This document shows positions 1-64,000 of a DNA stretch of 64,000 bases, in pieces. Positions within the stretch are counted from its first letter, which is position 1; each line of letters starts with the position of its first letter. A program made the translations under genes and the position numbers. Where the stretch lies: the NCBI GenBank assembly GCA_947561395.2, contig OX387183.1, forward strand, positions 10,591,402 through 10,655,401, written 5' to 3'. This DNA is from Buxus sempervirens (Eukaryota > Streptophyta > Magnoliopsida > Buxales > Buxaceae). The notes below the pieces were generated by a model, which was not told where the DNA came from, did no database searches, and saw nothing but the letters and a program-made list of their open reading frames with translations.

Positions 1-118
1 CAGTCCGCAAATAGGCTAAAAATAGCCCAAATAACACACTGAGTCGGGTCAAGTAAGTTCGGGTTGGAACAGATCCAACCGGGCCAGAAAATTATGTTTT
101 TAAGTTATATTTACAGCT

Positions 119-195
119 GCCCGTATTTGCCATACAGGCGCACCCTGCCCGTAAATAAAATTCGGTTCGGGCTCGCCTGTGAAACAAACACGGGC
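119..195. repeat. 21-bp palindromic motifs, distal cluster in the 3' LTR of element 1
   Basis: Two 21-bp units of the form GCCCG-N11-CGGGC lie at 119-139 and 175-195, each with one half-site changed by a CG to TG/CA type mutation. Between them, 147-172 has the same half-sites at 26-bp spacing. The partner LTR copy at 18356-18376 has both half-sites intact. Confidence 0.7.
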
Positions 196-1009
196 ATGCC
201 CGGACCATTCTGAGTTTACGGACGTGGCCAATTTTGCATTTCTGGTGCCGATTCAGCTTGGGATCAGTCCGGCCATCTTCTTGGGGACCTCCGGCAACTT
301 CTATGATGGTTCTAGCTCCTTCAATATACTGCATTTTCTTCTTTTGGTCCCAATGACCATCTTTTTCTTTCTTTTGTTCTTTGAGTAAGCAAGATCCTTT
401 CTTGGTTATTCACCATCAATTTTTAGGAATGAGAAAGGGGTGATTTACAGGGGATATCAGATGTTCAAAGAGGGCTTCAATCTTCCTCCCGTAATGGTAA
501 TCAAATGGGGTCAAGTTTCCTTTTTTGAGACATTTTTGGTAACCCTTTGTTATCACCTCCTTTTTTGCATAAGAATGACTACTTTTGGATGCAATTCCTC
601 ATTATATACAACACTCAAAACATGTTATAAATAACATAAAAACAAAAAGAGGTAGTGAGGAAGAGAAAAATAAAATCAAAATTTACTTAGCTTAGAGGAA
701 GAACATACTTACAATGTAATTAATTGTTTGGTTAGTGTTATGGTCCTCCGACAATTTGAGCAGCGCTTCCGCGTCCTCCAAAAAATTCTTAAGTTGGGTT
801 GAAAAGGGATTCAGTAGGTGGTTATGTTCAAAGGAAGATTAGAGAAGGTTTGGACATGGTTTTGGTGAGACAGGGGTATTTTTGGGGACAAAAAAGGTTT
901 GGGTTTAGGGGTGGCGGCAATTGGGCAGAGGTTTGTCATGGGAACATCAGGGGAGGAAGGGGGGATCGGCCAAGGGATCAGGCTTGTTCAAATGAGGCGG
1001 GTGGCCTCT

Positions 1010-1018
1010 CTATTTATA
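1010..1018 (-). promoter_or_regulatory. TATA box of the element 1 LTR (3' copy)
   Basis: The minus strand reads TATAAATAG. In LTR orientation it lies directly downstream of the 21-bp palindrome array (nearest copy 1033-1053). The same box is present in the other LTR at 19246-19254. Confidence 0.75.
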
Positions 1019-1032
1019 GGCAAAAAAGTTGT

Positions 1033-1247
1033 GCCCGTATTTAAAATACGGGCATGCCTTGCCCGTACTTCAAATGCGGGCATGCCTTGCCTGTACTTCA
1101 AATATGGGCGAAAAATGCACATTTGCAAATCTCGCAGATTCGGACGTACGGGACACGTATCCCGCCGTACAGTGACGCGCGTCCTCTTCTAGAAGCTTGC
1201 CCGTATTTCAAATACGGGCATGCCTTGCCCGTACTTCAAATACGGGC
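1033..1247. repeat. Array of five 21-bp palindromes GCCCG-N11-CGGGC (3' LTR of element 1)
   Basis: Units lie at 1033-1053, 1061-1081, 1089-1109, 1199-1219 and 1227-1247. All are exactly 21 bp, with cores such as TATTTCAAATA and TACTTCAAATA. Four have both half-sites intact; 1089 is changed in both. The array lies 15-230 bp upstream of the TATA box in the direction of LTR transcription. Confidence 0.85.
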
Positions 1248-1808
1248 GAGCACGTTTTAAAAATGCTTGGATTTCAAACCTTTATTCAATTTGAATTTTT
1301 TGCAAGATTTTGTTTGATTTTTCTGATTATTTTATTATAAAGCGAGATTCCCTTTATTAAAATATTAATAAATACATTTATTTTATTTATTTCATTGGTT
1401 TATTCCATTTTTTGCTGCCTTTTTGCCACATGGGCAGTTTTTCTGAAACTTCAACTGCCAATAACTTCTTCGTCCGGTGTCCGATTCCAGCAAACTTAGG
1501 GTCCTTGGAACCTGCTCGGAACCACCTATCTACTGGGATCAAGTTTGGCAGCTGAATTGGGGTCGAACGAAAAGTCAACTTTTCGCTCCCCAAAAGTTTT
1601 ACCAGCTCATAACTTTCTCATCTAGACCCTGATTCCAACAAACTCAGTTGCGTTGGAGTCGTGTCGAAATGCTCTTTTCAATGAGACAAAGTTTGATGGC
1701 CAAATCCACTTGAATCAAAAAGTCAATTTTTTTTACCCCCTTAGGGTTTGACTTTTAGTTTTTCTTCATCTTTCTTCATTTTGGGGGTGCAAAAATTAGG
1801 TGTATACA

Positions 1809-1824
1809 GCTGCCCCTCTTTGCC
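1809..1824 (-). other. Polypurine tract of element 1
   Basis: The minus strand reads GGCAAAGAGGGGCAGC immediately before the 3' LTR start, which is the position of the plus-strand primer in LTR retrotransposons. Confidence 0.8.
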
Positions 1825-2154
1825 GGAGTCACCTTGGGGATGAACAGCAAAGAAGAAAAAGAACCTTATTTTTGCACCTTGCACTTCTGTCGACATGGTC
1901 GACGAGCTCAATCATTGAATTGTTTTTAGTGAAAGGGAAGTGTCAGATATCTGGTATCACTTCCTGGCTTTGGAATCCCTATACCCTCTTTCGGGTTTGA
2001 ATAGGGTAGTTTCTTAGCATCTTGTTTTTTGAAAAGAGAGACAAGATTAGATCTGAGCTCATCAGCCTGTTTCGGCGTTGATGCAAAGCACTTAATAATG
2101 TTCTTGTCTTTTTGTTTGTTCCATTAAAGCTTTTAGTGACTTTTTTTTTTTTTT

Positions 2155-2345
2155 GGGAAATTTACAGCTACACCCCCTAAGGTTGGGGAAAGTGACACGG
2201 ATACCCCCTGTGGTTTAAAACTGATCACTTATTACCCCTGAAGTTTTAAAAATCGTCATCAACTACCCCTACCGTTAAATTAGACCTCAACGCCGTTAAT
2301 ACACTTTTATAAATCCCCGGAATACCCCTCCTTTTAAATCAAAAT
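2155..2345 (+). repeat. Left TIR of the Mutator-like element
   Basis: It starts GGGAAATTTACAGC and runs to the TTTTAAATCAAA segment. It pairs with 4197-4386 in inverted orientation with scattered mismatches. Confidence 0.85.
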
Positions 2346-3529
2346 ACCCTGTCTTCTTCGTTCTTCGTTCTTCTTCGTTCTCCTCTTAAATCAAAATGAA
2401 TTCTTAATGAAAAATTAATCCTTTTATTTACTCTCGCAAGATTCAGAAGAACCACCTTCTTCGTATATGTTACTTCGTCTAGATCTTTTTATCTCTTATC
2501 TCTTATTGATCAATCCATCTCTATCTTATTGACTCTGTTTGGGCCCTAATAGATTTTTGGCCAAGGTTACACCGAGATTCGACATCTCCCCTTCCATCTC
2601 GATCTCCTTGTTGTTTATGGAATAAGGTGCTTTAGGAAGTTCTTTCATCTAAGATGAAGGAGAAAGGTTACAATCTAAGCACAGATTAGTGCAAGTCCAA
2701 GTGGAAGAACCTGGTTACAAGATGGTGGATTTGTGCTGTAATGTTCTTTGCAATTAATTTACCGGGGCCTTTTGATTGATCTTCAAGGATGCGAGACTAT
2801 GGAGACCGAGACCAAGCGACTATAGTTCCCCTTCTATGGTGAGATACAGTCGATTTTTGCTGGTAGGATGCATAGAATGCTTTGGTTGCCGTTGCCTTAG
2901 ATCCCATTCGAACCTACTGATTCTGCCGAAATTTTGAGTTCAGATCCATCCCCAATCTTCATCGAACTTAATCCATGTCCACCGGCGTCCGACCAGAACT
3001 TCTCTTCAATTCCTCCAAAATCCACATCGTGTTTCGCATCATCCGCAAAACCCAATTCACTTTTCCCTTCAAATTCGCCAAGCTTTCACGAAACAGACCG
3101 ATTGCTGCTAGAATCGGACCAAAGCTTGTTGGAATTCTTACGGCCAAGAACGATTCTGGTTCAGAACCGGGATCAACCCAGCTGGGATTGTCCGAATTCA
3201 CAGAACCCTCTTCACTCGCATCTCCTTTAGTGACCGTCCTCGCATATCTCTTCTCAAAATCAAGGGCAAAATAATCCGATCTAATAACCCCTTCAGAGTC
3301 CCCTTTGATTCCCCCGAAATCCCCAGAATTTTCAACCAAATCGGACTTCACAGGTCCCATTTCAGTGTGCCAATAGAGAAATTTGTGTTCAGAGTTTCCT
3401 ATATCCAAACCAGGCATTTTCTGGAGTCAAAAGAGCCTGACAGGTTCCTGGAGATAAGGGGCTTTAATAGCTTTCAGAGTGGTATAGTGGGGGTCTCAAT
3501 CGTGCGGAAATATTACTGTTAAAGAACAA

Positions 3530-4035
3530 GAAGTTCATCTCACGGCTTTCTGATTTAAGAGCTAATGATGTTGAGTTGTTGAGAGAGTGCTGGATAGAGA
3601 GATTCAATGAAATGGAGATTGTATTTTGTGGTGAAGAGGCAGAAAAAAATGGTGGATCTGGGAAGAAACTTTGAGAAATTTTGGCTTTCTAATCTCTCCA
3701 GATTAAGTACTTATGGACGGGGTTGGTGAAACCTGAAAGCTTTAAGTGCCTGAAACATGTATAGATTGATTGTTGTCCAAAACTCGTTACTATATCATCT
3801 AGAAGCCTGCGGCTGGAAAACCTTGAAACGCTCCAGATCAAATTTTGAGATCAAATTGAGAATTTATTTGGAGAAATGGTCTCAGGGCAAGATTCTCTTC
3901 CAAGATTGCAAATCTTGACTCTCTGGCAACTTCCAAACTGAATAGTATCTGCGAAGGGGAATTGCCATCTCTACAGAAGATTAAAATCAAAGGGTGCCCA
4001 AAGCTTCGAAAGCTCCTTCTCCGGGTGAACAGCTC
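3530..4035 (+). pseudogene. Captured fragment of an NLR (CC-NBS-LRR) resistance gene, C-terminal LRR part
   Basis: Plus-strand translation, allowing frameshifts, gives text typical of the C-terminal LRR region of CC-type NLR proteins. Examples are LENLETLQIK, LPRLQILTL and, after a one-base shift, GELPSLQKIKIKGCPKLRKL (about 3955-4020). Before these, about 3540-3640 reads LSDLRANDVELLRECWIERF, also in NLR style. Stops occur at about 3672 and 3940 and no continuous reading frame exists. It lies wholly inside the Mutator-like element, so this looks like transposon gene capture rather than a resident gene. Family assignment rests on motif style only. Confidence 0.65.
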
Positions 4036-4196
4036 AAACTCTCTTTCTCCTCCACCTCCCCCTCCTTCCATGACGGCTTCGAGTTGAAGACTGAAACCCC
4101 AACACTGAACCCAAGAGAAGAAGAAACCCTAGACCACGGAAAGCTCGGAAGGCATCGATGTAGAGACTCACCGGAGTCTTCAAGAAGAAGAACAAG

Positions 4197-4386
4197 ATTT
4201 GATTTAAAAGGAGGGGTATTTCAGGGATTTATAAAAGTGTATTAACGGTGTTGAGGTCTGATTTAATGGTAGGGGTAGTTGGTGACGATTTTTAAAACTT
4301 CAGGAGTAGTAAGTGATCGGTTTTAAACCACAGGGCGTGTCCGTGTCACTTTCTCAAACCTCAGGGGGTGTAGCTGTAAATTTCCC
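4197..4386 (-). repeat. Right TIR of the Mutator-like element
   Basis: This is the inverted copy of 2155-2345, ending GCTGTAAATTTCCC before a T-run. Confidence 0.85.
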
Positions 4387-5886
4387 TTTTTTTTTTTTGA
4401 GGAAGATTGTTAGGCCATGGTAGAGGTTTGGGAGTGAAAGTGGGAGGACGGGAGGAAGCTTTTGCGCTGCTGTCCATCATCTCGGAGACCACACACCTAC
4501 TCTAGCCTAGACTATTTACAAAAGTGGAAATCAAAATTTACAAGAGGGGCGAATTGGCCCGTTATTGCTTTGCTTTTCTTGAAAAGCTTGCTACTTTTTC
4601 TTGCCAATTTTTTCCTTGTCGAGGCATTAGAGCTTCTTTTCCCATTCAAGAGTTACTCCACTGGGGATTTGGTGAGAATATGACTTGTCAAGACGACTCC
4701 CTGGGGATTATTGTGGTGCTTCTATTTGCTCTTGAAGTTCTGTTGGAGGGTCTGAGAATCTTGACGGTCTTCTTTCCTTTGAACTCTGCTGGGGATGAAA
4801 GGGAAGAAGCCTCTAATGGGGAAGGTAGTGCCCTTCTCATGCTCATCTTATGTTTTATTTCTTCCCTGTTTGAACCTGTACAAGGAACAAAACATTAGTG
4901 CTTGATCCGCTAGGGATATGCAGGGTTTGTTTATTTTAAGCCTTTCACTTATCACAATCAAAAACGGTTGTTGATCAAGGTAATAAACCTTTCTTCAAAG
5001 GTTAGCAGCACTATTGGGGAAATTTCAAAAATAGTTAAGCAGAATAATTACAGAAAAACACAGATGTGGTAGTGTGTGTTTGTGCCTGCAATCATCACAA
5101 AAGTCAATCCTTAAGTTAGACACAAATTAGTGTGTTTGGTATTTTCAGCCTTGTCATCATAGGCCATTGTGAAGTGTTGACTCAAACACAGTCTGCCAAT
5201 TTGGGCCCTTCAAATCACTTGGCTGTCCCCATTCAGCGCATTGCCCATTCTGTTTCTGTTTTTACTGCAGCCCCCCTTTGCTTTTAATCAAGGTGTGACT
5301 AGCTTCTTTTTTTTTTTTTTAAACCACAACTGATCCTTTTTGCACATAGCGTCCTTTTCAGTTTTTCACCATGTCTGGTCTTTCAGGAAAGATCAAATTC
5401 CATCATTACCAAAAAATGCAGATTTGACTGTTTTTGCTCAAGATCATTCACTTTAGGATCCGAGAGGTCTTTAAGATAGGACGAAATGTAGGCTAGGCTG
5501 GGGTTTTGAAAGAAAGACAAGTGGCTCAAAAAGGCTGTAGCTTTATAGGTTTGTACAGTGCTCCTTTTATTGTTTGGGGCTTATATCTTGGCTTATTTCT
5601 GTGGTGTGGGGTTTATATTTTCCCCGCCTTACTTTGTACTTGTTTTTCACAACTCTTTTCTTTCTTTTTCTTCACAATTGCTTTTTTCTTTTCTCTCTCT
5701 TTCTTTTTTTTTTTTGGGGCCAGGAATGCCCATTTTGATGTGAAGGAACACCTGCACTAGGTTTGAAAAGAAATTTTCAGGCCCAAAGAGTGTCTAACTA
5801 GGCGAACCTTTTAGGGTGCTTGGAGGATTTATAGGCTTGGGGGAGAGTCAAGGATGTCCTCTCTTCATTTCTCAATTGGAATGATC
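4387..5886. other. Element 1 3' untranslated region, no gene seen
   Basis: About 1.5 kb lies between the nested Mutator-like element and the end of the integrase gene. It has homopolymer T runs (near 5310 and 5705) and short ORFs without recognisable domains. Together with 1825-2154 it forms the stretch between pol and the 3' LTR. Unlike element 2, I see no antisense gene here. Confidence 0.6.
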
Positions 5887-7697
5887 TCAAGAGTAATACA
5901 GTTTGACTGCATCTGCATTTATTGGCTCTGGAAAAATAGTTCCATCCATCTCTTGTAGGATTAGTGCTCCTCTCGACAGAACTTTGTGTACTATGAATGG
6001 TCCTTCATAGTTTGGCTTGAATTTCCCTCTATTGACTTCTTGGTGGGGGAATATCTTCTTCATAACAATGTTTCCCACCTTTAAGTGTCGTGGTATTATT
6101 TTCTTGTTATAAGTCCGAGCTGCTCTCTGCTGATAGAGTTGTCCGTGGCATAAAGCCTTAATTCTTTTCTCATCAAGCAACTGCAACTATTCAAACCTTG
6201 ATTCTTTCCATTCAACATCATCAACCTCTGTTTCTTTTAGAATTCTGAGTGAGGGGATCTGCACTTCCACAGGAAGAACTGCCTCCATTCCGTATACAAG
6301 GGAAAAGGAGTTGCTCCAGTCGATGTTCGGATTGAGGTCCGATATGCATGTAGGGCATAGGGTAGTTTCTCATGCCAGTCTCTGTAGGTGACCACCATCT
6401 TCTCCAATATCTTCTTCAGATTCTTGTTGGCAGCCTCTATTACTCCATTCATCTTGGGCCTATAAGCTGTGGAATTCAAATGCTTGATTTTCAAATCTTC
6501 GCACATCTTGTCCATGTCCTTGTTGTTCAAATTCTTGGCATTATCTGTGATAAGTGCCTCAGGTACACCATAACGACAGACAATGTTGTTTCTGATGAAT
6601 TTCAGTACATGTGATCCTTTCACATCTACCAAGGACACGGCCTCTACCCACTTGGTAAAATATTCAATTGCAACCAGGATGAATCGATGTCCATTTGACG
6701 CCTTCGGATGAATCTCTCCAATCATGTCAATTCCCCATATAGCAAAGGGCCAGGGAGAAGTCATCGAATGCAGAGTATTGGGCGGCGCATGAATGTTATC
6801 AGCATAAATCTGGCATAACCGACACTTCCTTACATGGATGTGGCAATCATGTTCCATAGTCAACCAGTAATAACCCATTCTTAAGATTTTCCTTGCTAGC
6901 ATGTGTCTGCTCATATGTGCGCCACATTGTCCCCCATGGACTTCATCAACCAGCTGTTGTGCCTCTTCTTCTGTTACACATAGCAGCAATGAATCATTAT
7001 AGGACTTTTTGTATAGCTTGCCCCCACTGAGAAAGAACTGTCCTGCTAGCTTCTGAATCGTGCGCTTCTCAGCTGCCGTGGCATTTTCTGGCAAAGTTCT
7101 GTTTCTCAGGTATCCCATTATATCTGCATTCCAAGGTTCCCCTTTTGGCATGCTCTTCTCAACATGAAAGCAGTAGACAGGAGAACGCCGCACCTCTATC
7201 TCCAGCGGTTGTATCCAAGTGCCGTCAGTGATGGTTGCCATAGATGCTAATGTTGCTAATGCATCTGCAAACTGATTCCTGTCATGTGGCATATAATCAA
7301 ATGTCACGCTTTCAAATTGTTCTTCCAATTCCTTAATCAGTTCTTGATATGGCACCAATTTTACATCTCTAGTCCTCCAATCCCCCATTACTTGGTAGAT
7401 GATTAGACTAGAATCACCATACACCTTCAACTTTTGTACATTCATTTCAATTGCGGCTCGCAAGCCTAACACAAATGCTTCATATTCTACCATGTTGTTA
7501 GTGCAATCGAACAAGAATTTTGCTGCTATTGGATGATGGATTCCTTCTGGGGAAATTATTACTGCTCCAATCCCTTTGCCATTGATGTTGACGGCCCCAT
7601 TGAAGAACATTTGCCATCCGGCTTCCTCTTCTGTTGATTCGGCACACATTATTTCATCATCCGGAAATCCGGTGAGAAGAGGCTGATAGTCGGGCAC
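5887..7697 (-). pseudogene. Element 1 pol: second (plant/archaeal-type) RNase H and integrase, broken
   Basis: It reads from 7697 downward. First comes the second RNase H domain characteristic of Tat elements: WQMFFNGA, VEYEA, YGDSSL and NQFADALA carry the four acidic positions, but the first catalytic Asp is Asn here (FFNGA). Next is the integrase zinc-binding region (HGGQCGAHM with CRLCQIYAD), then the catalytic core with WGIDMIG, ITDNAKN and NGVIEAANK as the D, D and E positions. The frame breaks near 6290, shortly after the core. The C-terminal domain resumes at 6186-5887 (GKFKPNYEGPFIV), ending in the stop at 5887. Aligned with element 2, the break is a small frameshift. It is non-functional as it stands. 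Confidence 0.9.
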
Positions 7698-9130
7698 AGG
7701 GTGTTCCGCCAGGTGATCTGCTACTGCCTGTCCCTTTATTGCCTTTCTTGTTGTGTAAACAATGTCATACTGAGATAAGATAACCTGCCACTTGGCTATC
7801 CTTCCAGTGGAGATTGGCTTTTAAAAAATGTACTTCAGGGGATCTGTATCTGAAATCAAAAAGATAGTATGATTGAGCAAATAATGCCGAAGTTTCTGAG
7901 CTGCTCATACCAATGCGTCACAGGTTTTCTCAAGCAATGTGTATCTTACTTCATAATTGGTAAATTTCTTGCTCAGATAATAAATTGCTTGCTTCTTCCT
8001 TCCTGTATCATCGTGCTGCCCTAGGACACATCCAGTCGCTGTTTCTGTGACTGATAAGTACATGATCAAAGGTCGTCCTGGTACAGGGGGACCCAAAGTT
8101 GGCGAACTCATCAAATAGGCCTTGATTTTGTCAAACGCTTCTTGGCAATCCTCATTCCAGACCACTGGGTTATCCTTTTTTAGCAATTTGAATATTGGTT
8201 CGCACACGGGAGTCATCTGTGCTATGAACTGACTAATGTATTGTAATCTGCCAAGGAAACCTCTTACTTCTTTCTCTGTGGATGGTGGAGGCATCTCCAG
8301 AATTGCCTTCACTTTGATAGGGTCAACTTCAATTCCTCGTTTTCCAACGATGAATCCGAGCAGCTTCCCTGATGTAACACCGAACACACACTTATTCGGG
8401 TTTAATCTAAGCTTGCATTCCCTGAGCCTGTCAAACACCTTTCCAAGGTTCACCAAATGACTTTCCTCTTCTTTTGACTTTGCAATCATGTCATCCACGT
8501 ATACTTCCATTTCCTTGTGCATCAAGTCGTGGACTAACAAAGTCATTGCCCGCTGGTATGGGGCGCCTGCATTCTTCAACCCGAATGGCATTACTTTGTA
8601 GCAGTACATGCCCCAGTGCGTGATAAAGGACGTCTTTTCCATGTCTTCAGGTGCCATTCATATCTAATTGTACCCGGTGAAACCATCCATAAAAGAGAAC
8701 ATGGAGTGAGTTGCAGTATTGTCAACCAGTATATCAATGTATGGCAATGGGAAGTCATCTTTTGGGCTTGCCTTGTTCAAATCCCTGTAATCAATGCACA
8801 TCCTGACCCTTCCATCTTTCTTGGGGACTGGCACGATGTTTGCTAACCATTCTGGGTATTCTGTAACTTTCAAGAATCCAGCTTCCAATTGCTTGGCGAC
8901 CTCTTCTTTGATCTTCAGGGCCCATTCTGGTTTCATGCGTCTGAGTTTTTGCTTCACTGGTGTGGCCTCAAACTTTATAGGTAACCGGTGCACAACTAAA
9001 TCCGTGTTTAACCTAGGCATATCCTTGTATGACCATGCAAACACATCAGTATAAGATTTTAGAAAATCTGTTATCTGTGTTTTCTATAATAATGTCAGCT
9101 TTTTACCAACTTGAAGAATCCTTGGTTGTG
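7698..9130 (-). pseudogene. Element 1 pol: reverse transcriptase and first RNase H, with several stops
   Basis: The RT begins around 9044 (CIDYRDLNKASPKDDFPLP), and FSFMDGFTGYN is followed by two stop codons at about 8658-8664. The frame then continues with MPFGLKNAGAPYQRAM and the catalytic YVDDMIAKS. The gypsy-type RNase H follows (CVLGQHDDTGRKKQAIYYLS). Element 2 has a sense codon at each of these positions. Further stops occur at about 7905, where a Trp position is TGA, and near 7823. The domain order is that of Ty3/gypsy pol. With at least four nonsense changes it cannot be translated through. Confidence 0.9.
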
Positions 9131-9338
9131 CTGTTTATCCTATGTTAATATGTTCAGTTTCCTCAATGTTAGCCTGGAGACCCTTTTCATGCTTGTCCAA
9201 GGCAAATTGGATTTCAAGTGGGGTCTCCCATGATTCATCATTATCCTCAAGTTCAAAAGGATCACTGGGGATAATTTCTGAATCATCGGGTTGTGATGAG
9301 TAAGTGTCGCTATTTGATTCCTGCTCGACACTATGGAT

Positions 9339-11849
9339 TTATTTTTGTTCTTTTTGGTTTTGTTTGATTTTGGCAGCCTGATTATCTATCTCGTGCTCCG
9401 AATTTTTCGGATGTGCGTCGAGATTGACACTAAGGTTGCGATTTTGAGTTTGCTTATTTACAGAAGCAGAAAAATAATCAAAAGACTTCACGCATTTATT
9501 AAAAAGTGCAGAAATATCTACAGGGGGAATTTCAGAAGTGGAAGAAACTCCTTGTGGTAGTTCGGCTTTGCGAGTGGCAAGTGGCGTCGAACTCCAGTTC
9601 TGCAATGTGTGCTTGTCCTTGGTTACAGTAGTCACTGCATTCACCTTCCCGGTTTGTATCATGCTGATACTGCTGTCGGAGGAGATGTAGATGGGGTCAT
9701 TAGCTATGCCCTTCTTTGGTTGATTCTGACTTGAATCTTTTGACGATACACTGATCCATACCCCGCGGCGGATGATAGTCCCTGGTACCCGAATAGTGAC
9801 TTCGTTGGGTGGTTCCACCTTAGGCAATGCCTTGGTTACAGATTTTCCTGATGATTCATCCCTTCTGCTGGAAGAATGTTCGTCAGGGGCCCAGTTACCA
9901 TAAGTTTCATGATAAGCCAGCTCGGTAGGCAGTCCCAGTACTTGGGGCATATTCTGGAACATCTGACCCAGACCATCCCTTGTACTTGGGTGTATAATGC
10001 AGATAGGAGGTGGGGGAGACCTTTGCCTTGGAGTGGGTTCTCTTGAACTGTCTTGGCTTTCCATCATGTAGATGTATTGAGCTGGCTCTTCTTCTTTAGC
10101 CTCAGTTGGAGGTGCCTCGAACTCATCTGATGGGTAGGCAAACGCCTCTTCCGGGATAGTTGGTTTTTCGGTGTCAACTGATTGCCTAGAGAATAAAGCA
10201 GACAGTTCTTTCATCAACCCACTGAGGGCTTCTAAGTTCTCTTCTGTAATTGTCTCCTGGGGCAAGGGAGGTTCATCCCATAACCTTTGCAGATAGTTGG
10301 CTTCCGCTTGCTCAGCTGGATCATTGAATTCATTGCCCCATCCTTGGGGGACTATGTTCTGAATGGCCTGTGCGGCTTCCCTCTCCATATTGGTAAAGTG
10401 ATTGTATAGTTCCCCATATACGCAGATGGGACAATGTGGGTCCCTTCCTTCTGCTCGTGCCCTCTTCCGTTCAGCTTTCATGCCAAATAGCCTGGCATAA
10501 TCTTCAGGTTCAAGAACAAACCCTAGTCCAAAGCCCACAGATTTGTCACATGGCTGGATTGTAGACTTGATGCCTTGCTTGTATTTGCCCAAACCATCTC
10601 CTACTCGGAGGCCCCAGTCGGCGCATTCAGCAGCACCGAACATGCTCTTCCTTTTCCTTCTGCGGGACAAGTCTGATTGCAGAGGAGTAGGAATGCGGTT
10701 TACTTGCACCATTTCAATGGCTTGGAAGTTTAGGGAAGTAGGCAGTTCATAATCAATCATAGGTACCCCTCCCTGTTCAAATTCTCTGTGATTTTCTGCA
10801 TGAACCGTGATCAATTGATTTCCCGAGATAAATCGGATCATTCGATGTAAGGTGGACGGGACTGCCCCTGCTTGATGTAGCCAAGGTCTTCCAATCAGAA
10901 AATTGAAGGAGGCATTGATGTCCATCAACTTGAAGGTGACGAAGAAGGCCCTTTCAGCAATTGCAACTTCCAGAGTAATTTCCCCAAGGGAATCCTTCTT
11001 GGCATTGTCAAACCCACGGACATTATTGGAGCTAGGTTTGATCAAATCAGCGTTCAGCTGCAGACTGTGGAAGGTCCTGACTGGGCAGATATTCAGAGCT
11101 GGCCCGTTATCTATCATAACTCGTCTCACTATTAAGTCGGAGCACCTTACAGTGATAAACAGAGGCTCCGTGTGATTATAACCTTCAGGGGGTAAGTCTG
11201 CTGAGGAAAAAGAGATTGCTTCTGGCGTAGCAATTATAGACATTACTGTCTCCAGCTGCTCAGGGCTGATGTCGTCGGGCACATGAATATCACCAAGTAT
11301 TTTCATAAGTACATCTTTATGTTTGTCTAAATCCAATAAGAGACGCATAATGGATATCTGAGCTGGTGTCTTATTCAACTGCTGCACTAGATCATACTCC
11401 GGAGTGAAGGCATTATAGTGGAGTTTTTCAATCTCTTCTTCTAGGGCCTTCCCTTTCTTCTTGTGGGTCTGTGGCAATTCAGTAGCCACATCCTTCTCTT
11501 TTTCTCTCCTTCTCTTCTCTTCATCAATCTCTCCCTTTGGTGCAGGTGGAGGGTTAGGGTTTATGTATCGACCGGAACGGGTGATCCGATCGACTTCTCT
11601 TTCAGTGGAAGTGATGGTAGAATCATGGTATATGGGTAGGAATTGGTAAGGTGGAGGCACAGCGGAGTAGGTTGGGTCAAGGTGAAGTTGGTGTAAGTTG
11701 AGGGTGGGTGGTTCCAGTAGGAAGTCCACAAGCTCATTGAATGGGTTGTTCATCATGTCGAAGATGTTTAATGGGGGTGGATTAGGGATAGGTGGAGGAT
11801 AGAAAGGCTCTGGTTCAGGGAAGTTGAAATGCATCAGAGGGAACCCCAT
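9339..11849 (-). CDS. Element 1 gag C-terminal/aspartic protease/G-patch-like polyprotein segment
   Basis: This is an open frame of 836 codons on the minus strand. It starts with a proline-rich spacer, followed by a DRITRSGR motif and a helical stretch (LDLDKHKDVLMKILGDIHVP) shared with element 2. The retroviral-type aspartic protease follows: IDNGPALNICP holds the active site, where element 2 has Ser at the position of Pro, and FLIGRPWLHQAGA closes the domain. A glycine-rich G-patch-like segment (RVGDGLGKYKQGI) and an acidic linker come next. The acidic linker towards RT continues through a frameshift at 9331-9140. The Ser-to-Pro change next to the catalytic Asp suggests an inactive protease. 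The frame lies downstream of the broken gag. Confidence 0.85.
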   Translation of the reverse strand: MGFPLMHFNFPEPEPFYPPPIPNPPPLNIFDMMNNPFNELVDFLLEPPTLNLHQLHLDPTYSAVPPPYQFLPIYHDSTITSTEREVDRITRSGRYINPNPPPAPKGEIDEEKRRREKEKDVATELPQTHKKKGKALEEEIEKLHYNAFTPEYDLVQQLNKTPAQISIMRLLLDLDKHKDVLMKILGDIHVPDDISPEQLETVMSIIATPEAISFSSADLPPEGYNHTEPLFITVRCSDLIVRRVMIDNGPALNICPVRTFHSLQLNADLIKPSSNNVRGFDNAKKDSLGEITLEVAIAERAFFVTFKLMDINASFNFLIGRPWLHQAGAVPSTLHRMIRFISGNQLITVHAENHREFEQGGVPMIDYELPTSLNFQAIEMVQVNRIPTPLQSDLSRRRKRKSMFGAAECADWGLRVGDGLGKYKQGIKSTIQPCDKSVGFGLGFVLEPEDYARLFGMKAERKRARAEGRDPHCPICVYGELYNHFTNMEREAAQAIQNIVPQGWGNEFNDPAEQAEANYLQRLWDEPPLPQETITEENLEALSGLMKELSALFSRQSVDTEKPTIPEEAFAYPSDEFEAPPTEAKEEEPAQYIYMMESQDSSREPTPRQRSPPPPICIIHPSTRDGLGQMFQNMPQVLGLPTELAYHETYGNWAPDEHSSSRRDESSGKSVTKALPKVEPPNEVTIRVPGTIIRRGVWISVSSKDSSQNQPKKGIANDPIYISSDSSISMIQTGKVNAVTTVTKDKHTLQNWSSTPLATRKAELPQGVSSTSEIPPVDISALFNKCVKSFDYFSASVNKQTQNRNLSVNLDAHPKNSEHEIDNQAAKIKQNQKEQK

Positions 11850-11939
11850 GAAAGTTTCTTCATTCTCCTCTTCATTAATGACATGTATCTGTTGATGAAT
11901 CGCCTCTTCTTGGAGATGAATCCTGACAACTTGCCCCGG

Positions 11940-13376
11940 TCATCCAATCAGTAAGGACGGGTCAACCTGTAGTTTACTGCCTTGATCACTGGTGACCTGA
12001 TGTACTGTTCCGCTGCCAGAAGCCTTATTATGGTCTGGGAGAGGGTTAGTGATTGTACCAGTAGGAGGAGTAGGTGCTGCTGGTGCTGGGGGATCTACAG
12101 AGATCTTCTTACTGTCTATCAAATCCTGTATGTCATGCCTTAAGTCCCAGCATCGATTTGTTGAATGCCGGGAGCTCCAGAATGATACTTGCATCTCTCT
12201 GCTGCATTATAATTTCGTGAGTTGATCATTCTAGGGTTGGGAGGCTTGATTTGAAGATACCCCTTCTTCAGTAGTGTAGCCACTGACTTTCATTCCTCTG
12301 GGAAATGTGATAGGGCTGTGCTGGCTGTACATAATTAACTGCCTGGGTTTCCTGCCTCCTAGGCTCTTGCCCTTGATTTCTGCCACTCTGTCCAGTTGCA
12401 GACTTCCTCTGTGTCGGACCATGGCCACTTCCGTCTATCTTTCCAGCCCTGACTGCATCTTCAATTTTGTCTGCCGTTAGAATCAAGTCATTGAAGTTAG
12501 AAGTACTTTGCCCCAGTAGTAGGGAAAAGAATGGCTGTCCAAGTGATGCAATGAACAAGGAGGTCATCTCTTGTTCAAGTAGTGGGGGTTGGACTAGGGT
12601 CACCAATTCTTTCCATCTCTTGGCATATTCTCGTACTGACTCTTGATTCTTCTTGGAGAGCCTTTGTAACTCTGAAAGAATTGTATCATAATTTTTTCAT
12701 CTTTGGCATATTGACACATATCTCCAGAATATGACCTTAAATAGTTTAATGGGCACCCGGTGCCATCAAATTGATGCAAATCAGGGCACTTGAATTTTGG
12801 TGGAAGTTGAACATCGGAGAAGAAGCAGAGGCTATCTAAAGTAGCCTCCATGGGGACCGCATTGGGTCGTAGGCTTTTCAGTTCTTCACGCAAAGCATCT
12901 ACCTCTGCCTTAGTGGCTGCCATCTTTTCATCAAATTGGGCCTGCTGCGTTCTATACCAATCTTCCTCTTCTTGCCCCAGTTGGGCAGGTGCAATAGTTT
13001 ATGGGAGAGGCACAACTTGCGGAGGTGGAGGTGGTACCAACGGAGCTGGGTACATTGGGAAAGGTGGTTGAACCTCTGTCTGAACTGGCTGTTGTTGGGC
13101 AACGGGAGGAGGCATCCTTCATTCCCTTATTTCTGCCATTAACTCTTGGATTATGGTTCCCATGCTGTCAATCCTCTGTTGTAGATCAGTCACTGTCTGT
13201 GTCTGGCTGGACTCTGTCGGGTCCTGTCCTGACGAGGTCTGTTCCTTTGACTGCTCCATCTCAAGTCTTCTTCTGGATCTTAAAAGGTAAGGGCTTCGAG
13301 AAGCAATTTTGGTACCTGTTTTAAACAACAGTGCATTAGTGTAATCATTTGCAAGATTTGTGCAAGTGAAAAACAT
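11940..13376 (-). pseudogene. Element 1 gag, broken by an internal deletion and frameshifts
   Basis: The N-terminal part is 13376-13119. The capsid-like region continues at 12923-12600 (LPPKFKCPDLHQFDGTGCP), matching the gag of element 2. After MIQFFQ the homologous stretch present in element 2 is missing, and the frame resumes out of phase in the segment ending at the RIED/KIED-like helix (ADKIEDAVRAG, 12606-12268). A Cys/His region (STNRCWDLRHDIQDL, 12194-11940) corresponds to CEYHMGAPGHPTDRCW in element 2. Gag forms the virus-like particle; this copy cannot encode one. Confidence 0.85.
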
Positions 13377-13427
13377 TGATCTATTTTAACTATCTCAAGA
13401 TAATTGGGGCAGAGAATCCAAAAGACT

Positions 13428-13836
13428 AATCTGTTTTAGTGACTGGGAAATAGAACCCTTGAAAATTTGAAGAAAGAAAACCTTTAAATTGGATCTGGTT
13501 TAAACAGGTCTATTTTAGCCAAACGGCTGGGGGAGAGAACCCGGTTTTCCTGATCTGTTTTAGCCAAATGGCTGGGGAAGAGAACCCGGCTTAGATTGGT
13601 CTGTTTTAGCCAAATGGCTGGGAAAGGGAACCCTAAATTGATCTGTTTTAACCAAACGGTTGGGAAAGAGAACCCGGCTTAGACTGGTCTGTTTTAGCCA
13701 AACGGCTGAGAAAGGGAACCCTAAATTGATCTGCTTTAACCAAACGGTTGGGAGAGAGAACTCGGCTTAGACTAGTCTGTTTTAGCCAAACGGCTGGGAA
13801 AGGGAACCCTAGACTGAAAAAGGTTGGTTTGAGCTC
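13428..13836. repeat. Tandem array of alternating 46- and 42-bp units (CTGTTTTAGCCAAACGGCTG)
   Basis: At least seven units begin with CTGTTTTAGCCAAACGGCTG or close variants. They alternate between a long form ending GAGAACCCGGCTTAGACTGGT and a short form ending GGGAACCCTAAATTGAT, so the real period is an 88-bp dimer. A degenerate eighth unit opens the array near 13428. It lies in the element 1 leader between ORF1 and gag. Confidence 0.85.
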
Positions 13837-13943
13837 AGTATCACAAGGTTGGACCATATTAAGTCTCCGCAGGGGATGAGCTAAACAGCAACATCCAGGT
13901 GTACCTTAACCAATTCTCAGTTTAATCTTTGATGGTTTTAGCA

Positions 13944-14234
13944 CCTAACTTCGGCTAGTAGTTCTCGGGCGTGTCTTAGCTAGTCGTTGGTTCAATCACC
14001 ATTGACTTCGACGCCTCACAACGGGGAAGGCTATGCCAGGACGATCTTCCACCAATTTTCTGGTTTAAACACCAGTGGCTTCAGTGCCCCAAGAGTTCGG
14101 CTAGGGATACCCGAACGTACCTCAGCCGTTAGCTTAATTGCTTGACCTTGGTGCCATACAACGGGGTATGCTATGCCAGGACGATCCTCTGCCAATTTTC
14201 TGGTTTAAACACCAGTGGCATTAGTGTCCCATAA
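13944..14234. repeat. Two tandem copies of a 140-bp unit in the element 1 leader
   Basis: CTATGCCAGGACGATC followed by CCAATTTTCTGGTTTAAACA occurs at 14031 and 14171 with matching flanks, including a CACCAGTGGC segment. The offset is 140 bp. Confidence 0.8.
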
Positions 14235-14254
14235 GCTGACCATATGATCTTTTA

Positions 14255-14690
14255 AATCAAATGGGTGTGATCTAAGCTCAAGGGATTGGGTGTTCTTTAT
14301 TCAGAACCCTGGGGTTTTAAGACTTAAACTTGAAACTTAAAAGCTTGAGGGCTGAAAAGGATGGGGTGTTCTTTACTCAGAACCCCTGGGTTTAAAGATT
14401 CTTTTGGCAAGTTCCTTATTCAGATTGCCTGAAAGTTTTAGAGTTGGTTGCAAGAATGGGGTGTTCTTTATTTAGAACCCTTTAGTTTAAAGATTTAAAC
14501 AATTTGGCGAGTTTTTTACTCAGCTCACCTGAAAATTTTGAATTGGGTGTTCTTTATTCCGAACCCTTAAAGATTTAGGACTCAAATTTGAAATTGATAA
14601 TTTCTGAAGATTGGGTGTTCTTTATTCAGAACCCATGGGTTTAAAGATTTGGCGAGTTCTTTATTCAGATCGCCTGAAAGTTTTGAAGTT
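14255..14690. repeat. Interspersed tandem repeats GGGTGTTCTTTATTCAGAAC / GGCGAGTTCTTTATTCAGAT
   Basis: About five copies of the first module and three of the second alternate irregularly. Both share the core TTCTTTATTCAGA. This is the third repeat block in the spacer between gag and ORF1. Confidence 0.8.
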
Positions 14691-14844
14691 GCTGGATTGG
14701 AGCCAGATTGTTTGAAAAAGGAATCCAAGGATGTCTTAATTGACTTTATTAAATCTAATACACTTCATGGAAAAAGAAGTACAATGCAACATTTAGAACA
14801 AGCAATTACATGATCAAGTTAAAAAAAAACAACAAACCCAGAGT

Positions 14845-16278
14845 CTAGCTAGGTTGGTCATTATCATAATGGGAGGACACGTCTTGCCTTCTCAAGGCAC
14901 GTAGAAGTTTATTCTGCAGACGTCGGTCCTCTTTTGCGCATCTGCACATGGTGTCAAGCTGCTGCTGAAGGGCCTCATTGGCTTGCTTGTTTTTACGCTC
15001 GGAATCCACGTATGCACGGTGGATCTGAGAATGAGATTCCCACAGTTCGGCCACCCTATCCTTGTATGTGTCAGGGGGTGGAACTGGGATATCGTCAGAG
15101 GTGACGATATGGATAGGAGGTGTGCTGTCTAGGCCAGTTTCTCGAGCAATCCATTGTTCGTAATCACGAATGTCGGATGCAGTGAAAATGTCCTCTTGGA
15201 GTATGTGCACGTGTTGCCATTCCTTCACCAATTTTTTCTTCAATTCCCATGTAAGTGGGCCAGTTAATCCTTCCGCCTCATCCTTGATCGGTATTCCCTG
15301 AGACTTCCCAAACTGTCTCAGAATTCGAACCGGATAGTATGGCATGGCATGAGTCAAGCCTATCAAGGCTAGGCAATGTCTTTTCCTGAAAGCTATGACA
15401 GGGGTATATGCTTGGTCAAATGTGCCTCCCCATCTTATATCAGTTTCTCCGTTAAGCTGGAGAAAATGGTCAAACCAGTCCTCTCTGGAGGGTAAGTCTG
15501 GTCTAATCTCTCTTCGGGCCATCAAGGTGACATTGTCACGGATGTACCCATAATGTGGGCTGACAGGTTCAGCAACCATCAGGTGATCTTGAAGCCAAAT
15601 GTGTAGGAGAGGAGCGCACCACTGAAACCTCCTAGTTCCATTCTTTGTCATGGTCAAGGCATGGTACAACTGAGCAAGAATCAGTGGCACAATTCGGAAT
15701 TTCACTTGGAGTTGGTCTACAATTTCCATGAGGGCCAAATTAATGGTGTCTCCTCCAGTAGGAAAGAAGAGCTGTGATAGAACCACGAGGGTGAAGGTGT
15801 CCCACCAAACACGAGGTCTTTCCTGCTTTTTATCCCTTATCTTTTCAGCGAGGAAGGTTTTAGAGACCCGCGTGAATGCTTGGTCACCTCCTAAGGTCTG
15901 GAATTCTCCTCTGGGTAGGCCAAAGAAAGTACAAGCTTCATTCTTGTAGCTATCTTTGAGGTTTGGCTTGGCTGGTTCTCCATGGTCACGGAACCGAAGG
16001 AACAATTCAAATTCCTCAATTTTAGGGGTCAACTCATTAGTCCCAAATCTAAAAAGGGAAAGTTGGGGATCCCAAAAAAGCAGGGCTGCTTGGATCATGT
16101 CCCAGTTAATGGGCTCATTTAATAAGGACAGAGTTTGTCCCATGTGGTATTTCTGTTCCCATTTAATTTGCTCATCTCCTTGCAATTGCCTTGTCCAAGA
16201 ACGGATCCAAGGTATATCAAAGGCACCCTTCTCTATCCTAGGGAAGTGAACTCTCTCAGTCTAGGATGAAGATGCCAT
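14845..16278 (-). pseudogene. Element 1 ORF1 (extra sense ORF upstream of gag), one early stop
   Basis: The frame begins at an ATG at 16278-16276 (MASSS), meets TAG at 16263-16261, then stays open to 14845, about 477 codons in all. Key text: INWDMIQAALLFWDPQLSLF, FGTNELTPKIEEFELFLRF, VLSQLFFPTGGDTINLALME, CAPLLHIWLQDHL. It is clearly homologous to the antisense protein of element 2 at 46785-48437. It resembles the ORF1 proteins of Ogre elements and, in style, the plant mobile domain-like or DUF7745-type families; that family link is my inference. Its molecular role is unknown. The last 60 residues are charged and helical. The early TAG could be one C-to-T change from a Gln codon. A downstream start could bypass it. 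Confidence 0.8.
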
Positions 16279-17608
16279 GCCGACTATCCGATTGAAATTC
16301 CAAGTCAATTTAGGGGTTTCCATCAAAAACTCTAAATTAGTCTATGCAACATGATATGCAAAAATTAAATCAATGTCTAAGCAGTTCATGCAATTATTAA
16401 TCACAGGAATTAAATCCAAGCACTCAAGCTATGTGGTCCTAAGGGTTATGTCCTTTAAATGTTCAAAAAGCACATCCAGGTCTTAGTCGGCCTTTTCTTT
16501 CATCTGCCCCTGGTGTTGGATCGGAAACAACAACATTTACAACTTGCCTTCGAGGGCGAAATTTACAAAAATAAATCTGCAAAGAGAATCACCTTTAGGG
16601 TTGTTGAGAACCCAAAAGGAGGGTACAAATTTGTTGCTTGGTAGGTGGGCTGAAATCCTAACTCTAGGGTTTTTTCTGCCTCTGTTCTGACCCGTTTCTG
16701 TCTGATCTGGCTGGCTTTCATCTGGGCCGACTAAGCTTACGGTTCACAAAACTCGCATACATGGATCAAATTAGGTTGGTTTCCTTAAATTAGGGTTAAG
16801 ACAGCCCCTGGGCTAAATCTCACTCAATTTAATGCAAACCAAGGCGGGGGTTAATGCCCCTGATTGATTTTACCCATATTTGTTCATTTGTTCTCATATT
16901 CACATCAGGGTTTATCAGAAATAATAGGTGGGGAAGGATACCCAGCCCGAGGCACATGCCTACAAAGGTCTGAGCCAAGCACTAGACCCCTTGCGTACTA
17001 TGGCAAGAAACCAATGGCACTTGAAGAGTCCAGAAACCTGGGGAGATGGGTTTACCCTGCTTTCCCCGGCAAGCCACGGGAGCGTAGGGCTAATACCATC
17101 CCAAAAGTAAGTTTCTCAATTGAAGAAGGGTGGCTGCTAGAGAGATCTAGGTTTCGGTTAAGAAGAACATTCACAGAGGCAGACAGTATTCAGTTCGGAT
17201 CATCCATGCAAACTCCCTCATGCATGTCACCCCACGTAGTTAAAAGTTCATTCACGGTGTAGTGAGGTGCTTGTATTGTGCAGTGGAGTCAAGTGCTGTG
17301 TCTGCTCGGGTGATTCTCGGATAATGGGTTGATTAAGGGTTCCTTAATGTCACTTTTATAGTGAGAATACAGAACAGTATGCAATACAATGTCTGGGTGG
17401 ATCCCCAGGTAAGTGGAGGGTCACAGGGAACCGCTTAAATTCAACTTTCCTTAAGCAATTATCTCGTCCTTATGACGGGATCCCCCAATACCATGTAATC
17501 GCATAAGTTCCGCAAACCACTAAATTTGGACAAGAAGTACTTCCTAAATCTGCTTATATCCACCTATATAGACTCATTTGATAACCAGGGTCCAGCTGGG
17601 TTGCGGGT
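16279..17608. other. Element 1 5' untranslated leader
   Basis: About 1.3 kb lies between the primer site and ORF1. Short ORFs on the plus strand show no domain. I see no gene here. Confidence 0.6.
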
Positions 17609-17626
17609 TCCCCAGTGGAGTCGCCA
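17609..17626 (-). other. Primer binding site of element 1 (tRNA-Arg type)
   Basis: The minus strand reads TGGCGACTCCACTGGGGA three bases inside the 5' LTR. Its complement ends ...GTGGAGTCG plus CCA, matching the 3' end of plant tRNA-Arg as I remember it. A tRNA-Arg primer is usual for Ogre-type elements. Confidence 0.8.
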
Positions 17627-18355
17627 AGCTGTGCGCACCTAAAAATAGATCGCACTCGGGGCGCACGTGGGTTCGTGCGTGCCTCGGGACATTCGGAGTC
17701 GCCACTGCCTGAGAGGTGTAGGCAGACACGGCCGGTGTTTGCCCTATCCGGGTCTAAATCTGGTTTGTGGCTTTTCAGAGTTCTAGTTAAGTCCTCGGTT
17801 ACGTCCGGGGAAGTCCTAAGACACCCCGGCTCGCCCCGTCAGTTTGACGGGTCCCTCGGGTCTCCCTGATTTTTGAGTCAGTTTCACCCTTCCTAGACCA
17901 GCATGCTGTTTATTGGGTCTGGTAGGGCCCTCTGAAGGTGTGGGTCCCTTTTATTTTGATTTTACCTTTTTATTTAGTGGAGTGGGTCGGACCCGGGTCC
18001 CGTTGGAAGACCCGTGGGTTGCCATGATTGGGCTTGGGGCCCAGTTGGGTTATTGGGTAACCCATTTGGTTATTTATTCAAATTTTATTTATTTACACTT
18101 TAGATTTGGGCTTAGCGGGCTTGGAATGGGCCCATTAGCCAGAGTCAAGTGGCCTTGGGCCCGTTTATTGAAAACAGGCTTGGTATAGGCCACTCAAGTG
18201 GGCCCAAGGTGAATCTTGGTGGGCCCTTCTAGGCCCACAGTTCACAAATAGGCTAAAAATAGCCCAAATAACACATTGAGTCGGGTCAAGTAAGTTCGGG
18301 TCGGAACAGATCCAACCGAGCCAAAAAATTATGTTTTTAATTTATATTTACAACT

Positions 18356-18432
18356 GCCCGTATTTGCCATACGGGCGCACCCTGCCCGTAAATAAAATTC
18401 GGTTCGGGCTCGCCCGTGAAACAAACACGAGC
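18356..18432. repeat. 21-bp palindromes, distal cluster in the 5' LTR of element 1
   Basis: 18356-18376 is an intact GCCCG-N11-CGGGC; 18412-18432 has one changed half-site. They align with 119-139 and 175-195. Confidence 0.7.
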
Positions 18433-19245
18433 ATGCCCGGACCGTTCTGAGTTTACGGACGCGGCCAATTTTGCATTTCTGGTACCGATTCAGCTTGGGA
18501 TCAGTCCAGCCATCTTCTTGGGACCTCCGGAAACTTCTGTGATGGTTCTAGCTCCTTCAATATACTGCATTTTCTTCTTTTGGTCCCAATGACCATCTTT
18601 TTCCTTCTTTTGTTCTTTGAGTAAGCAAGATCCTTTCTTGGTTATTCACCATCAATTTTTAGGAATGGGAAAGGGGTGATTTACAGGGGATATCAGATGT
18701 TCAAAGAGGGCTTCAATCTTCCTCCCGTAATGGTGATCAAATGGGGTCAAGTTTCCTTTTTTGAGACATTTTTGGTAACCCTTTGTTATCACCTCCTTTT
18801 TTGCATAAGAATGACTACTTTTGGATGCAATTCCTCATTATATACAACACTCACAACATGTTAGAAATAACATAAAAACGAAAAGAGGTAGTGAGGAAGA
18901 GAAAAATAAAATCAAAATTTACTTAGCTTAGAGGAAGAACATACTTACAATGTAATTAATTGTTTGGTTAGTGTTATGGTCCTCCGACAATTTGAGCAGC
19001 GCTTCCGCGTCCTCCAAAAAATTCTTAAGTTGGGTTGAAAAGGGATTCAGTAGGTGGTTATGTTCAAAGGAAGATTAGAGAAGGTTTGGACATGGTTTTG
19101 GTGAGACAGGGGTATTTTTGGGAACAAAAAAGGTTTGGGTTTAGGGGTGGCGGCAATTGGGCAGAGGTTTGTCATGGGAACATCAGGGGAGGAAGGGGGA
19201 ATTGGCCAAGGGATCAGGCTTGTTCAAATGAGGCAGGTGGCCTCT

Positions 19246-19254
19246 CTATTTATA
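19246..19254 (-). promoter_or_regulatory. TATA box of the element 1 5' LTR
   Basis: The minus strand reads TATAAATAG. It is the expected promoter of the element's genomic RNA, with the palindrome array directly upstream (19269-19483). Confidence 0.75.
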
Positions 19255-19268
19255 GGCAAAAAAGTTGT

Positions 19269-19483
19269 GCCCGTTTTTAAAATACGGGCATGCCTTGCCC
19301 ATACTTCAAATGCGGGCATGCCTTGCCCGTACTTCAAATATGGGCGAAAAATGCACATTTGCAAATCTCGCAGATTCGGACGTACGGGACACGTATCCCA
19401 CCGTACAGTGACGCGCGTCCTCTTCTAGAAGCTTGCCCGTATTTGAAGTACGGGCAAGGCTTGCCCGTACTTCAAATACGGGC
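19269..19483. repeat. Array of five 21-bp palindromes in the 5' LTR of element 1
   Basis: Units lie at 19269, 19297, 19325, 19435 and 19463, each 21 bp with GCCCG and CGGGC ends; 19297 and 19325 have one altered half-site each. The last two units plus a 7-bp spacer form a 49-bp palindrome at 19435-19483, perfect except for the unpaired centre base. Confidence 0.85.
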
Positions 19484-20588
19484 GAGCACGTTTTAAAAAT
19501 GCTTGGATTTCAAAGCTTTATTCAATTTGAATTTTTTGCAAGATTTTGTTTGATTTTTCTGATTATTTTATTATAAAGCGAGATTCCCTTTATTAAAATA
19601 TTAATAAATACATTTATTTTATTTATTTCATTGGTTTATTCCATTTTTTGCTGCCTTTTTGCCACATGGGCAGTTTTTCTGAAACTTCAACTGCCAATAA
19701 CTTCTTCGTCCGGTGTCCGATTCCAGCAAACTTAGGGTCCTTGGAACCGGCTCGGAACCACCTATCTACTGGGATCAAGTTTGGCAACTGAATTGGGGTC
19801 GAGCGAAAAGTCAACTTTTCGCTCCCCAAAAGTTTGACCAGCTCATAACTTTCTCATCCGGACCCCGATTCCAGCAAACTCAGTTGCGTTGGAGTCGTGT
19901 CGAAATGCTCTTTTCAATGAGACGAAGTTTGATGGCCAAATCCACTTGAATCAAAAAGTCAATTTTTTTGACCCCCTCAGGGTTTGACTTTTAGTTTTTC
20001 TTCATCTTTCTTTATTTTCGGGGTGCAAAAATCAGGTGTCTACACAAAGATTACCCTTTAGGGGATTGATTCAATGTTTAGCTCAAATGAAAAAAAAGCT
20101 AGACTCAATTTACATCTGCCCCTTAGTTATGATTTTAACATTCAAATCTCTAAATGGGGAAGATTGTTATAATACCTAAAAGTCGTAACCTAGTATTTTA
20201 GAAATTTCAAGAGGTAAAATGGGATTGTTAGAAACCTCAAGGGCTAAACTATAAATATCCAAGAAAAAAAAATAATGGTTTGGGCCCAAAGCCTTCTAAA
20301 ATTTTCTAATATTATCTTTACTTTTACATGCATAAACTTAATACCCAAAATGTGTGGGTTTTTGTTTTCGTGAAAAAATTGTATTTTTATGGATGTTAAA
20401 ATAGCATTCAAAAATTGTAGATTTTTATTATTAAGCGCTAAAGAAATTGAGCTTTTAGCGCTTGGATTGAATTTTGGCAAACATGAAAGATTTGTAGAAA
20501 AACCCTATGTGAGACCAGTGGCGGAACCAGGATTCCAAATCTGAGTGGGCAAAATTTTAGAGGGGGTAAAACATAAATTTTAATTAAA

Positions 20589-20595
<7 letters not shown>

Positions 20596-20641
<46 letters not shown>
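20596..20641. repeat. (TA)n microsatellite
   Basis: An uninterrupted TA run of about 45 bp inside copy A; absent from copy B. Confidence 0.95.
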
Positions 20642-20645
<4 letters not shown>

Positions 20646-20961
20646 TAAAAATATAAAAAATATATTTTTATAGGTTCATCTACTGTTGAACCTATAAAAA
20701 AAGGGCTCACAATAACCAACAATTGTTTGTCACGTCAACAAATAGTTGTAATAAGAAAAATGAATAAAACAATTGATTCATAAAGAAGAGAGACAGATGC
20801 TTTGGGTAAGCATGAAGCTCTATTTCAATTTTTTATTTTTATTTTTTCATTTCTTTTAAATTTAGTTTCTATTTTTTTTCCTCCAATTCCATGATCCGTA
20901 TTTAATTAATTACCGTAGAAGCTAAGCACCCCTCGGATCCCTAGGAAAGGGGCTCTGATTT

Positions 20962-21144
20962 GCGCAATTGAAATCCTTTGGATCCTTTATCTAGACTCCT
21001 TATGTGGATCCTCCACAAGATTGTGCCATGTGTCCCTTGAATGGTGTAAATGTAATTTTCTTAAATACTTCAAGGGCACATGGCACAATCTTGTGGAGGA
21101 TCCACGTAAGGATTCTAGATAAAAGGATACACAAGATTTCAACT
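20962..21144. mobile_element. Foldback MITE with 6-bp target duplication TGATTT
   Basis: Inverted arms of about 75 bp share GGATCCTCCACAAGATTG and CTTTATCTAG-type segments, around a short loop near 21040-21060. TGATTT flanks it on both sides (20956-20961 and 21145-21150). The paralogous copy B has a single TGATTT (30215-30220) and no insert, which serves as an empty site. Confidence 0.8.
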
Positions 21145-21795
21145 TGATTTTTCGTGGTATTCTACATCTAAAGGTACAAAGGCATGGTCTATTATTTCAA
21201 AGTTGTGTTTGGGAGTGCTCCTTGGAAGGAGAAATAATTACTTCAAAATTGATTCTTGTTAGTCCCTCCATAAGATATACGATGTTTGCTAAAGTCGTAA
21301 AAATGCACTTTCATGTCAAGACTGAAGCGTCAAGGAGAGAAACTCAAGAGATATCTCGGTTGAGAAACGTTAATAAAAGAGAGAAATAAAGGAGATGGAA
21401 ATGGAAATTAATCATTAAACTTTTGGGAGTTCAACAAGTTTATGGATGATGAATTACAGGATTAATTACATCTAGAAGACCATTACTGTTTGATGTATGG
21501 TTTCTTTATGTTTAGAAGATGCTTTATTTTATTAACTTATTGATTTATGGATTTTATTTCATTGTTAGTAGAATTAATAGACAGTTGACCTAGTTTCTAG
21601 ACTGTTATTGAGGATTTTATTTAGTTATTGGATGTCATGATTCTACATTTTAGTCGAGGTATTAATAAATGGTTTTAGTTTTTGCGTATTCTGATGTATT
21701 TAATCTTGTAGTCTAGATTTAGTTATTATTTTGGGCTCACAAGGTTCATGTTTTGGGCTTGGATTTATTTTATTAAGAATAAATTCGGGTCCGGG

Positions 21796-22414
21796 GCGTG
21801 ACACCTAAAGGTGGTATCAAAGCTAGATCTAGGTCCAGTAGTTCGTGGCTGGTGTGGGTCCTGGTATTTCTCGTAGGAGGTGGTTGGATCGATGAGGACG
21901 GGCCCATGAAGGGCTGGCAAGCTTCTAGGTGGGCACTGCACGGGAACATGTAGCTCTGAAGGCGGGGGAGATTGTGATATCCCTATCCCACATTGGAAAG
22001 GATGAATATCCGGTACGATATAAGAGTCAGGGAGAACACTGAAGCGCTTTTTGAGGACAATACCTTATTAGGTTGGGTCATTACAAATGGTATCAGAGCT
22101 AGATTCGTGTCCGGTAGTCTATGACCGATGTGGGTCCTGGCATTGCCCGTAGGAGGTGGTTAGACCGAAAAGGATGGGCCCATGAAGGGATGGCAGTCTT
22201 CTAAGTGGCCACTGCACTGTGACATGCAGCTCTGAAGGGGGGGGGGGGGGGGGGGGGGATTGTGATATCCTGATCCCACATTAGAAACGGATGAATATTT
22301 GGTATGGTATAAGAGTTAGGGACAACACTTAACCAAGTGAGATGCCTTTTGAGGACAAAATCGTACGGGCTGAGGCCCAAAGCGGACAATACCTCGCTGG
22401 GTTGGGTCATTACA
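21796..22414 (+). mobile_element. TRIM-type miniature LTR retrotransposon in tandem (shared LTRs)
   Basis: Two LTR-like units start TGTGATATCC and end GGTTGGGTCATTACA: 21973-22085 (113 bp) and 22261-22414 (154 bp). Each is preceded by a similar 170-bp internal piece. The internal pieces begin with TGGTATCAAAGC (21812-21823) and TGGTATCAGAGC (22088-22099), the classic primer site for initiator tRNA-Met. They end in purine tracts, the second grown to 22 G. A partial third LTR end (CGGGGCGTGACA) precedes 21805. There is no coding capacity. Outer ends and target duplication were not resolved. Confidence 0.75.
22237..22258 (+). repeat. Run of 22 G in the TRIM polypurine tract
   Basis: The equivalent tract at 21959-21971 is GAAGGCGGGGGAGAT. 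The G-run may be slippage growth; its exact length is prone to sequencing or assembly error. Confidence 0.9.
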
Positions 22415-22915
22415 CTAAACATAATTTAGATTCAATCACCTAATTTTGAATAATTAGACACTAGTGATACTTTTTCAAGATATTTGAAAACGAGTGCTGT
22501 TATACTATTCATAGACAATATGCCCCTAGTGTGTATGTAACTTGGCAAATTATATTATTAGACTTGTAAATTCAATTTATTTATGAACTTGTAAATAAAC
22601 TTCAGAGATTTGTAACATTCACCTTAGTGACTTGTAAACCATATTATGATACTTGTAAATTAAGTTCAGTGACTTGTAAACCAATTTTATAGACTTGCAA
22701 ATCCAGCTTAAGGGCTTGTAAATCCAACTAAGAGACTTGCAAATCAAGTCTGAAGACTTGTAATATCCAATATTAGGACTTTTAATGGATACACCACTAA
22801 AGGCATTGTTTGTCCATTAAGTCACTTATTTTCAAATATCTTGAAAAAGCATATCAGTTAGGTGCCTGAATTTAAATTATTTTCAAAAAATATCACTAAA
22901 AATCAATTTTGCCTT
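22415..22915. mobile_element. Foldback element carrying an ACTTGTAAAT minisatellite
   Basis: CTTTTTCAAGATATTTGAAAA (near 22470) is answered by its inverted copy near 22828, and weaker inverted similarity extends outward. Between the arms, 22541-22782 holds about nine degenerate 24-27-bp units with GACTTGTAAAT. Exact outer ends are uncertain. A related block lies in the opposite orientation at 61330-61710. Confidence 0.6.
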
Positions 22916-24046
22916 GTTTGCCAAATATATCTCAAAGCCTTGGCTTGAATGATTCAAACCTAAACCGATATTACAACAACCTCCACTTGATAACGTGTTG
23001 TCTAAGTAATAAAATCTTGGCACGTAGCCTATTTTACCAGATTCTAAACATGTAAATACCCTTTGATTTGTATCCTTTCTAATAATTTAATGATGAAAGA
23101 TATAAACCTTTGTAGTAAGTATTTAATTCAAATTTTTTAGCATGACTTGTGTTGCTTCTTTAGGCTCCAAAGTGATTCCTAGGACTAGAAATATTTTAGC
23201 CACACTCAATAATTCTTTCATAAACACGATGACGTAATTCCAAATGAAGTGCTTTACCAAAATAATGGTTCCACTGAAACAATTAATTTTATACTTCTCC
23301 AAATCATTTTTAAGGAATCAGTTTAGAATACAAGAGAAATTTTTGTTTGGACTTTGGAGTACTTTAATCTCAAACCATTTCAAAATACTCATTTTAGTGC
23401 TTCATATTTTCTTGACTTAAAATACTTCTTAAATAGGCATTTATCAAACATAGTATTTTTTTTCTTAGTTGATTTACCTTTTAAAGCACTTCATAAGAAT
23501 CAATTTTGAAGACCGTGCTTCTACATTAAAGGTTTTTTTTTTTTTTGGTTGTTGTTGTTGTTGTTTTTTTTTTTTTTCAATGCACTTCATTAAATTTACA
23601 TTTCTTGATTTTTTTTCCTTTAGAACATTTTTTTTTGTTTTTCAGTTGACTAAATCCTTTTTAAATATTAGTACTTTCTTTTCATTTCTTTGGGTTCTAA
23701 ACTTTTTCTTACATAACTTAGCTGAGATTTCGTTATTTATTTTTTATTTTTTAGCTTGTCAAATTCCACTTTTTTTTTTCGTTTTTTTCAACGGTCGGGG
23801 TTAGGTGTATTTTCCATTGTATTGTTATGGTACATTTAATTAATTTAAATATTTTGTTAACTATACTTTCTCTGTTTGGTAAAAAATTTAATTAATTCTA
23901 TAAATTCAGCTAATCGCAAAGGAGAATTAATTCTATAGTATTGGATAATTCATTTTTACCGCGTCCCAATGTTTATGTTGGAGAGATTGAAGGTGAATGT
24001 AAGAAAACTACTGTTCAATTACCTTTCGGATGATATGTGGCCAATG
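22916..24046. other. AT-rich intergenic sequence, no gene seen
   Basis: 23465-23790 is extremely T-rich, with homopolymers and a TTG repeat near 23550. The 111-codon ORF there is low-complexity and not considered a gene. Confidence 0.6.
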
Positions 24047-24751
24047 TAGGGTTGCTTATCGGGCCATGCCGGCCCGAGCACGGGCACGGCCCAGCGCGCC
24101 CAAGGCCCGTTTGGGCACGCGCACTGTAGCGTCCCGTGCTGGGCCGGGGGTCCTGGGGCCGCGGCACGCGTGCTGGCCCGCGTGCTAACCCGCTATGGGG
24201 CAAGCCCAACTAGCTTAAATAACCCAAAAATTGTTGGTAGCAAGGTTCGAACCTTGCCTAACAGATTTAAAACATTTCTCTTTAACCACTAGGACATAGC
24301 ACATTCTTGCATCAATAATATCATAATTAAATAATTATAGCTAAAAATTAAGGATTTGGAAAATATAATTATAGAAGCTCTTATATAATCAATCAAAACT
24401 AAGAAAATAATTAGGTATAAATAAGCCCAAAAAGCTGTTATAAAATCTCCAATTAAATATATTTTTTAAGTCTATGGTTTTTAATTAAACTACTTTAATT
24501 CTTTAATGGGTGTAAGTTTTTTTTGAGCAAAATCTATCCCAATAAGTGTAAAACAATTTTGTGAATAATAAAAATATTTTTTAGAATTTTTTGGGTTTTT
24601 TTTTAAAAAAAAAAAGGGGGTTTAATACCCCTGGCCCGCCAGGCCCGCCGGGCCGGGGGTCCCGGCAAAACGGGCCGCGACACAGCCAGCCCGCCCGAGC
24701 ACGCCTCAGGCGTGCTCGGGTAGTGCCGGGCCAGCCCGCCGAGCAACCCTA
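24047..24751. mobile_element. Non-autonomous hAT-type element with 8-bp target duplication GGCCAATG
   Basis: GGCCAATG occurs exactly at 24039-24046 and 24752-24759. The ends are inverted: TAGGGTTGCTTATCGGGCC at the left and the complement of TAGGGTTGCTCGGCGGGCT at the right. The terminal 130-160 bp are extremely GC-rich (CCCGAGCACG repeated) while the middle is AT-rich. No transposase is present at 705 bp. A GGTTCGAACC palindrome (about 24244-24253) resembles a tRNA B-box. Confidence 0.88.
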
Positions 24752-24776
24752 GGCCAATGGGTCATACCTTTTCCAC

Positions 24777-25097
24777 AAATGACCAAATGAATCCAAAAAT
24801 GAGAAAATATAGACTATTTAGATGCGTTCATTGGGATTATAAGTCTATTGATGGGGAATTACAAATCACATGATGATGTGAGTTACAAGTTTTTTGATAG
24901 GGATTACAAGTCCATTGATAAGAAATTACAAATTAAATAATTTGAATTACAAGTATGTTGACGGAGAAAAATAATGAGTGCTGCAGGTCTATTGATGGGG
25001 TTTACTACCCACTTGTAATTCACCATTAAAGGACTTGCAATCCATTAACAGGATTAAATGGTCTATACTTTTTCATTTCCCTACACATTTGGTCATT
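24777..25097. mobile_element. Second foldback element with internal acttgtaa-type repeats, in the RLP upstream region
   Basis: AAATGACCAAATG (24777) is inverted at CATTTGGTCATTT (25085-25097), and the similarity extends over about 40 bp (AGACTATTTA versus TAAATGGTCTAT). The interior has TTACAAGT-NN-ATTGAT-like units. It ends 315 bp before the RLP start codon. Confidence 0.65.
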
Positions 25098-25412
25098 TGA
25101 TGAAAATGAATAGGTGACCAATGTGTCGTATGTCATTCAAAAGGTGGTAGTAATTTTCCCATTTTTCTAGAGCCCGTTCGGTTGCTTGGAGAATAAAAGA
25201 AAGAAGTGAAAGCGCGTGAAGCCTATCCCTTTCTTTCGAGAAAATAAACAATAAACCAAAGCCATCTGTAGTCTTTCTTTTTTTTCTGATGAGATGAGCT
25301 TGACCTGTCAATAGAAAGAAATCATCGTTTCGTAATCAGTTAGGAAAACTGAAGTTTCTTGTGATTCAACAAATACTGGACGATAGTCTTGAAACATTTG
25401 AGACGTGTAAAG

Positions 25413-28400
25413 ATGAGAAAACTTTTTGTTTTTCCTCTGGTTTTAGTGATTCTATCTTTATGGGGAAGGGAACTGGTATGTAATGGTGATACCCATTTGG
25501 GTGGTTGTTCAGAATCTGATAGAAGCGCCCTTGTTGATTTTAAAAATGGTCTTGAAGATCCTGAAAATCGACTTTCATCGTGGCGAGGGCGTGACTGTTG
25601 CAAATGGAGGGGCATTCGATGCAATAACAGCACAGAAGCAGTGATTTCAATTGATCTTCGAAACCCATACCCAAGTATCTATAAAGTTGCAATAACAGGT
25701 CAGATTGATCCTTCTCTGTTGAGGCTCAAGTCCTTGAGACACTTAGATTTGAGTTTCAACACGTTTCATGGCATCCCAATTCCTGAATTTCTTGGTTCCT
25801 TAAAGGAATTGCGGTATCTAAACCTGTCCAATGCCGGGTTTAAGGGTGCAATTCCTCCCAATTTGGGGAACCTCTCTAGCTTGAAGTATCTTGATCTTTC
25901 TTCTTATTATTACCGTTATTTGACTGCTGATAATCTTCAATGGGTGGCTAGAATGGGTAACCTGAGACAACTTTCAATGAATGGTGCAAACCTTTCGATG
26001 CTAAAACCAGGTTGGGTTGGCGTATTAGATAAGCTCCCTTTCTTGAGTGAGCTGCATTTATCTTCATGCATCCTGCGTGATCTCACTGTGTCTCCTAGCT
26101 CTGTTAATTTTACATCACTTGCTGTTATTGATCTGAGTTTCAACAGATTGCACACAAATTTTCCAGATTGGCTTGTTAATGTTAGCAGCCTTGTCTCGGT
26201 GGATCTAAGTGGCCACTATTTTTATGGACAGATTCCTCTCGGTATCAGTGAGCTTCCAAGGTTAAGAAGCCTAATTCTTGCAGACAACTATAATCTAACA
26301 GCTGATTCTTCAAGATTATTCAAGGGAAGTTGGAGAAGGATTGAGCTACTTGACTTAGCTGGCACTGGAGTTCATGGGAAACTCCCTGCTTCCATTGGAA
26401 ACATGACATCTCTTGTTGATCTTAATTTGTATAATATGAACCTTGAAGGTGAGATTCCAAGCTCCATTGGAAATCTTTGCAACTTGCGCACTATAGATTT
26501 ATTCAGTAGTAACCTGACTGGGAGTTTGCCTGAGTTGCTCGAGGGAAGCATGAACTGTGTCTCTCCTTTTCCTAATCTGAGGTACTTGAGATTGAGCAGC
26601 AACCGGTTCGTTGGAAAGTTGCCAGCATGGTTGGGTCAGGTTGAGAATCTTGTTGAACTCCGTCTGGACCACAACTTGCTTCAAGGTCCCATCGCTGCTT
26701 CTTTGGGTAAGTTGCAGCATCTAACAATATTGGAACTTGAAGAAAACGAATTAAATGGAACACTTCCAGAAACATTAGGACAGCTTTCCAAATTGGTTAC
26801 TTTCGATGTTTCCTTCAATCATTTGACCGGGATTGTATCAGAAAATCATTTCTCAAACCTAAGCAATTTGAAAACCTTATATTTCTCATCAAATTCCCTC
26901 ATATTGAACGTAAGCTCAAATTGGGTACCCCCATTTCAAGTATCGAGGCTCGGAATGGGTTCATGTCAATTGGGTCCTCTGTTTCCATCTTGGCTTAAGA
27001 CTCAAAGGAAAGTCATGCAACTGGATTTCTCAAATTCTAGCATTTCAGGAGCCATACCTGACTGGTTTTGGGATCTTTCTACTAATTTGCCTCGGTTAGA
27101 TGTTTCATTCAATCAGTTACAAGGTCAGCTACCAAGTCCACTCAAGGTTGCACCGTCTGCACATGTTGATTTTAGCTCCAACCTCTTGCAAGGACCCATA
27201 CCTCTTCCAGCATCTAAGCTTTACCTGTTGGATCTTTCCAACAACCAGTTCTCTGGTCCTATCCCAACAAATATCATTGAGGCCATGCCGGAATTAAGCT
27301 CTCTCTCTCTTTCAGGAAACCATATATCTGGTGAAATCCCATCCTCCATTGGAAAGATGAGTTTATTTTTGAAAGTTCTAGATCTTTCGAGGAATAATTT
27401 AGAAGGCGGCATCCCTCCAAGCTTAGGGAATTGTTCTGAACTGAGGGTCTTAGACCTCGGAAGAAATAACTTATCGGGGTTGATTCCAAGGTCATTTGGT
27501 CAATTGAAATATCTACAAACGTTGCACCTGAGTGACAACAAGCTATCTGGAGAGATCCTATTATCCTTGCGGCATTTTTCACGTTTGGAAACTCTAGATC
27601 TTGGTAACAACAAGTTCTCAGGTAAAATTCCATCTTGGATTGGAGAAAGCTTTCCTGTTCTCAGAATTCTACGCTTGAGGTCAAATGATTATTCAGGAAT
27701 AATTCCCTCTCAGCTTACAAATCTAAGTGCATTGCAAGTTCTGGATCTTGCAGATAACAATCTGGTCGGCAGAATTCCTGATAGCTTAAGGGACCTCAAA
27801 TCCATGGCCCATGTGCGGAATGTAAACCAATTCCCTGATTTTTGGTACAACGGTGTCTACTATGAGAACTTAGTTGTGACTACAAAAGGCCAGCAACTCG
27901 AATACAACAAGACTCTTTTCCTTGTCACCTGCATAGATCTATCTGCAAACAGTCTAGATGGAGAAGTTCCCGAATCAATAACAGAACTATTGGGCTTGAT
28001 GATTTTGAACCTGTCTGGAAACCATATCACTGGTCTAATTCCTGGGAGGATTTCGGCTCTGCGGGAATTATCATCTCTTGATGTGTCAAATAACCAGCTC
28101 TCAGGTGCTATTCCTCCTAGCATGGTTTCATTGGCAAGATTGGCTTTTCTCAACTTATCAAACAACAACTTCTCAGGCAGGATACCAGCTGGGGGGCAGA
28201 TGGAGACTTTCAATGAGTCCTCATACTCTGGAAACCTGGGTCTTTGTGGCATCCCACTTGAATCATGCTCAAGTGAGGACCCAACCGGAGGGGGAACTGT
28301 TAACGAGGATGACAGTGGCAATGACTTCATCGATCAGTGGTTTTACTTGAGTGTTGGATTAGGATTTGCAGCAGGTCTTTTGGTGCCTTGTGCTATTCTA

Positions 28401-28517
28401 GCAATGAAGAGGAACTGGAGTTATGCCTACTTTAACTTCTTGGATAGAACAATTGAAAGAATACTAACAACGAGAAATAGTAGAGCCACACACCTTCGAA
28501 ACAGACATCGTCTCTGA
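25413..28517 (+). CDS. LRR receptor-like protein (EIX/Cf-type RLP), single exon, 1034 aa
   Basis: This is a cell-surface immune-receptor-type protein: extracellular LRR domain, one membrane pass and no kinase. The ATG at 25413 is followed by a signal peptide (to about residue 23). An LRR N-cap follows (residues 32-75, with CCKWRGIRC at 62-70), then LRRs with LxxLxxLDLSxNxLxGxIP texture to about residue 800. An island region sits near 802-840 (FWYNGVYYENLVVTTKGQQL), then the last LRRs (residues 840-945) and an acidic stretch. A membrane segment lies at about 977-1000 (LSVGLGFAAGLLVP). The tail is short and basic, ending RNRHRL. No stop or frameshift is present, unlike the two related copies nearby. 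RLPs of this class signal through partner kinases such as SOBIR1; the ligand cannot be told. A polyadenylation-like AATAAA lies at 28597-28602. Confidence 0.95.
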   Translation: MRKLFVFPLVLVILSLWGRELVCNGDTHLGGCSESDRSALVDFKNGLEDPENRLSSWRGRDCCKWRGIRCNNSTEAVISIDLRNPYPSIYKVAITGQIDPSLLRLKSLRHLDLSFNTFHGIPIPEFLGSLKELRYLNLSNAGFKGAIPPNLGNLSSLKYLDLSSYYYRYLTADNLQWVARMGNLRQLSMNGANLSMLKPGWVGVLDKLPFLSELHLSSCILRDLTVSPSSVNFTSLAVIDLSFNRLHTNFPDWLVNVSSLVSVDLSGHYFYGQIPLGISELPRLRSLILADNYNLTADSSRLFKGSWRRIELLDLAGTGVHGKLPASIGNMTSLVDLNLYNMNLEGEIPSSIGNLCNLRTIDLFSSNLTGSLPELLEGSMNCVSPFPNLRYLRLSSNRFVGKLPAWLGQVENLVELRLDHNLLQGPIAASLGKLQHLTILELEENELNGTLPETLGQLSKLVTFDVSFNHLTGIVSENHFSNLSNLKTLYFSSNSLILNVSSNWVPPFQVSRLGMGSCQLGPLFPSWLKTQRKVMQLDFSNSSISGAIPDWFWDLSTNLPRLDVSFNQLQGQLPSPLKVAPSAHVDFSSNLLQGPIPLPASKLYLLDLSNNQFSGPIPTNIIEAMPELSSLSLSGNHISGEIPSSIGKMSLFLKVLDLSRNNLEGGIPPSLGNCSELRVLDLGRNNLSGLIPRSFGQLKYLQTLHLSDNKLSGEILLSLRHFSRLETLDLGNNKFSGKIPSWIGESFPVLRILRLRSNDYSGIIPSQLTNLSALQVLDLADNNLVGRIPDSLRDLKSMAHVRNVNQFPDFWYNGVYYENLVVTTKGQQLEYNKTLFLVTCIDLSANSLDGEVPESITELLGLMILNLSGNHITGLIPGRISALRELSSLDVSNNQLSGAIPPSMVSLARLAFLNLSNNNFSGRIPAGGQMETFNESSYSGNLGLCGIPLESCSSEDPTGGGTVNEDDSGNDFIDQWFYLSVGLGFAAGLLVPCAILAMKRNWSYAYFNFLDRTIERILTTRNSRATHLRNRHRL

Positions 28518-29402
28518 CAGGTTTGTCTCATCAATACTCTTTTCCTTTTCTTCCTATGAGAAGTTTTCTGAAGTAAAATTATTAGCTGCTTTATGCAATA
28601 AAAAAATCCTTCAAAATGGAAGAAATAAACTATTAGATTTTGTTGAAAAAATGTACTAGTGCATTATAGTCTCTCTTTGGATGTAATTATGCAGCTGGTA
28701 CTAGCCACAGAAGGTATCTTCATCTTTCCAACAGAGCAATACAAAATCACAGATGAAGATTTTTTTTGCAAGAAGAAGCTTCCACATAATTTCAAAGAAA
28801 CTGATCGTAATGCTCATGAACCTTAACGGTGCCTTTGGATACTAAAAAGCATGTCAGTATGCAGTCTGGTAAGCATATGCTTATGTTAGCTTAGGACTTT
28901 TATTTTGAGTGATTTCTATATTTTAGTTAATTCAACTAGAAGGCGTTTGGTTAGGCTTGATAGTTAGGTGTATTTCAGTTATTTCTTCTATTATCAGGAT
29001 TATGTTTTTTCTTAAAGAGTTTGAGATTGATGCTATGGTGTATTTCAGTTAGTCTATACTTGCTTTCAATTTATCTAACCCGTTCTATTGTTCTCTTGCT
29101 CTGGCACTCGAATGAAATTGTTTTTCCTTAAAGAGCTCTGTTTTTTTTCCTTACTAAATGCGCTCCAAAACTACATTCCGTCTTCAGTTTAACCGTTTAG
29201 TTTTAGACAATTCTACTTCTTTTTTTTTTTTTTTTGAGGTTTTTGAAATACCAATTTACACTTCAAGCTTTGCTAAATGCAATAGTTTCCTCCCTTCTAG
29301 AAGTCAACCTTACAATTTTAAGAGTGTTGATGAAGTGGAAATAGATAAAACATATATTGATAGTTTTGCCCTTTTTTATTTTAATTATTTAAAATTAAAT
29401 AC
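28518..29402. other. RLP 3' flank
   Basis: 3' sequence whose parts reappear downstream of pseudogene B (for example AGAGCAATACAAA near 28733 and TTAAAGAGTTTGAGATTG near 29013). That shows the duplication unit includes gene and flank. No further gene is seen. Confidence 0.65.
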
Positions 29403-30533
29403 CAAGATTACCCTTTAGGGGATTGATTCAATGTTTAGGTCGAATGAAAAAAGGCTAAACGCAATTTAGGTCTGCCCCTTAGTTATGATTTTAACAGTCA
29501 AATCTCTAAATGGGGAAGATTGTTATAATACCTGAAAGTTGTAACCTAGTATTTTAGAAACATTAGGAGGTAAAATGGGATTGTTAGAAACCTCAAGAGG
29601 TAAACTACAAATATACAAGAAAAAAAATAATGGTTTGGGCCCAAAGCCTTCTAAAATTTTCTAATATTATCTTTACTTTTAAATGCATAAACTTTATACC
29701 CAATATGTGTGGGTATTTTTTTTTTTTTTTTTTGTGAAAAATATTGTATTTTTATGTATGTTAAAATAGCATTCAAAAATTGTAGATTTTTATTATTAAG
29801 CGTGAAAGAAATTTAGCTTATAGCGCTTGGATTGAATTTTGCCAAACATGAAAGATTTGTAGAAGAAGATGTGAGACATCTGTGTTTAAAATAAGCCCGA
29901 TGACTCATTTCTTTGGATTGAGATTATCTACTGTTGGACCCTGTAAAAAGGGGTTTACAATAACTAATTAACAATTGCCTGTCACATCAACAAATAGTTG
30001 TAATAAGAAAATTGAATAAAAAAATTCATTTGTAAAGAAGAGAGACCGATGCTTTTGGGTAAGCGTGAGGCTTTATTTCAAAATTTCTTTTTTGTTTTGT
30101 TTTTTATTTCTTTTAAATTTAGTTCCTATTTTTTTTTTCCTCCAATGCCATGATCCGTATTTAATTAATTACCGAAGAAGCTAAGCACCCCCCGGGTCCC
30201 TAGGAAAGGGACTCTGATTTTGCGTGGTATTCTACGTCTAAAGGTACAAAGGCATTGTCTATTATTTCAAAGTTGTCTTTGGGAGTGCTTCTTGAAGGAG
30301 AAATAATTACTTCAAAATTGGTTCTTGTTATTCCCTCCATAATATATACGATGTTTGCTAAAATTCACTTTCATGTCAAGACTGAAGCGCCAAGGACAAG
30401 GACAAAGAGTCGAGAGATATCTCGGTTGAGAAACATTAATAAAACAGAGAAATAAAGGAGATGGAAATTAATCATTAAACTTTTGGGAGTTTAACAAGTT
30501 TTTGGATGATGAATTACGGGATTAATTACATCT
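29403..30533. repeat. RLP-unit flank, copy B of the segmental duplication
   Basis: Paralogous to 20045-21470, lacking the TA microsatellite and the MITE. It sits upstream of RLP pseudogene B as copy A sits upstream of the intact RLP. Confidence 0.88.
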
Positions 30534-31155
30534 ACAGATTTTCATAACTAATTCTTTTATCTGGTTGATTAGAGCAACTTATTTCTCTTATCTATATTTT
30601 TATTTCGTCCCAACACAAACTCTTTCAAAATCCTTTAAAATTCCCTTGTCTAATAGGAAATGACCCGGTATGCTTCTTTTGTTTTAAAGTGAATTGTGGC
30701 CCCTGCCGTGAGCGTTTTTTCATGTAACCCCCACTTGAAACATAATCCCTGGCTTTTGCATCACCAATTCAACGACGTAGAGATAAAGATGACCACTTCA
30801 AACAACGCGTCCAAATGTGTTGTTGTCGACTCCATTTTAAAATGTGGAATGACGCCCATAGTCAACAGTCGTTTCAATTTAAATTCATGAGCTCACTACG
30901 GACATGAAATTGAGACAAAAAGAAAAAATGAGGCGTCTTCCAAGAAGCATACCTGTGTACACATTTTTGAGTTTAAGGAGGTTGCTCATCCTGTAATCTA
31001 TCAAAAAAGTGTAAGTTTCAAACAAATACCGGAGAGTAATCTTGATACATTTGAGAGGTATAATGCTGAGAAAATTTCTGCTCTTCCTCTGTTTTTACTG
31101 ATACTATGTTTGTGGGGAAGAGAATTGGGTTGTAATGGTGATATCTGTTTGGTTG

Positions 31156-31801
31156 GGGACGCCGGACAGAATAGCGATTATTCTGCAGGCTAGTTTGAAC
31201 AAATAGTTAACAAGGAAAAACATAAGAAGTTTGCCCAAATAACACAGAGAAAACGTATCTGAGATTCAACTGAATATTATTTAATCAAGTAATACTAAAA
31301 TCAGTCCACAAGCCGGACTTTATAGCCAAAAATCGTCTGTATTGGAAAGTTACTAAAAACGGCAAAATCCCCTAAAGCATGCTTAAATGAAATACATAAT
31401 AAAATAAGCAACTAGTGAAAAATCTGGCCCAAATCGGGTTTAAAATTACTTCCTAATTGACAAACAAAATATTACCAAAAATGGCAAAAAATAACTAACA
31501 ATAGTGATTCAGAGGGGACAACAGCAGAATTTGAGGTCGAAAAAGATACACACTGACTTAGGTGAGTGTTGACGGCATGCGCGTCGAAATAGCTTTCCGA
31601 ATTGGGGTCATATGCGCGATTCCGATACCTGTAGCCAAAGTTATGGCCAAAATACTAAAATGCACTCAAAACTGTCCTAATTAGAAAGATATCACAATCA
31701 CTTCCTGCCTTTGCCCTGATATGCCAACTCATGGTATTTCAGCGCCATCAATGTTCCATCTGACAACTCAGCATCATATGTTTCAGATCCCCTTGCATCA
31801 G
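31156..31801. mobile_element. 646-bp insert in RLP pseudogene B, probable mobile element
   Basis: TTGGTTG lies at both junctions (31149-31155 and 31802-31808), as expected for a target duplication. The intact RLP has no such insert. The same insert begins at the same place in RLP pseudogene C. No terminal repeats or coding capacity recognised, so its class is unknown. Confidence 0.5.
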
Positions 31802-32570
31802 TTGGTTGTTTAGAATATGATCGAAACTCTCTTTTTGACTTCAAAAATGGTCTTCAAGATCTTGAAAATAGACTTTCATCTTGGCAAGGGACTGATTGTT
31901 GTAAATGAAGGGGAATTCGATGCAATAATAGCACAGGAGAAGTGATTGCAATTGATCTTCGGAACCCATAGCCAAGTAAGTATGATTCTTACTACCAAAA
32001 AAAAAAAAAAAAGTATGATTTTGTTTGGAGTTTTAGTGGTCTGATTGATCCTTCTTTGTTGAGGCTCATGTCGTAGATAGATGGTTAAAAAAGGGATAAG
32101 AGGAAAATTTTTGTCTTTGCACCAGAGCAATACAAATGAAAGATTAGTTCTGCTAGAAGATACTCCCATGAACCTCAAGGCTGCGTTTGGATTCTAAAAA
32201 AGCATTTCGAGAGTATCACTTGTTTCTCGCAATGCGTTTTCTTGCATTTCCTCACCACCTGAATAGTATGCAATTTAGGCATACAATTTTCTTGATATTC
32301 TTCAAAGTAATGAGTCCCACTCACTTATCACCAAAAAACACATGAGACGTAGGGAACCTTACGTTTTCTACAACGTCTCACATTCTCTGGTTATCCAAAT
32401 GTAGCCTAAGGATGATAGATATGTCTAATGGATTGTTATCCTGTTTAAATTTTAGTTTATTACTTTATTCAACTGGAAGGTATTTGATTAATTGATTATG
32501 CTGGACAGTTAGGTCTCCTATTCTATTTGAACATCTATCATTAAGATCAGGTTTTCCTTTAAGAGTTTGA

Positions 32571-32575
32571 GATTG
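32571..32575. repeat. Target-site duplication GATTG (left)
   Basis: Identical to 55925-55929; the intact RLP 3' flank has the unsplit version near 29025 (TTTGAGATTGA). Confidence 0.9.
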
Positions 32576-32688
32576 TGTAGACACCCCAAATTGCACCTCG
32601 ATATAAGAAAATACTTAAAATGGGCTTTAAATGTCTTATTCGAGCATTTACATTTGTCAAAAACTCAAAAACTCTCAAAAGGGGTGCT

Positions 32689-32954
32689 AACCGTACTGAA
32701 TGAACGGTTTTTGTATTTTTGGTCTCAACCGCTCTGTATGTGCGGTTGCAACCGCACATACAGCACGGTTGATATCCATGCTTGTTGCATGAGCTGCCAC
32801 GTGGCTTCGCGAAGATTCGGCCGTTGAGCCACGTCGACAGCAATCATGACGAGCGTAACTGAATTGAACCGCCCTGTTGTGCGGTTTGGTTAAATTTGCA
32901 TGGGAACCATACTTATAATGACGGTTCTGTTGAAACCGTACTGTGTATGCGGTT
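32689..32954. repeat. Array of six 21-bp motifs AACCG-N11-CGGTT in the 5' LTR of element 2
   Basis: Units at 32689, 32727, 32750 and 32934 are exactly 21 bp with both half-sites intact. 32867 is 20 bp and 32905 is a 22-bp variant. Cores include TACTGAATGAA, CTCTGTATGTG and, inverted, CACATACAGCA. The array ends about 200 bp upstream of the TATA box. Confidence 0.88.
32796..32805. promoter_or_regulatory. G-box palindrome GCCACGTGGC in the 5' LTR
   Basis: A perfect 10-bp palindrome with the CACGTG core bound by plant bZIP/bHLH factors, lying inside the 21-bp motif array. The same sequence occurs in the 3' LTR. Confidence 0.5.
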
Positions 32955-33155
32955 TTGGCTGTTTCGAGGATTTGCGAAATGGCTCGATCTCTGAGCTTTA
33001 TTTACGCATATTACCTCTCTCTCAGGGACTTGAACTCCCTATTTCACCCTCCGAAACTTCTAGTATTACACCAATTCAAGCCTTGGAGGAGAATTGGAAT
33101 AATCTAAAAGGCTTTTTTGGCCTACCCTTGGGACTCTTCTACCCTTGGCTTGGCC

Positions 33156-33164
33156 TATAAATAG
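33156..33164 (+). promoter_or_regulatory. TATA box of the element 2 5' LTR
   Basis: TATAAATAG in a CG-richer context, about 580 bp into the LTR; identical box at 54089-54097 in the 3' LTR. Expected to drive the genomic RNA. Confidence 0.78.
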
Positions 33165-34983
33165 AGGGGTCCTCCTCTTGCAAATGGCTGATAATTTGAA
33201 GCTTGGAAGCTCTGCAAGAAGAGGGAAAAACTCTGCTGGATTGCTGCCTCAAGTATTCAAGCTACCAAAGGTAAAGCTCTAGTTGATTTCAGCATTTTCT
33301 TTACATTTCAACTCTCAACTTCTACCTTTCTGTAGCGTAAGGCCACTTTGTGTTGTTTTGTAGCCCCAAACCTCTTCCAAAGTACCTGGGAATTCTCTCT
33401 AGCCGTAAAACGTGAAGAGAGAGCCTTGGGAAAAAAAAGTAGGAATGGATCCTCTATACAAGTGATGAAGAGCATGCTATGTGGTTATTTTAAACCTATG
33501 GATGTTTATTTTCTGATGTTTTACACTTGCTCATGGAGAAATATGTGAATCCTTGCTCTCAGTAGCAAAGGATTTCATCCTTCTCCTAGGGAGTGGATTT
33601 TCACATATTCACACACTTTTCACCATTTTTTTATCAAATAAGCTAGATCTTGGATTTCCATGTTCAATACGGGAAATCTGAATCCATTGGCTTCAAAATG
33701 AATCTTAGAACTTCATGAGACGGTTTTTGTTGATTTTTAAGAGTTTTGGTCGAATTCACTTACACACATGCAATGATTTTGGTTTTTCTATTCAAAATCT
33801 TCAAAACAGGGCAGCACCTGTACCATGTCTTAGAATGCTCATAACTTCATCCTCCGGATGAATTTTTGAGTGATTCCAAAGACATGTGATAGATGACTTG
33901 GTCTATTTCATATCTGGAAAATTTCGTCCACTTCTATGTAGCCAATTTTTGACACCATCTGTTCAAAGTTTGTAAGTCAGTTCAGCCCAGATTGCTGAAC
34001 TTGCCGCTTTGATGGTGCACCGTTTGCTCAGTTTTAATCCGTTTTGAGTGATTCTAATTCCTGAGTGTTCCTTGAGAAGTCTATTTTCATTTCCAATTGG
34101 TTTCAACAGATTTTGATCTGTTTTGTGCCTTGGGTGCTCAGTTGACTCAGAGGTGCTCGCTGGCATAGTCCAGAGCTAATCTGTGGTCTTCTAGGCCTGT
34201 TCAAGAGAACACACAAGTCACATCCGGATAGAGTTTGGTGTGAGGTTTTTTTTTTTTGGAAATTTGACACCACATACTTCCTTCATACCAATTTTCATGG
34301 ATTTTTATTGAGCCAAACTCCACGAATAGGACTTTGAAAATGCCTACTCATTGCTTTTTCTGAGTTGTAACAGCAAATTTCAGATGTGGATTTCTCTCTT
34401 ATTTTGAATCGGATTGAGTTGAAATTTTTACTGTACACCCTACTATATACCAGTTTTCAAATGGCTTTGGTTTCATTGGATTTGGATTTAAATTGAGTGA
34501 GTTATGGTTAATCGAAGCTTTCAAGCTCTTTTGATCTAATTTCTCCAGATTTGTCTTAGCTTGATTTTCTTCATTTTTACTTTGACTTCACTTCACTCAT
34601 GAAGTTTTAGAAGTGATGAATCCACAAAGAGAGTCTAAGCTCATTAGACTTCTCATGTGGAATGGTCACACACATTGTGCTTGTTATAAGCACCTCTTTG
34701 TTCATTTTATTAGCAAACAATTTCTAGCATAAGCAAGCATGTGGCAACCGTATTAGACGGATGAGTGGGGGTGCCTAACACCTTCCCCCGCTCATAAATA
34801 ATTCCCCTTACCCAATCTCTGGATTTTTCCTTATCTTAGAGCTACTTTAGCTCTATTTGGTTTCTATGAACCCTTTGGTGTCCATTCACACCTTAAAATG
34901 GATGGTGGCGACTCATTACATTTATCGATCCCCGCGTGACGATATCGGAAGTCATCCGAGATGAAATTTCCATGTCTCACAAC

Positions 34984-35001
34984 TGGCGACTCTGCTGGGG
35001 A
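34984..35001 (+). other. Primer binding site of element 2 (tRNA-Arg type)
   Basis: TGGCGACTCTGCTGGGGA begins three bases after the 5' LTR and differs at two positions from the primer site of element 1. It complements a tRNA-Arg-like 3' end. Confidence 0.75.
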
Positions 35002-36596
35002 ACTAGTGGAATTGAGCCATGTTTTGATTGCTTGTGCGTGACTGATTGATTTTCATGAATTGTTTGCTGTTTTGCCCATTTGTGATAAGCATGTTTGAGC
35101 TGAGTGTTTTTGTTTTTAGAATACATGAGACCCATGAAAATAGGGCATGTGATGTGTGTATGCTTTGGTTATGCTCAAAACCATGTTAGTGGACCTAGAT
35201 AGTCTTACCATGCTAGGTTGCCATTTTTTTTTATGATAAGCATGCTTTGATTAGAACTTTAATGTGATGAGCATGAGATCAGAATTTTTGAGAGATGTTT
35301 ACTTTGTATCAAGCATGTTCACCATGATTTATTTGTTTTTTGGTATAACATGATAACATGCTTGCATGATGCTTGTGTGAATACATGTTTAATATGAGCA
35401 TGCTAGGTGTTTTTTTTAATTACTTTGTTCTACTCATGTTTGTTTACTTCAAATATGATTTCTATATCATGCCTTGGTGAATGTGATTGCGTTTGCATGA
35501 ATACTAAAAAAGAGTGGCAAGGGTGGGACGTTGTGTTGAATGTGACCCACTTTTTCAAATGCACTTGTGCACCTTTTTCTTTTTTTACACGGCCTACCTA
35601 TCACCTATAGGAAGTTGAACAAGAATGTGTGTAGCTTGGCGCACCGAGGTCGTTACTTCGGGAAGCGAAAGTGAAAACATTCACCTTAGAGGCTTTGAGC
35701 CAATGATGTGATGACATGATGGATCTAGAATTCTGGTCATACACTAGGCTTGAGCTCTAAGTTGCCAATAAGCCAAAACCCAAAACCCCTACGCGAAGGT
35801 GGAGAAGCACCCTTTTGGCCAAAATAAACCAAATGCGATGGGGAAAGGGCTTGTAATGAGGGAAGGCCGTCTTGCATGGCTCAAGTGACCCAAGGTATAA
35901 TATGGATACCATTTTGAAGATAAACATGAGGTAACAAGGTATTTTCAAGTTTTTCCCTTGTGATAATCTCCATACTTTGTAAGAATCAAGCTCATGGTGT
36001 CCATTTGTTCGGGATTTTGTTTTCCCAGAAACTTGCTTTTAGCCTAGGATTGGTGTAGCCCTTAGAGAGAGTTTTTACTCTTATTAGGTGTCATTCTACC
36101 CAAATGCCCATAGGAGGCACCCAAAAGTCCCCAAATTCCATGCATTAGGTGTCCATTTTTAGGAGGGAGCCTAGGCCCTCCTTTGTTTGAATATGGCTAA
36201 TCCTCTTTCTTGCAGGAAATTTGTGTGTTAAGGCCACCCAGGAGCTGCTGGTACAAAGGGTCTTTCCTTTTTCTTTTTAGTTTAGAAATTCTCATTCTCA
36301 AGCCCAAGGAGGCTAAAATTGTAATTTTATTTTGATTCATGCCCTTGAAGGCCAATTTGTATTGTAACATATTTCTTTTATTGTAAGAGATCTTTTTGTG
36401 CATATTCGTGGTCTCCCCATGCAACCTCATGAAATTCATGGTTTATGCGGGCTTTTAGCACCATTTGATGTGTCAAATGCCCAATTTGGGGCAGTCTGGA
36501 AGCCACCCAATGGTGAACAGTGTGTTTGGGCATTTAACCAAGCTAATAAAACCAATTGGAAGAGGAAACAAATCGAAAATCTGTGTTTTGGCTTAA

Positions 36597-36683
36597 AACC
36601 GTCCTGAGTATACGGTTGCCTGCATTTTCGCTGCAACCGCATGTATCATACGATTTGGGCCAAACCGTTCTGAATGTACGGTT
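36597..36683. repeat. Cluster of three 21-bp motifs in the element 2 leader
   Basis: Units at 36597-36617 and 36663-36683 are intact; 36635-36655 has CGATT in place of CGGTT. Cores are TCCTGAGTATA, CATGTATCATA and TTCTGAATGTA. Confidence 0.85.
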
Positions 36684-37422
36684 TTAAGCCAAAATCCTAT
36701 TCCAGCCTTGCTAATTAAACATTTCTGGGTCCTTTCATCCCTAAGTCATATAAGCAAGTGGGCAGGTGTGCTAAATAGGATAAATGGCATATAAACCTTT
36801 CCAAATGCACCCAAATCAAGAGATTAAGGTCATTTTGAACATATTCACCTAAATTGAACAAATTAACTCAACTCAAAGGTGAAAATGATAAAATAAAAAT
36901 TGGCTCAAACCAAAAAACAGATCAAGCACCTCAATTTGAGGGTTAAGTCCACATTAGGCTCTTTTTGTCCAATTTGACCACTTAACCCATCTTAAGTGAA
37001 GTAAATGATTAAAAGAGAATTGGTTCAAATAACCAACTTAATCACACTTCAATCTCAAGAATTGAACTTGGAAATCATAATAAGTTTCCAAAACATGCTA
37101 AGCTTAAGATGTAATACAATTTGTGAAAGAAAGCTCAACTCTTTTAAAATGGGGCAAATTCCAATCCAAAATCAACCTTTAAGAAATCTTCAATCATAAA
37201 GTGTCCAAGCTTTAAAATTTCCTTCCAAAGAGCAATTTGTGGGTCACTTGGAAACCTTTGAATTCCAAGCAAATAATCATTTAAAAATCCAATGAAAGAA
37301 AATCTCAAATAAATCACCACCTTAAAGGCAAATTGAGTCTCTTTATAACTCAAAACACCTAAGGGAGGAAATCAAAAATATTTTAGGCATCTGAAAGCCT
37401 TGGAATTTCAGAAAATCAAATC

Positions 37423-37670
37423 ATAGGACTCCTGGAAGCCTGAAATTCCAGAATTTTTCAAAATCTTCATAGGGCTTCTAAAGCCTGAATTTAGAAACTC
37501 ATAGGACTCCTGGAAGCCTGAAATTCCAGATCTTTTTCAAAATCTTCATAGGCCTTCTAAAGCCTGAATTTAGAAACTCATAGGACTCCTGGAAGCCTGA
37601 AATTACAGATCTTTTTCAAAATCTTCATAGGCCTTCTAAAGCCTGAATTTAGAAAATCATAGGCACTTGA
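37423..37670. repeat. Tandem repeat, about three copies of a 79-bp unit
   Basis: CATAGGACTCCTGGAAGCCT recurs at about 37423, 37501 and 37580, followed each time by AAAATCTTCATAGG and GCCTGAATTTAGAAA. Confidence 0.85.
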
Positions 37671-37699
37671 AAGCCTGCGTAATTTCAGGAGGTTGTGGA

Positions 37700-38110
37700 A
37701 GCCTTAATTCCAAAGCATAAGCCCTTGGAAGCTTGCGTAATTCCAAGTCTCGAGTTTGTCTAAGGATTTTTACTTTGGACATCTCATCTTTTGTGGGATA
37801 TGTTGGAAGCCCTAGAATTTTCCAATATTGGTTAGTCTTTTTCGTACCAACCAATGCATAAGCCTTGGAAGCTTGCGTAATTCCAAGTTGTGATTTGTCT
37901 AAAGACCTTTACCTTAGGCATCTCATATTGTGGGCCGTTGGAAGCCCTAGAATTTTCCAATATTGGTTAGTCTTTTTCATACCAACCAATGCATAAGCCC
38001 TTGGAAGCTTGTGTAATTCCAATGCTTGATTTGACTATAGGCTTTTACTATAGCCACATCATCTTTTGTGGGACATGTTGGAGGCCCTAGAATACTCCAA
38101 CAGAATTTCT
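37700..38110. repeat. Tandem repeat, about three copies of a 130-bp unit
   Basis: GCATAAGCC-CTTGGAAGCTTG recurs at about 37716, 37856 and 37990, each followed by TTGGAAGCCCTAGAATTTTC or a variant and a TTAGTCTTTTTCATACCAAC-like stretch. Confidence 0.8.
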
Positions 38111-38376
38111 ATGGTTTGATCTTTTTCATATCAATCACCTCATTTTAATAAGGTTATTTTAACCATAAATCCAAAAGGCAAAATATATATATATATGAAT
38201 ACAAGGAAAATCCCAAACTCATGTTCACCAAGCCTACATGCATGCATTCATAGGTGTGTAAAATTGATTTAATGGGGTACTAATATTTTTTCTTTGTCTT
38301 TTTCTTTTACCAAAGGTTTTCGGTTCCTACTGCAACCATTGCTCCCCGACGTTCTCAGAGACTAAAATCTGCCACC

Positions 38377-41322
38377 ATGAATCCTATTGAAGAACAGTCC
38401 ACTGTTTCTGCTGAGGCCTTTGCTCAATTACAAGAGCAAGTGGCAGGGATGACAAAACTACTAGAAAATCTGCTGGCCAACCAAGTCGCTCAGGCTCAGA
38501 TGCAGGCGCAGGCTCAGGTTCACCAGACTTCATCATCCCATAATGCACCACAGGCTCCACCCCAGACTGATCTTCCACCACCAGTCCAACCTATCCCACC
38601 TCAACCTGAACTTTACCAGCCAAACCCCGAGCCTATCCTGATCCGGGAGGAGGAATCTGAATATGAGAGGGAGAATGAGAAGGAAAAGGAGAGACTGAGG
38701 TTAGAAGTGGAGAGAAAATTCTTGGACAAGCTGGAGTCCATCCAAGAAGAATTGAAAGAAGTAAGAGGGATCAACACGTTGGGTGGTACCAATTTCAAGG
38801 ATCTTTGTATGTACCCCGACGCATGCCTACCGGCCAAATTTAAGTGCCCGGACTTCAAGAAATATGATGGCACCGGCTGCCCAATGAGCCATCTGAAGCT
38901 CTACTGTGGGGCGTTGTGCCAATTTGGCCGGGATGATGGCATCCTGATCCAGCTATTCCAGAGAAGCCTGACTGGAGCGGCTTTAAGGTGGTTCGCAACA
39001 GTAGACAACGGCAGAATCAGAAGGTGGAAGGACCTAGCTGATGCTTTCCTCGCTCAGTACCGTTTCAACGCCGACATCGTACTAGATAGGTACGATATGA
39101 TGAAGATGAGCAAAGGAAGAGATGAGACAGTCAGGCAGTATGCCAAAAGGTGGAGGGAAGCCGCCTCTCAGGTCAAGCCTCCCATGATGGAGCCAGAGAT
39201 GGTAACCACCTTTATTGGCACACTGGGGCAGCCATTTTACAATCACTTGGTGGGTCAGATTACCACCAGTTTTTCTGCCCTAGTACAAGTCGCAGACCGG
39301 ATTGAAGATGGAATCAGATCCGAGTGAATCTACGACCATTCTGCCGCGGTTCGTCAGCAGGAGCCCACTTCTGATCCTTCTGCCCAGAAACAAAAGAATG
39401 GGGCAAGGAGGAATGGAGGGAAGAAAGAAGGGGAAGTAAATATGGTACAACCCCAACCATCCAAAAAACCACTCCAAGTCAACATTTCTACACCACCATC
39501 CAGCCCAGTGCAGCTGCAATCGACCTATCAAAACCCTCTCAATATTAATGTTCCTCAGGCAGCAATGCCCAACCAAAAAAAGGTATTCTCGAAAGAGGAG
39601 AGAGACGCTTGGATGGCGTCCAGAAGGAATAGGGTCCTTTCCCCTCTTCCTGCGACTCCATCCCAGCTATTGCCAACTCTGTTAAACGCAGGGTATGTTA
39701 CCCTGAAAGAGCCAAATCCGAATGCTTCAAAGGGAAAGAATTTCGATTCCTCCACCACCTGTGAATACCATATGGGTGCACCAGGACACCCTACAGACAG
39801 GTGTTGGCCGTTAAAACATGCCATCCAGGATTTGATCAATCAGGGGACCTTGTTGTTTAACACGGCTGCACCCTCTCCCGCCACGACTGACATTGGTCAG
39901 AATCCTCTGCCCCAGCATAATGGGGCTGGTCCTTCCAATTTTGTAGGGACCGTCTCTTCTGGACCTAGGACGTTTGATCCCTCGCAGTTAATTGCACCCA
40001 TAGGGACGTCCGTTAAGGTCTATTTTGACCAAGAAGAGATAGGGGAACAAATCAATGTCATTTCCGGAAATAAAGGAAATGGCAAGACTGCGGAGGACAT
40101 TAATGCCTCTCTAAACCGGGCCGCTTCTCTCATGGCCCAGCTTAATGTAACTAAACCCCCTCTCATCATTAATTGCAACCAGGCTGTTGCTCCCCCACCT
40201 ACTCCATCATCCAAATCACCTTTGGTCATCAATTATGACCCCGCCACAGCATCAATTACCTCCGTTTCTTCTCAGACCTTGAAATCCTCTCAACCCAAGG
40301 AAACCAGGCAATCCTTGCCTCTGGTTATTGAGGTGCCTCCTTCCAACCCCACTCCCACATCAACTCCTGCACCAAGGTCTCATCTCCAGCCCTTTGTATT
40401 TAACGTTCTTAAACCCTCCTATTCAAAAACTGCTGTACCTTGGAACTACAGCGAGGGTTATACGACCACTATCCCAGTGGCCAGGAATCAGAGTCAGGAG
40501 GAAATAAATCTCATGACAAGATCAGGGAGATGTGTGGAAGGAAAAGAACAAGAAAAGAAAGAGGCAGAGCAAGTTCAGAAGGGGAAGGCCAAGATAGGGG
40601 AAGACACCCCCCAGGTCGTCAATGATGAGGCAGCGGACCTCTTAAAAATACTGAAAAAGAGTGAATTCAATATTGTCGACCAGTTAATTAAGGTCCCTAC
40701 CCAGATATCAATACTGGGATTGTTGCTTAATTCAGAAAAGCATAGGGACTCATTAATAAAGGTACTCCAGAGTGCTCATGTGCCTAAGAAGATTGAGCCA
40801 GACCAGCTCGGCATGATGATCGGCCAGATCTTATCTCACAATGTAATAAGCTTTTCAGAAAGCGAGATAAGCCCTGGCGGATGTTATCATGTGGCCCCTT
40901 TGCACATCACTGTGCTTTGTAAGGGTAACATGATAGCCCGAGTCCTAATTGATAATGGGTCAGCCTTAAACGTCTGTCCCTTAGTAACATTTGTTAGGCT
41001 TGGGCTGGATCAATCCAGAATAAAGCAGAATGGAAGGATAGTGAGAGCTTTTGATAGCTCCAAGACACACTCCCTAGGGGAGATTGAATTGCCGATTACC
41101 ATCGGACCGAATATCTTTAATATCACATTCGAAGTGATAGATATTCCTGCTGCCTTCAATCTACTTCTGGGAAGGCCGTGGATCCACTCAGCTAGGGCTA
41201 TACCATCCACCCTTCACCAAAGAGTAAAGTATATAAGGGGTCAGAGGGTGATAACTGTCCTAGCCAAGAGTCTAGTCCCTCCCTCATACCACCTGACGTA
41301 CCTTTTATTAATGTGGAATTAA
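38377..41322 (+). pseudogene. Element 2 gag-protease frame with one internal TGA
   Basis: ATG at 38377 in a good context (CCACCATGA). The N-terminal part has coiled-coil and Gln/Pro-rich segments; the capsid-like region includes LPAKFKCPDFKKYDGTGCP and VRQYAKRWREAASQ. A TGA at 39325-39327 interrupts it; the same frame continues from 39328 and stays open to 41322. Downstream are a Cys/His region (CEYHMGAPGHPTDRCW), a long Pro/Ser spacer, TRSGR and the aspartic protease (VLIDNGSALNVCP as active site, LLLGRPWIHSARAIP). A frameshift near 41270-41310 ends the frame early. Gag builds the particle and protease matures it; the damage is limited to one stop and one shift. Confidence 0.88.
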
Positions 41323-42104
41323 CGGCAAATAAAATTGCGTTTCATTCTTTTCAGTTTGAAACAGTCAACTTCATACCTGGGGGGTGTCTAAAAAAGAATG
41401 AGAAGTTGACATGCGCCAACAAGATGGTAGAAAAGGTTTTGAAAGATTGCAATTTCCACCCAGGAAAGGGTTGGGAATTAATCTACAAGGAAGAGTGGAG
41501 CCCATAGAGGCACAGAGGTTGGTCCCACGAGCAGGACTAGGGATGAAAATAAGAAGATGGAAGAGGGGACCACAGAAAGAAAATAGTAATGAAAGGGAAA
41601 AGAATCAAGGAAAATTCCCTCATTTAAGGGAAACTTTTCCGAAGCCCTCTCATACCATTCAATTGTCTCCTCCTACAGATTCCTCCAAACCCCCATATTT
41701 TAATGATAACCCTTTTAGAAAACCTTCTACCTCAACCCTTCAACCTTTTATCCCCCTTTCACCCATTGTGGCGCCTAAAGCCATGGATGAGCCTGAGCCA
41801 CTGCCACGAGAGCAGCAGGACTTCACAGAAGAGGCTGGGGCATTCTTTGCAATGACAGAGGATGAAGGAAGAGAGAAAACAGAAAAAAGGTTCCTTTTAT
41901 TGACTGGGCCTCAATCAAGATCCCAGATAAGGTCACCTCTGAACTCAACCCCGAAGCAGAAAAGGGCAGTTTTTCAAATCCGGTAATGATGGTATCGGAT
42001 CAAGAGCTAGAGGAGGAGCAGGTTTGCACTATACCACCTGCTCCAGAGGGCTTTGCATTAAAAAATTGGGAAGAGATCCCTTTGAAATTTGAGGCCGCAT
42101 ATGG
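41313..42104 (+). pseudogene. Protease-RT linker with G-patch-like segment, frameshifted
   Basis: Coding texture moves from one frame (41313-41490, with GGCLKKNEKLTCANKMVEKV) to another (about 41470-41986, with EPIEAQRLVPRAGLG, a glycine motif like that in element 1), then to the pol frame. The shifts fall near homopolymer-like GGGTTGGG and an A8 run (about 42126). Whether one shift is a spliced intron, as reported between protease and RT in Ogre elements, cannot be decided by eye. Confidence 0.65.
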
Positions 42105-43400
42105 TTGGCAATCAGCTGCGGCCTCCAAAAAAAAACTCTATTAGTGGATTGCCCTTTTCCTAAAGGTTTTAATGAACCTTCATCTTCAGGAAAAGCCTCT
42201 TTAGAAGGTTCTCAAAAAAGCCAAAAAGATTTTTCAACTTTTTCTAGAAAATCTAAAGCTTTCAAAATGGTCCAGACTGCTTATGAACCATATGTACAGA
42301 CTGAATTAGAGCAAGTTGAATATGATTTCAACCTCGAGCTCGACTTCGACCTAATGGGGATCGAAGAGGAGACCGAGGCCGAAGACGATGACCTTCCAAG
42401 AGAAATATCATATCAATTGGAACGTCACGAAAAGGGTATTCAACCTAATATTGAGGAAACCATTTCCATAAATCTGGGAACCAAAGAGGACCCAAAAATT
42501 GTAAAGATTGGTGCATGCTTGTCTGATATGCAGCAGAAGGAAATGTCCCAATTCTTAGCCGATTACAAGGACGTGTTCGCATGGTCTTATCGAGATATGC
42601 CAGGGTTGGTTACAGACATGGTTGTACACAGGCTGCCAATCCTGCCAAGAGTAAAGCCTATTAAGCAGAAATTGAGAAGGTTGAAGCCAGAGTGGACTTT
42701 AAAAGTCAAGGATGAAGTGGTAAAACAGTTTCAAGCCGGGTATTTGGCGGTTTCCACATACCCTGATTGGCTAGCTAATATAGTCCCGGTTCCAAAGAAG
42801 GATGGAAAAGTCAGGATGTGTGTAGATTACAGAGACTTGAACAAGGCGAGCCCGAAGGATGATTTTCCTTTGCCACACATCGACATTTTGGTTGATAACA
42901 CGGCAGTGCACAGCTTGTTCTCTTTTATGGATGGCTTTTCCGGATATAACCAAATCAAAATGGCAAAGGAAGATCAAGAGAAAACCGCTTTTATCACTCC
43001 TTGGGGAACCTTTCACTACACAGTCATGCCTTTTGGATTGAAGAATGCCGGGGCAACATATCAGCGAGCCATGACAGCCCTTTTCCATGACATGATCCAC
43101 AAAGAAATGGAGGTCTATGTAGATGATATGATCGCCAAATCGTGTGAAGAGGAAGACCACTTGATCAATCTAAAGAGGGTATTTGACCGTCTAAGGAAAT
43201 ACAGCTTAAGGCTTAATCCAATAAAGTGTGTTTTTGGAGCCACATCAGGGACATTATTGGGATTCATTGTAAGCAGAAGAGGGATTGAGATAGACCCGTC
43301 TAAAGCAAAAGCAATCATTGAGATGCCACCTCCTAAGACTGAAAAAGAAGTTAGGGGTTTTCTGGGAAGAATTCAGTATATTAGCCGGTTCATAGCATAG
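42105..43400 (+). pseudogene. Element 2 reverse transcriptase, ended by a TAG
   Basis: The RT domain runs from the acidic linker through DVFAWSYRDMPGL, CVDYRDLNKASPKDDFPLP, MDGFSGYNQIKM, MPFGLKNAGATYQRAM and the catalytic YVDDMIAKS to FLGRIQYISRF. It converts the element's RNA to DNA. TAG at 43398-43400 stops it before the RNase H. The downstream sequence continues in the same frame, and the base change is consistent with C to T at a Gln codon. All other RT motifs are intact. TTG or internal ATG starts are irrelevant because the product would be a polyprotein. Confidence 0.92.
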
Positions 43401-44738
43401 CTCACTGCTATTTGCGAGCCGATCTTTAAGCTTCTAAGGAAGAATAACCCAACTATATGGAATGAGGATTGCCAACAAGCATTCGACAAAATAAAGGATT
43501 ATCTGTTAAATCCACCTGTTCTAGTACCACCAACTCCAGGAAAACCATTGATTCTGTATCTATCAGTTTTAGAAACATCAATGGGATGTGTATTGGGGCA
43601 GCATGATGAAACACGCAGAAAAGAAAAGGCTATCTACTATTTGAGCAATAAGTTCACAGATTATGAGACGAGATATTCGCCTTTGGAAAAGACTTGTTGC
43701 GCTTTGGTCTGGGCAACTCAGAGGCTTAGGCACTATTTCTTAAGCTATTCAACTTTGCTGATTTCAAGGATGGATCCGTTAAAATATCTGTTTGAAAAGC
43801 CGGCTTTAACTGGTAGAACAGCGAAATGGCAGCTTTTGCTTTCGGAATTCGACCTGACATATGTCACTCAGAAAGCAATCAAAGGTCAAGCAATTGCTGA
43901 TCATCTAGCTGAGCATCCATTACCAGATTATCAGCCTCTTAAGACAAATTTCCCTGATGAGGCTATCTTATTTGCTGAAGAGGAAGAAAGTGAAGACTCC
44001 TGGCAGATGTTCTTTGACGGGGCTACAAATATGAATGGAAATGGAATTGGTGCAGTATTAGTGAAGCCAGATGGTTCACATATCCCAATCGCAGTGAAAT
44101 TGAGGTTTCAGTGCACGAACAACATAGCAGAGTATGAAGCATGTATAATCGGATTGCAAGCTGCTCTAGATCATGATGTGCAAGAACTTGACGTATATAA
44201 GGATTCGAGTCTTATCATCTTCCAAACAACTGGTGAATGGAAAACCAAAGATCATAAATTGATCCCATATCACCAATATTTGGAAGAAATAAGTACCAAA
44301 TTTACTCGAATTTCTTTTAGCTATATGCCAAGATCTAAGAATCAGTTTGCGGATGCCTTGACGACATTGGCTTCAATGGTTAGTATTCCAGAAGGGGTAG
44401 ACATACAACCACTCGAAATTGAAGTCAGAGACGAGCCAGCTTACTGTCTTGTTTTAGAAGGAGCGCAAGAAGTAGAAATACCATGGTTTCAAGATATCAA
44501 GAATTTCCTGAATAATCGAGGTTTTCCAGAAAGCGCTAATCCTACTGAAAAAAGAACGATACAGAGGTTATCGGGGCAGTTCCTCCTAAGTGGTGGGCAA
44601 TTATACAAGAGATCTTACAGTAATGTTCTACTTAGATGCGTCACCAAGGTTGAAGCAGAAAGGTTGATTGAAACAGTGCACGGAGGAGTTTGTGGGCCGC
44701 ATATGAATGGACACATGCTCACAAGGAAAATACTGTGA
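43401..44738 (+). pseudogene. Element 2 dual RNase H region and integrase zinc-binding start, ended by TGA
   Basis: In frame with RT. The gypsy-type RNase H has CVLGQHDETRRKEKAIYYLS and YSPLEKTCCALVW. The second, plant/archaeal-type RNase H follows with WQMFFDGA, AEYEA, KDSSL and NQFADAL, keeping four acidic residues, whereas element 1 lost the first. The start of the integrase zinc-binding region (HGGVCGPHM) precedes TGA at 44736-44738, where element 1 has an Arg codon. Two RNase H domains in one pol place this element in the Tat clade. Confidence 0.92.
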
Positions 44739-45731
44739 TTGGGATATTATTGGTCTACAATGGAGCACGATTGTTGCCTACATGTTAAGAGATGCCATTT
44801 GTGCCAAATATACGCTGATAATAAGCATGCACCACCAAGTGAACTGCACAGCATGACCTCGCCATGGCCTTTCTCTATGTGGGGTATTGATGTCATTGGG
44901 ATGATTTCTCCAAAAGCGTCTAATGGACACCGGTTCATCCTAGTGGCGATCGATTATTTCACGAAATGGGTTGAAGCTGCTTCATATGCAAATATTACAG
45001 GAAACCATGTTCTTAAATTTCTGAAGCACAACATAATTTGTCGCTATGGGTTGCCGAAAGCCGTAGTTTCAGACAATGCTTCAAATATTAAGAACAAGGA
45101 TATGAAGAAGATGTGTGAGCAGTTTCAGATAACTCATCATAATTCAACCCCTTACAGGCCAAAGATGAATGGAGCAGTAGAGGCGGCGAATAAGAATATA
45201 AAGAAAATAATCCAGAAGATGGTAGTGAGCTATAGAGATTGGCACGAGATGTTACCATTTGCTCTCCAAGCTTACAAAACCTCAATCCGAACTTCTACTG
45301 GGGCAAGGCCGTATTCCTTGGTTTATGGAACGGAGGCAGTCTTACCTGTTGAAGTAGAAATCCCTTCATTGAGAGTGCTTATGGAAACAGAACTCGAAGA
45401 AGCTGAATGGGTTCAGTCTAGATATGAGCAACTCAATTTGATAGAAGAAAAGTGTTTGAATGCGCTTTGCCACGGTCAACTGTATCAGAAGAGAATGGCC
45501 AGAGCCTACAATAAGAAGGTGAAGCCCAGAACATTCCAAGTGGGTAATTTAGTTTTAAAGAAGATATTGCCATTTCTGGAAGACCCTCGCGGAAAGTTTA
45601 AGTCAAATTGGGAAGGACCTTATGTAGTGAAGAAGGTCCTGTCAGGAGGCGCTCTCATCTTGGCAGAAATGGATGGGACAGATTTTCCTGAGCCAATCAA
45701 CTCCGATGCAGTCAAGCATTATTTCCCTTGA
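44739..45731 (+). pseudogene. Element 2 integrase, catalytic core and C-terminal domain
   Basis: Continues the pol frame after the TGA. CHLCQIYAD completes the zinc site. The catalytic D, D, E are in WGIDVIG, VVSDNASN and NGAVEAANK. The C-terminal domain has GKFKSNWEGPYVV and ends AVKHYFP. The core is complete and uninterrupted, but it is cut off from the rest of pol by the upstream stop codon. It would insert the DNA copy into the genome. Confidence 0.92.
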
Positions 45732-46250
45732 AGGAATATCACAAAGAAATGATCCGAGGCCATTTTTTTCTTTATCCCTCAAAAATTTTAACATCCCTAG
45801 ATTAAACCAAGTTGAGCCTGTTTGTGTTTTAAAGAACCCAAACTGGAGCTTACAGTTGCAACTGGGGCAAAGTTAATAGAAAAAAAAAAAGAAGGGAAAA
45901 TAGCAAAGAAAGGCCAAGTACAAAGAAGAAAAAAAAAGGGGGCCAATATTGGGAATGGGGAGTCACATCCATTATAACTGTAAGCCCAGTTGTCCCATTT
46001 CAAGATGTCAAAATTTTGAGCCTATAATAACTTTCTTTCATAAACTCAACCCATCCTTCATTTCATCCTATTGGTCAAGTCCTCGGTGATCGGGGTGTAT
46101 TCCTTCAGCTCGCGGTGTTGAAAGGGTAATGACAGAATAAATGAGCCGGCCCTAGTGAAAACCGTAACAAGCACTAGGGGCAATATTGGCAAAGAAAAGG
46201 CAAAAGAAAAACGAATAAAAGAAAAGAAAGAAACAAGAAAAAAGGTCACC

Positions 46251-46366
46251 AACCGCACTTGGGGTGCAGATTGAACCAAACCGCCCTTTAACTACGGTTT
46301 TGGCCAGAGGGCTATGCAACCGCATGTTGGAGACGGTTTCGGCCAAACCGTTCTGAATGCACGGTT
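46251..46366. repeat. Cluster of four 21-bp motifs between pol and the antisense genes
   Basis: Intact units at 46279, 46318 and 46346; a degenerate 22-bp one at 46251. Cores are CCCTTTAACTA, CATGTTGGAGA and TTCTGAATGCA. Confidence 0.83.
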
Positions 46367-46784
46367 TTGGGCAGCAGAATTGAGTTGAGCCAATTTTCCA
46401 CACAGGACTGAACCAGTAGGCTGTGGCATGCCCCCTAGAGGTGGGAATGAAACTTGGGGACGAGTCTAAAGGTTCCAAGGGGGACGGAATGGCTTCCTCC
46501 TCATTAACTAAAATACCCTTTTTGCCCAACTTACTTCAATTCATCCAACTATATGGGATTAAAGCATTATGGACCAATTTAAAACAAAAACACACAAAAA
46601 TGAAAATTATATTTTGGCCGATGATGAGGAATCAGTGACTTTTCATTAAAACTGTCAGTTTTTACAAGCATATGAGAGTTCTAAGGCCAATAGTATAAAA
46701 ACCTATTTTGTATTCTTTATCTTTCCACTAGTGGAGTTTCTCTTTGTACAAAAGTGTAAAAAAGAAAAAATACAATAAAAGGGG

Positions 46785-48437
46785 CTAATCTCTATCCCCT
46801 AGCCTTTCCTCAAGCTCTCTGATCCGAGCCGCCTGAACCGCAACAAGCCTTTCAGCCCCCTCTGCATCTGGGTCACTGAGGAATGAGATGACGTCGTCTG
46901 AGAGGGTCTTTCTGGTCCTCATATCTCTGAGCTTGGCCATGGTCTCATCATGCCTACGCCATGCGGCTCTAACCTCGAAGCGACGGGCCTGTATCTGCTC
47001 TAATAGCCGTCTCTCCAGATCTCCCTTCTCCAATCTCAAGGTTCGGGCCTCCTCCACCCATATATGCTGAAGCCGTCTATGAGAAGCCCGCTCAGTCTCC
47101 AAAAGGTCCTCATAGGTAGGACACGGGATAGCAGGAGGATCTATCGGTATAGAAGCGCAGCTCTGCACCTGCTCTCTAATCCAAAAGAGGTAGTCCTTCT
47201 CATGCAATTTGGAGAAGACAGGACCTCTCAAGAAGCAAGCCTGCGACCAATCCTTCACCAGACGGAAGCATAGCCCCATGGTGGCCGGTGTGAGCGGACC
47301 TATGAACTCTTCGTGCCCCTGAGGTACCAGAATCCCTTGCACCTCCTCTTCGAACTGCCGGATGACTCTCAAAGGCAAGTAGAGCAAGGCAGACCTCAAG
47401 CCTATGAGCACGGCAAAATTCCGATCAAGGAAGCTGATCACTGTCTCAGTGGAAGGCTGATAAGCACCAAGCCATCTCACCTGGTCATCCTGAAGCGTCC
47501 CCAAGAAAGTGAACCATCCCTGTTTGCCACCGTGGATGTTGGGACACCCCCTGTTGCTCATCAAAACAGGAATGTTTAATCGAGGGAAGAAGCGGCGGGT
47601 AATCTCTTCAACTTGACTCAGGTGGTCAAGTAGCCAGAGCTGCAAAGAAAAGGGAAGCATTTCTAACTTAGAAAATCTCAATTTTGCAATAAAAACTGTA
47701 ATTCAAGAAAGAAGTTCAGATTTTACCTGAAGTATAGGGGCGCAGGCGAGGAAACTTTTCTGCTTCCGATGATAGCAGTCAGTCAAGGCCTGGTATATTT
47801 CAGCCAGGATCATAGGGGCAAGCCTTTCGCGCTCCCTAACTTGGCAAATGACTGAAATGAGGGATAAATCAACCTCGCTATCACCTCGGGGGAATAAAAG
47901 TTGATTGACCACTATCAAGGTCAAAGCATTGAACCGAGCCGACTGGTTTGAGCTATTCAACAGCTTTTCAGTCAAAAATGACTTTGATAGGGTCAATAAG
48001 GCGTCAGCTTCCCCTAGCTCTTTCTTGCTAATTCCTAAAAAGGTGGAGGCTTCCTTTTTGAAGCTTGGTTTGAGAGGTGGGTTGACTACTTTCTTGGAGA
48101 ACCTAAGGTTGAGGATGGTTTCAACCTCCTCGACTGTAGGGGTCATCTCTTTTTCCCCAAACCTAAAGAGGTTCAATTGGGGTTCCCAATGCCCAATCAA
48201 TGCCTCTATGATTTCCCATTTTAGGGGAACCTTTGGGATTGAGAGAAGGTGGCCTAGATTGGTGGAATCCCAATCTATCTCATCTTGTGGGGTCATTGAA
48301 TCAACCCACCTCTCATAGTAAGTATCTACAATGGCATACCTAGTCAAATTGGGAGGTTTGGACCTAATTTTTGGCTTAGGTGCTAATGTTTCAGGTACAG
48401 AAGATGAAGAGGGCACAGAAGCTGAATCAGAAGCCAT
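46785..48437 (-). CDS. Element 2 antisense gene A: spliced homologue of ORF1, 521 aa
   Basis: Two exons, 48437-47727 (237 codons, ATG start) and 47639-46785 (284 codons plus stop). They are separated by an 87-bp phase-0 intron with GTAAAA and TTTGCAG borders. The protein contains KWEIIEALIGHWEPQLNLF, FGEKEMTPTVEEVETIL and VNQLLFPRGDSEVDL. The splice joins CAPILQ to LWLLDHL, exactly matching the continuous CAPLLHIWLQDHL of ORF1 in element 1. The C-terminal 150 residues are charged and helical. It lies tail-to-tail with pol, on the opposite strand. The four 21-bp motifs and an ACGT box (48511-48685) lie upstream of its start. Function unknown; ORF1/plant-mobile-domain-like affiliation is inferred. 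Confidence 0.82.
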
Positions 48438-48510
48438 TAATGGGCAGAAATGGATTAAAGGCAGCTAGGAGAGAGAAAATCACCGAAAATGGGGTTTCTG
48501 ACCTAAGCAA

Positions 48511-48527
48511 TACGTCAAAATGACGTC
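48511..48527. promoter_or_regulatory. Paired TGACG/ACGT box upstream of antisense gene A
   Basis: TACGTCAAAATGACGTC contains two inverted TGACG-type cores, as in plant bZIP (as-1-like) sites, about 75-90 bp from the ATG of gene A. Role inferred. Confidence 0.4.
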
Positions 48528-48567
48528 CTGCCCGCAATTCGCGACTTTAAAATAACCTAAGGGCAAA

Positions 48568-48685
48568 AACCGCATACACAGAACGGTTATGCCTGAACCA
48601 AACTCAATGTGCGGTTGCATTCTCACAAAGTTTAAAAACCGCGGAACAAGCACGGTTCTCGCATAACCGCCATGTATATACGGTT
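48568..48685. repeat. Cluster of four 21-bp motifs upstream of antisense gene A
   Basis: Units at 48568, 48637 and 48665 are intact; 48596 has AACCA. The core of 48568 (CATACACAGAA) is identical to that at 53067 and is the reverse orientation of the LTR cores. Confidence 0.85.
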
Positions 48686-48944
48686 TTTGCACAAAAATAG
48701 TTTTTCTTCTTTCTTTTAATAAGTCATGTTCCCAAAAATTACCTGTTACCTGTATAACATTGCAACATGATAAACATAAAACAAAAGAACAAAAAATTAA
48801 AAGAAAAGAAACAAAAATGAATAAATCATCTCCTTTCATATAAATGCAAATAGGATACATCATGTCATATATACATCAAATAAATCCTAATCTAAAACTA
48901 TCTCCTACAGGTCAATCCCCCTCGCCTCTACCTCGCCATCGCTG

Positions 48945-51689
48945 TCAGATGAAGAAATGATCTGAGAAGCGTTGGCTAGGAGGAGAGGACGGCTCATCAA
49001 CAGTCGAAAGACCAGCAGGAGGCACTGGGTCTACAGAAGGCGCCGGCTCAACTGTAACTGAATCATCCCGGGAAAGGTCCATGAAGCAGGAGACTGAAGT
49101 ATCCATCGCCAAAGGGACCAGCTCCAGAATCCGGGAATCCTCAACAGGAGGAGATGAATCGATGGGATCCGCTGCCTCACACGCCTCTGCCACCTCGGGC
49201 TCAGCTACATCTTGCATACCCTCCTCTCTCACGGGCTCAGCCGCCTCGGGAACCGAAGGAACATCTGAGTCACCCTCCGCTGCCTCAGGAACGGTCTCCG
49301 GCTCAGGTACAGGAGCAGTCTCTGGCAGGGGTACAACCGCTGGCATCTCAGCTGACTCAGGAACTGCAGCGGCAGAAGTAGCCTCGGCCGCCACCTCAGT
49401 CTCTCTCTCTCTGGGATCTCTGCAGCTCCTAAGGAAAAGGATAGGGTACGAGAACTGGATGGTGAAGCTGCCACATCCTCCTGGAAGACAAAGACAGATT
49501 GATCAGAAGCAGAAAATATAAAGAAAAAAATACAGAAATTGGAAAAGACAGACCTGAGCTCCTGAAGGCCCCGCATGGCCCTGAGCACTGGCCAACTGGG
49601 CCCGCAAGTCGGCAATAAGAGCGACCTGCCCAGTGATGATGACGTCGCTCTCAGCTATGGCAGCGTCCCTCTCAGCCAGCTGGCGCTCCAAATCCGCATA
49701 TCTAGCCCGGACCTCCCCTAGCTGTGCCTCCTGAAATGAGATAAGAAGAAAAAAGATATCAATAAACTTCAAACAAAGGAAGAAGACTAAAGGACTGCAC
49801 AAGGAAAGGAGATTTGTTGTACCGTAGTGTCATACAAGCGGACCACCACCCCTCTGATCTCAGTAACTCTACCTCGAACGGGCATGGGCTGCATAAGACA
49901 ACCCACTGAGACCTGCCCGAACCAAGTATCATAGTCACCATCAACTAAAAGGGCATCTCCTGCCTCCCAATCACCAAAATGGGCAGGGTCGAATGGACCA
50001 GGAGGGGTGAAGGGTGCTGTATCTGGAAGAGCCACTGGGATCCGGAGCTCGCCAGTATGCTGGAAGAAGAAGCGCTCGCCGAGGTACCATATGCTACCCA
50101 ACTGCCCGATGAAGAATGGGTACCTCTGGCGCCGCTGATCCAAAGCAAAAGCGTCATCCACGAAAGGCTGAAAAGCCAACTCATCGTGCAGGCCATCGAG
50201 ACGGGGAACAGACAGCTGAGGATAAACAGAGGAGAATGTCAGATTCTGGAAAAAAGGAGAAAAGGAAAAGAGAGAGAGAAAAGAAGAAAGTGCTTACCTC
50301 TCTCTTGAAGGTCCTATCCAGGTGAGCCCTGGCCGACCTAGGGCGACTCTTCTCTGAGTCGCGCCTAATCCGACTCCACCGACGGGCCAAGGGGAATGTC
50401 CCCTCAGGCAATGTGGAGGTAGGGCGAAAGTGGGCCACGTAGACCCGAGCAAAGAACTGAAAGAAAAAAAAAAGAGAGAGATAAGCAAAGAAAAAAGGGA
50501 AGAAAAAAAAAAAGAGAAGAGAGAAGAAGAAGAAAAAGAAAAGAAAGAAAGAAAATAATTTATACCTACAAAAAGGGCCAGAAGAACCTGCAACCCACTC
50601 CAGCCCCTCTGGGAGACGATAGGCCAGAAACCACTCGTCGTAGGCCCGCTAGCAAGGTGCCGTAGACAAGCTGGCCCCAAGCATATTCCCTCACTCGGTG
50701 CAGATCTTGGAGAAGGCTCAGGAAATGGGGACTGACCGAGGTAGTATCCTCCAAGCAGAAGCATGATCCCATCATCAGAAGGAAAAGAAATCGAAAGGCC
50801 ACGGGAAAACTGGGATGCTCCGCTGCTAAGGTGCTGTATCCCCTCTGCAGAAATGTCTCCCTCAACCGTGTCCATGAAATACGGGTAATCCTGCTCCTGT
50901 CCCAAGCTGCCACGGGCATCTCATCATATCCCAAGAGTTCGGCGATCTCCAAATCCGCCGGCCGATCCATCTCAGTGATGACATCTCCAGTCATCCTGAT
51001 CCCAGTAATGAGAGCGAAGTCGGAGGGGCGAATACCAATCTCCACATCAGGCAGATGAAAGCTCAGGGTCTCTGGAAAAAAACGCTCCATCAGGGCCAGG
51101 ATCAAAGGCCAATCCTGGTGAACGCCGGTAATGGTGATGAAGGGGCCAAATCCAAAACAGCCCATCTCTCGACGCAAAGGAGTCAAACAGGTAGCTACTA
51201 CATCGGCAAAAAGGGCCCAGCTCCCGCGGAAATGGGAAGATGGATAAGCAAGAGGAATGTCTGCCCTGACGCCCACCGAAGGATGCGTCCTCAAATCATG
51301 GAGGAGAGAGGTATCTCGGATCTGATCCGCTATCTCCGCAGGAATGGCAACACGAGTCACCCGGGCTCCTGCCCTATCCCTATGACGAGCTCCCCTGCGA
51401 CCTCGGACCTCGGCAACAGGCTAGAAAAGCAAATGAGATGGATTCAGGTTGAATGTGGTAAAAGAGAGGTCTGGTTTTTGAAAAGAAGAGAGAATATCTC
51501 GGGTATCGACTCCTGCGAACCCCCAAATGCTCTAGAGTCTAAATCTGAAAGCTCCAGACTGTTGGGAGAAGAAGGATCAGGGTCCGGCTCGGCCCTAGAA
51601 GAAGATGCCACATCGGCCGGATCCCTCCGAACCCTCGAAGATGAAGGCTCATCTGCGGGACCCCGAGAAGCACGACGTGTACGAGCCAT
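48945..51689 (-). pseudogene. Element 2 antisense gene B: multi-exon plant mobile domain (PMD) protein, apparently frameshifted
   Basis: Exons read on the minus strand: about 51689-51500 (MARTRR..., Ser/Pro/acidic; donor unresolved), 51420-50566, 50456-50298, 50215-49823, 49730-49554 and 49480 to about 48945. Introns 2-5 have GT..AG borders and are 109, 82, 92 and 73 bp; the last three are all phase 0. Exon 2 carries PMD hallmarks: FFPETLSFHLPDVEIGIRPS, FPVAFRFLFLLMMG and VREYAWGQLVYGTLLAGL. Exon 4 has LDGLHDELAFQPF, as in PMD tails. Exon 5 is a coiled coil and exon 6 an acidic Pro-Glu-rich tail. Two frame changes are visible: one in exon 2 after LLAGL, one at a CT microsatellite (about 49402-49414). 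PMD occurs in MAIL1-type host proteins and in transposons. Confidence 0.75.
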
Positions 51690-53066
51690 CTACAAGGCCA
51701 ATTGCAGGGAGAAATTTATTATGTTTTATTGGAAGTCATTTTATTCACTTTCAGTTAATTTTTCTTCAGACTAATCAATTCTACTTGGTTTACAGGAAAA
51801 AAGAAATCAGAAGAGACACTGCAGGAAGTGCCTAGCCGAACCAAGACTTGATTTCCTTTTCTGTACTTCCTTATTATTTTTATTATGTATAAGAATTATA
51901 TATAAGAAACAAAATCTCCTATATATCCTTCTTATAAACAAAAAGGAAAAAAGAGAAAATTTTTATTTTTTTAAGCAAGCTATTCAGAATTTTCAATTCA
52001 TTTTAGAATTTTGATAAACCTATAAATTGCCTAAAGTCCTAAACTGTTAAATGTGTTCTACCTTGCAGGTTTACAGAAGGAAGGTAGTAAAAGGGATAGT
52101 CAAAGCCGAGTTCAAGCCAACTGGGAGTGTCAAGCTAGGTTCAATCCTGTTCATCCTAATAGGGTGTCAGCACTAATTGGGTCCAAGAGCAATCCATACC
52201 AGACATCCAAGTGTTCAGATCAAATTGAATATTGATAGAGCAAAACCAATGAAACCTTGGCAATAAGTCAGAACATGTACAGAAAATAGCCAGTATTCAG
52301 AAGCATGGTATGACTGAGCACACCAAATGCTCAAGTGACCAGAAAAGTAAGAGCAAATGCATTCGGACATGCATCAAGGCATGATTCCAACAGGAGCAAT
52401 AGGACAATGTCATCAAAATCAATATGGCAAATCAAGGCACCACACTAAATGAAATCAAGTGTGCGTCCATACATTAGCTCGAGGTTCATGTTCTCGGATA
52501 AAAGTGTTGCAAAAAAAATGATCAAGATATGAGCAAGTTCGAAATCTAAAGTGCATTTCAATCAATAACAGGAGATCAAATTCCTACATGAACCAGGATC
52601 ATTTACTCAGTGATTCAAGATGTTAGAGCTCGGATTGATTGCTTGCCAGAAAAATAAGTGTTTGGCCGCCTACCTGAAGTAGCTGAAATCGAAGTTCTGC
52701 AAAGAAAATGGAGTCTTGACCTCACCGGAGCTCCAGAAGAGACTGGCTGGATGATTGGCGAACTCAGAAATTCCTCGATCGATGAGGAGGCTGGGGCTGA
52801 GTGGTGGTAAGATGGCAAGAGGTCGCCGGAATCCACCAACACAAGAGGTTGTTGATCACTTCTCAAAACAGAAGTTGCCGGGGAGAGCAGAGTTCACCGG
52901 GAAGAGATGATGTTGCCGGAGGAGGTGTCGTCATCGGAGGAGAAGGGAAGAAAACCGGAGGAAAACCACGGTCGCCGGAGAAGAGAAACAAGATTGGAGT
53001 TCGAGGGTTTTTGCGAGCAAAGTGAAGCCAGCCGCGGTCGCGATCTCGGTTATATGCAACCTAGAA
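51690..53066. other. Element 2 region upstream of antisense gene B, no gene seen
   Basis: AT-rich leader-like sequence to about 52600, then a GC-richer stretch at 52700-53040 with several CCGG sites (GCCGGAG, CACCGGGAAG). Short ORFs lack domains. By position it could be the promoter and leader of antisense gene B. Confidence 0.5.
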
Positions 53067-53165
53067 AACCGCATACACAGAACGGTTGGTATTAAAATCG
53101 TCTCAAACCGCACATACAGAACGGTTGAAATAGAAATTGCTAAAAACCGCATGTTCAGTACGGTT
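53067..53165. repeat. Cluster of three intact 21-bp motifs before the 3' LTR
   Basis: Units at 53067, 53106 and 53145 have cores CATACACAGAA, CACATACAGAA and CATGTTCAGTA, all in the orientation opposite to most LTR copies. Confidence 0.87.
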
Positions 53166-53491
53166 GGCACCCAAAAATGAATCTTCAAAACTTTTTCCAA
53201 TCTCTTTCAAAAGATCTATGTCCAGGATAGTGTTGAATTGCAAGAAGCACCACCCTATCAACTTTTGCTTTAAAAATTTGCTCAAATCTCACTTCATAGC
53301 CACGAGTGCTTTGTGAGACGCGAGAAGAGGATTTGCCCCTTAAAGTTAGGGACTTTTCATCAGATCCTCTAAACAAATTCTTTTTCAAAAATCATGTTGG
53401 AGTTCTTGCAGCTCATAATTGAATGGACATGATTTTGGGAGGCGCAATTTGTGGGTCTTTTGCTCTCTGCTGTCAATTGATTCCAATTCCA

Positions 53492-53503
53492 GCGAAGAGG
53501 GGG
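53492..53503 (+). other. Polypurine tract of element 2
   Basis: GCGAAGAGGGGG lies four bases before the 3' LTR. Confidence 0.8.
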
Positions 53504-53620
53504 TAGTTGTAGACACCCCAAATTGCACCTCGATATAAGAGAATACTTAAAATGGGCTTTAAATGTCTTATTCGAGCATTGACATTTGTCAAAAACTCAA
53601 AAACTCTCAAAAGTGGTGCT

Positions 53621-53887
53621 AACCGTACTGAATGAACGGTTTTTGTATTTTTGGTCTCAACCGCTCTGTATGTACGGTTGCAACCGCACACACAGCACGG
53701 TTGATATCCATGCTTGTTGTGTGAGCTGCCACGTGGCTTCGCGAAGCTTCGGCAGTTGAGCCACGTCGACAACAATCATGACAAGCATAACTGAATTGAA
53801 CCGCCCTGTATGTGCAGTTCGGTTAAATTTGCATGAGAACCATACTTATAATGATGGTTCTGTTGAAACCGTACTGTGTATGTGGTT
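53621..53887. repeat. Array of six 21-bp motifs in the 3' LTR of element 2
   Basis: Units at 53621, 53659 and 53682 are intact; three further units have one altered half-site (CAGTT, TGGTT), mostly G/A or C/T changes relative to the 5' LTR. Confidence 0.83.
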
Positions 53888-54088
53888 TTGGCTGTTTCGA
53901 GGATTTACGAAATGACTCGATCTTTGAGCCTTATTTACGCATATTACCTCTCTCTCAGGGACTTGAACTCCCTATTTCACCTTCCGAAACTTCTAGTATT
54001 ACACCAATTCAAGCCTTAGAGGAGAATTGGAATAATCTAGAAGGCTTTTTTGGCCTACCCTTGGGACTCTTCTACCCTTGGCCTGGCC

Positions 54089-54097
54089 TATAAATAG
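54089..54097 (+). promoter_or_regulatory. TATA box of the element 2 3' LTR
   Basis: TATAAATAG, identical to the box at 33156-33164. Confidence 0.7.
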
Positions 54098-55924
54098 AGG
54101 GGTCCTCCTCTTGCAAATGGCTGATAATTTGAAGCTTGGAAGCTCTGCAAGAAGAGGGAAAAACTCTGCTGGATTGCTGCCTCAAGTATTCAAGCTACCA
54201 AAGGTAAAGCTCTAGTTGATTTCAGCATTCTCTTTACATTTCAACTCTCAACTTCTACCTTTCTGTAGCGTAAGGCCACTTTGTGTTGTTTTGTAGCCCC
54301 AAACCTCTTCCAAAGTACCTGGGAATTCTCTCTAGCCGTAAAACGTGAAGAGAGAGCCTTGGGAAAAAGAAGTAGGAATGGATCCTCTAGGCTTAGAACC
54401 TACAAGTTATGAAGAGCATGCTTTGTGGTTATTTTAAACCTATGGATGTTTATTTTCTGATGTTTTACACTTGCTCATGGAGAAATATGTGAATCCTTGC
54501 TCTCAATAGCAAAGGATTCCATCCTTCTCCTAGGGAGTGGATTTTCACATATTCACACACTTTTCACCATTTTTTTATCAAATAAGCTAGATCTTGGATT
54601 TCCATGTTCAATACGGGAAATCTGAATCCATTGGCTTCAAAATGAATCTTAGAACTTAATGAGATGGTTTTTGTTGATTTTTAAGAGTTTTGGTCGAATT
54701 CACTTGCACACATGCAATGATTTTGGTTTTTCTATTCAAAATCTTCAAAACAGGGCAGCACCTGTACCATGTCTTAGAATGCTCATAACTTCATCCTCCG
54801 GATGAATTTTTGAGTGATTCCAAAGACATGTGATAGATGACTTGGTCTATTTCATATCTGGAAAATTTCGTCCACTTCTATGTAACCAATTTTTGACACC
54901 ATCTGTTCAAAGTTTGTAAGTCAGTTCAGCCCAGATTGCTGAACTTGCCGCTTTGATGGTGCACCGTTTGCTCAGTTTTAATCCGTTTTGAGTGATTCTA
55001 ATTCCTGAGTGTTCCTTGAGAAGTCTATTTTTATTTCCAATTGGTTTCAGCAGATTTTGATCTGTTTTGTGCCTTGGGTGCTCAGTTGACTCAGAGGTGC
55101 TCGCTGGCATAGTCCAGAGCTAATCTGTGGTCTTCTAGGCCTGTTCAAGAGAACACACAAGTCACATCCGGATAGAGTTTGGTGTGAGGTTTTTTTCTTT
55201 GGAAATATGACACCACATACTTCCTTCATACCAATTTTCATGGATTTTTATTGAGCCAAACTCCACGAATAGGACTTTGAAAATGCCTACTCATTGCTTT
55301 TTCTGAGTTGTAACAGCAAATTTCAGATGTGGATTTCTCTCTTATTTTGAATCAGATTGAGTTGAAATTTTTACTGTACACCCTACTATATACCAGTTTT
55401 CAAATGGCTTTGGTTTCATTGGATTTGGATTTAAATTGAGTGAGTTATGGTTAATAGAAGCTTTCAAGCTCTTTTGATCTAATTTCTCCAGATTTGTCTT
55501 AGCTCGATTTTCTTCATTTTTACTTTGACTTCACTTCACTCATGAAGTTTTAGAAGTGATGAATCCACAAAGAGAGTCTAAGCTCATTAGACTTCTCATG
55601 TGGAATGGTCACACACATTGTGCTTGTTATAAGCACCTCTTTGTTCATTTTATTAGCAAACAATTTCTAGCATAAGCAAGCATGTGGCAACCATCTTAGA
55701 CGGATGAGTGGGGGTGCCTAACACCTTCCCCCGCTCATAAATAATTCCCCTTACCCAATCTCTGAATTTTTCCTTATCTTAGAACTACTTTAGCTCTATT
55801 TGGTTTCTATGAACCCTTTGGTGTCCATTCACACCTTAAAATGGATGGTGGCGACTCATTACATTTATCGATCCCCGCGTGACGATATCGGAAGTCATCC
55901 GAGATGACATTTCCATGTCTCACA

Positions 55925-56640
55925 GATTGACTATAAATACATGTTGAATTCCACTCTTTACATGATTAATGAATTGCTAAGTTGAGTATTTGTTTCCTAT
56001 TTTATATTTAATGGGTTTTCACAGTTGCTACCGTATTCCGTTTCAGTTAACCTGTTCTTGCTTCATATTTATCTAACATTTTATATTATTCTCTTGCTTT
56101 GGATCTCCATTTCAACGCTTGCACCCAAAATAAAATTTTTTTGGTTTTAATTCAAATTAAACAAATTAAAACCCAAACAAAAAATAGAACTGTTTTTATT
56201 TATTTTTATTTATACTGACAGCAATCCATTTCTGAATTCCACAATAAACTACACAATGGAGGAAAATTGCCAAAGGAGAGGAAAAAGAATACTTAGTTCG
56301 CGAACAGAGGCTTTGACAGTGTATCATCGGTGGAGCAAGAGATTCACGAGCCATGAAGCTAGTTAGCCAGAAGCACCGGTGACACACACCACCTTCCCTG
56401 CTCTAAGAATTCTCAGTAATTCTTTCTTTCGCTTTGTTTTCTGATTTTAACCTAGAATTTGCGATTTGTAGAGAAAGGAATCACCAAGAAATACAACGTT
56501 TCCAAAGCCGTGGAAGTACTGAATACAGTCAGAAATCACTACATTTGGCCGTTATGCACCGCCATTGAAGCCATACTAATAAAGGAAAAATTAGAAAAGG
56601 GGAAATTTATGAAAAAGGTTAATTTTCAACGGAATTTATA
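55925..56640. other. Continuation of the RLP pseudogene B 3' flank; no gene seen
   Basis: It begins with the second GATTG copy. To about 56140 it resembles the intact RLP 3' flank (CTTGCTT, TTATCTAAC, TTCTCTTGCT). 56195-56640 holds mixed-composition sequence with short ORFs that I cannot identify. Confidence 0.55.
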
Positions 56641-56759
56641 AAAATAGTCCATCAAAAAAATTATTTCTGAAAAAGGCTCACAATTTAAAATAATTAAATC
56701 ATAGTATCACTTTTCAAAAATAATTAAATTATAGGGTCACTATACTTGAGACATTAGTG

Positions 56760-56880
56760 AATTTTACATGGGATACAAGTTTCCTTAAGTGGGATACAAA
56801 CGCATCTTACATGGGACATGAACGCATCCTACGTAGGATATAAGTGCATTATATATGGATACAAGCATTTTTTTACCTCC
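56760..56880. repeat. Degenerate minisatellite (TACATGGGATACAA-like units)
   Basis: About five imperfect units of 22-25 bp with GGGATACAA or GGATATAAG and CGCATC. Confidence 0.6.
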
Positions 56881-56927
56881 AATAAAGTGATACTATCTTT
56901 TAATTTTTTTTAAAAGCGACCTTGTAG

Positions 56928-59081
56928 CTGTGTTTGGATAGCCGGATTAAGTTGGAAAGTCTATTGGAAAAGTGATATGTCAAAAAATGATATTCTGGAA
57001 AGTGAAAGTTACTTTCCTGAATGTTGTTTGGACGCATCAAGAAAATTTATAAAAACTAATAGAAAATCTTGATTGTGCTGTTTAGTTAATCAAAATGAAT
57101 GGTAAAAGTGTTACATTTTCCTATTTTACCCTTTAATTTTGTCCATATAAAAACATATAAAATTGAAAAAAAAATTACTATAAACACGAACTCCTTATAT
57201 GAATACTAGGGGGTGCCCGCACATGCTCTGCATGTGCAAATGAGGTTAAAATTGAAAAAAAAAAACAACAAAGATGCAATAATATGTATAAGTAAAAAAA
57301 GAAAGCAAATATAGGTACAAAAGTGATTTAGTTAACACAATTTCGTTACTTTTCTTCTAACAAATAAATTCCACATTTATAAACATTAGAGTATGATAAC
57401 TAATGCAAAAAGGGCAAAGAGAGAAGATTTGCTGAAAACGTATTCCTTGAAAGCTTGGAAGACAAGGATGTTACACACGTATAACTTTCACCGAACTTGC
57501 AGAACCCCTTTCTAGTACCCAAACATGGGTTGCATCCACAACGGTCACTGCATGAACAACGCATGTGCTGCATCTCAGGCCCTCCCACACCAAAAGTCTC
57601 GCTTCAAGTGAAACTATTTAGCGGAGTTATTCAATACAAAGAATCTTCATTACCGGAAGACGGCAGATACAGAAATAGAGACCTGCAAGCAATGCCTCCG
57701 GGGCATGGAGAAGGACAGCCACATGTCTCGTCGCAAGCTTTTCGAGCCTCTATTGCTATTCCTCTTTGAAAAGTATCACTCAGAATCAATTTCCCCTTGC
57801 ATGAGCAAATACAAATATATAAAGAAAAAAAAACTGTTACCCCCTATATAACAAAAACATCACTATTTTATCTATTATTGAAAATAACATGATTGAATGT
57901 GAAATATTTTTAAAAAGTATCACTTAAAAAAATCATATGTAAACAGAAAACTCTGACCGATGCCGTATAAAACAAAAAAAGTAGAGAAAATTGCAATTTA
58001 GTAATGCTTTTTAAAACATAATCCTAATTTAGTTACCAAATTCTTGGTAATTAAAATTAATGATAATTTATAGAAATAATTGTGAATATGTTAATTTACT
58101 GTTTATCAAAGAGTCTTTTCAAAAATGCTCTCAACATACTTGTAAAAAAATTTTTTTGTTATCATGTTTTAATAAGGTTAAGAAGTGTTTCAAGGGTATT
58201 TTTGGAAGAAGCCTTGTGTGAATAATAAAATGACATTTATCTCAGTTATTTTTTAAAAGTAATACTAATTCTTGATTATGAAGAATTTGGTGACTAAATC
58301 AAGATTATTTTTAAAAAGAAACACTAAATCAATCAAAAGAATGAGTAAATCTGAATTATATTTAAAAAGTATCACTTAAAATCAACATGACGCCGTACAA
58401 GATAAAAAAATATCAAAAGTGTGACTAAAGCTGAATTATATTTAAAAAGCATCACTGAAAATCAATTTCCTTTCCAATGAATTACCCTGCTATATATGAC
58501 TAAATATGAATTATATTTAAAAAATATCACTAAAAAAGCTATTGCCCTCAAACAAGCATGTCTTTTTTTTTTTTATATAAAAGTTGTCATCAAGCAAGCA
58601 GGTCGCAAGGCCTTTTTTATATAGGTTATAGAAATATGAATAAACTTAACCTTTGGAATATATTTATATATTTCTTTTACTTAAAGTTTTTTTTGAAAAA
58701 AAAGGACACACAACACTTCACTCCTTTTTTTACTTTAGTTTTTATTTTTTTAAATGAAGTACACACAACACCCAACTCCTTGTCTTTTTTTTTTTACTTA
58801 AATATTTAATAAAAGACAAGTTAAACACCAAACAAGGAGGGTTTGAAATAAAAAAAGAAGGGGCAAATAGGTAAGAACATAAACAAGTTTTGATTTTCTG
58901 GCAAAATCCGACCATTTTGGTCGGAAAATGAAATGGGGGCAAGCAAAACATGCGTTGAAAGTGGTTTGACTGATTTTACTTTCTATGGGTATCATGTTTT
59001 CTTGTTAACCAAACACTCATTTTTTGAAGAAAAGTTGGCTTTTCGGCAAAACCTGGAACAATCCGGCTAATCAAACACAGC
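56928..59081. mobile_element. Possible TIR-bounded element enclosing a metallothionein fragment
   Basis: GCTGTGTTTGGATAGCCGGA at the left is answered by the inverted TCCGGCTAATCAAACACAGC at the right. Similarity beyond about 25 bp is weak and I could not find a convincing target duplication, so the superfamily is open. The right 1.2 kb recurs at 62572-63810. Confidence 0.45.
57466..57767 (-). pseudogene. Fragment of a type 4 (Ec-type) plant metallothionein gene
   Basis: The minus strand reads CDETCGCPSPCPGGIACR, the N-terminal cysteine cluster of seed-type Ec metallothioneins, then in the same frame HMRCSCSDRCGCNPC, the second cluster. Two TGA stops lie between them. In the third cluster, positions that are Cys in this family read Phe and Tyr (KGFCKFGESYTC) and the final Cys is Ser. 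The start codon is missing, with repeat sequence abutting the 5' side. These zinc-binding seed proteins need their Cys residues, so this is a decayed fragment. The stretch between clusters could instead be an old intron. Confidence 0.75.
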
Positions 59082-59290
59082 CTATAGGTCTATTACTTTT
59101 GAAAAGTGACTTTTTTTACAAAATAAGATTTTTGATTAACTGTTTTTATAAATTCAAGCCAAAATGTGACTCTTTTTCATAATTTTCCTAGAAAATTAGT
59201 TTTTAGTGAAACCTTTGAAAAGTAACCAAATTTTTGATAATTAATATAAAGTAGTGATGCTTTTTCAAATATTCTATAAATATCTCTATT
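57893..59290. repeat. 1.4-kb duplicated AT-rich segment, copy 1
   Basis: Starting TGAATGTGAAATATTT, it aligns colinearly with 62572 to the window end. It contains internal repeats of TTATATTTAAAAAGTATCAC (near 58340, 58435 and 58510). No gene. Confidence 0.88.
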
Positions 59291-59641
59291 TTCAAACTGT
59301 CAAGAATTAGTTAACTAAATATAAATTATTTTCAAAAAGTATTACTAAAAACGAATTATCACTAGAAAATTGCATTTGGCAGCTATATAATGATAAAATA
59401 ATAATTAAATTTTAGTTTGAAATGTAACTTGATATAACCTGTTGTATTTGGTTCCTCTCTTCAATAGATTGAAACTTCCTAAAAGAAAAGGCAGGAAGAG
59501 GAACCTATATCACGTACTGAATGATTGCTTGATGTTCATGAATAGCTCTTTAAGTTGACGAATAAGGAGATCTATTACTTGATATTGATGAAGGAGAGAT
59601 TTTAAAAGTTTTCGTTAATGAACAACAGATTTAGTTCTTTA

Positions 59642-60614
59642 TTTTTACACGATGGCTAGAGTTTGCAACGGAGATAGGGAGCGTGACGGCTAGGGTTTGC
59701 AGATATCAAATTCACATAAGAGCCGGCCTCATTCTCTCTTTCTCTTTGCGATGAAAGGGAGCGTAACGGTTAGGGTTAGCAGCGGCTAGGGTTTGAAGTG
59801 GTTGTTTTCGATGCAATCTTCATCGGTTGTTGGAGGACCAGCTTCCGGTGAGTGGTGTTTGAACAAGGGTTGGCTCTCCAGCGTACAACGAGGGAACGGC
59901 TTTCTGTGGTAGGAGTTTTGGGTTTCGTTTCTGATGGAGATCAAAGGTGAAGAGGATGATGAAGGGGACGAGACTAACACCGACGACAGCGTCGGTTGGC
60001 GTCTATTAGACCTTGTTTGGTTTGGTAGCCAATGCCGACCGATAGATCACTCTTGGCCTCGAGGCTTCAATACTCTCGAAATCTACCTCTTTTTGTTGGG
60101 GTTTTGTCAAGATTTGTTTGGTCTAGGTGTCTATCCTCAAAGCGTAGTGTTTACTGCTAGATTCCTGGTTCAGATTTCAATGTCTGGCATTTGCCTTTTG
60201 TCAGTTCAGGTGAAGTTCGATACCGGATTTCAGTGTACTTCCATTACTCTAGGTTTGTCTCTGCACATTGTTTGGGTGAATATCAATGTTCTGATCTTTC
60301 CCTGTTCTGTCACCTTTCGGACGGCGATGTTTTCCCCTTTAAGGGACCTTTCAATCCGCAAGAAAGCGGACCCTTTCTCAGGCGTGTGTTATAGGTTTCC
60401 ATTAGGTTTTCTAGATTTGGCCGTTTGTCTGCCTATGTTCTTTATTTGTGCAGACATAAACATGAAAGTAGTTGGTAGTGTTATTGTAAACCTGGTGATG
60501 GGTTCCTTTGGATTTTTTTGTGTTTATGGGTGGCTCCGGTCTTACTCCATGTACTCATCTTTTTGAATGAAATGAAGTAGTTCTTGCTTTTACCCACAAA
60601 AAAAAAAAAAAAAA
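59642..60614 (+). mobile_element. Poly(A)-tailed retroposon, probably an internally deleted LINE derivative
   Basis: It is flanked by AGTTCTTTA at 59633-59641 and 60615-60623 and ends in a run of about 18 A after GTAGTTCTTGCTTTTACCC. The 5' part repeats GGCTAGGGTTTGC-like phrases common in plant retroposon leaders. The 210-codon ORF at 59934-60566 has no motif I recognise, neither endonuclease nor RT. A processed host cDNA is an alternative. Confidence 0.6.
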
Positions 60615-60623
60615 GTTCTTTAC

Positions 60624-60999
60624 TGCTACATCAGAGTTCTTTAGTTTTCAAATCGTTATTTGCATCCATAAAAGTGTGAGAAGTTGCAAATAATTAATTT
60701 TGTATAGTTTTCCAACCTACTAATGAAGAAAAAAGAAAGAATATGAATAAGAGGAAGAAGAAAAAAGCGCAAGGAAAAAAAAACATTACGCAAGATTCAT
60801 GTTGCGGACCCCACTTTGGTGGAGAGACAAGATTCATATCACCGATCCCACTTTTGTTCGAACTAGCTTATGATGTGATGATGAAGACTTTTAAATATAT
60901 AAAATTTATGGATTTTTTGTTTTACTTTACAAATATTATTATTATTGTTACCTATGTAATGAATTGGGATGCCTTAAAATTTGTTCTTTTTTATAACAA
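60624..60999. other. AT-rich intergenic stretch, no gene seen
   Basis: Only short low-complexity ORFs. Confidence 0.5.
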
Positions 61000-61135
61000 T
61001 ATCATTTAAAAAAATTTGTAGACTTTTATTATTAAGCGTGAGAGAAATTGTGCTTGGATTGAACTTAGGCAAACATGAAAGATTTTTAAAGAAATTCTCT
61101 GAGATAGAGATGTGAGACATCGAGGTTTGGGTGAG
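61000..61135. repeat. Short third copy of the RLP-unit flank
   Basis: TTTTTATTATTAAGCGTGA...GCTTGGATTGAA...CAAACATGAAAGAT aligns with 29780-29885 and 20415-20495. Confidence 0.75.
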
Positions 61136-61329
61136 CAATTTTTAGGCTCACCATGCCATTAGTGTATGTTCATGGGCCGTTAGTGGTGTATCTATTACAA
61201 GAGTCCACATCCTCTATAGCACGCCGCATTGAGAGGCGGTGTAGGGCCCACCACGTGTGGGGTCCACACACCCTATCTCAAGCTACATTTGTGCAACATG
61301 CTGCAGGGGATTTTCATGGCTATTAAAAA

Positions 61330-61570
61330 TCTTCATATTGGATTTACAAGTCTTTAAACTTGATTAACAAGTCTCTTAGCTGGATTTACAAGTCTATTAG
61401 AGAAATTTACAAGTCCTTAAACTAGATTGACAAGTCTACAAAATGGATTTACGAGTCCTTGAATTGAATTTACAAGTCTCATAACATGGTTTACAAGTCA
61501 ATAAAGTGGTTGTTACAAGCCTTTGAAGTTGATTTACAAGTCTATAAATAAATTGAATTTACAAGTCACA
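61330..61570. repeat. ATTTACAAGTC minisatellite
   Basis: About nine units of 22-27 bp, GGATTTACAAGTCT-like. It is the inverse complement of the block at 22541-22782, and also followed by a TTTTCAAATATCTTGAAA arm (61618). Confidence 0.75.
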
Positions 61571-61739
61571 TGCACACCAAGGGCATTATTATCCATAAAC
61601 ATTGAAATGGCACTCATTTTCAAATATCTTGAAATAGTATCACTACTGTCCAATTACTCAAAATTAGATGACTGAATCTGATTTATGTTTAGAAAGTATC
61701 ACTACAAGTCAATTTTGTCACAGAAATTGGAATGAAATC

Positions 61740-62571
61740 TTTTCCCACTTGAAACATAAGGATCAATAGCTTTTGCATCACAGATTCAACGATGTAGAGA
61801 TAAAGCTGACCACTTCAAACAACGCGTCCAAACGTGTTGTTGTCGACTCCATTTTAATATGAGGAATGGCGTCCATAGTCAACGGTCGTTTCAATTTAAA
61901 TTCATGAGCTCACTACAGACATGGAATCGAGACAAAAGGAAAAGTTGAGACGTCTTCCAATAACCATAGCTGTGTACAAATTTATGTGTTTAAGTAGGTT
62001 GTTTATCCTATAATCTATCAGAAAAACTGAAGTTTCAAACAAATACTGGAGAATAATCTTGACACGTTTGAGAGGTGTAATGATGAGAAAATTTCTGCTC
62101 TTCCTCTGTTTTTACTGATACTATGTTTGTGGGGAAGAGAATTGGGTTGTAATGGTGATATCCGTTTGGTTGGTGACGCCGGACAGAATAGCGATTATTC
62201 TACAGGCTAGTTCGAACAAATAATTAACAAGGAAGAATACAAGAAGTTTGCCCAAATAACAAAGAGAAAACGTCTCTAAGATTCAACTGAATATGATTTA
62301 ATCAAGTAATACTAAAATCAATCCACAAGCCAGACTTTATAACCAAAAATCATCTGTATTGGAATGCTACTAAAAATGGCAAAATCCCCTAAAGCATGCC
62401 TAAATGAAATACATAATAAATTAAGCAACAAGTGAAAAATCTGGCCCAAATCGAGTTTAAAATCACTTCTTAATTGATAAACGAAATATTGCCAGAAATA
62501 GCAAAAAATAACTAAAAATAATGATTCGGAGGGGACAACAGCGGAATTTGAGGTCGGAAAAGATGCACATT
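61740..62571 (+). pseudogene. RLP pseudogene C (upstream flank plus truncated start)
   Basis: The flank aligns with 30735-31060. The gene start at about 62080 matches the signal-peptide region of the RLP, with the same frameshift in a T-run (TGTTTTTACTGATAC) as pseudogene B. The same foreign insert begins after TTTGGTTGG (about 62172). The copy is cut at about 62571 by the duplicated AT-rich segment, so no LRR sequence remains. Confidence 0.85.
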
Positions 62572-64000
62572 GAATGTGAAATATTTATAAAAAGTATCAC
62601 TTAAAAAAATCATATGTAAACAGAAAATTGTGACCGACACCATATAAAACAAAAAAAGTAGAAAAAACTGTGACCGACACCATATAAAACAAAAAAAAGT
62701 AGAAAAAATTGCTATTTAGTAATGCTTTTTAAAACATAATCTTAATTTAGTTACCAAATTCTTGGTAATTAAAAAATAATGATAATTTATAGAAATAATT
62801 GTGAATATGTCATTTTACTATTTATCAAAGAGTCTTCAAAAATGCCCTCAACATACTTGTAAAAAAAATTGCTTGTTATCATGTTTTAATGAGGTTAAGA
62901 AGTGTTTCAAGGGTATTTTTGGAAGAAGCCTTGTGTGAATAATAAAATGACAATTATCTCAGTTATTTTTTAAAAGTAATACTAAATCCTGATTATGAAG
63001 AATTTGGTGACTGAATCAAGATTATTTTTAAAAAGTAACACTAAATCAATCAAAAGAAAGAGTAAATCTGAATTATATTTAAAAAGCATCACTTAAAATC
63101 AGCATGACGCCATACAAGACAAAAAAAAATCAAAAGTGTGACTAAATCTGAATTATATTTAAAAAGCATCATTGAAAATCAATTTCCTTTCCAAGGAATT
63201 ACCCCTACAATATATATGACTAAATCTGAATTATATTTAAAAAAATATCACTAAAAAGCTATTGTCCTCAAACAAGCATGTCGTGTTTTATTTTTTTATT
63301 TTATAAAAGTTGTCGTCAAGCGAGCAGGTCGCAAGGCCTTTTTTATATAGGTTATAGAAATATGAATAAACTTAACCTTTTGAATATATATATATATTTC
63401 TTTTACTTAAAGTTTTTTTGAAAAAAAAGGACACGCAACACTTCACCCGTTTTTTTACTTTAGTTTTTCGTTTTTTTAAAAGAAGTACACACAACACCCA
63501 ACTCCTTGTTTTTTTTTTTTTTACTTAAATATTTAATAAAAGACAAGTTAAACACCAAACAATGAGGGTTTGAAACAAAAAAGAAGGGGCAAATAGGTAA
63601 GAACATAAATAAGTTTTGATTTTCCGGACAAATCCGACCATTTTGGTTGGAAAATGAAATGAGGCAAAACATGCGTTGAAAGTGGTTTGACTGATTTTAC
63701 TTTCTGTGGGTCCCATGTTTTCTTGTTAACCAAACACTCATTTTTTGAAGGAAAGTTAACTTTTCGGCAAAACCCAGAACAATCCAGCTAATCAAAAGCA
63801 GCCTATAGGTCTATTACTTTTGAAAAGTGACATTTTTTTACAAAATAAGACTTTTGATTAACTGTTTTTATAAATTAAGGCCAAAAAGTGACTCTTCTTA
63901 GTAATTTTCCTAGGAAATTAGTTTTTAGTGATACTTTTGAAAAGTAACCAAATTTTTTATAATTGTAAAATAGTGATGCTTTTTCAAATATCCTATAAAA
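62572..64000. repeat. 1.4-kb duplicated AT-rich segment, copy 2 (runs to the window end)
   Basis: Colinear with 57893-59290, with scattered substitutions and small indels, including an extra local duplication near 62650. The right TIR-like end recurs at about 63786-63810 in altered form. No gene. Confidence 0.88.

Follow-up and report, generated by a model that had tools for sequence, protein, structure and literature searches.

Two Tat/Ogre elements and their genes

The window, which is the whole stretch of 64,000 nucleotides analysed here from Buxus sempervirens contig OX387183.1, contains two LTR retrotransposons, referred to as element 1 and element 2. Based on Pfam matches, both show the Tat/Ogre domain order (RT, RNase H, additional RNase H, integrase), and an extra PMD ORF, typical of Ogre elements, was found in each. 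Judged by this domain order and the PMD ORF, the two are Tat/Ogre elements of Ty3-gypsy; in the parts of PMC6317226 consulted, the additional RNase H is given as a Tat feature, and PMD is reported in 57% of the Ogre elements surveyed.

32576–55924, + strand: element 2, Tat/Ogre-type retrotransposon, 23,349 bp, with the target-site duplication GATTG on both sides (32571–32575, 55925–55929)
32576–34981, + strand: 5' LTR of element 2, 97.5% identical to its 3' LTR
38284–45731, + strand: gag, RT, two RNase H-type domains and integrase of element 2, in several frames (Pfam matches)
46785–48464, − strand: gene A of element 2, antisense, DUF7745/PMD, in frames 47703–48464 and 46785–47702 with a stop between them
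48945–51689, − strand: gene B of element 2, antisense, with PMD in frame 50566–51420; the remaining frames are candidate exons
53508–55924, + strand: 3' LTR of element 2 (LTR pair comparison)
17630–20043, − strand: 5' LTR of element 1, with a primer-binding site just inside it (17626)
14845–16260, − strand: DUF7745/PMD gene of element 1, 471 aa, on the same strand as element 1 pol

PF10536 and PF24924 exceeded their curated cut-offs in the element 1 gene, in the N-terminal frame of element 2 gene A and in gene A of a relative (L025), whereas the C-terminal frame of element 2 gene A scored 15.6 bits, short of the cut-off of 26. PF10536 also exceeded its cut-off in gene B of element 2 and of L025; in element 1, which has gene A and dyad arrays, gene B was not detected by TBLASTN. 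Between element 2 and L025, genes A and B diverge faster than pol. Copies of gene A with an uninterrupted frame also exist. Protein searches returned 2 and 13 proteins, mostly DUF7745 proteins of Nicotiana; the search with gene B found no relatives, and no relatives of the element 1 protein were found in the PDB. Two AlphaFold models were poor overall (mean pLDDT 46.5 and 37.8), and therefore no DNA-binding fold can be read from them. The model of the element 1 protein has a long, confidently predicted C-terminal helix, which would suit a dimer.

Dyads in the window

AACCG-N11-CGGTT occurs as 18 exact 21-bp dyads in the window, all inside element 2; this recount agrees with the number and clusters given by an earlier interpretation made from the letters of the DNA (the sequence-only reading). 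The dyads of element 2 (exact unless noted; no strand assigned) are located as follows:

32689–32954: 5' LTR, at 32689, 32727, 32750 and 32934, with a shortened copy at 32867
36597–36683: leader array, at 36597 and 36663, with one mismatch at 36635
46251–46366: array after pol, at 46279, 46318 and 46346, with two mismatches at 46251
48568–48685: array 131–248 bp upstream of the first Met of gene A, at 48568, 48637 and 48665, with one mismatch at 48596
53067–53165: array that precedes the 3' LTR and lies 1.4 kb upstream of gene B, at 53067, 53106 and 53145
53621–53887: 3' LTR, at 53621, 53659 and 53682, with one mismatch at 53799 and 53867

As had been claimed, the motif is not explained by chance. 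None of 200 shuffles contained an exact dyad, and in a scan of all 5-mers with at least two G/C at spacings of 0–40, AACCG at spacing 11 was by far the commonest word in element 2 (15, with one LTR counted), whereas the best word in any of 30 dinucleotide shuffles reached no more than 3. Five one-mismatch and five two-mismatch sites were also identified in element 2 (means over 200 shuffles: 0.23 and 3.9, respectively); the earlier estimate of about eight variants was slightly too high, as about seven are credible by position. The statement that no copy lies in a coding frame holds for the exact dyads, 0/18 of which overlap the ORF spans that make up 50% of element 2, but two-mismatch sites at 44087 and 48100 fall within such spans. 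A core consensus had also been proposed; 9 of the 10 CTGWATG words in element 2 are located inside a dyad, compared with 0/7 elsewhere in the window, but the N11 core differs from dyad to dyad, and among relatives it is no better kept than the flanks.

Element 1 carries dyads with the same geometry and different outer bases (no strand assigned):

18159–19483: GCCCG-N11-CGGGC dyads of the 5' LTR, exact at 18356, 19269, 19435 and 19463
18159, 18384, 18412, 18440, 19297 and 19325: variant dyads of the 5' LTR
119–1247: dyads of the 3' LTR, exact at 1033, 1061, 1199 and 1227, with variants at 119, 147, 175 and 1089

Geometry, constraint and association with DUF7745 genes

Across the genome, AACCG-N11-CGGTT was found 19,195 times and the reversed pattern 1,691 times. 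The 21-bp geometry NNCCG-N11-CGGNN recurs with outer bases other than those of element 2: GCCCG in element 1, ATCCG in a third family identified by blind sampling, and GACCG elsewhere. The conserved part of the motif is CCG-N11-CGG; the sequence-only reading was correct in describing a strict dyad, but the AA/TT ends that it included are the version of the element 2 family. The outer bases of one arm match those of the other and typify a family, albeit not strictly one version per element, as a single LTR may mix GC, GA and AA. The sites form arrays with spacings of mostly 27–29 or 38–41 bp, two modes that differ by about one DNA turn, and the array before gene A keeps its place and geometry across families with different outer bases. 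The possibility that relatives lack the motif at matching places was looked at and is not borne out; sites 992–1051 of L025 seem to correspond to the LTR array of a related element in L057, and no array like the 53067–53165 cluster was seen in L025. A GTCGC palindrome at another locus (L023) repeats every 110 bp and was attributed to a tandem repeat. Protein scans of the viral contig and genome contig collections found no relatives, and a pattern scan of the viral contigs returned 11 stretches with one match each, which we took as chance.

In the LTRs of 10 relatives, half-sites differ at 8.9% of positions (44/495 mismatches; 42/395 when the best dyad of each locus is left out), compared with 23.2% in the spacers (126/544) and 23.0% in the flanks (925/4015). 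Perfect-arm dyads were identified in 17 of 20 stretches picked solely by a nearby DUF7745 gene, with 67 in 24.0 kb near DUF7745 compared with 11 in the 140 kb sampled blind; in 2 of the 20, no dyad had so much as a single matched outer pair. None of the blind stretches carrying copia-type or other RT genes, which are few, contained a perfect-arm dyad. Outer bases track the gene A clade: on the gene A tree they require 5 changes, against a mean of 10.6 after shuffling, with 0/200 shuffles as low, although near-copies inflate this clustering and only 4 of 20 inner branches are starred. Within the N-terminal half of gene A, no residue changes alike with AA/GC in both lineages.

Candidate binder and alternative explanations

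The strict dyad, matching arms, half-site constraint and regular array spacing give good support, at the level of sequence, to the dimeric DNA-binding site proposed by the sequence-only reading, which did not settle on a binder. We assign a probability of about 0.5 to the following reading: the dyads are bound by a dimeric protein that recognizes a specific DNA sequence, probably the DUF7745/PMD product of the element itself, and this protein controls its family or releases it from silencing. The association with DUF7745/PMD genes narrows the candidates for the binder without proving its identity, and the data suggest a separate control protein for every family, with docking sites to match. 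The binder would be encoded by the element, most likely as the gene A product, and the gene B product may take part where gene B is present. Dimers would line up next to one another on each array and would either activate the promoters of the LTR and of the antisense genes or, by analogy with known anti-silencing, protect them from silencing; gene A would thereby also regulate itself. Families may alter their outer bases together with their protein, and we therefore propose that each would act chiefly on the copies of its own family, in the manner of VANC proteins in VANDAL DNA transposons. Somewhat more doubtful, on balance, is the fuller statement that Ogre/Tat elements have family-specific control in which a DUF7745/PMD protein binds its own NNCCG-N11-CGGNN arrays in the LTR, leader and gene promoter and counters silencing, with the outer dinucleotide as an address that can change and whose AA and GC forms have been exchanged in more than one lineage.

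If a DUF7745/PMD protein does bind the dyads, PMD proteins gain a DNA target, and retrotransposons have a VANC-like system; in the parts of PMC7156037 and PMC9899485 consulted, how PMD acts at DNA, including chromatin contact by MAIN/MAIL1, is left open. The defined dyad and its matched natural variants are ready probes, with which one could test whether sequence-specific self-recognition arose in retrotransposons as it did in VANDAL elements.

As described in the portions of PMC5735166 and PMC10398659 consulted, VANDAL elements of Arabidopsis (Mutator-like) share with the elements here a short motif repeated in non-coding parts that differs between related families, along with a fast-changing element gene. 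However, VANDALs are DNA transposons with VANC, for which binding and demethylation have been shown, whereas the elements here are LTR retrotransposons with DUF7745/PMD as a candidate binder; they are therefore not members of VANC/VANDAL, and the likeness is only a possible one. The 21-bp dyad, N11 spacing and helical array also set the sites apart from the VANC motifs described there. Retand, with TRP28, is likewise Tat-type, with family-specific tandem repeats and with antisense genes for which DNA binding and a regulatory role have been suggested; however, in the text of PMC11963269 consulted, the protein domain is another one, the repeats lie between pol and the 3' LTR, and a dyad is not reported. 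Ogre PMD genes share lineage and domain with elements 1 and 2, and the consulted parts of PMC6317226 describe no cis-site. The "DOWN" motif of MAIN/MAIL1-dependent genes (PMC7156037, PMC9899485, as far as consulted) similarly ties PMD proteins to a promoter motif; the MORC1 "DOWN" sequence, CATGCAGTTT, contains CATGCAG, one base off CATWCAG (the element 2 core reversed), a short match that may be due to chance, and it is without a CCG-N11-CGG dyad.

The main rival, which we consider unlikely though well ahead of the others, is that the dyads are enhancers for host transcription factors, e.g., MYB-type, which the elements acquired for transcription from the LTR and in the antisense direction. 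The arrays do occupy LTRs and the region upstream of gene A, host-factor motifs are commonplace in LTRs (enhancer repeats of Tnt1 and Tto1, likewise short motifs repeated in the LTR, are bound by host factors), and CGGTT fits the MYB-type core C-N-G-T-T. GCCCG and ATCCG do not fit this core, however, and outer bases differ by family under one N11 geometry; a single host factor of fixed taste is therefore insufficient. The arrays also go with DUF7745 genes rather than with the few copia-type or other RT stretches, and we know of no description of Tnt1/Tto1 repeats as arrays outside the LTR or with family-specific dyad ends.

That the arrays are sites through which the host finds and represses these elements appears improbable. 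The host PMD proteins MAIN and MAIL1 are described as helping to silence transposons, and dyad CpGs in the LTR pairs decay through transitions, like methylated CpGs; yet selection on the element would not favor purely repressive sites, and the elements keep the half-sites, with outer bases diverging among families while the geometry stays. We give very little weight to RNA hairpins for packaging, export or translation: arms of five complementary bases that change together would also preserve a stem, but of the 18 element 2 dyads, 11 lack even a wobble pair at the next position inward and 15 lack one at the position after that, and DNA better suits both the two spacing modes, which differ by roughly one DNA turn, and the presence of arrays ahead of antisense gene A. 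Functionless neutral repeats from slippage, duplication or gene conversion are similarly remote: some element 2 clusters are indeed mutual copies (36632–36685 and 46315–46368 are 87% alike), but half-sites are constrained where spacers drift as flanks do, and the array before gene A keeps its place and geometry across families that differ in outer bases.

Anatomy of the two elements and dyads of element 2

The window contains two related Tat/Ogre-type LTR retrotransposons, element 1 and element 2.

Features of the two elements
32576-55924: element 2, target-site duplication GATTG
Element 2 LTRs: ~2.4 kb each, 97.5% identical
Element 2, + strand: gag, RT, two RNase H-type domains, integrase
Element 2, - strand: gene A (DUF7745/PMD), two frames split by a stop
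48945-51689, - strand: gene B of element 2 (PMD)
Element 1, - strand: related to element 2, 5' LTR at ~17630-20043

In element 1, the DUF7745/PMD gene lies on the same strand as pol, and the two halves of gene A share 35% and 29% identity between the elements; a TBLASTN analysis using gene B fragments from element 2 and from L025, a stretch from elsewhere in the genome, found no gene B match in element 1. Element 2 also carries two tandem repeats 5' of gag (37421-38100; units of 79 and 135 bp) and, between gag and RT, a match to a G-patch domain (41402-41986), and element 1 has an internal 46/88-bp tandem repeat (13500-13811). A leucine-rich-repeat protein frame of 1050 residues lies between the elements (25365-28517), and a direct repeat occurs at 57892-59242 and 62569-63964 (~4.7 kb apart, pieces 87-95% identical).

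The sequence-only reading had counted 18 exact copies of the 21-bp dyad AACCG-N11-CGGTT; we recovered 18 in the window, all within element 2 and clustered as it described. Its claim of enrichment was borne out, as the dyad has 15 copies (one LTR counted), whereas across 30 dinucleotide shuffles no 5-mer with at least two G/C exceeded 3 at any spacing of 0-40. Based on 200 shuffles, the five one-mismatch sites in element 2 compare with a mean of 0.23, and the five two-mismatch sites with a mean of 3.9. None of the 18 exact sites overlaps the ORF spans, which cover 50% of element 2, consistent with the proposed absence from coding frames. The suggested core consensus stood only in part: of the 10 CTGWATG occurrences in element 2, 9 fall in dyads, and none of the 7 in the rest of the window does, but the spacer core varies like the flanks in relatives. 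Across the genome (676.5 Mb), the exact dyad occurs 19,195 times, versus 1,691 occurrences of the reversed pattern.

Geometry and array spacing

Element 1 carries a different dyad of the same geometry, GCCCG-N11-CGGGC (8 copies versus 0.018 expected). In a blind sample of 14 10-kb stretches, the top-enriched dyad was ATCCG-N11-CGGAT (10 copies versus 0.03 expected, in L025 and L026); a MiAMP1-type frame lies close to the ATCCG dyads in L026 (7274-7669). N11 stands out among spacings for NNCCG...CGGNN dyads with perfect arms (both outer bases matched): the counts are 11 for the blind stretches and 26 for the window, whereas no other spacing from 4 to 21 exceeds 2 and 3, respectively, and the highest count for the control NNGCC...GGCNN is 6.

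The L025 stretch holds a further element of this kind, in which gene B and gene A run opposite to pol and a four-site array ends ~20 bp before the gene A stop-to-stop frame; the element 2 array lies 131-248 bp before the first Met of gene A. Identity between element 2 and L025 is 89% in pol, 57-77% in gene A and 45-51% in gene B (L025:2349-4275), the fastest-changing among the genes compared. A third member (L057-L058), closely related to L025 (95% pol DNA identity), has a four-site array in the LTR and another in the leader.

In pooled stretches (LTR pairs and dyad-chosen loci counted, overlapping L014 excluded), all 63 neighbor spacings below 49 bp were 23 (n = 7), 28 (n = 24), 38 (n = 10) or 39 bp (n = 22), and stretches chosen by DUF7745 matches added 27, 29 and 41 bp. 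A 28-bp step gives the pattern CCG-N11-CGG-N11-CCG. Steps of the second mode exceed this by roughly one helical turn, and 23 bp matches neither mode. If a single mismatch in CCG/CGG is allowed, 15 of the 16 loci fetched via one AACCG dyad have a neighbor 28, 39 or 56 bp away, and the neighboring site in the other (L047) is 90 bp off. In six of them (L049-L054) the dyads follow each other every 39 bp, three being ATCCGG and one AACCGG, with a mismatch in one site. Many arrays (at 36597 and in L049-L054, L012, L015 and L025) include one dyad with the core CTGAG(T), common to families with different outer bases, which may be a special array member.

Company with DUF7745 genes and half-site constraint

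A genome search with PF24924 scored 118 of 5,750 candidates, and we sampled every sixth row (n = 20), fixing upstream regions before the letters were read (150-950 bp for 12 element-2-type matches, 1.8-3.6 kb for 8 element-1-type matches). These 24.0 kb hold 67 perfect-arm N11 dyads, versus 11 in the 140 kb of blind stretches. At least one occurs in 17 of the 20 stretches; L073 has two dyads, each with one unmatched outer base, and no dyad with even a single matched outer base was found in the upstream regions of L059 and L068. Because the L068 protein is closest to element 1, the region read there was the wrong one. Other spacings from 5 to 19 gave 0-5 dyads in these regions (reversed control, up to 6). 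Perfect-arm dyads are absent from the blind stretches that carry copia-type genes (L019, L028), RVT_1 (L018) or zf-RVT (L018, L019); L019 has one dyad with a single outer base matched.

We aligned ten LTR relatives to the element 2 3' LTR (71-89% identical over matches); an eleventh fetched locus, L030, corresponds to the promoter of gene A rather than to the LTR. Mismatches affect 44/495 half-site bases (8.9%), or 42/395 (10.6%) without each locus's best dyad, versus 126/544 in spacer cores (23.2%) and 925/4015 in flanks (23.0%). Without best dyads, Fisher p = 1.5e-9, which is nominal because the loci are related and each was retrieved by way of one or more exact dyads. CpG bases mismatch at 9/160 in half-sites versus 86/266 in flanks, and dyad CpGs in LTR pairs decay via transitions. 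In the element 1 family, both arms differ together between site 18356 (GCCCG/CGGGC) and the matching lattice place in L015 (GACCG/CGGTC), a match that rests on an 82-bp flank alignment with L012 and on L012 versus L015.

A candidate dyad-binding protein

We infer that the dyads, with the half-site constraint, spacing, places and company with DUF7745 genes observed here, are bound by a dimeric protein, which would be encoded by the element itself and would act on both the LTR and its own gene promoter. Both architectures place an array upstream of gene A: if gene A follows the LTR, the array is within the LTR, and if gene A is antisense, the array is at an internal promoter; this is the pattern that an autoregulated factor would show. 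In the predicted model of the element 1 DUF7745/PMD protein, which is otherwise poor, a long C-terminal helix is confident and would suit a dimer.

On a gene A tree of 24 pieces (the 20 sampled, elements 1 and 2, L025 and L023), the dominant outer dinucleotide requires 5 changes versus a shuffled mean of 10.6 (as low in 0/200); near-copies inflate this clustering, and the tree leaves 10 of its 20 inner branches open. Both AA and GC occur in both deep lineages, since element-2 lineage rows comprise AA (n = 8), GC (n = 4) and AT (n = 1), and element-1 lineage rows comprise GC (n = 7), AA (n = 1) and unlabelled (n = 3). Counting against a direct reading by gene A, no residue in its N-terminal half changes alike in both lineages with AA/GC, and GC, GA and AA dyads can co-occur within one LTR.

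By analogy, anti-silencing instead of plain activation can be argued from the likeness to VANC, the anti-silencing protein of VANDAL elements (excerpts of PMC5735166 and PMC10398659). PMD genes in Ogre elements are already known (PMC6317226). Among the open-licence PMC papers listed on Ogre palindromes, dyad symmetry, PMD, LTR motifs and LTR-retrotransposon anti-silencing (in one case 15 of 516), no title or abstract opening describes such dyads. Based on excerpts of PMC7156037 and PMC9899485, MAIN/MAIL1 function together with an unexplained motif in promoters, which in MORC1 reads CATGCAGTTT; the CATGCAG within it is one base apart from CATWCAG of element 2, a likeness that we treat as a lead only.
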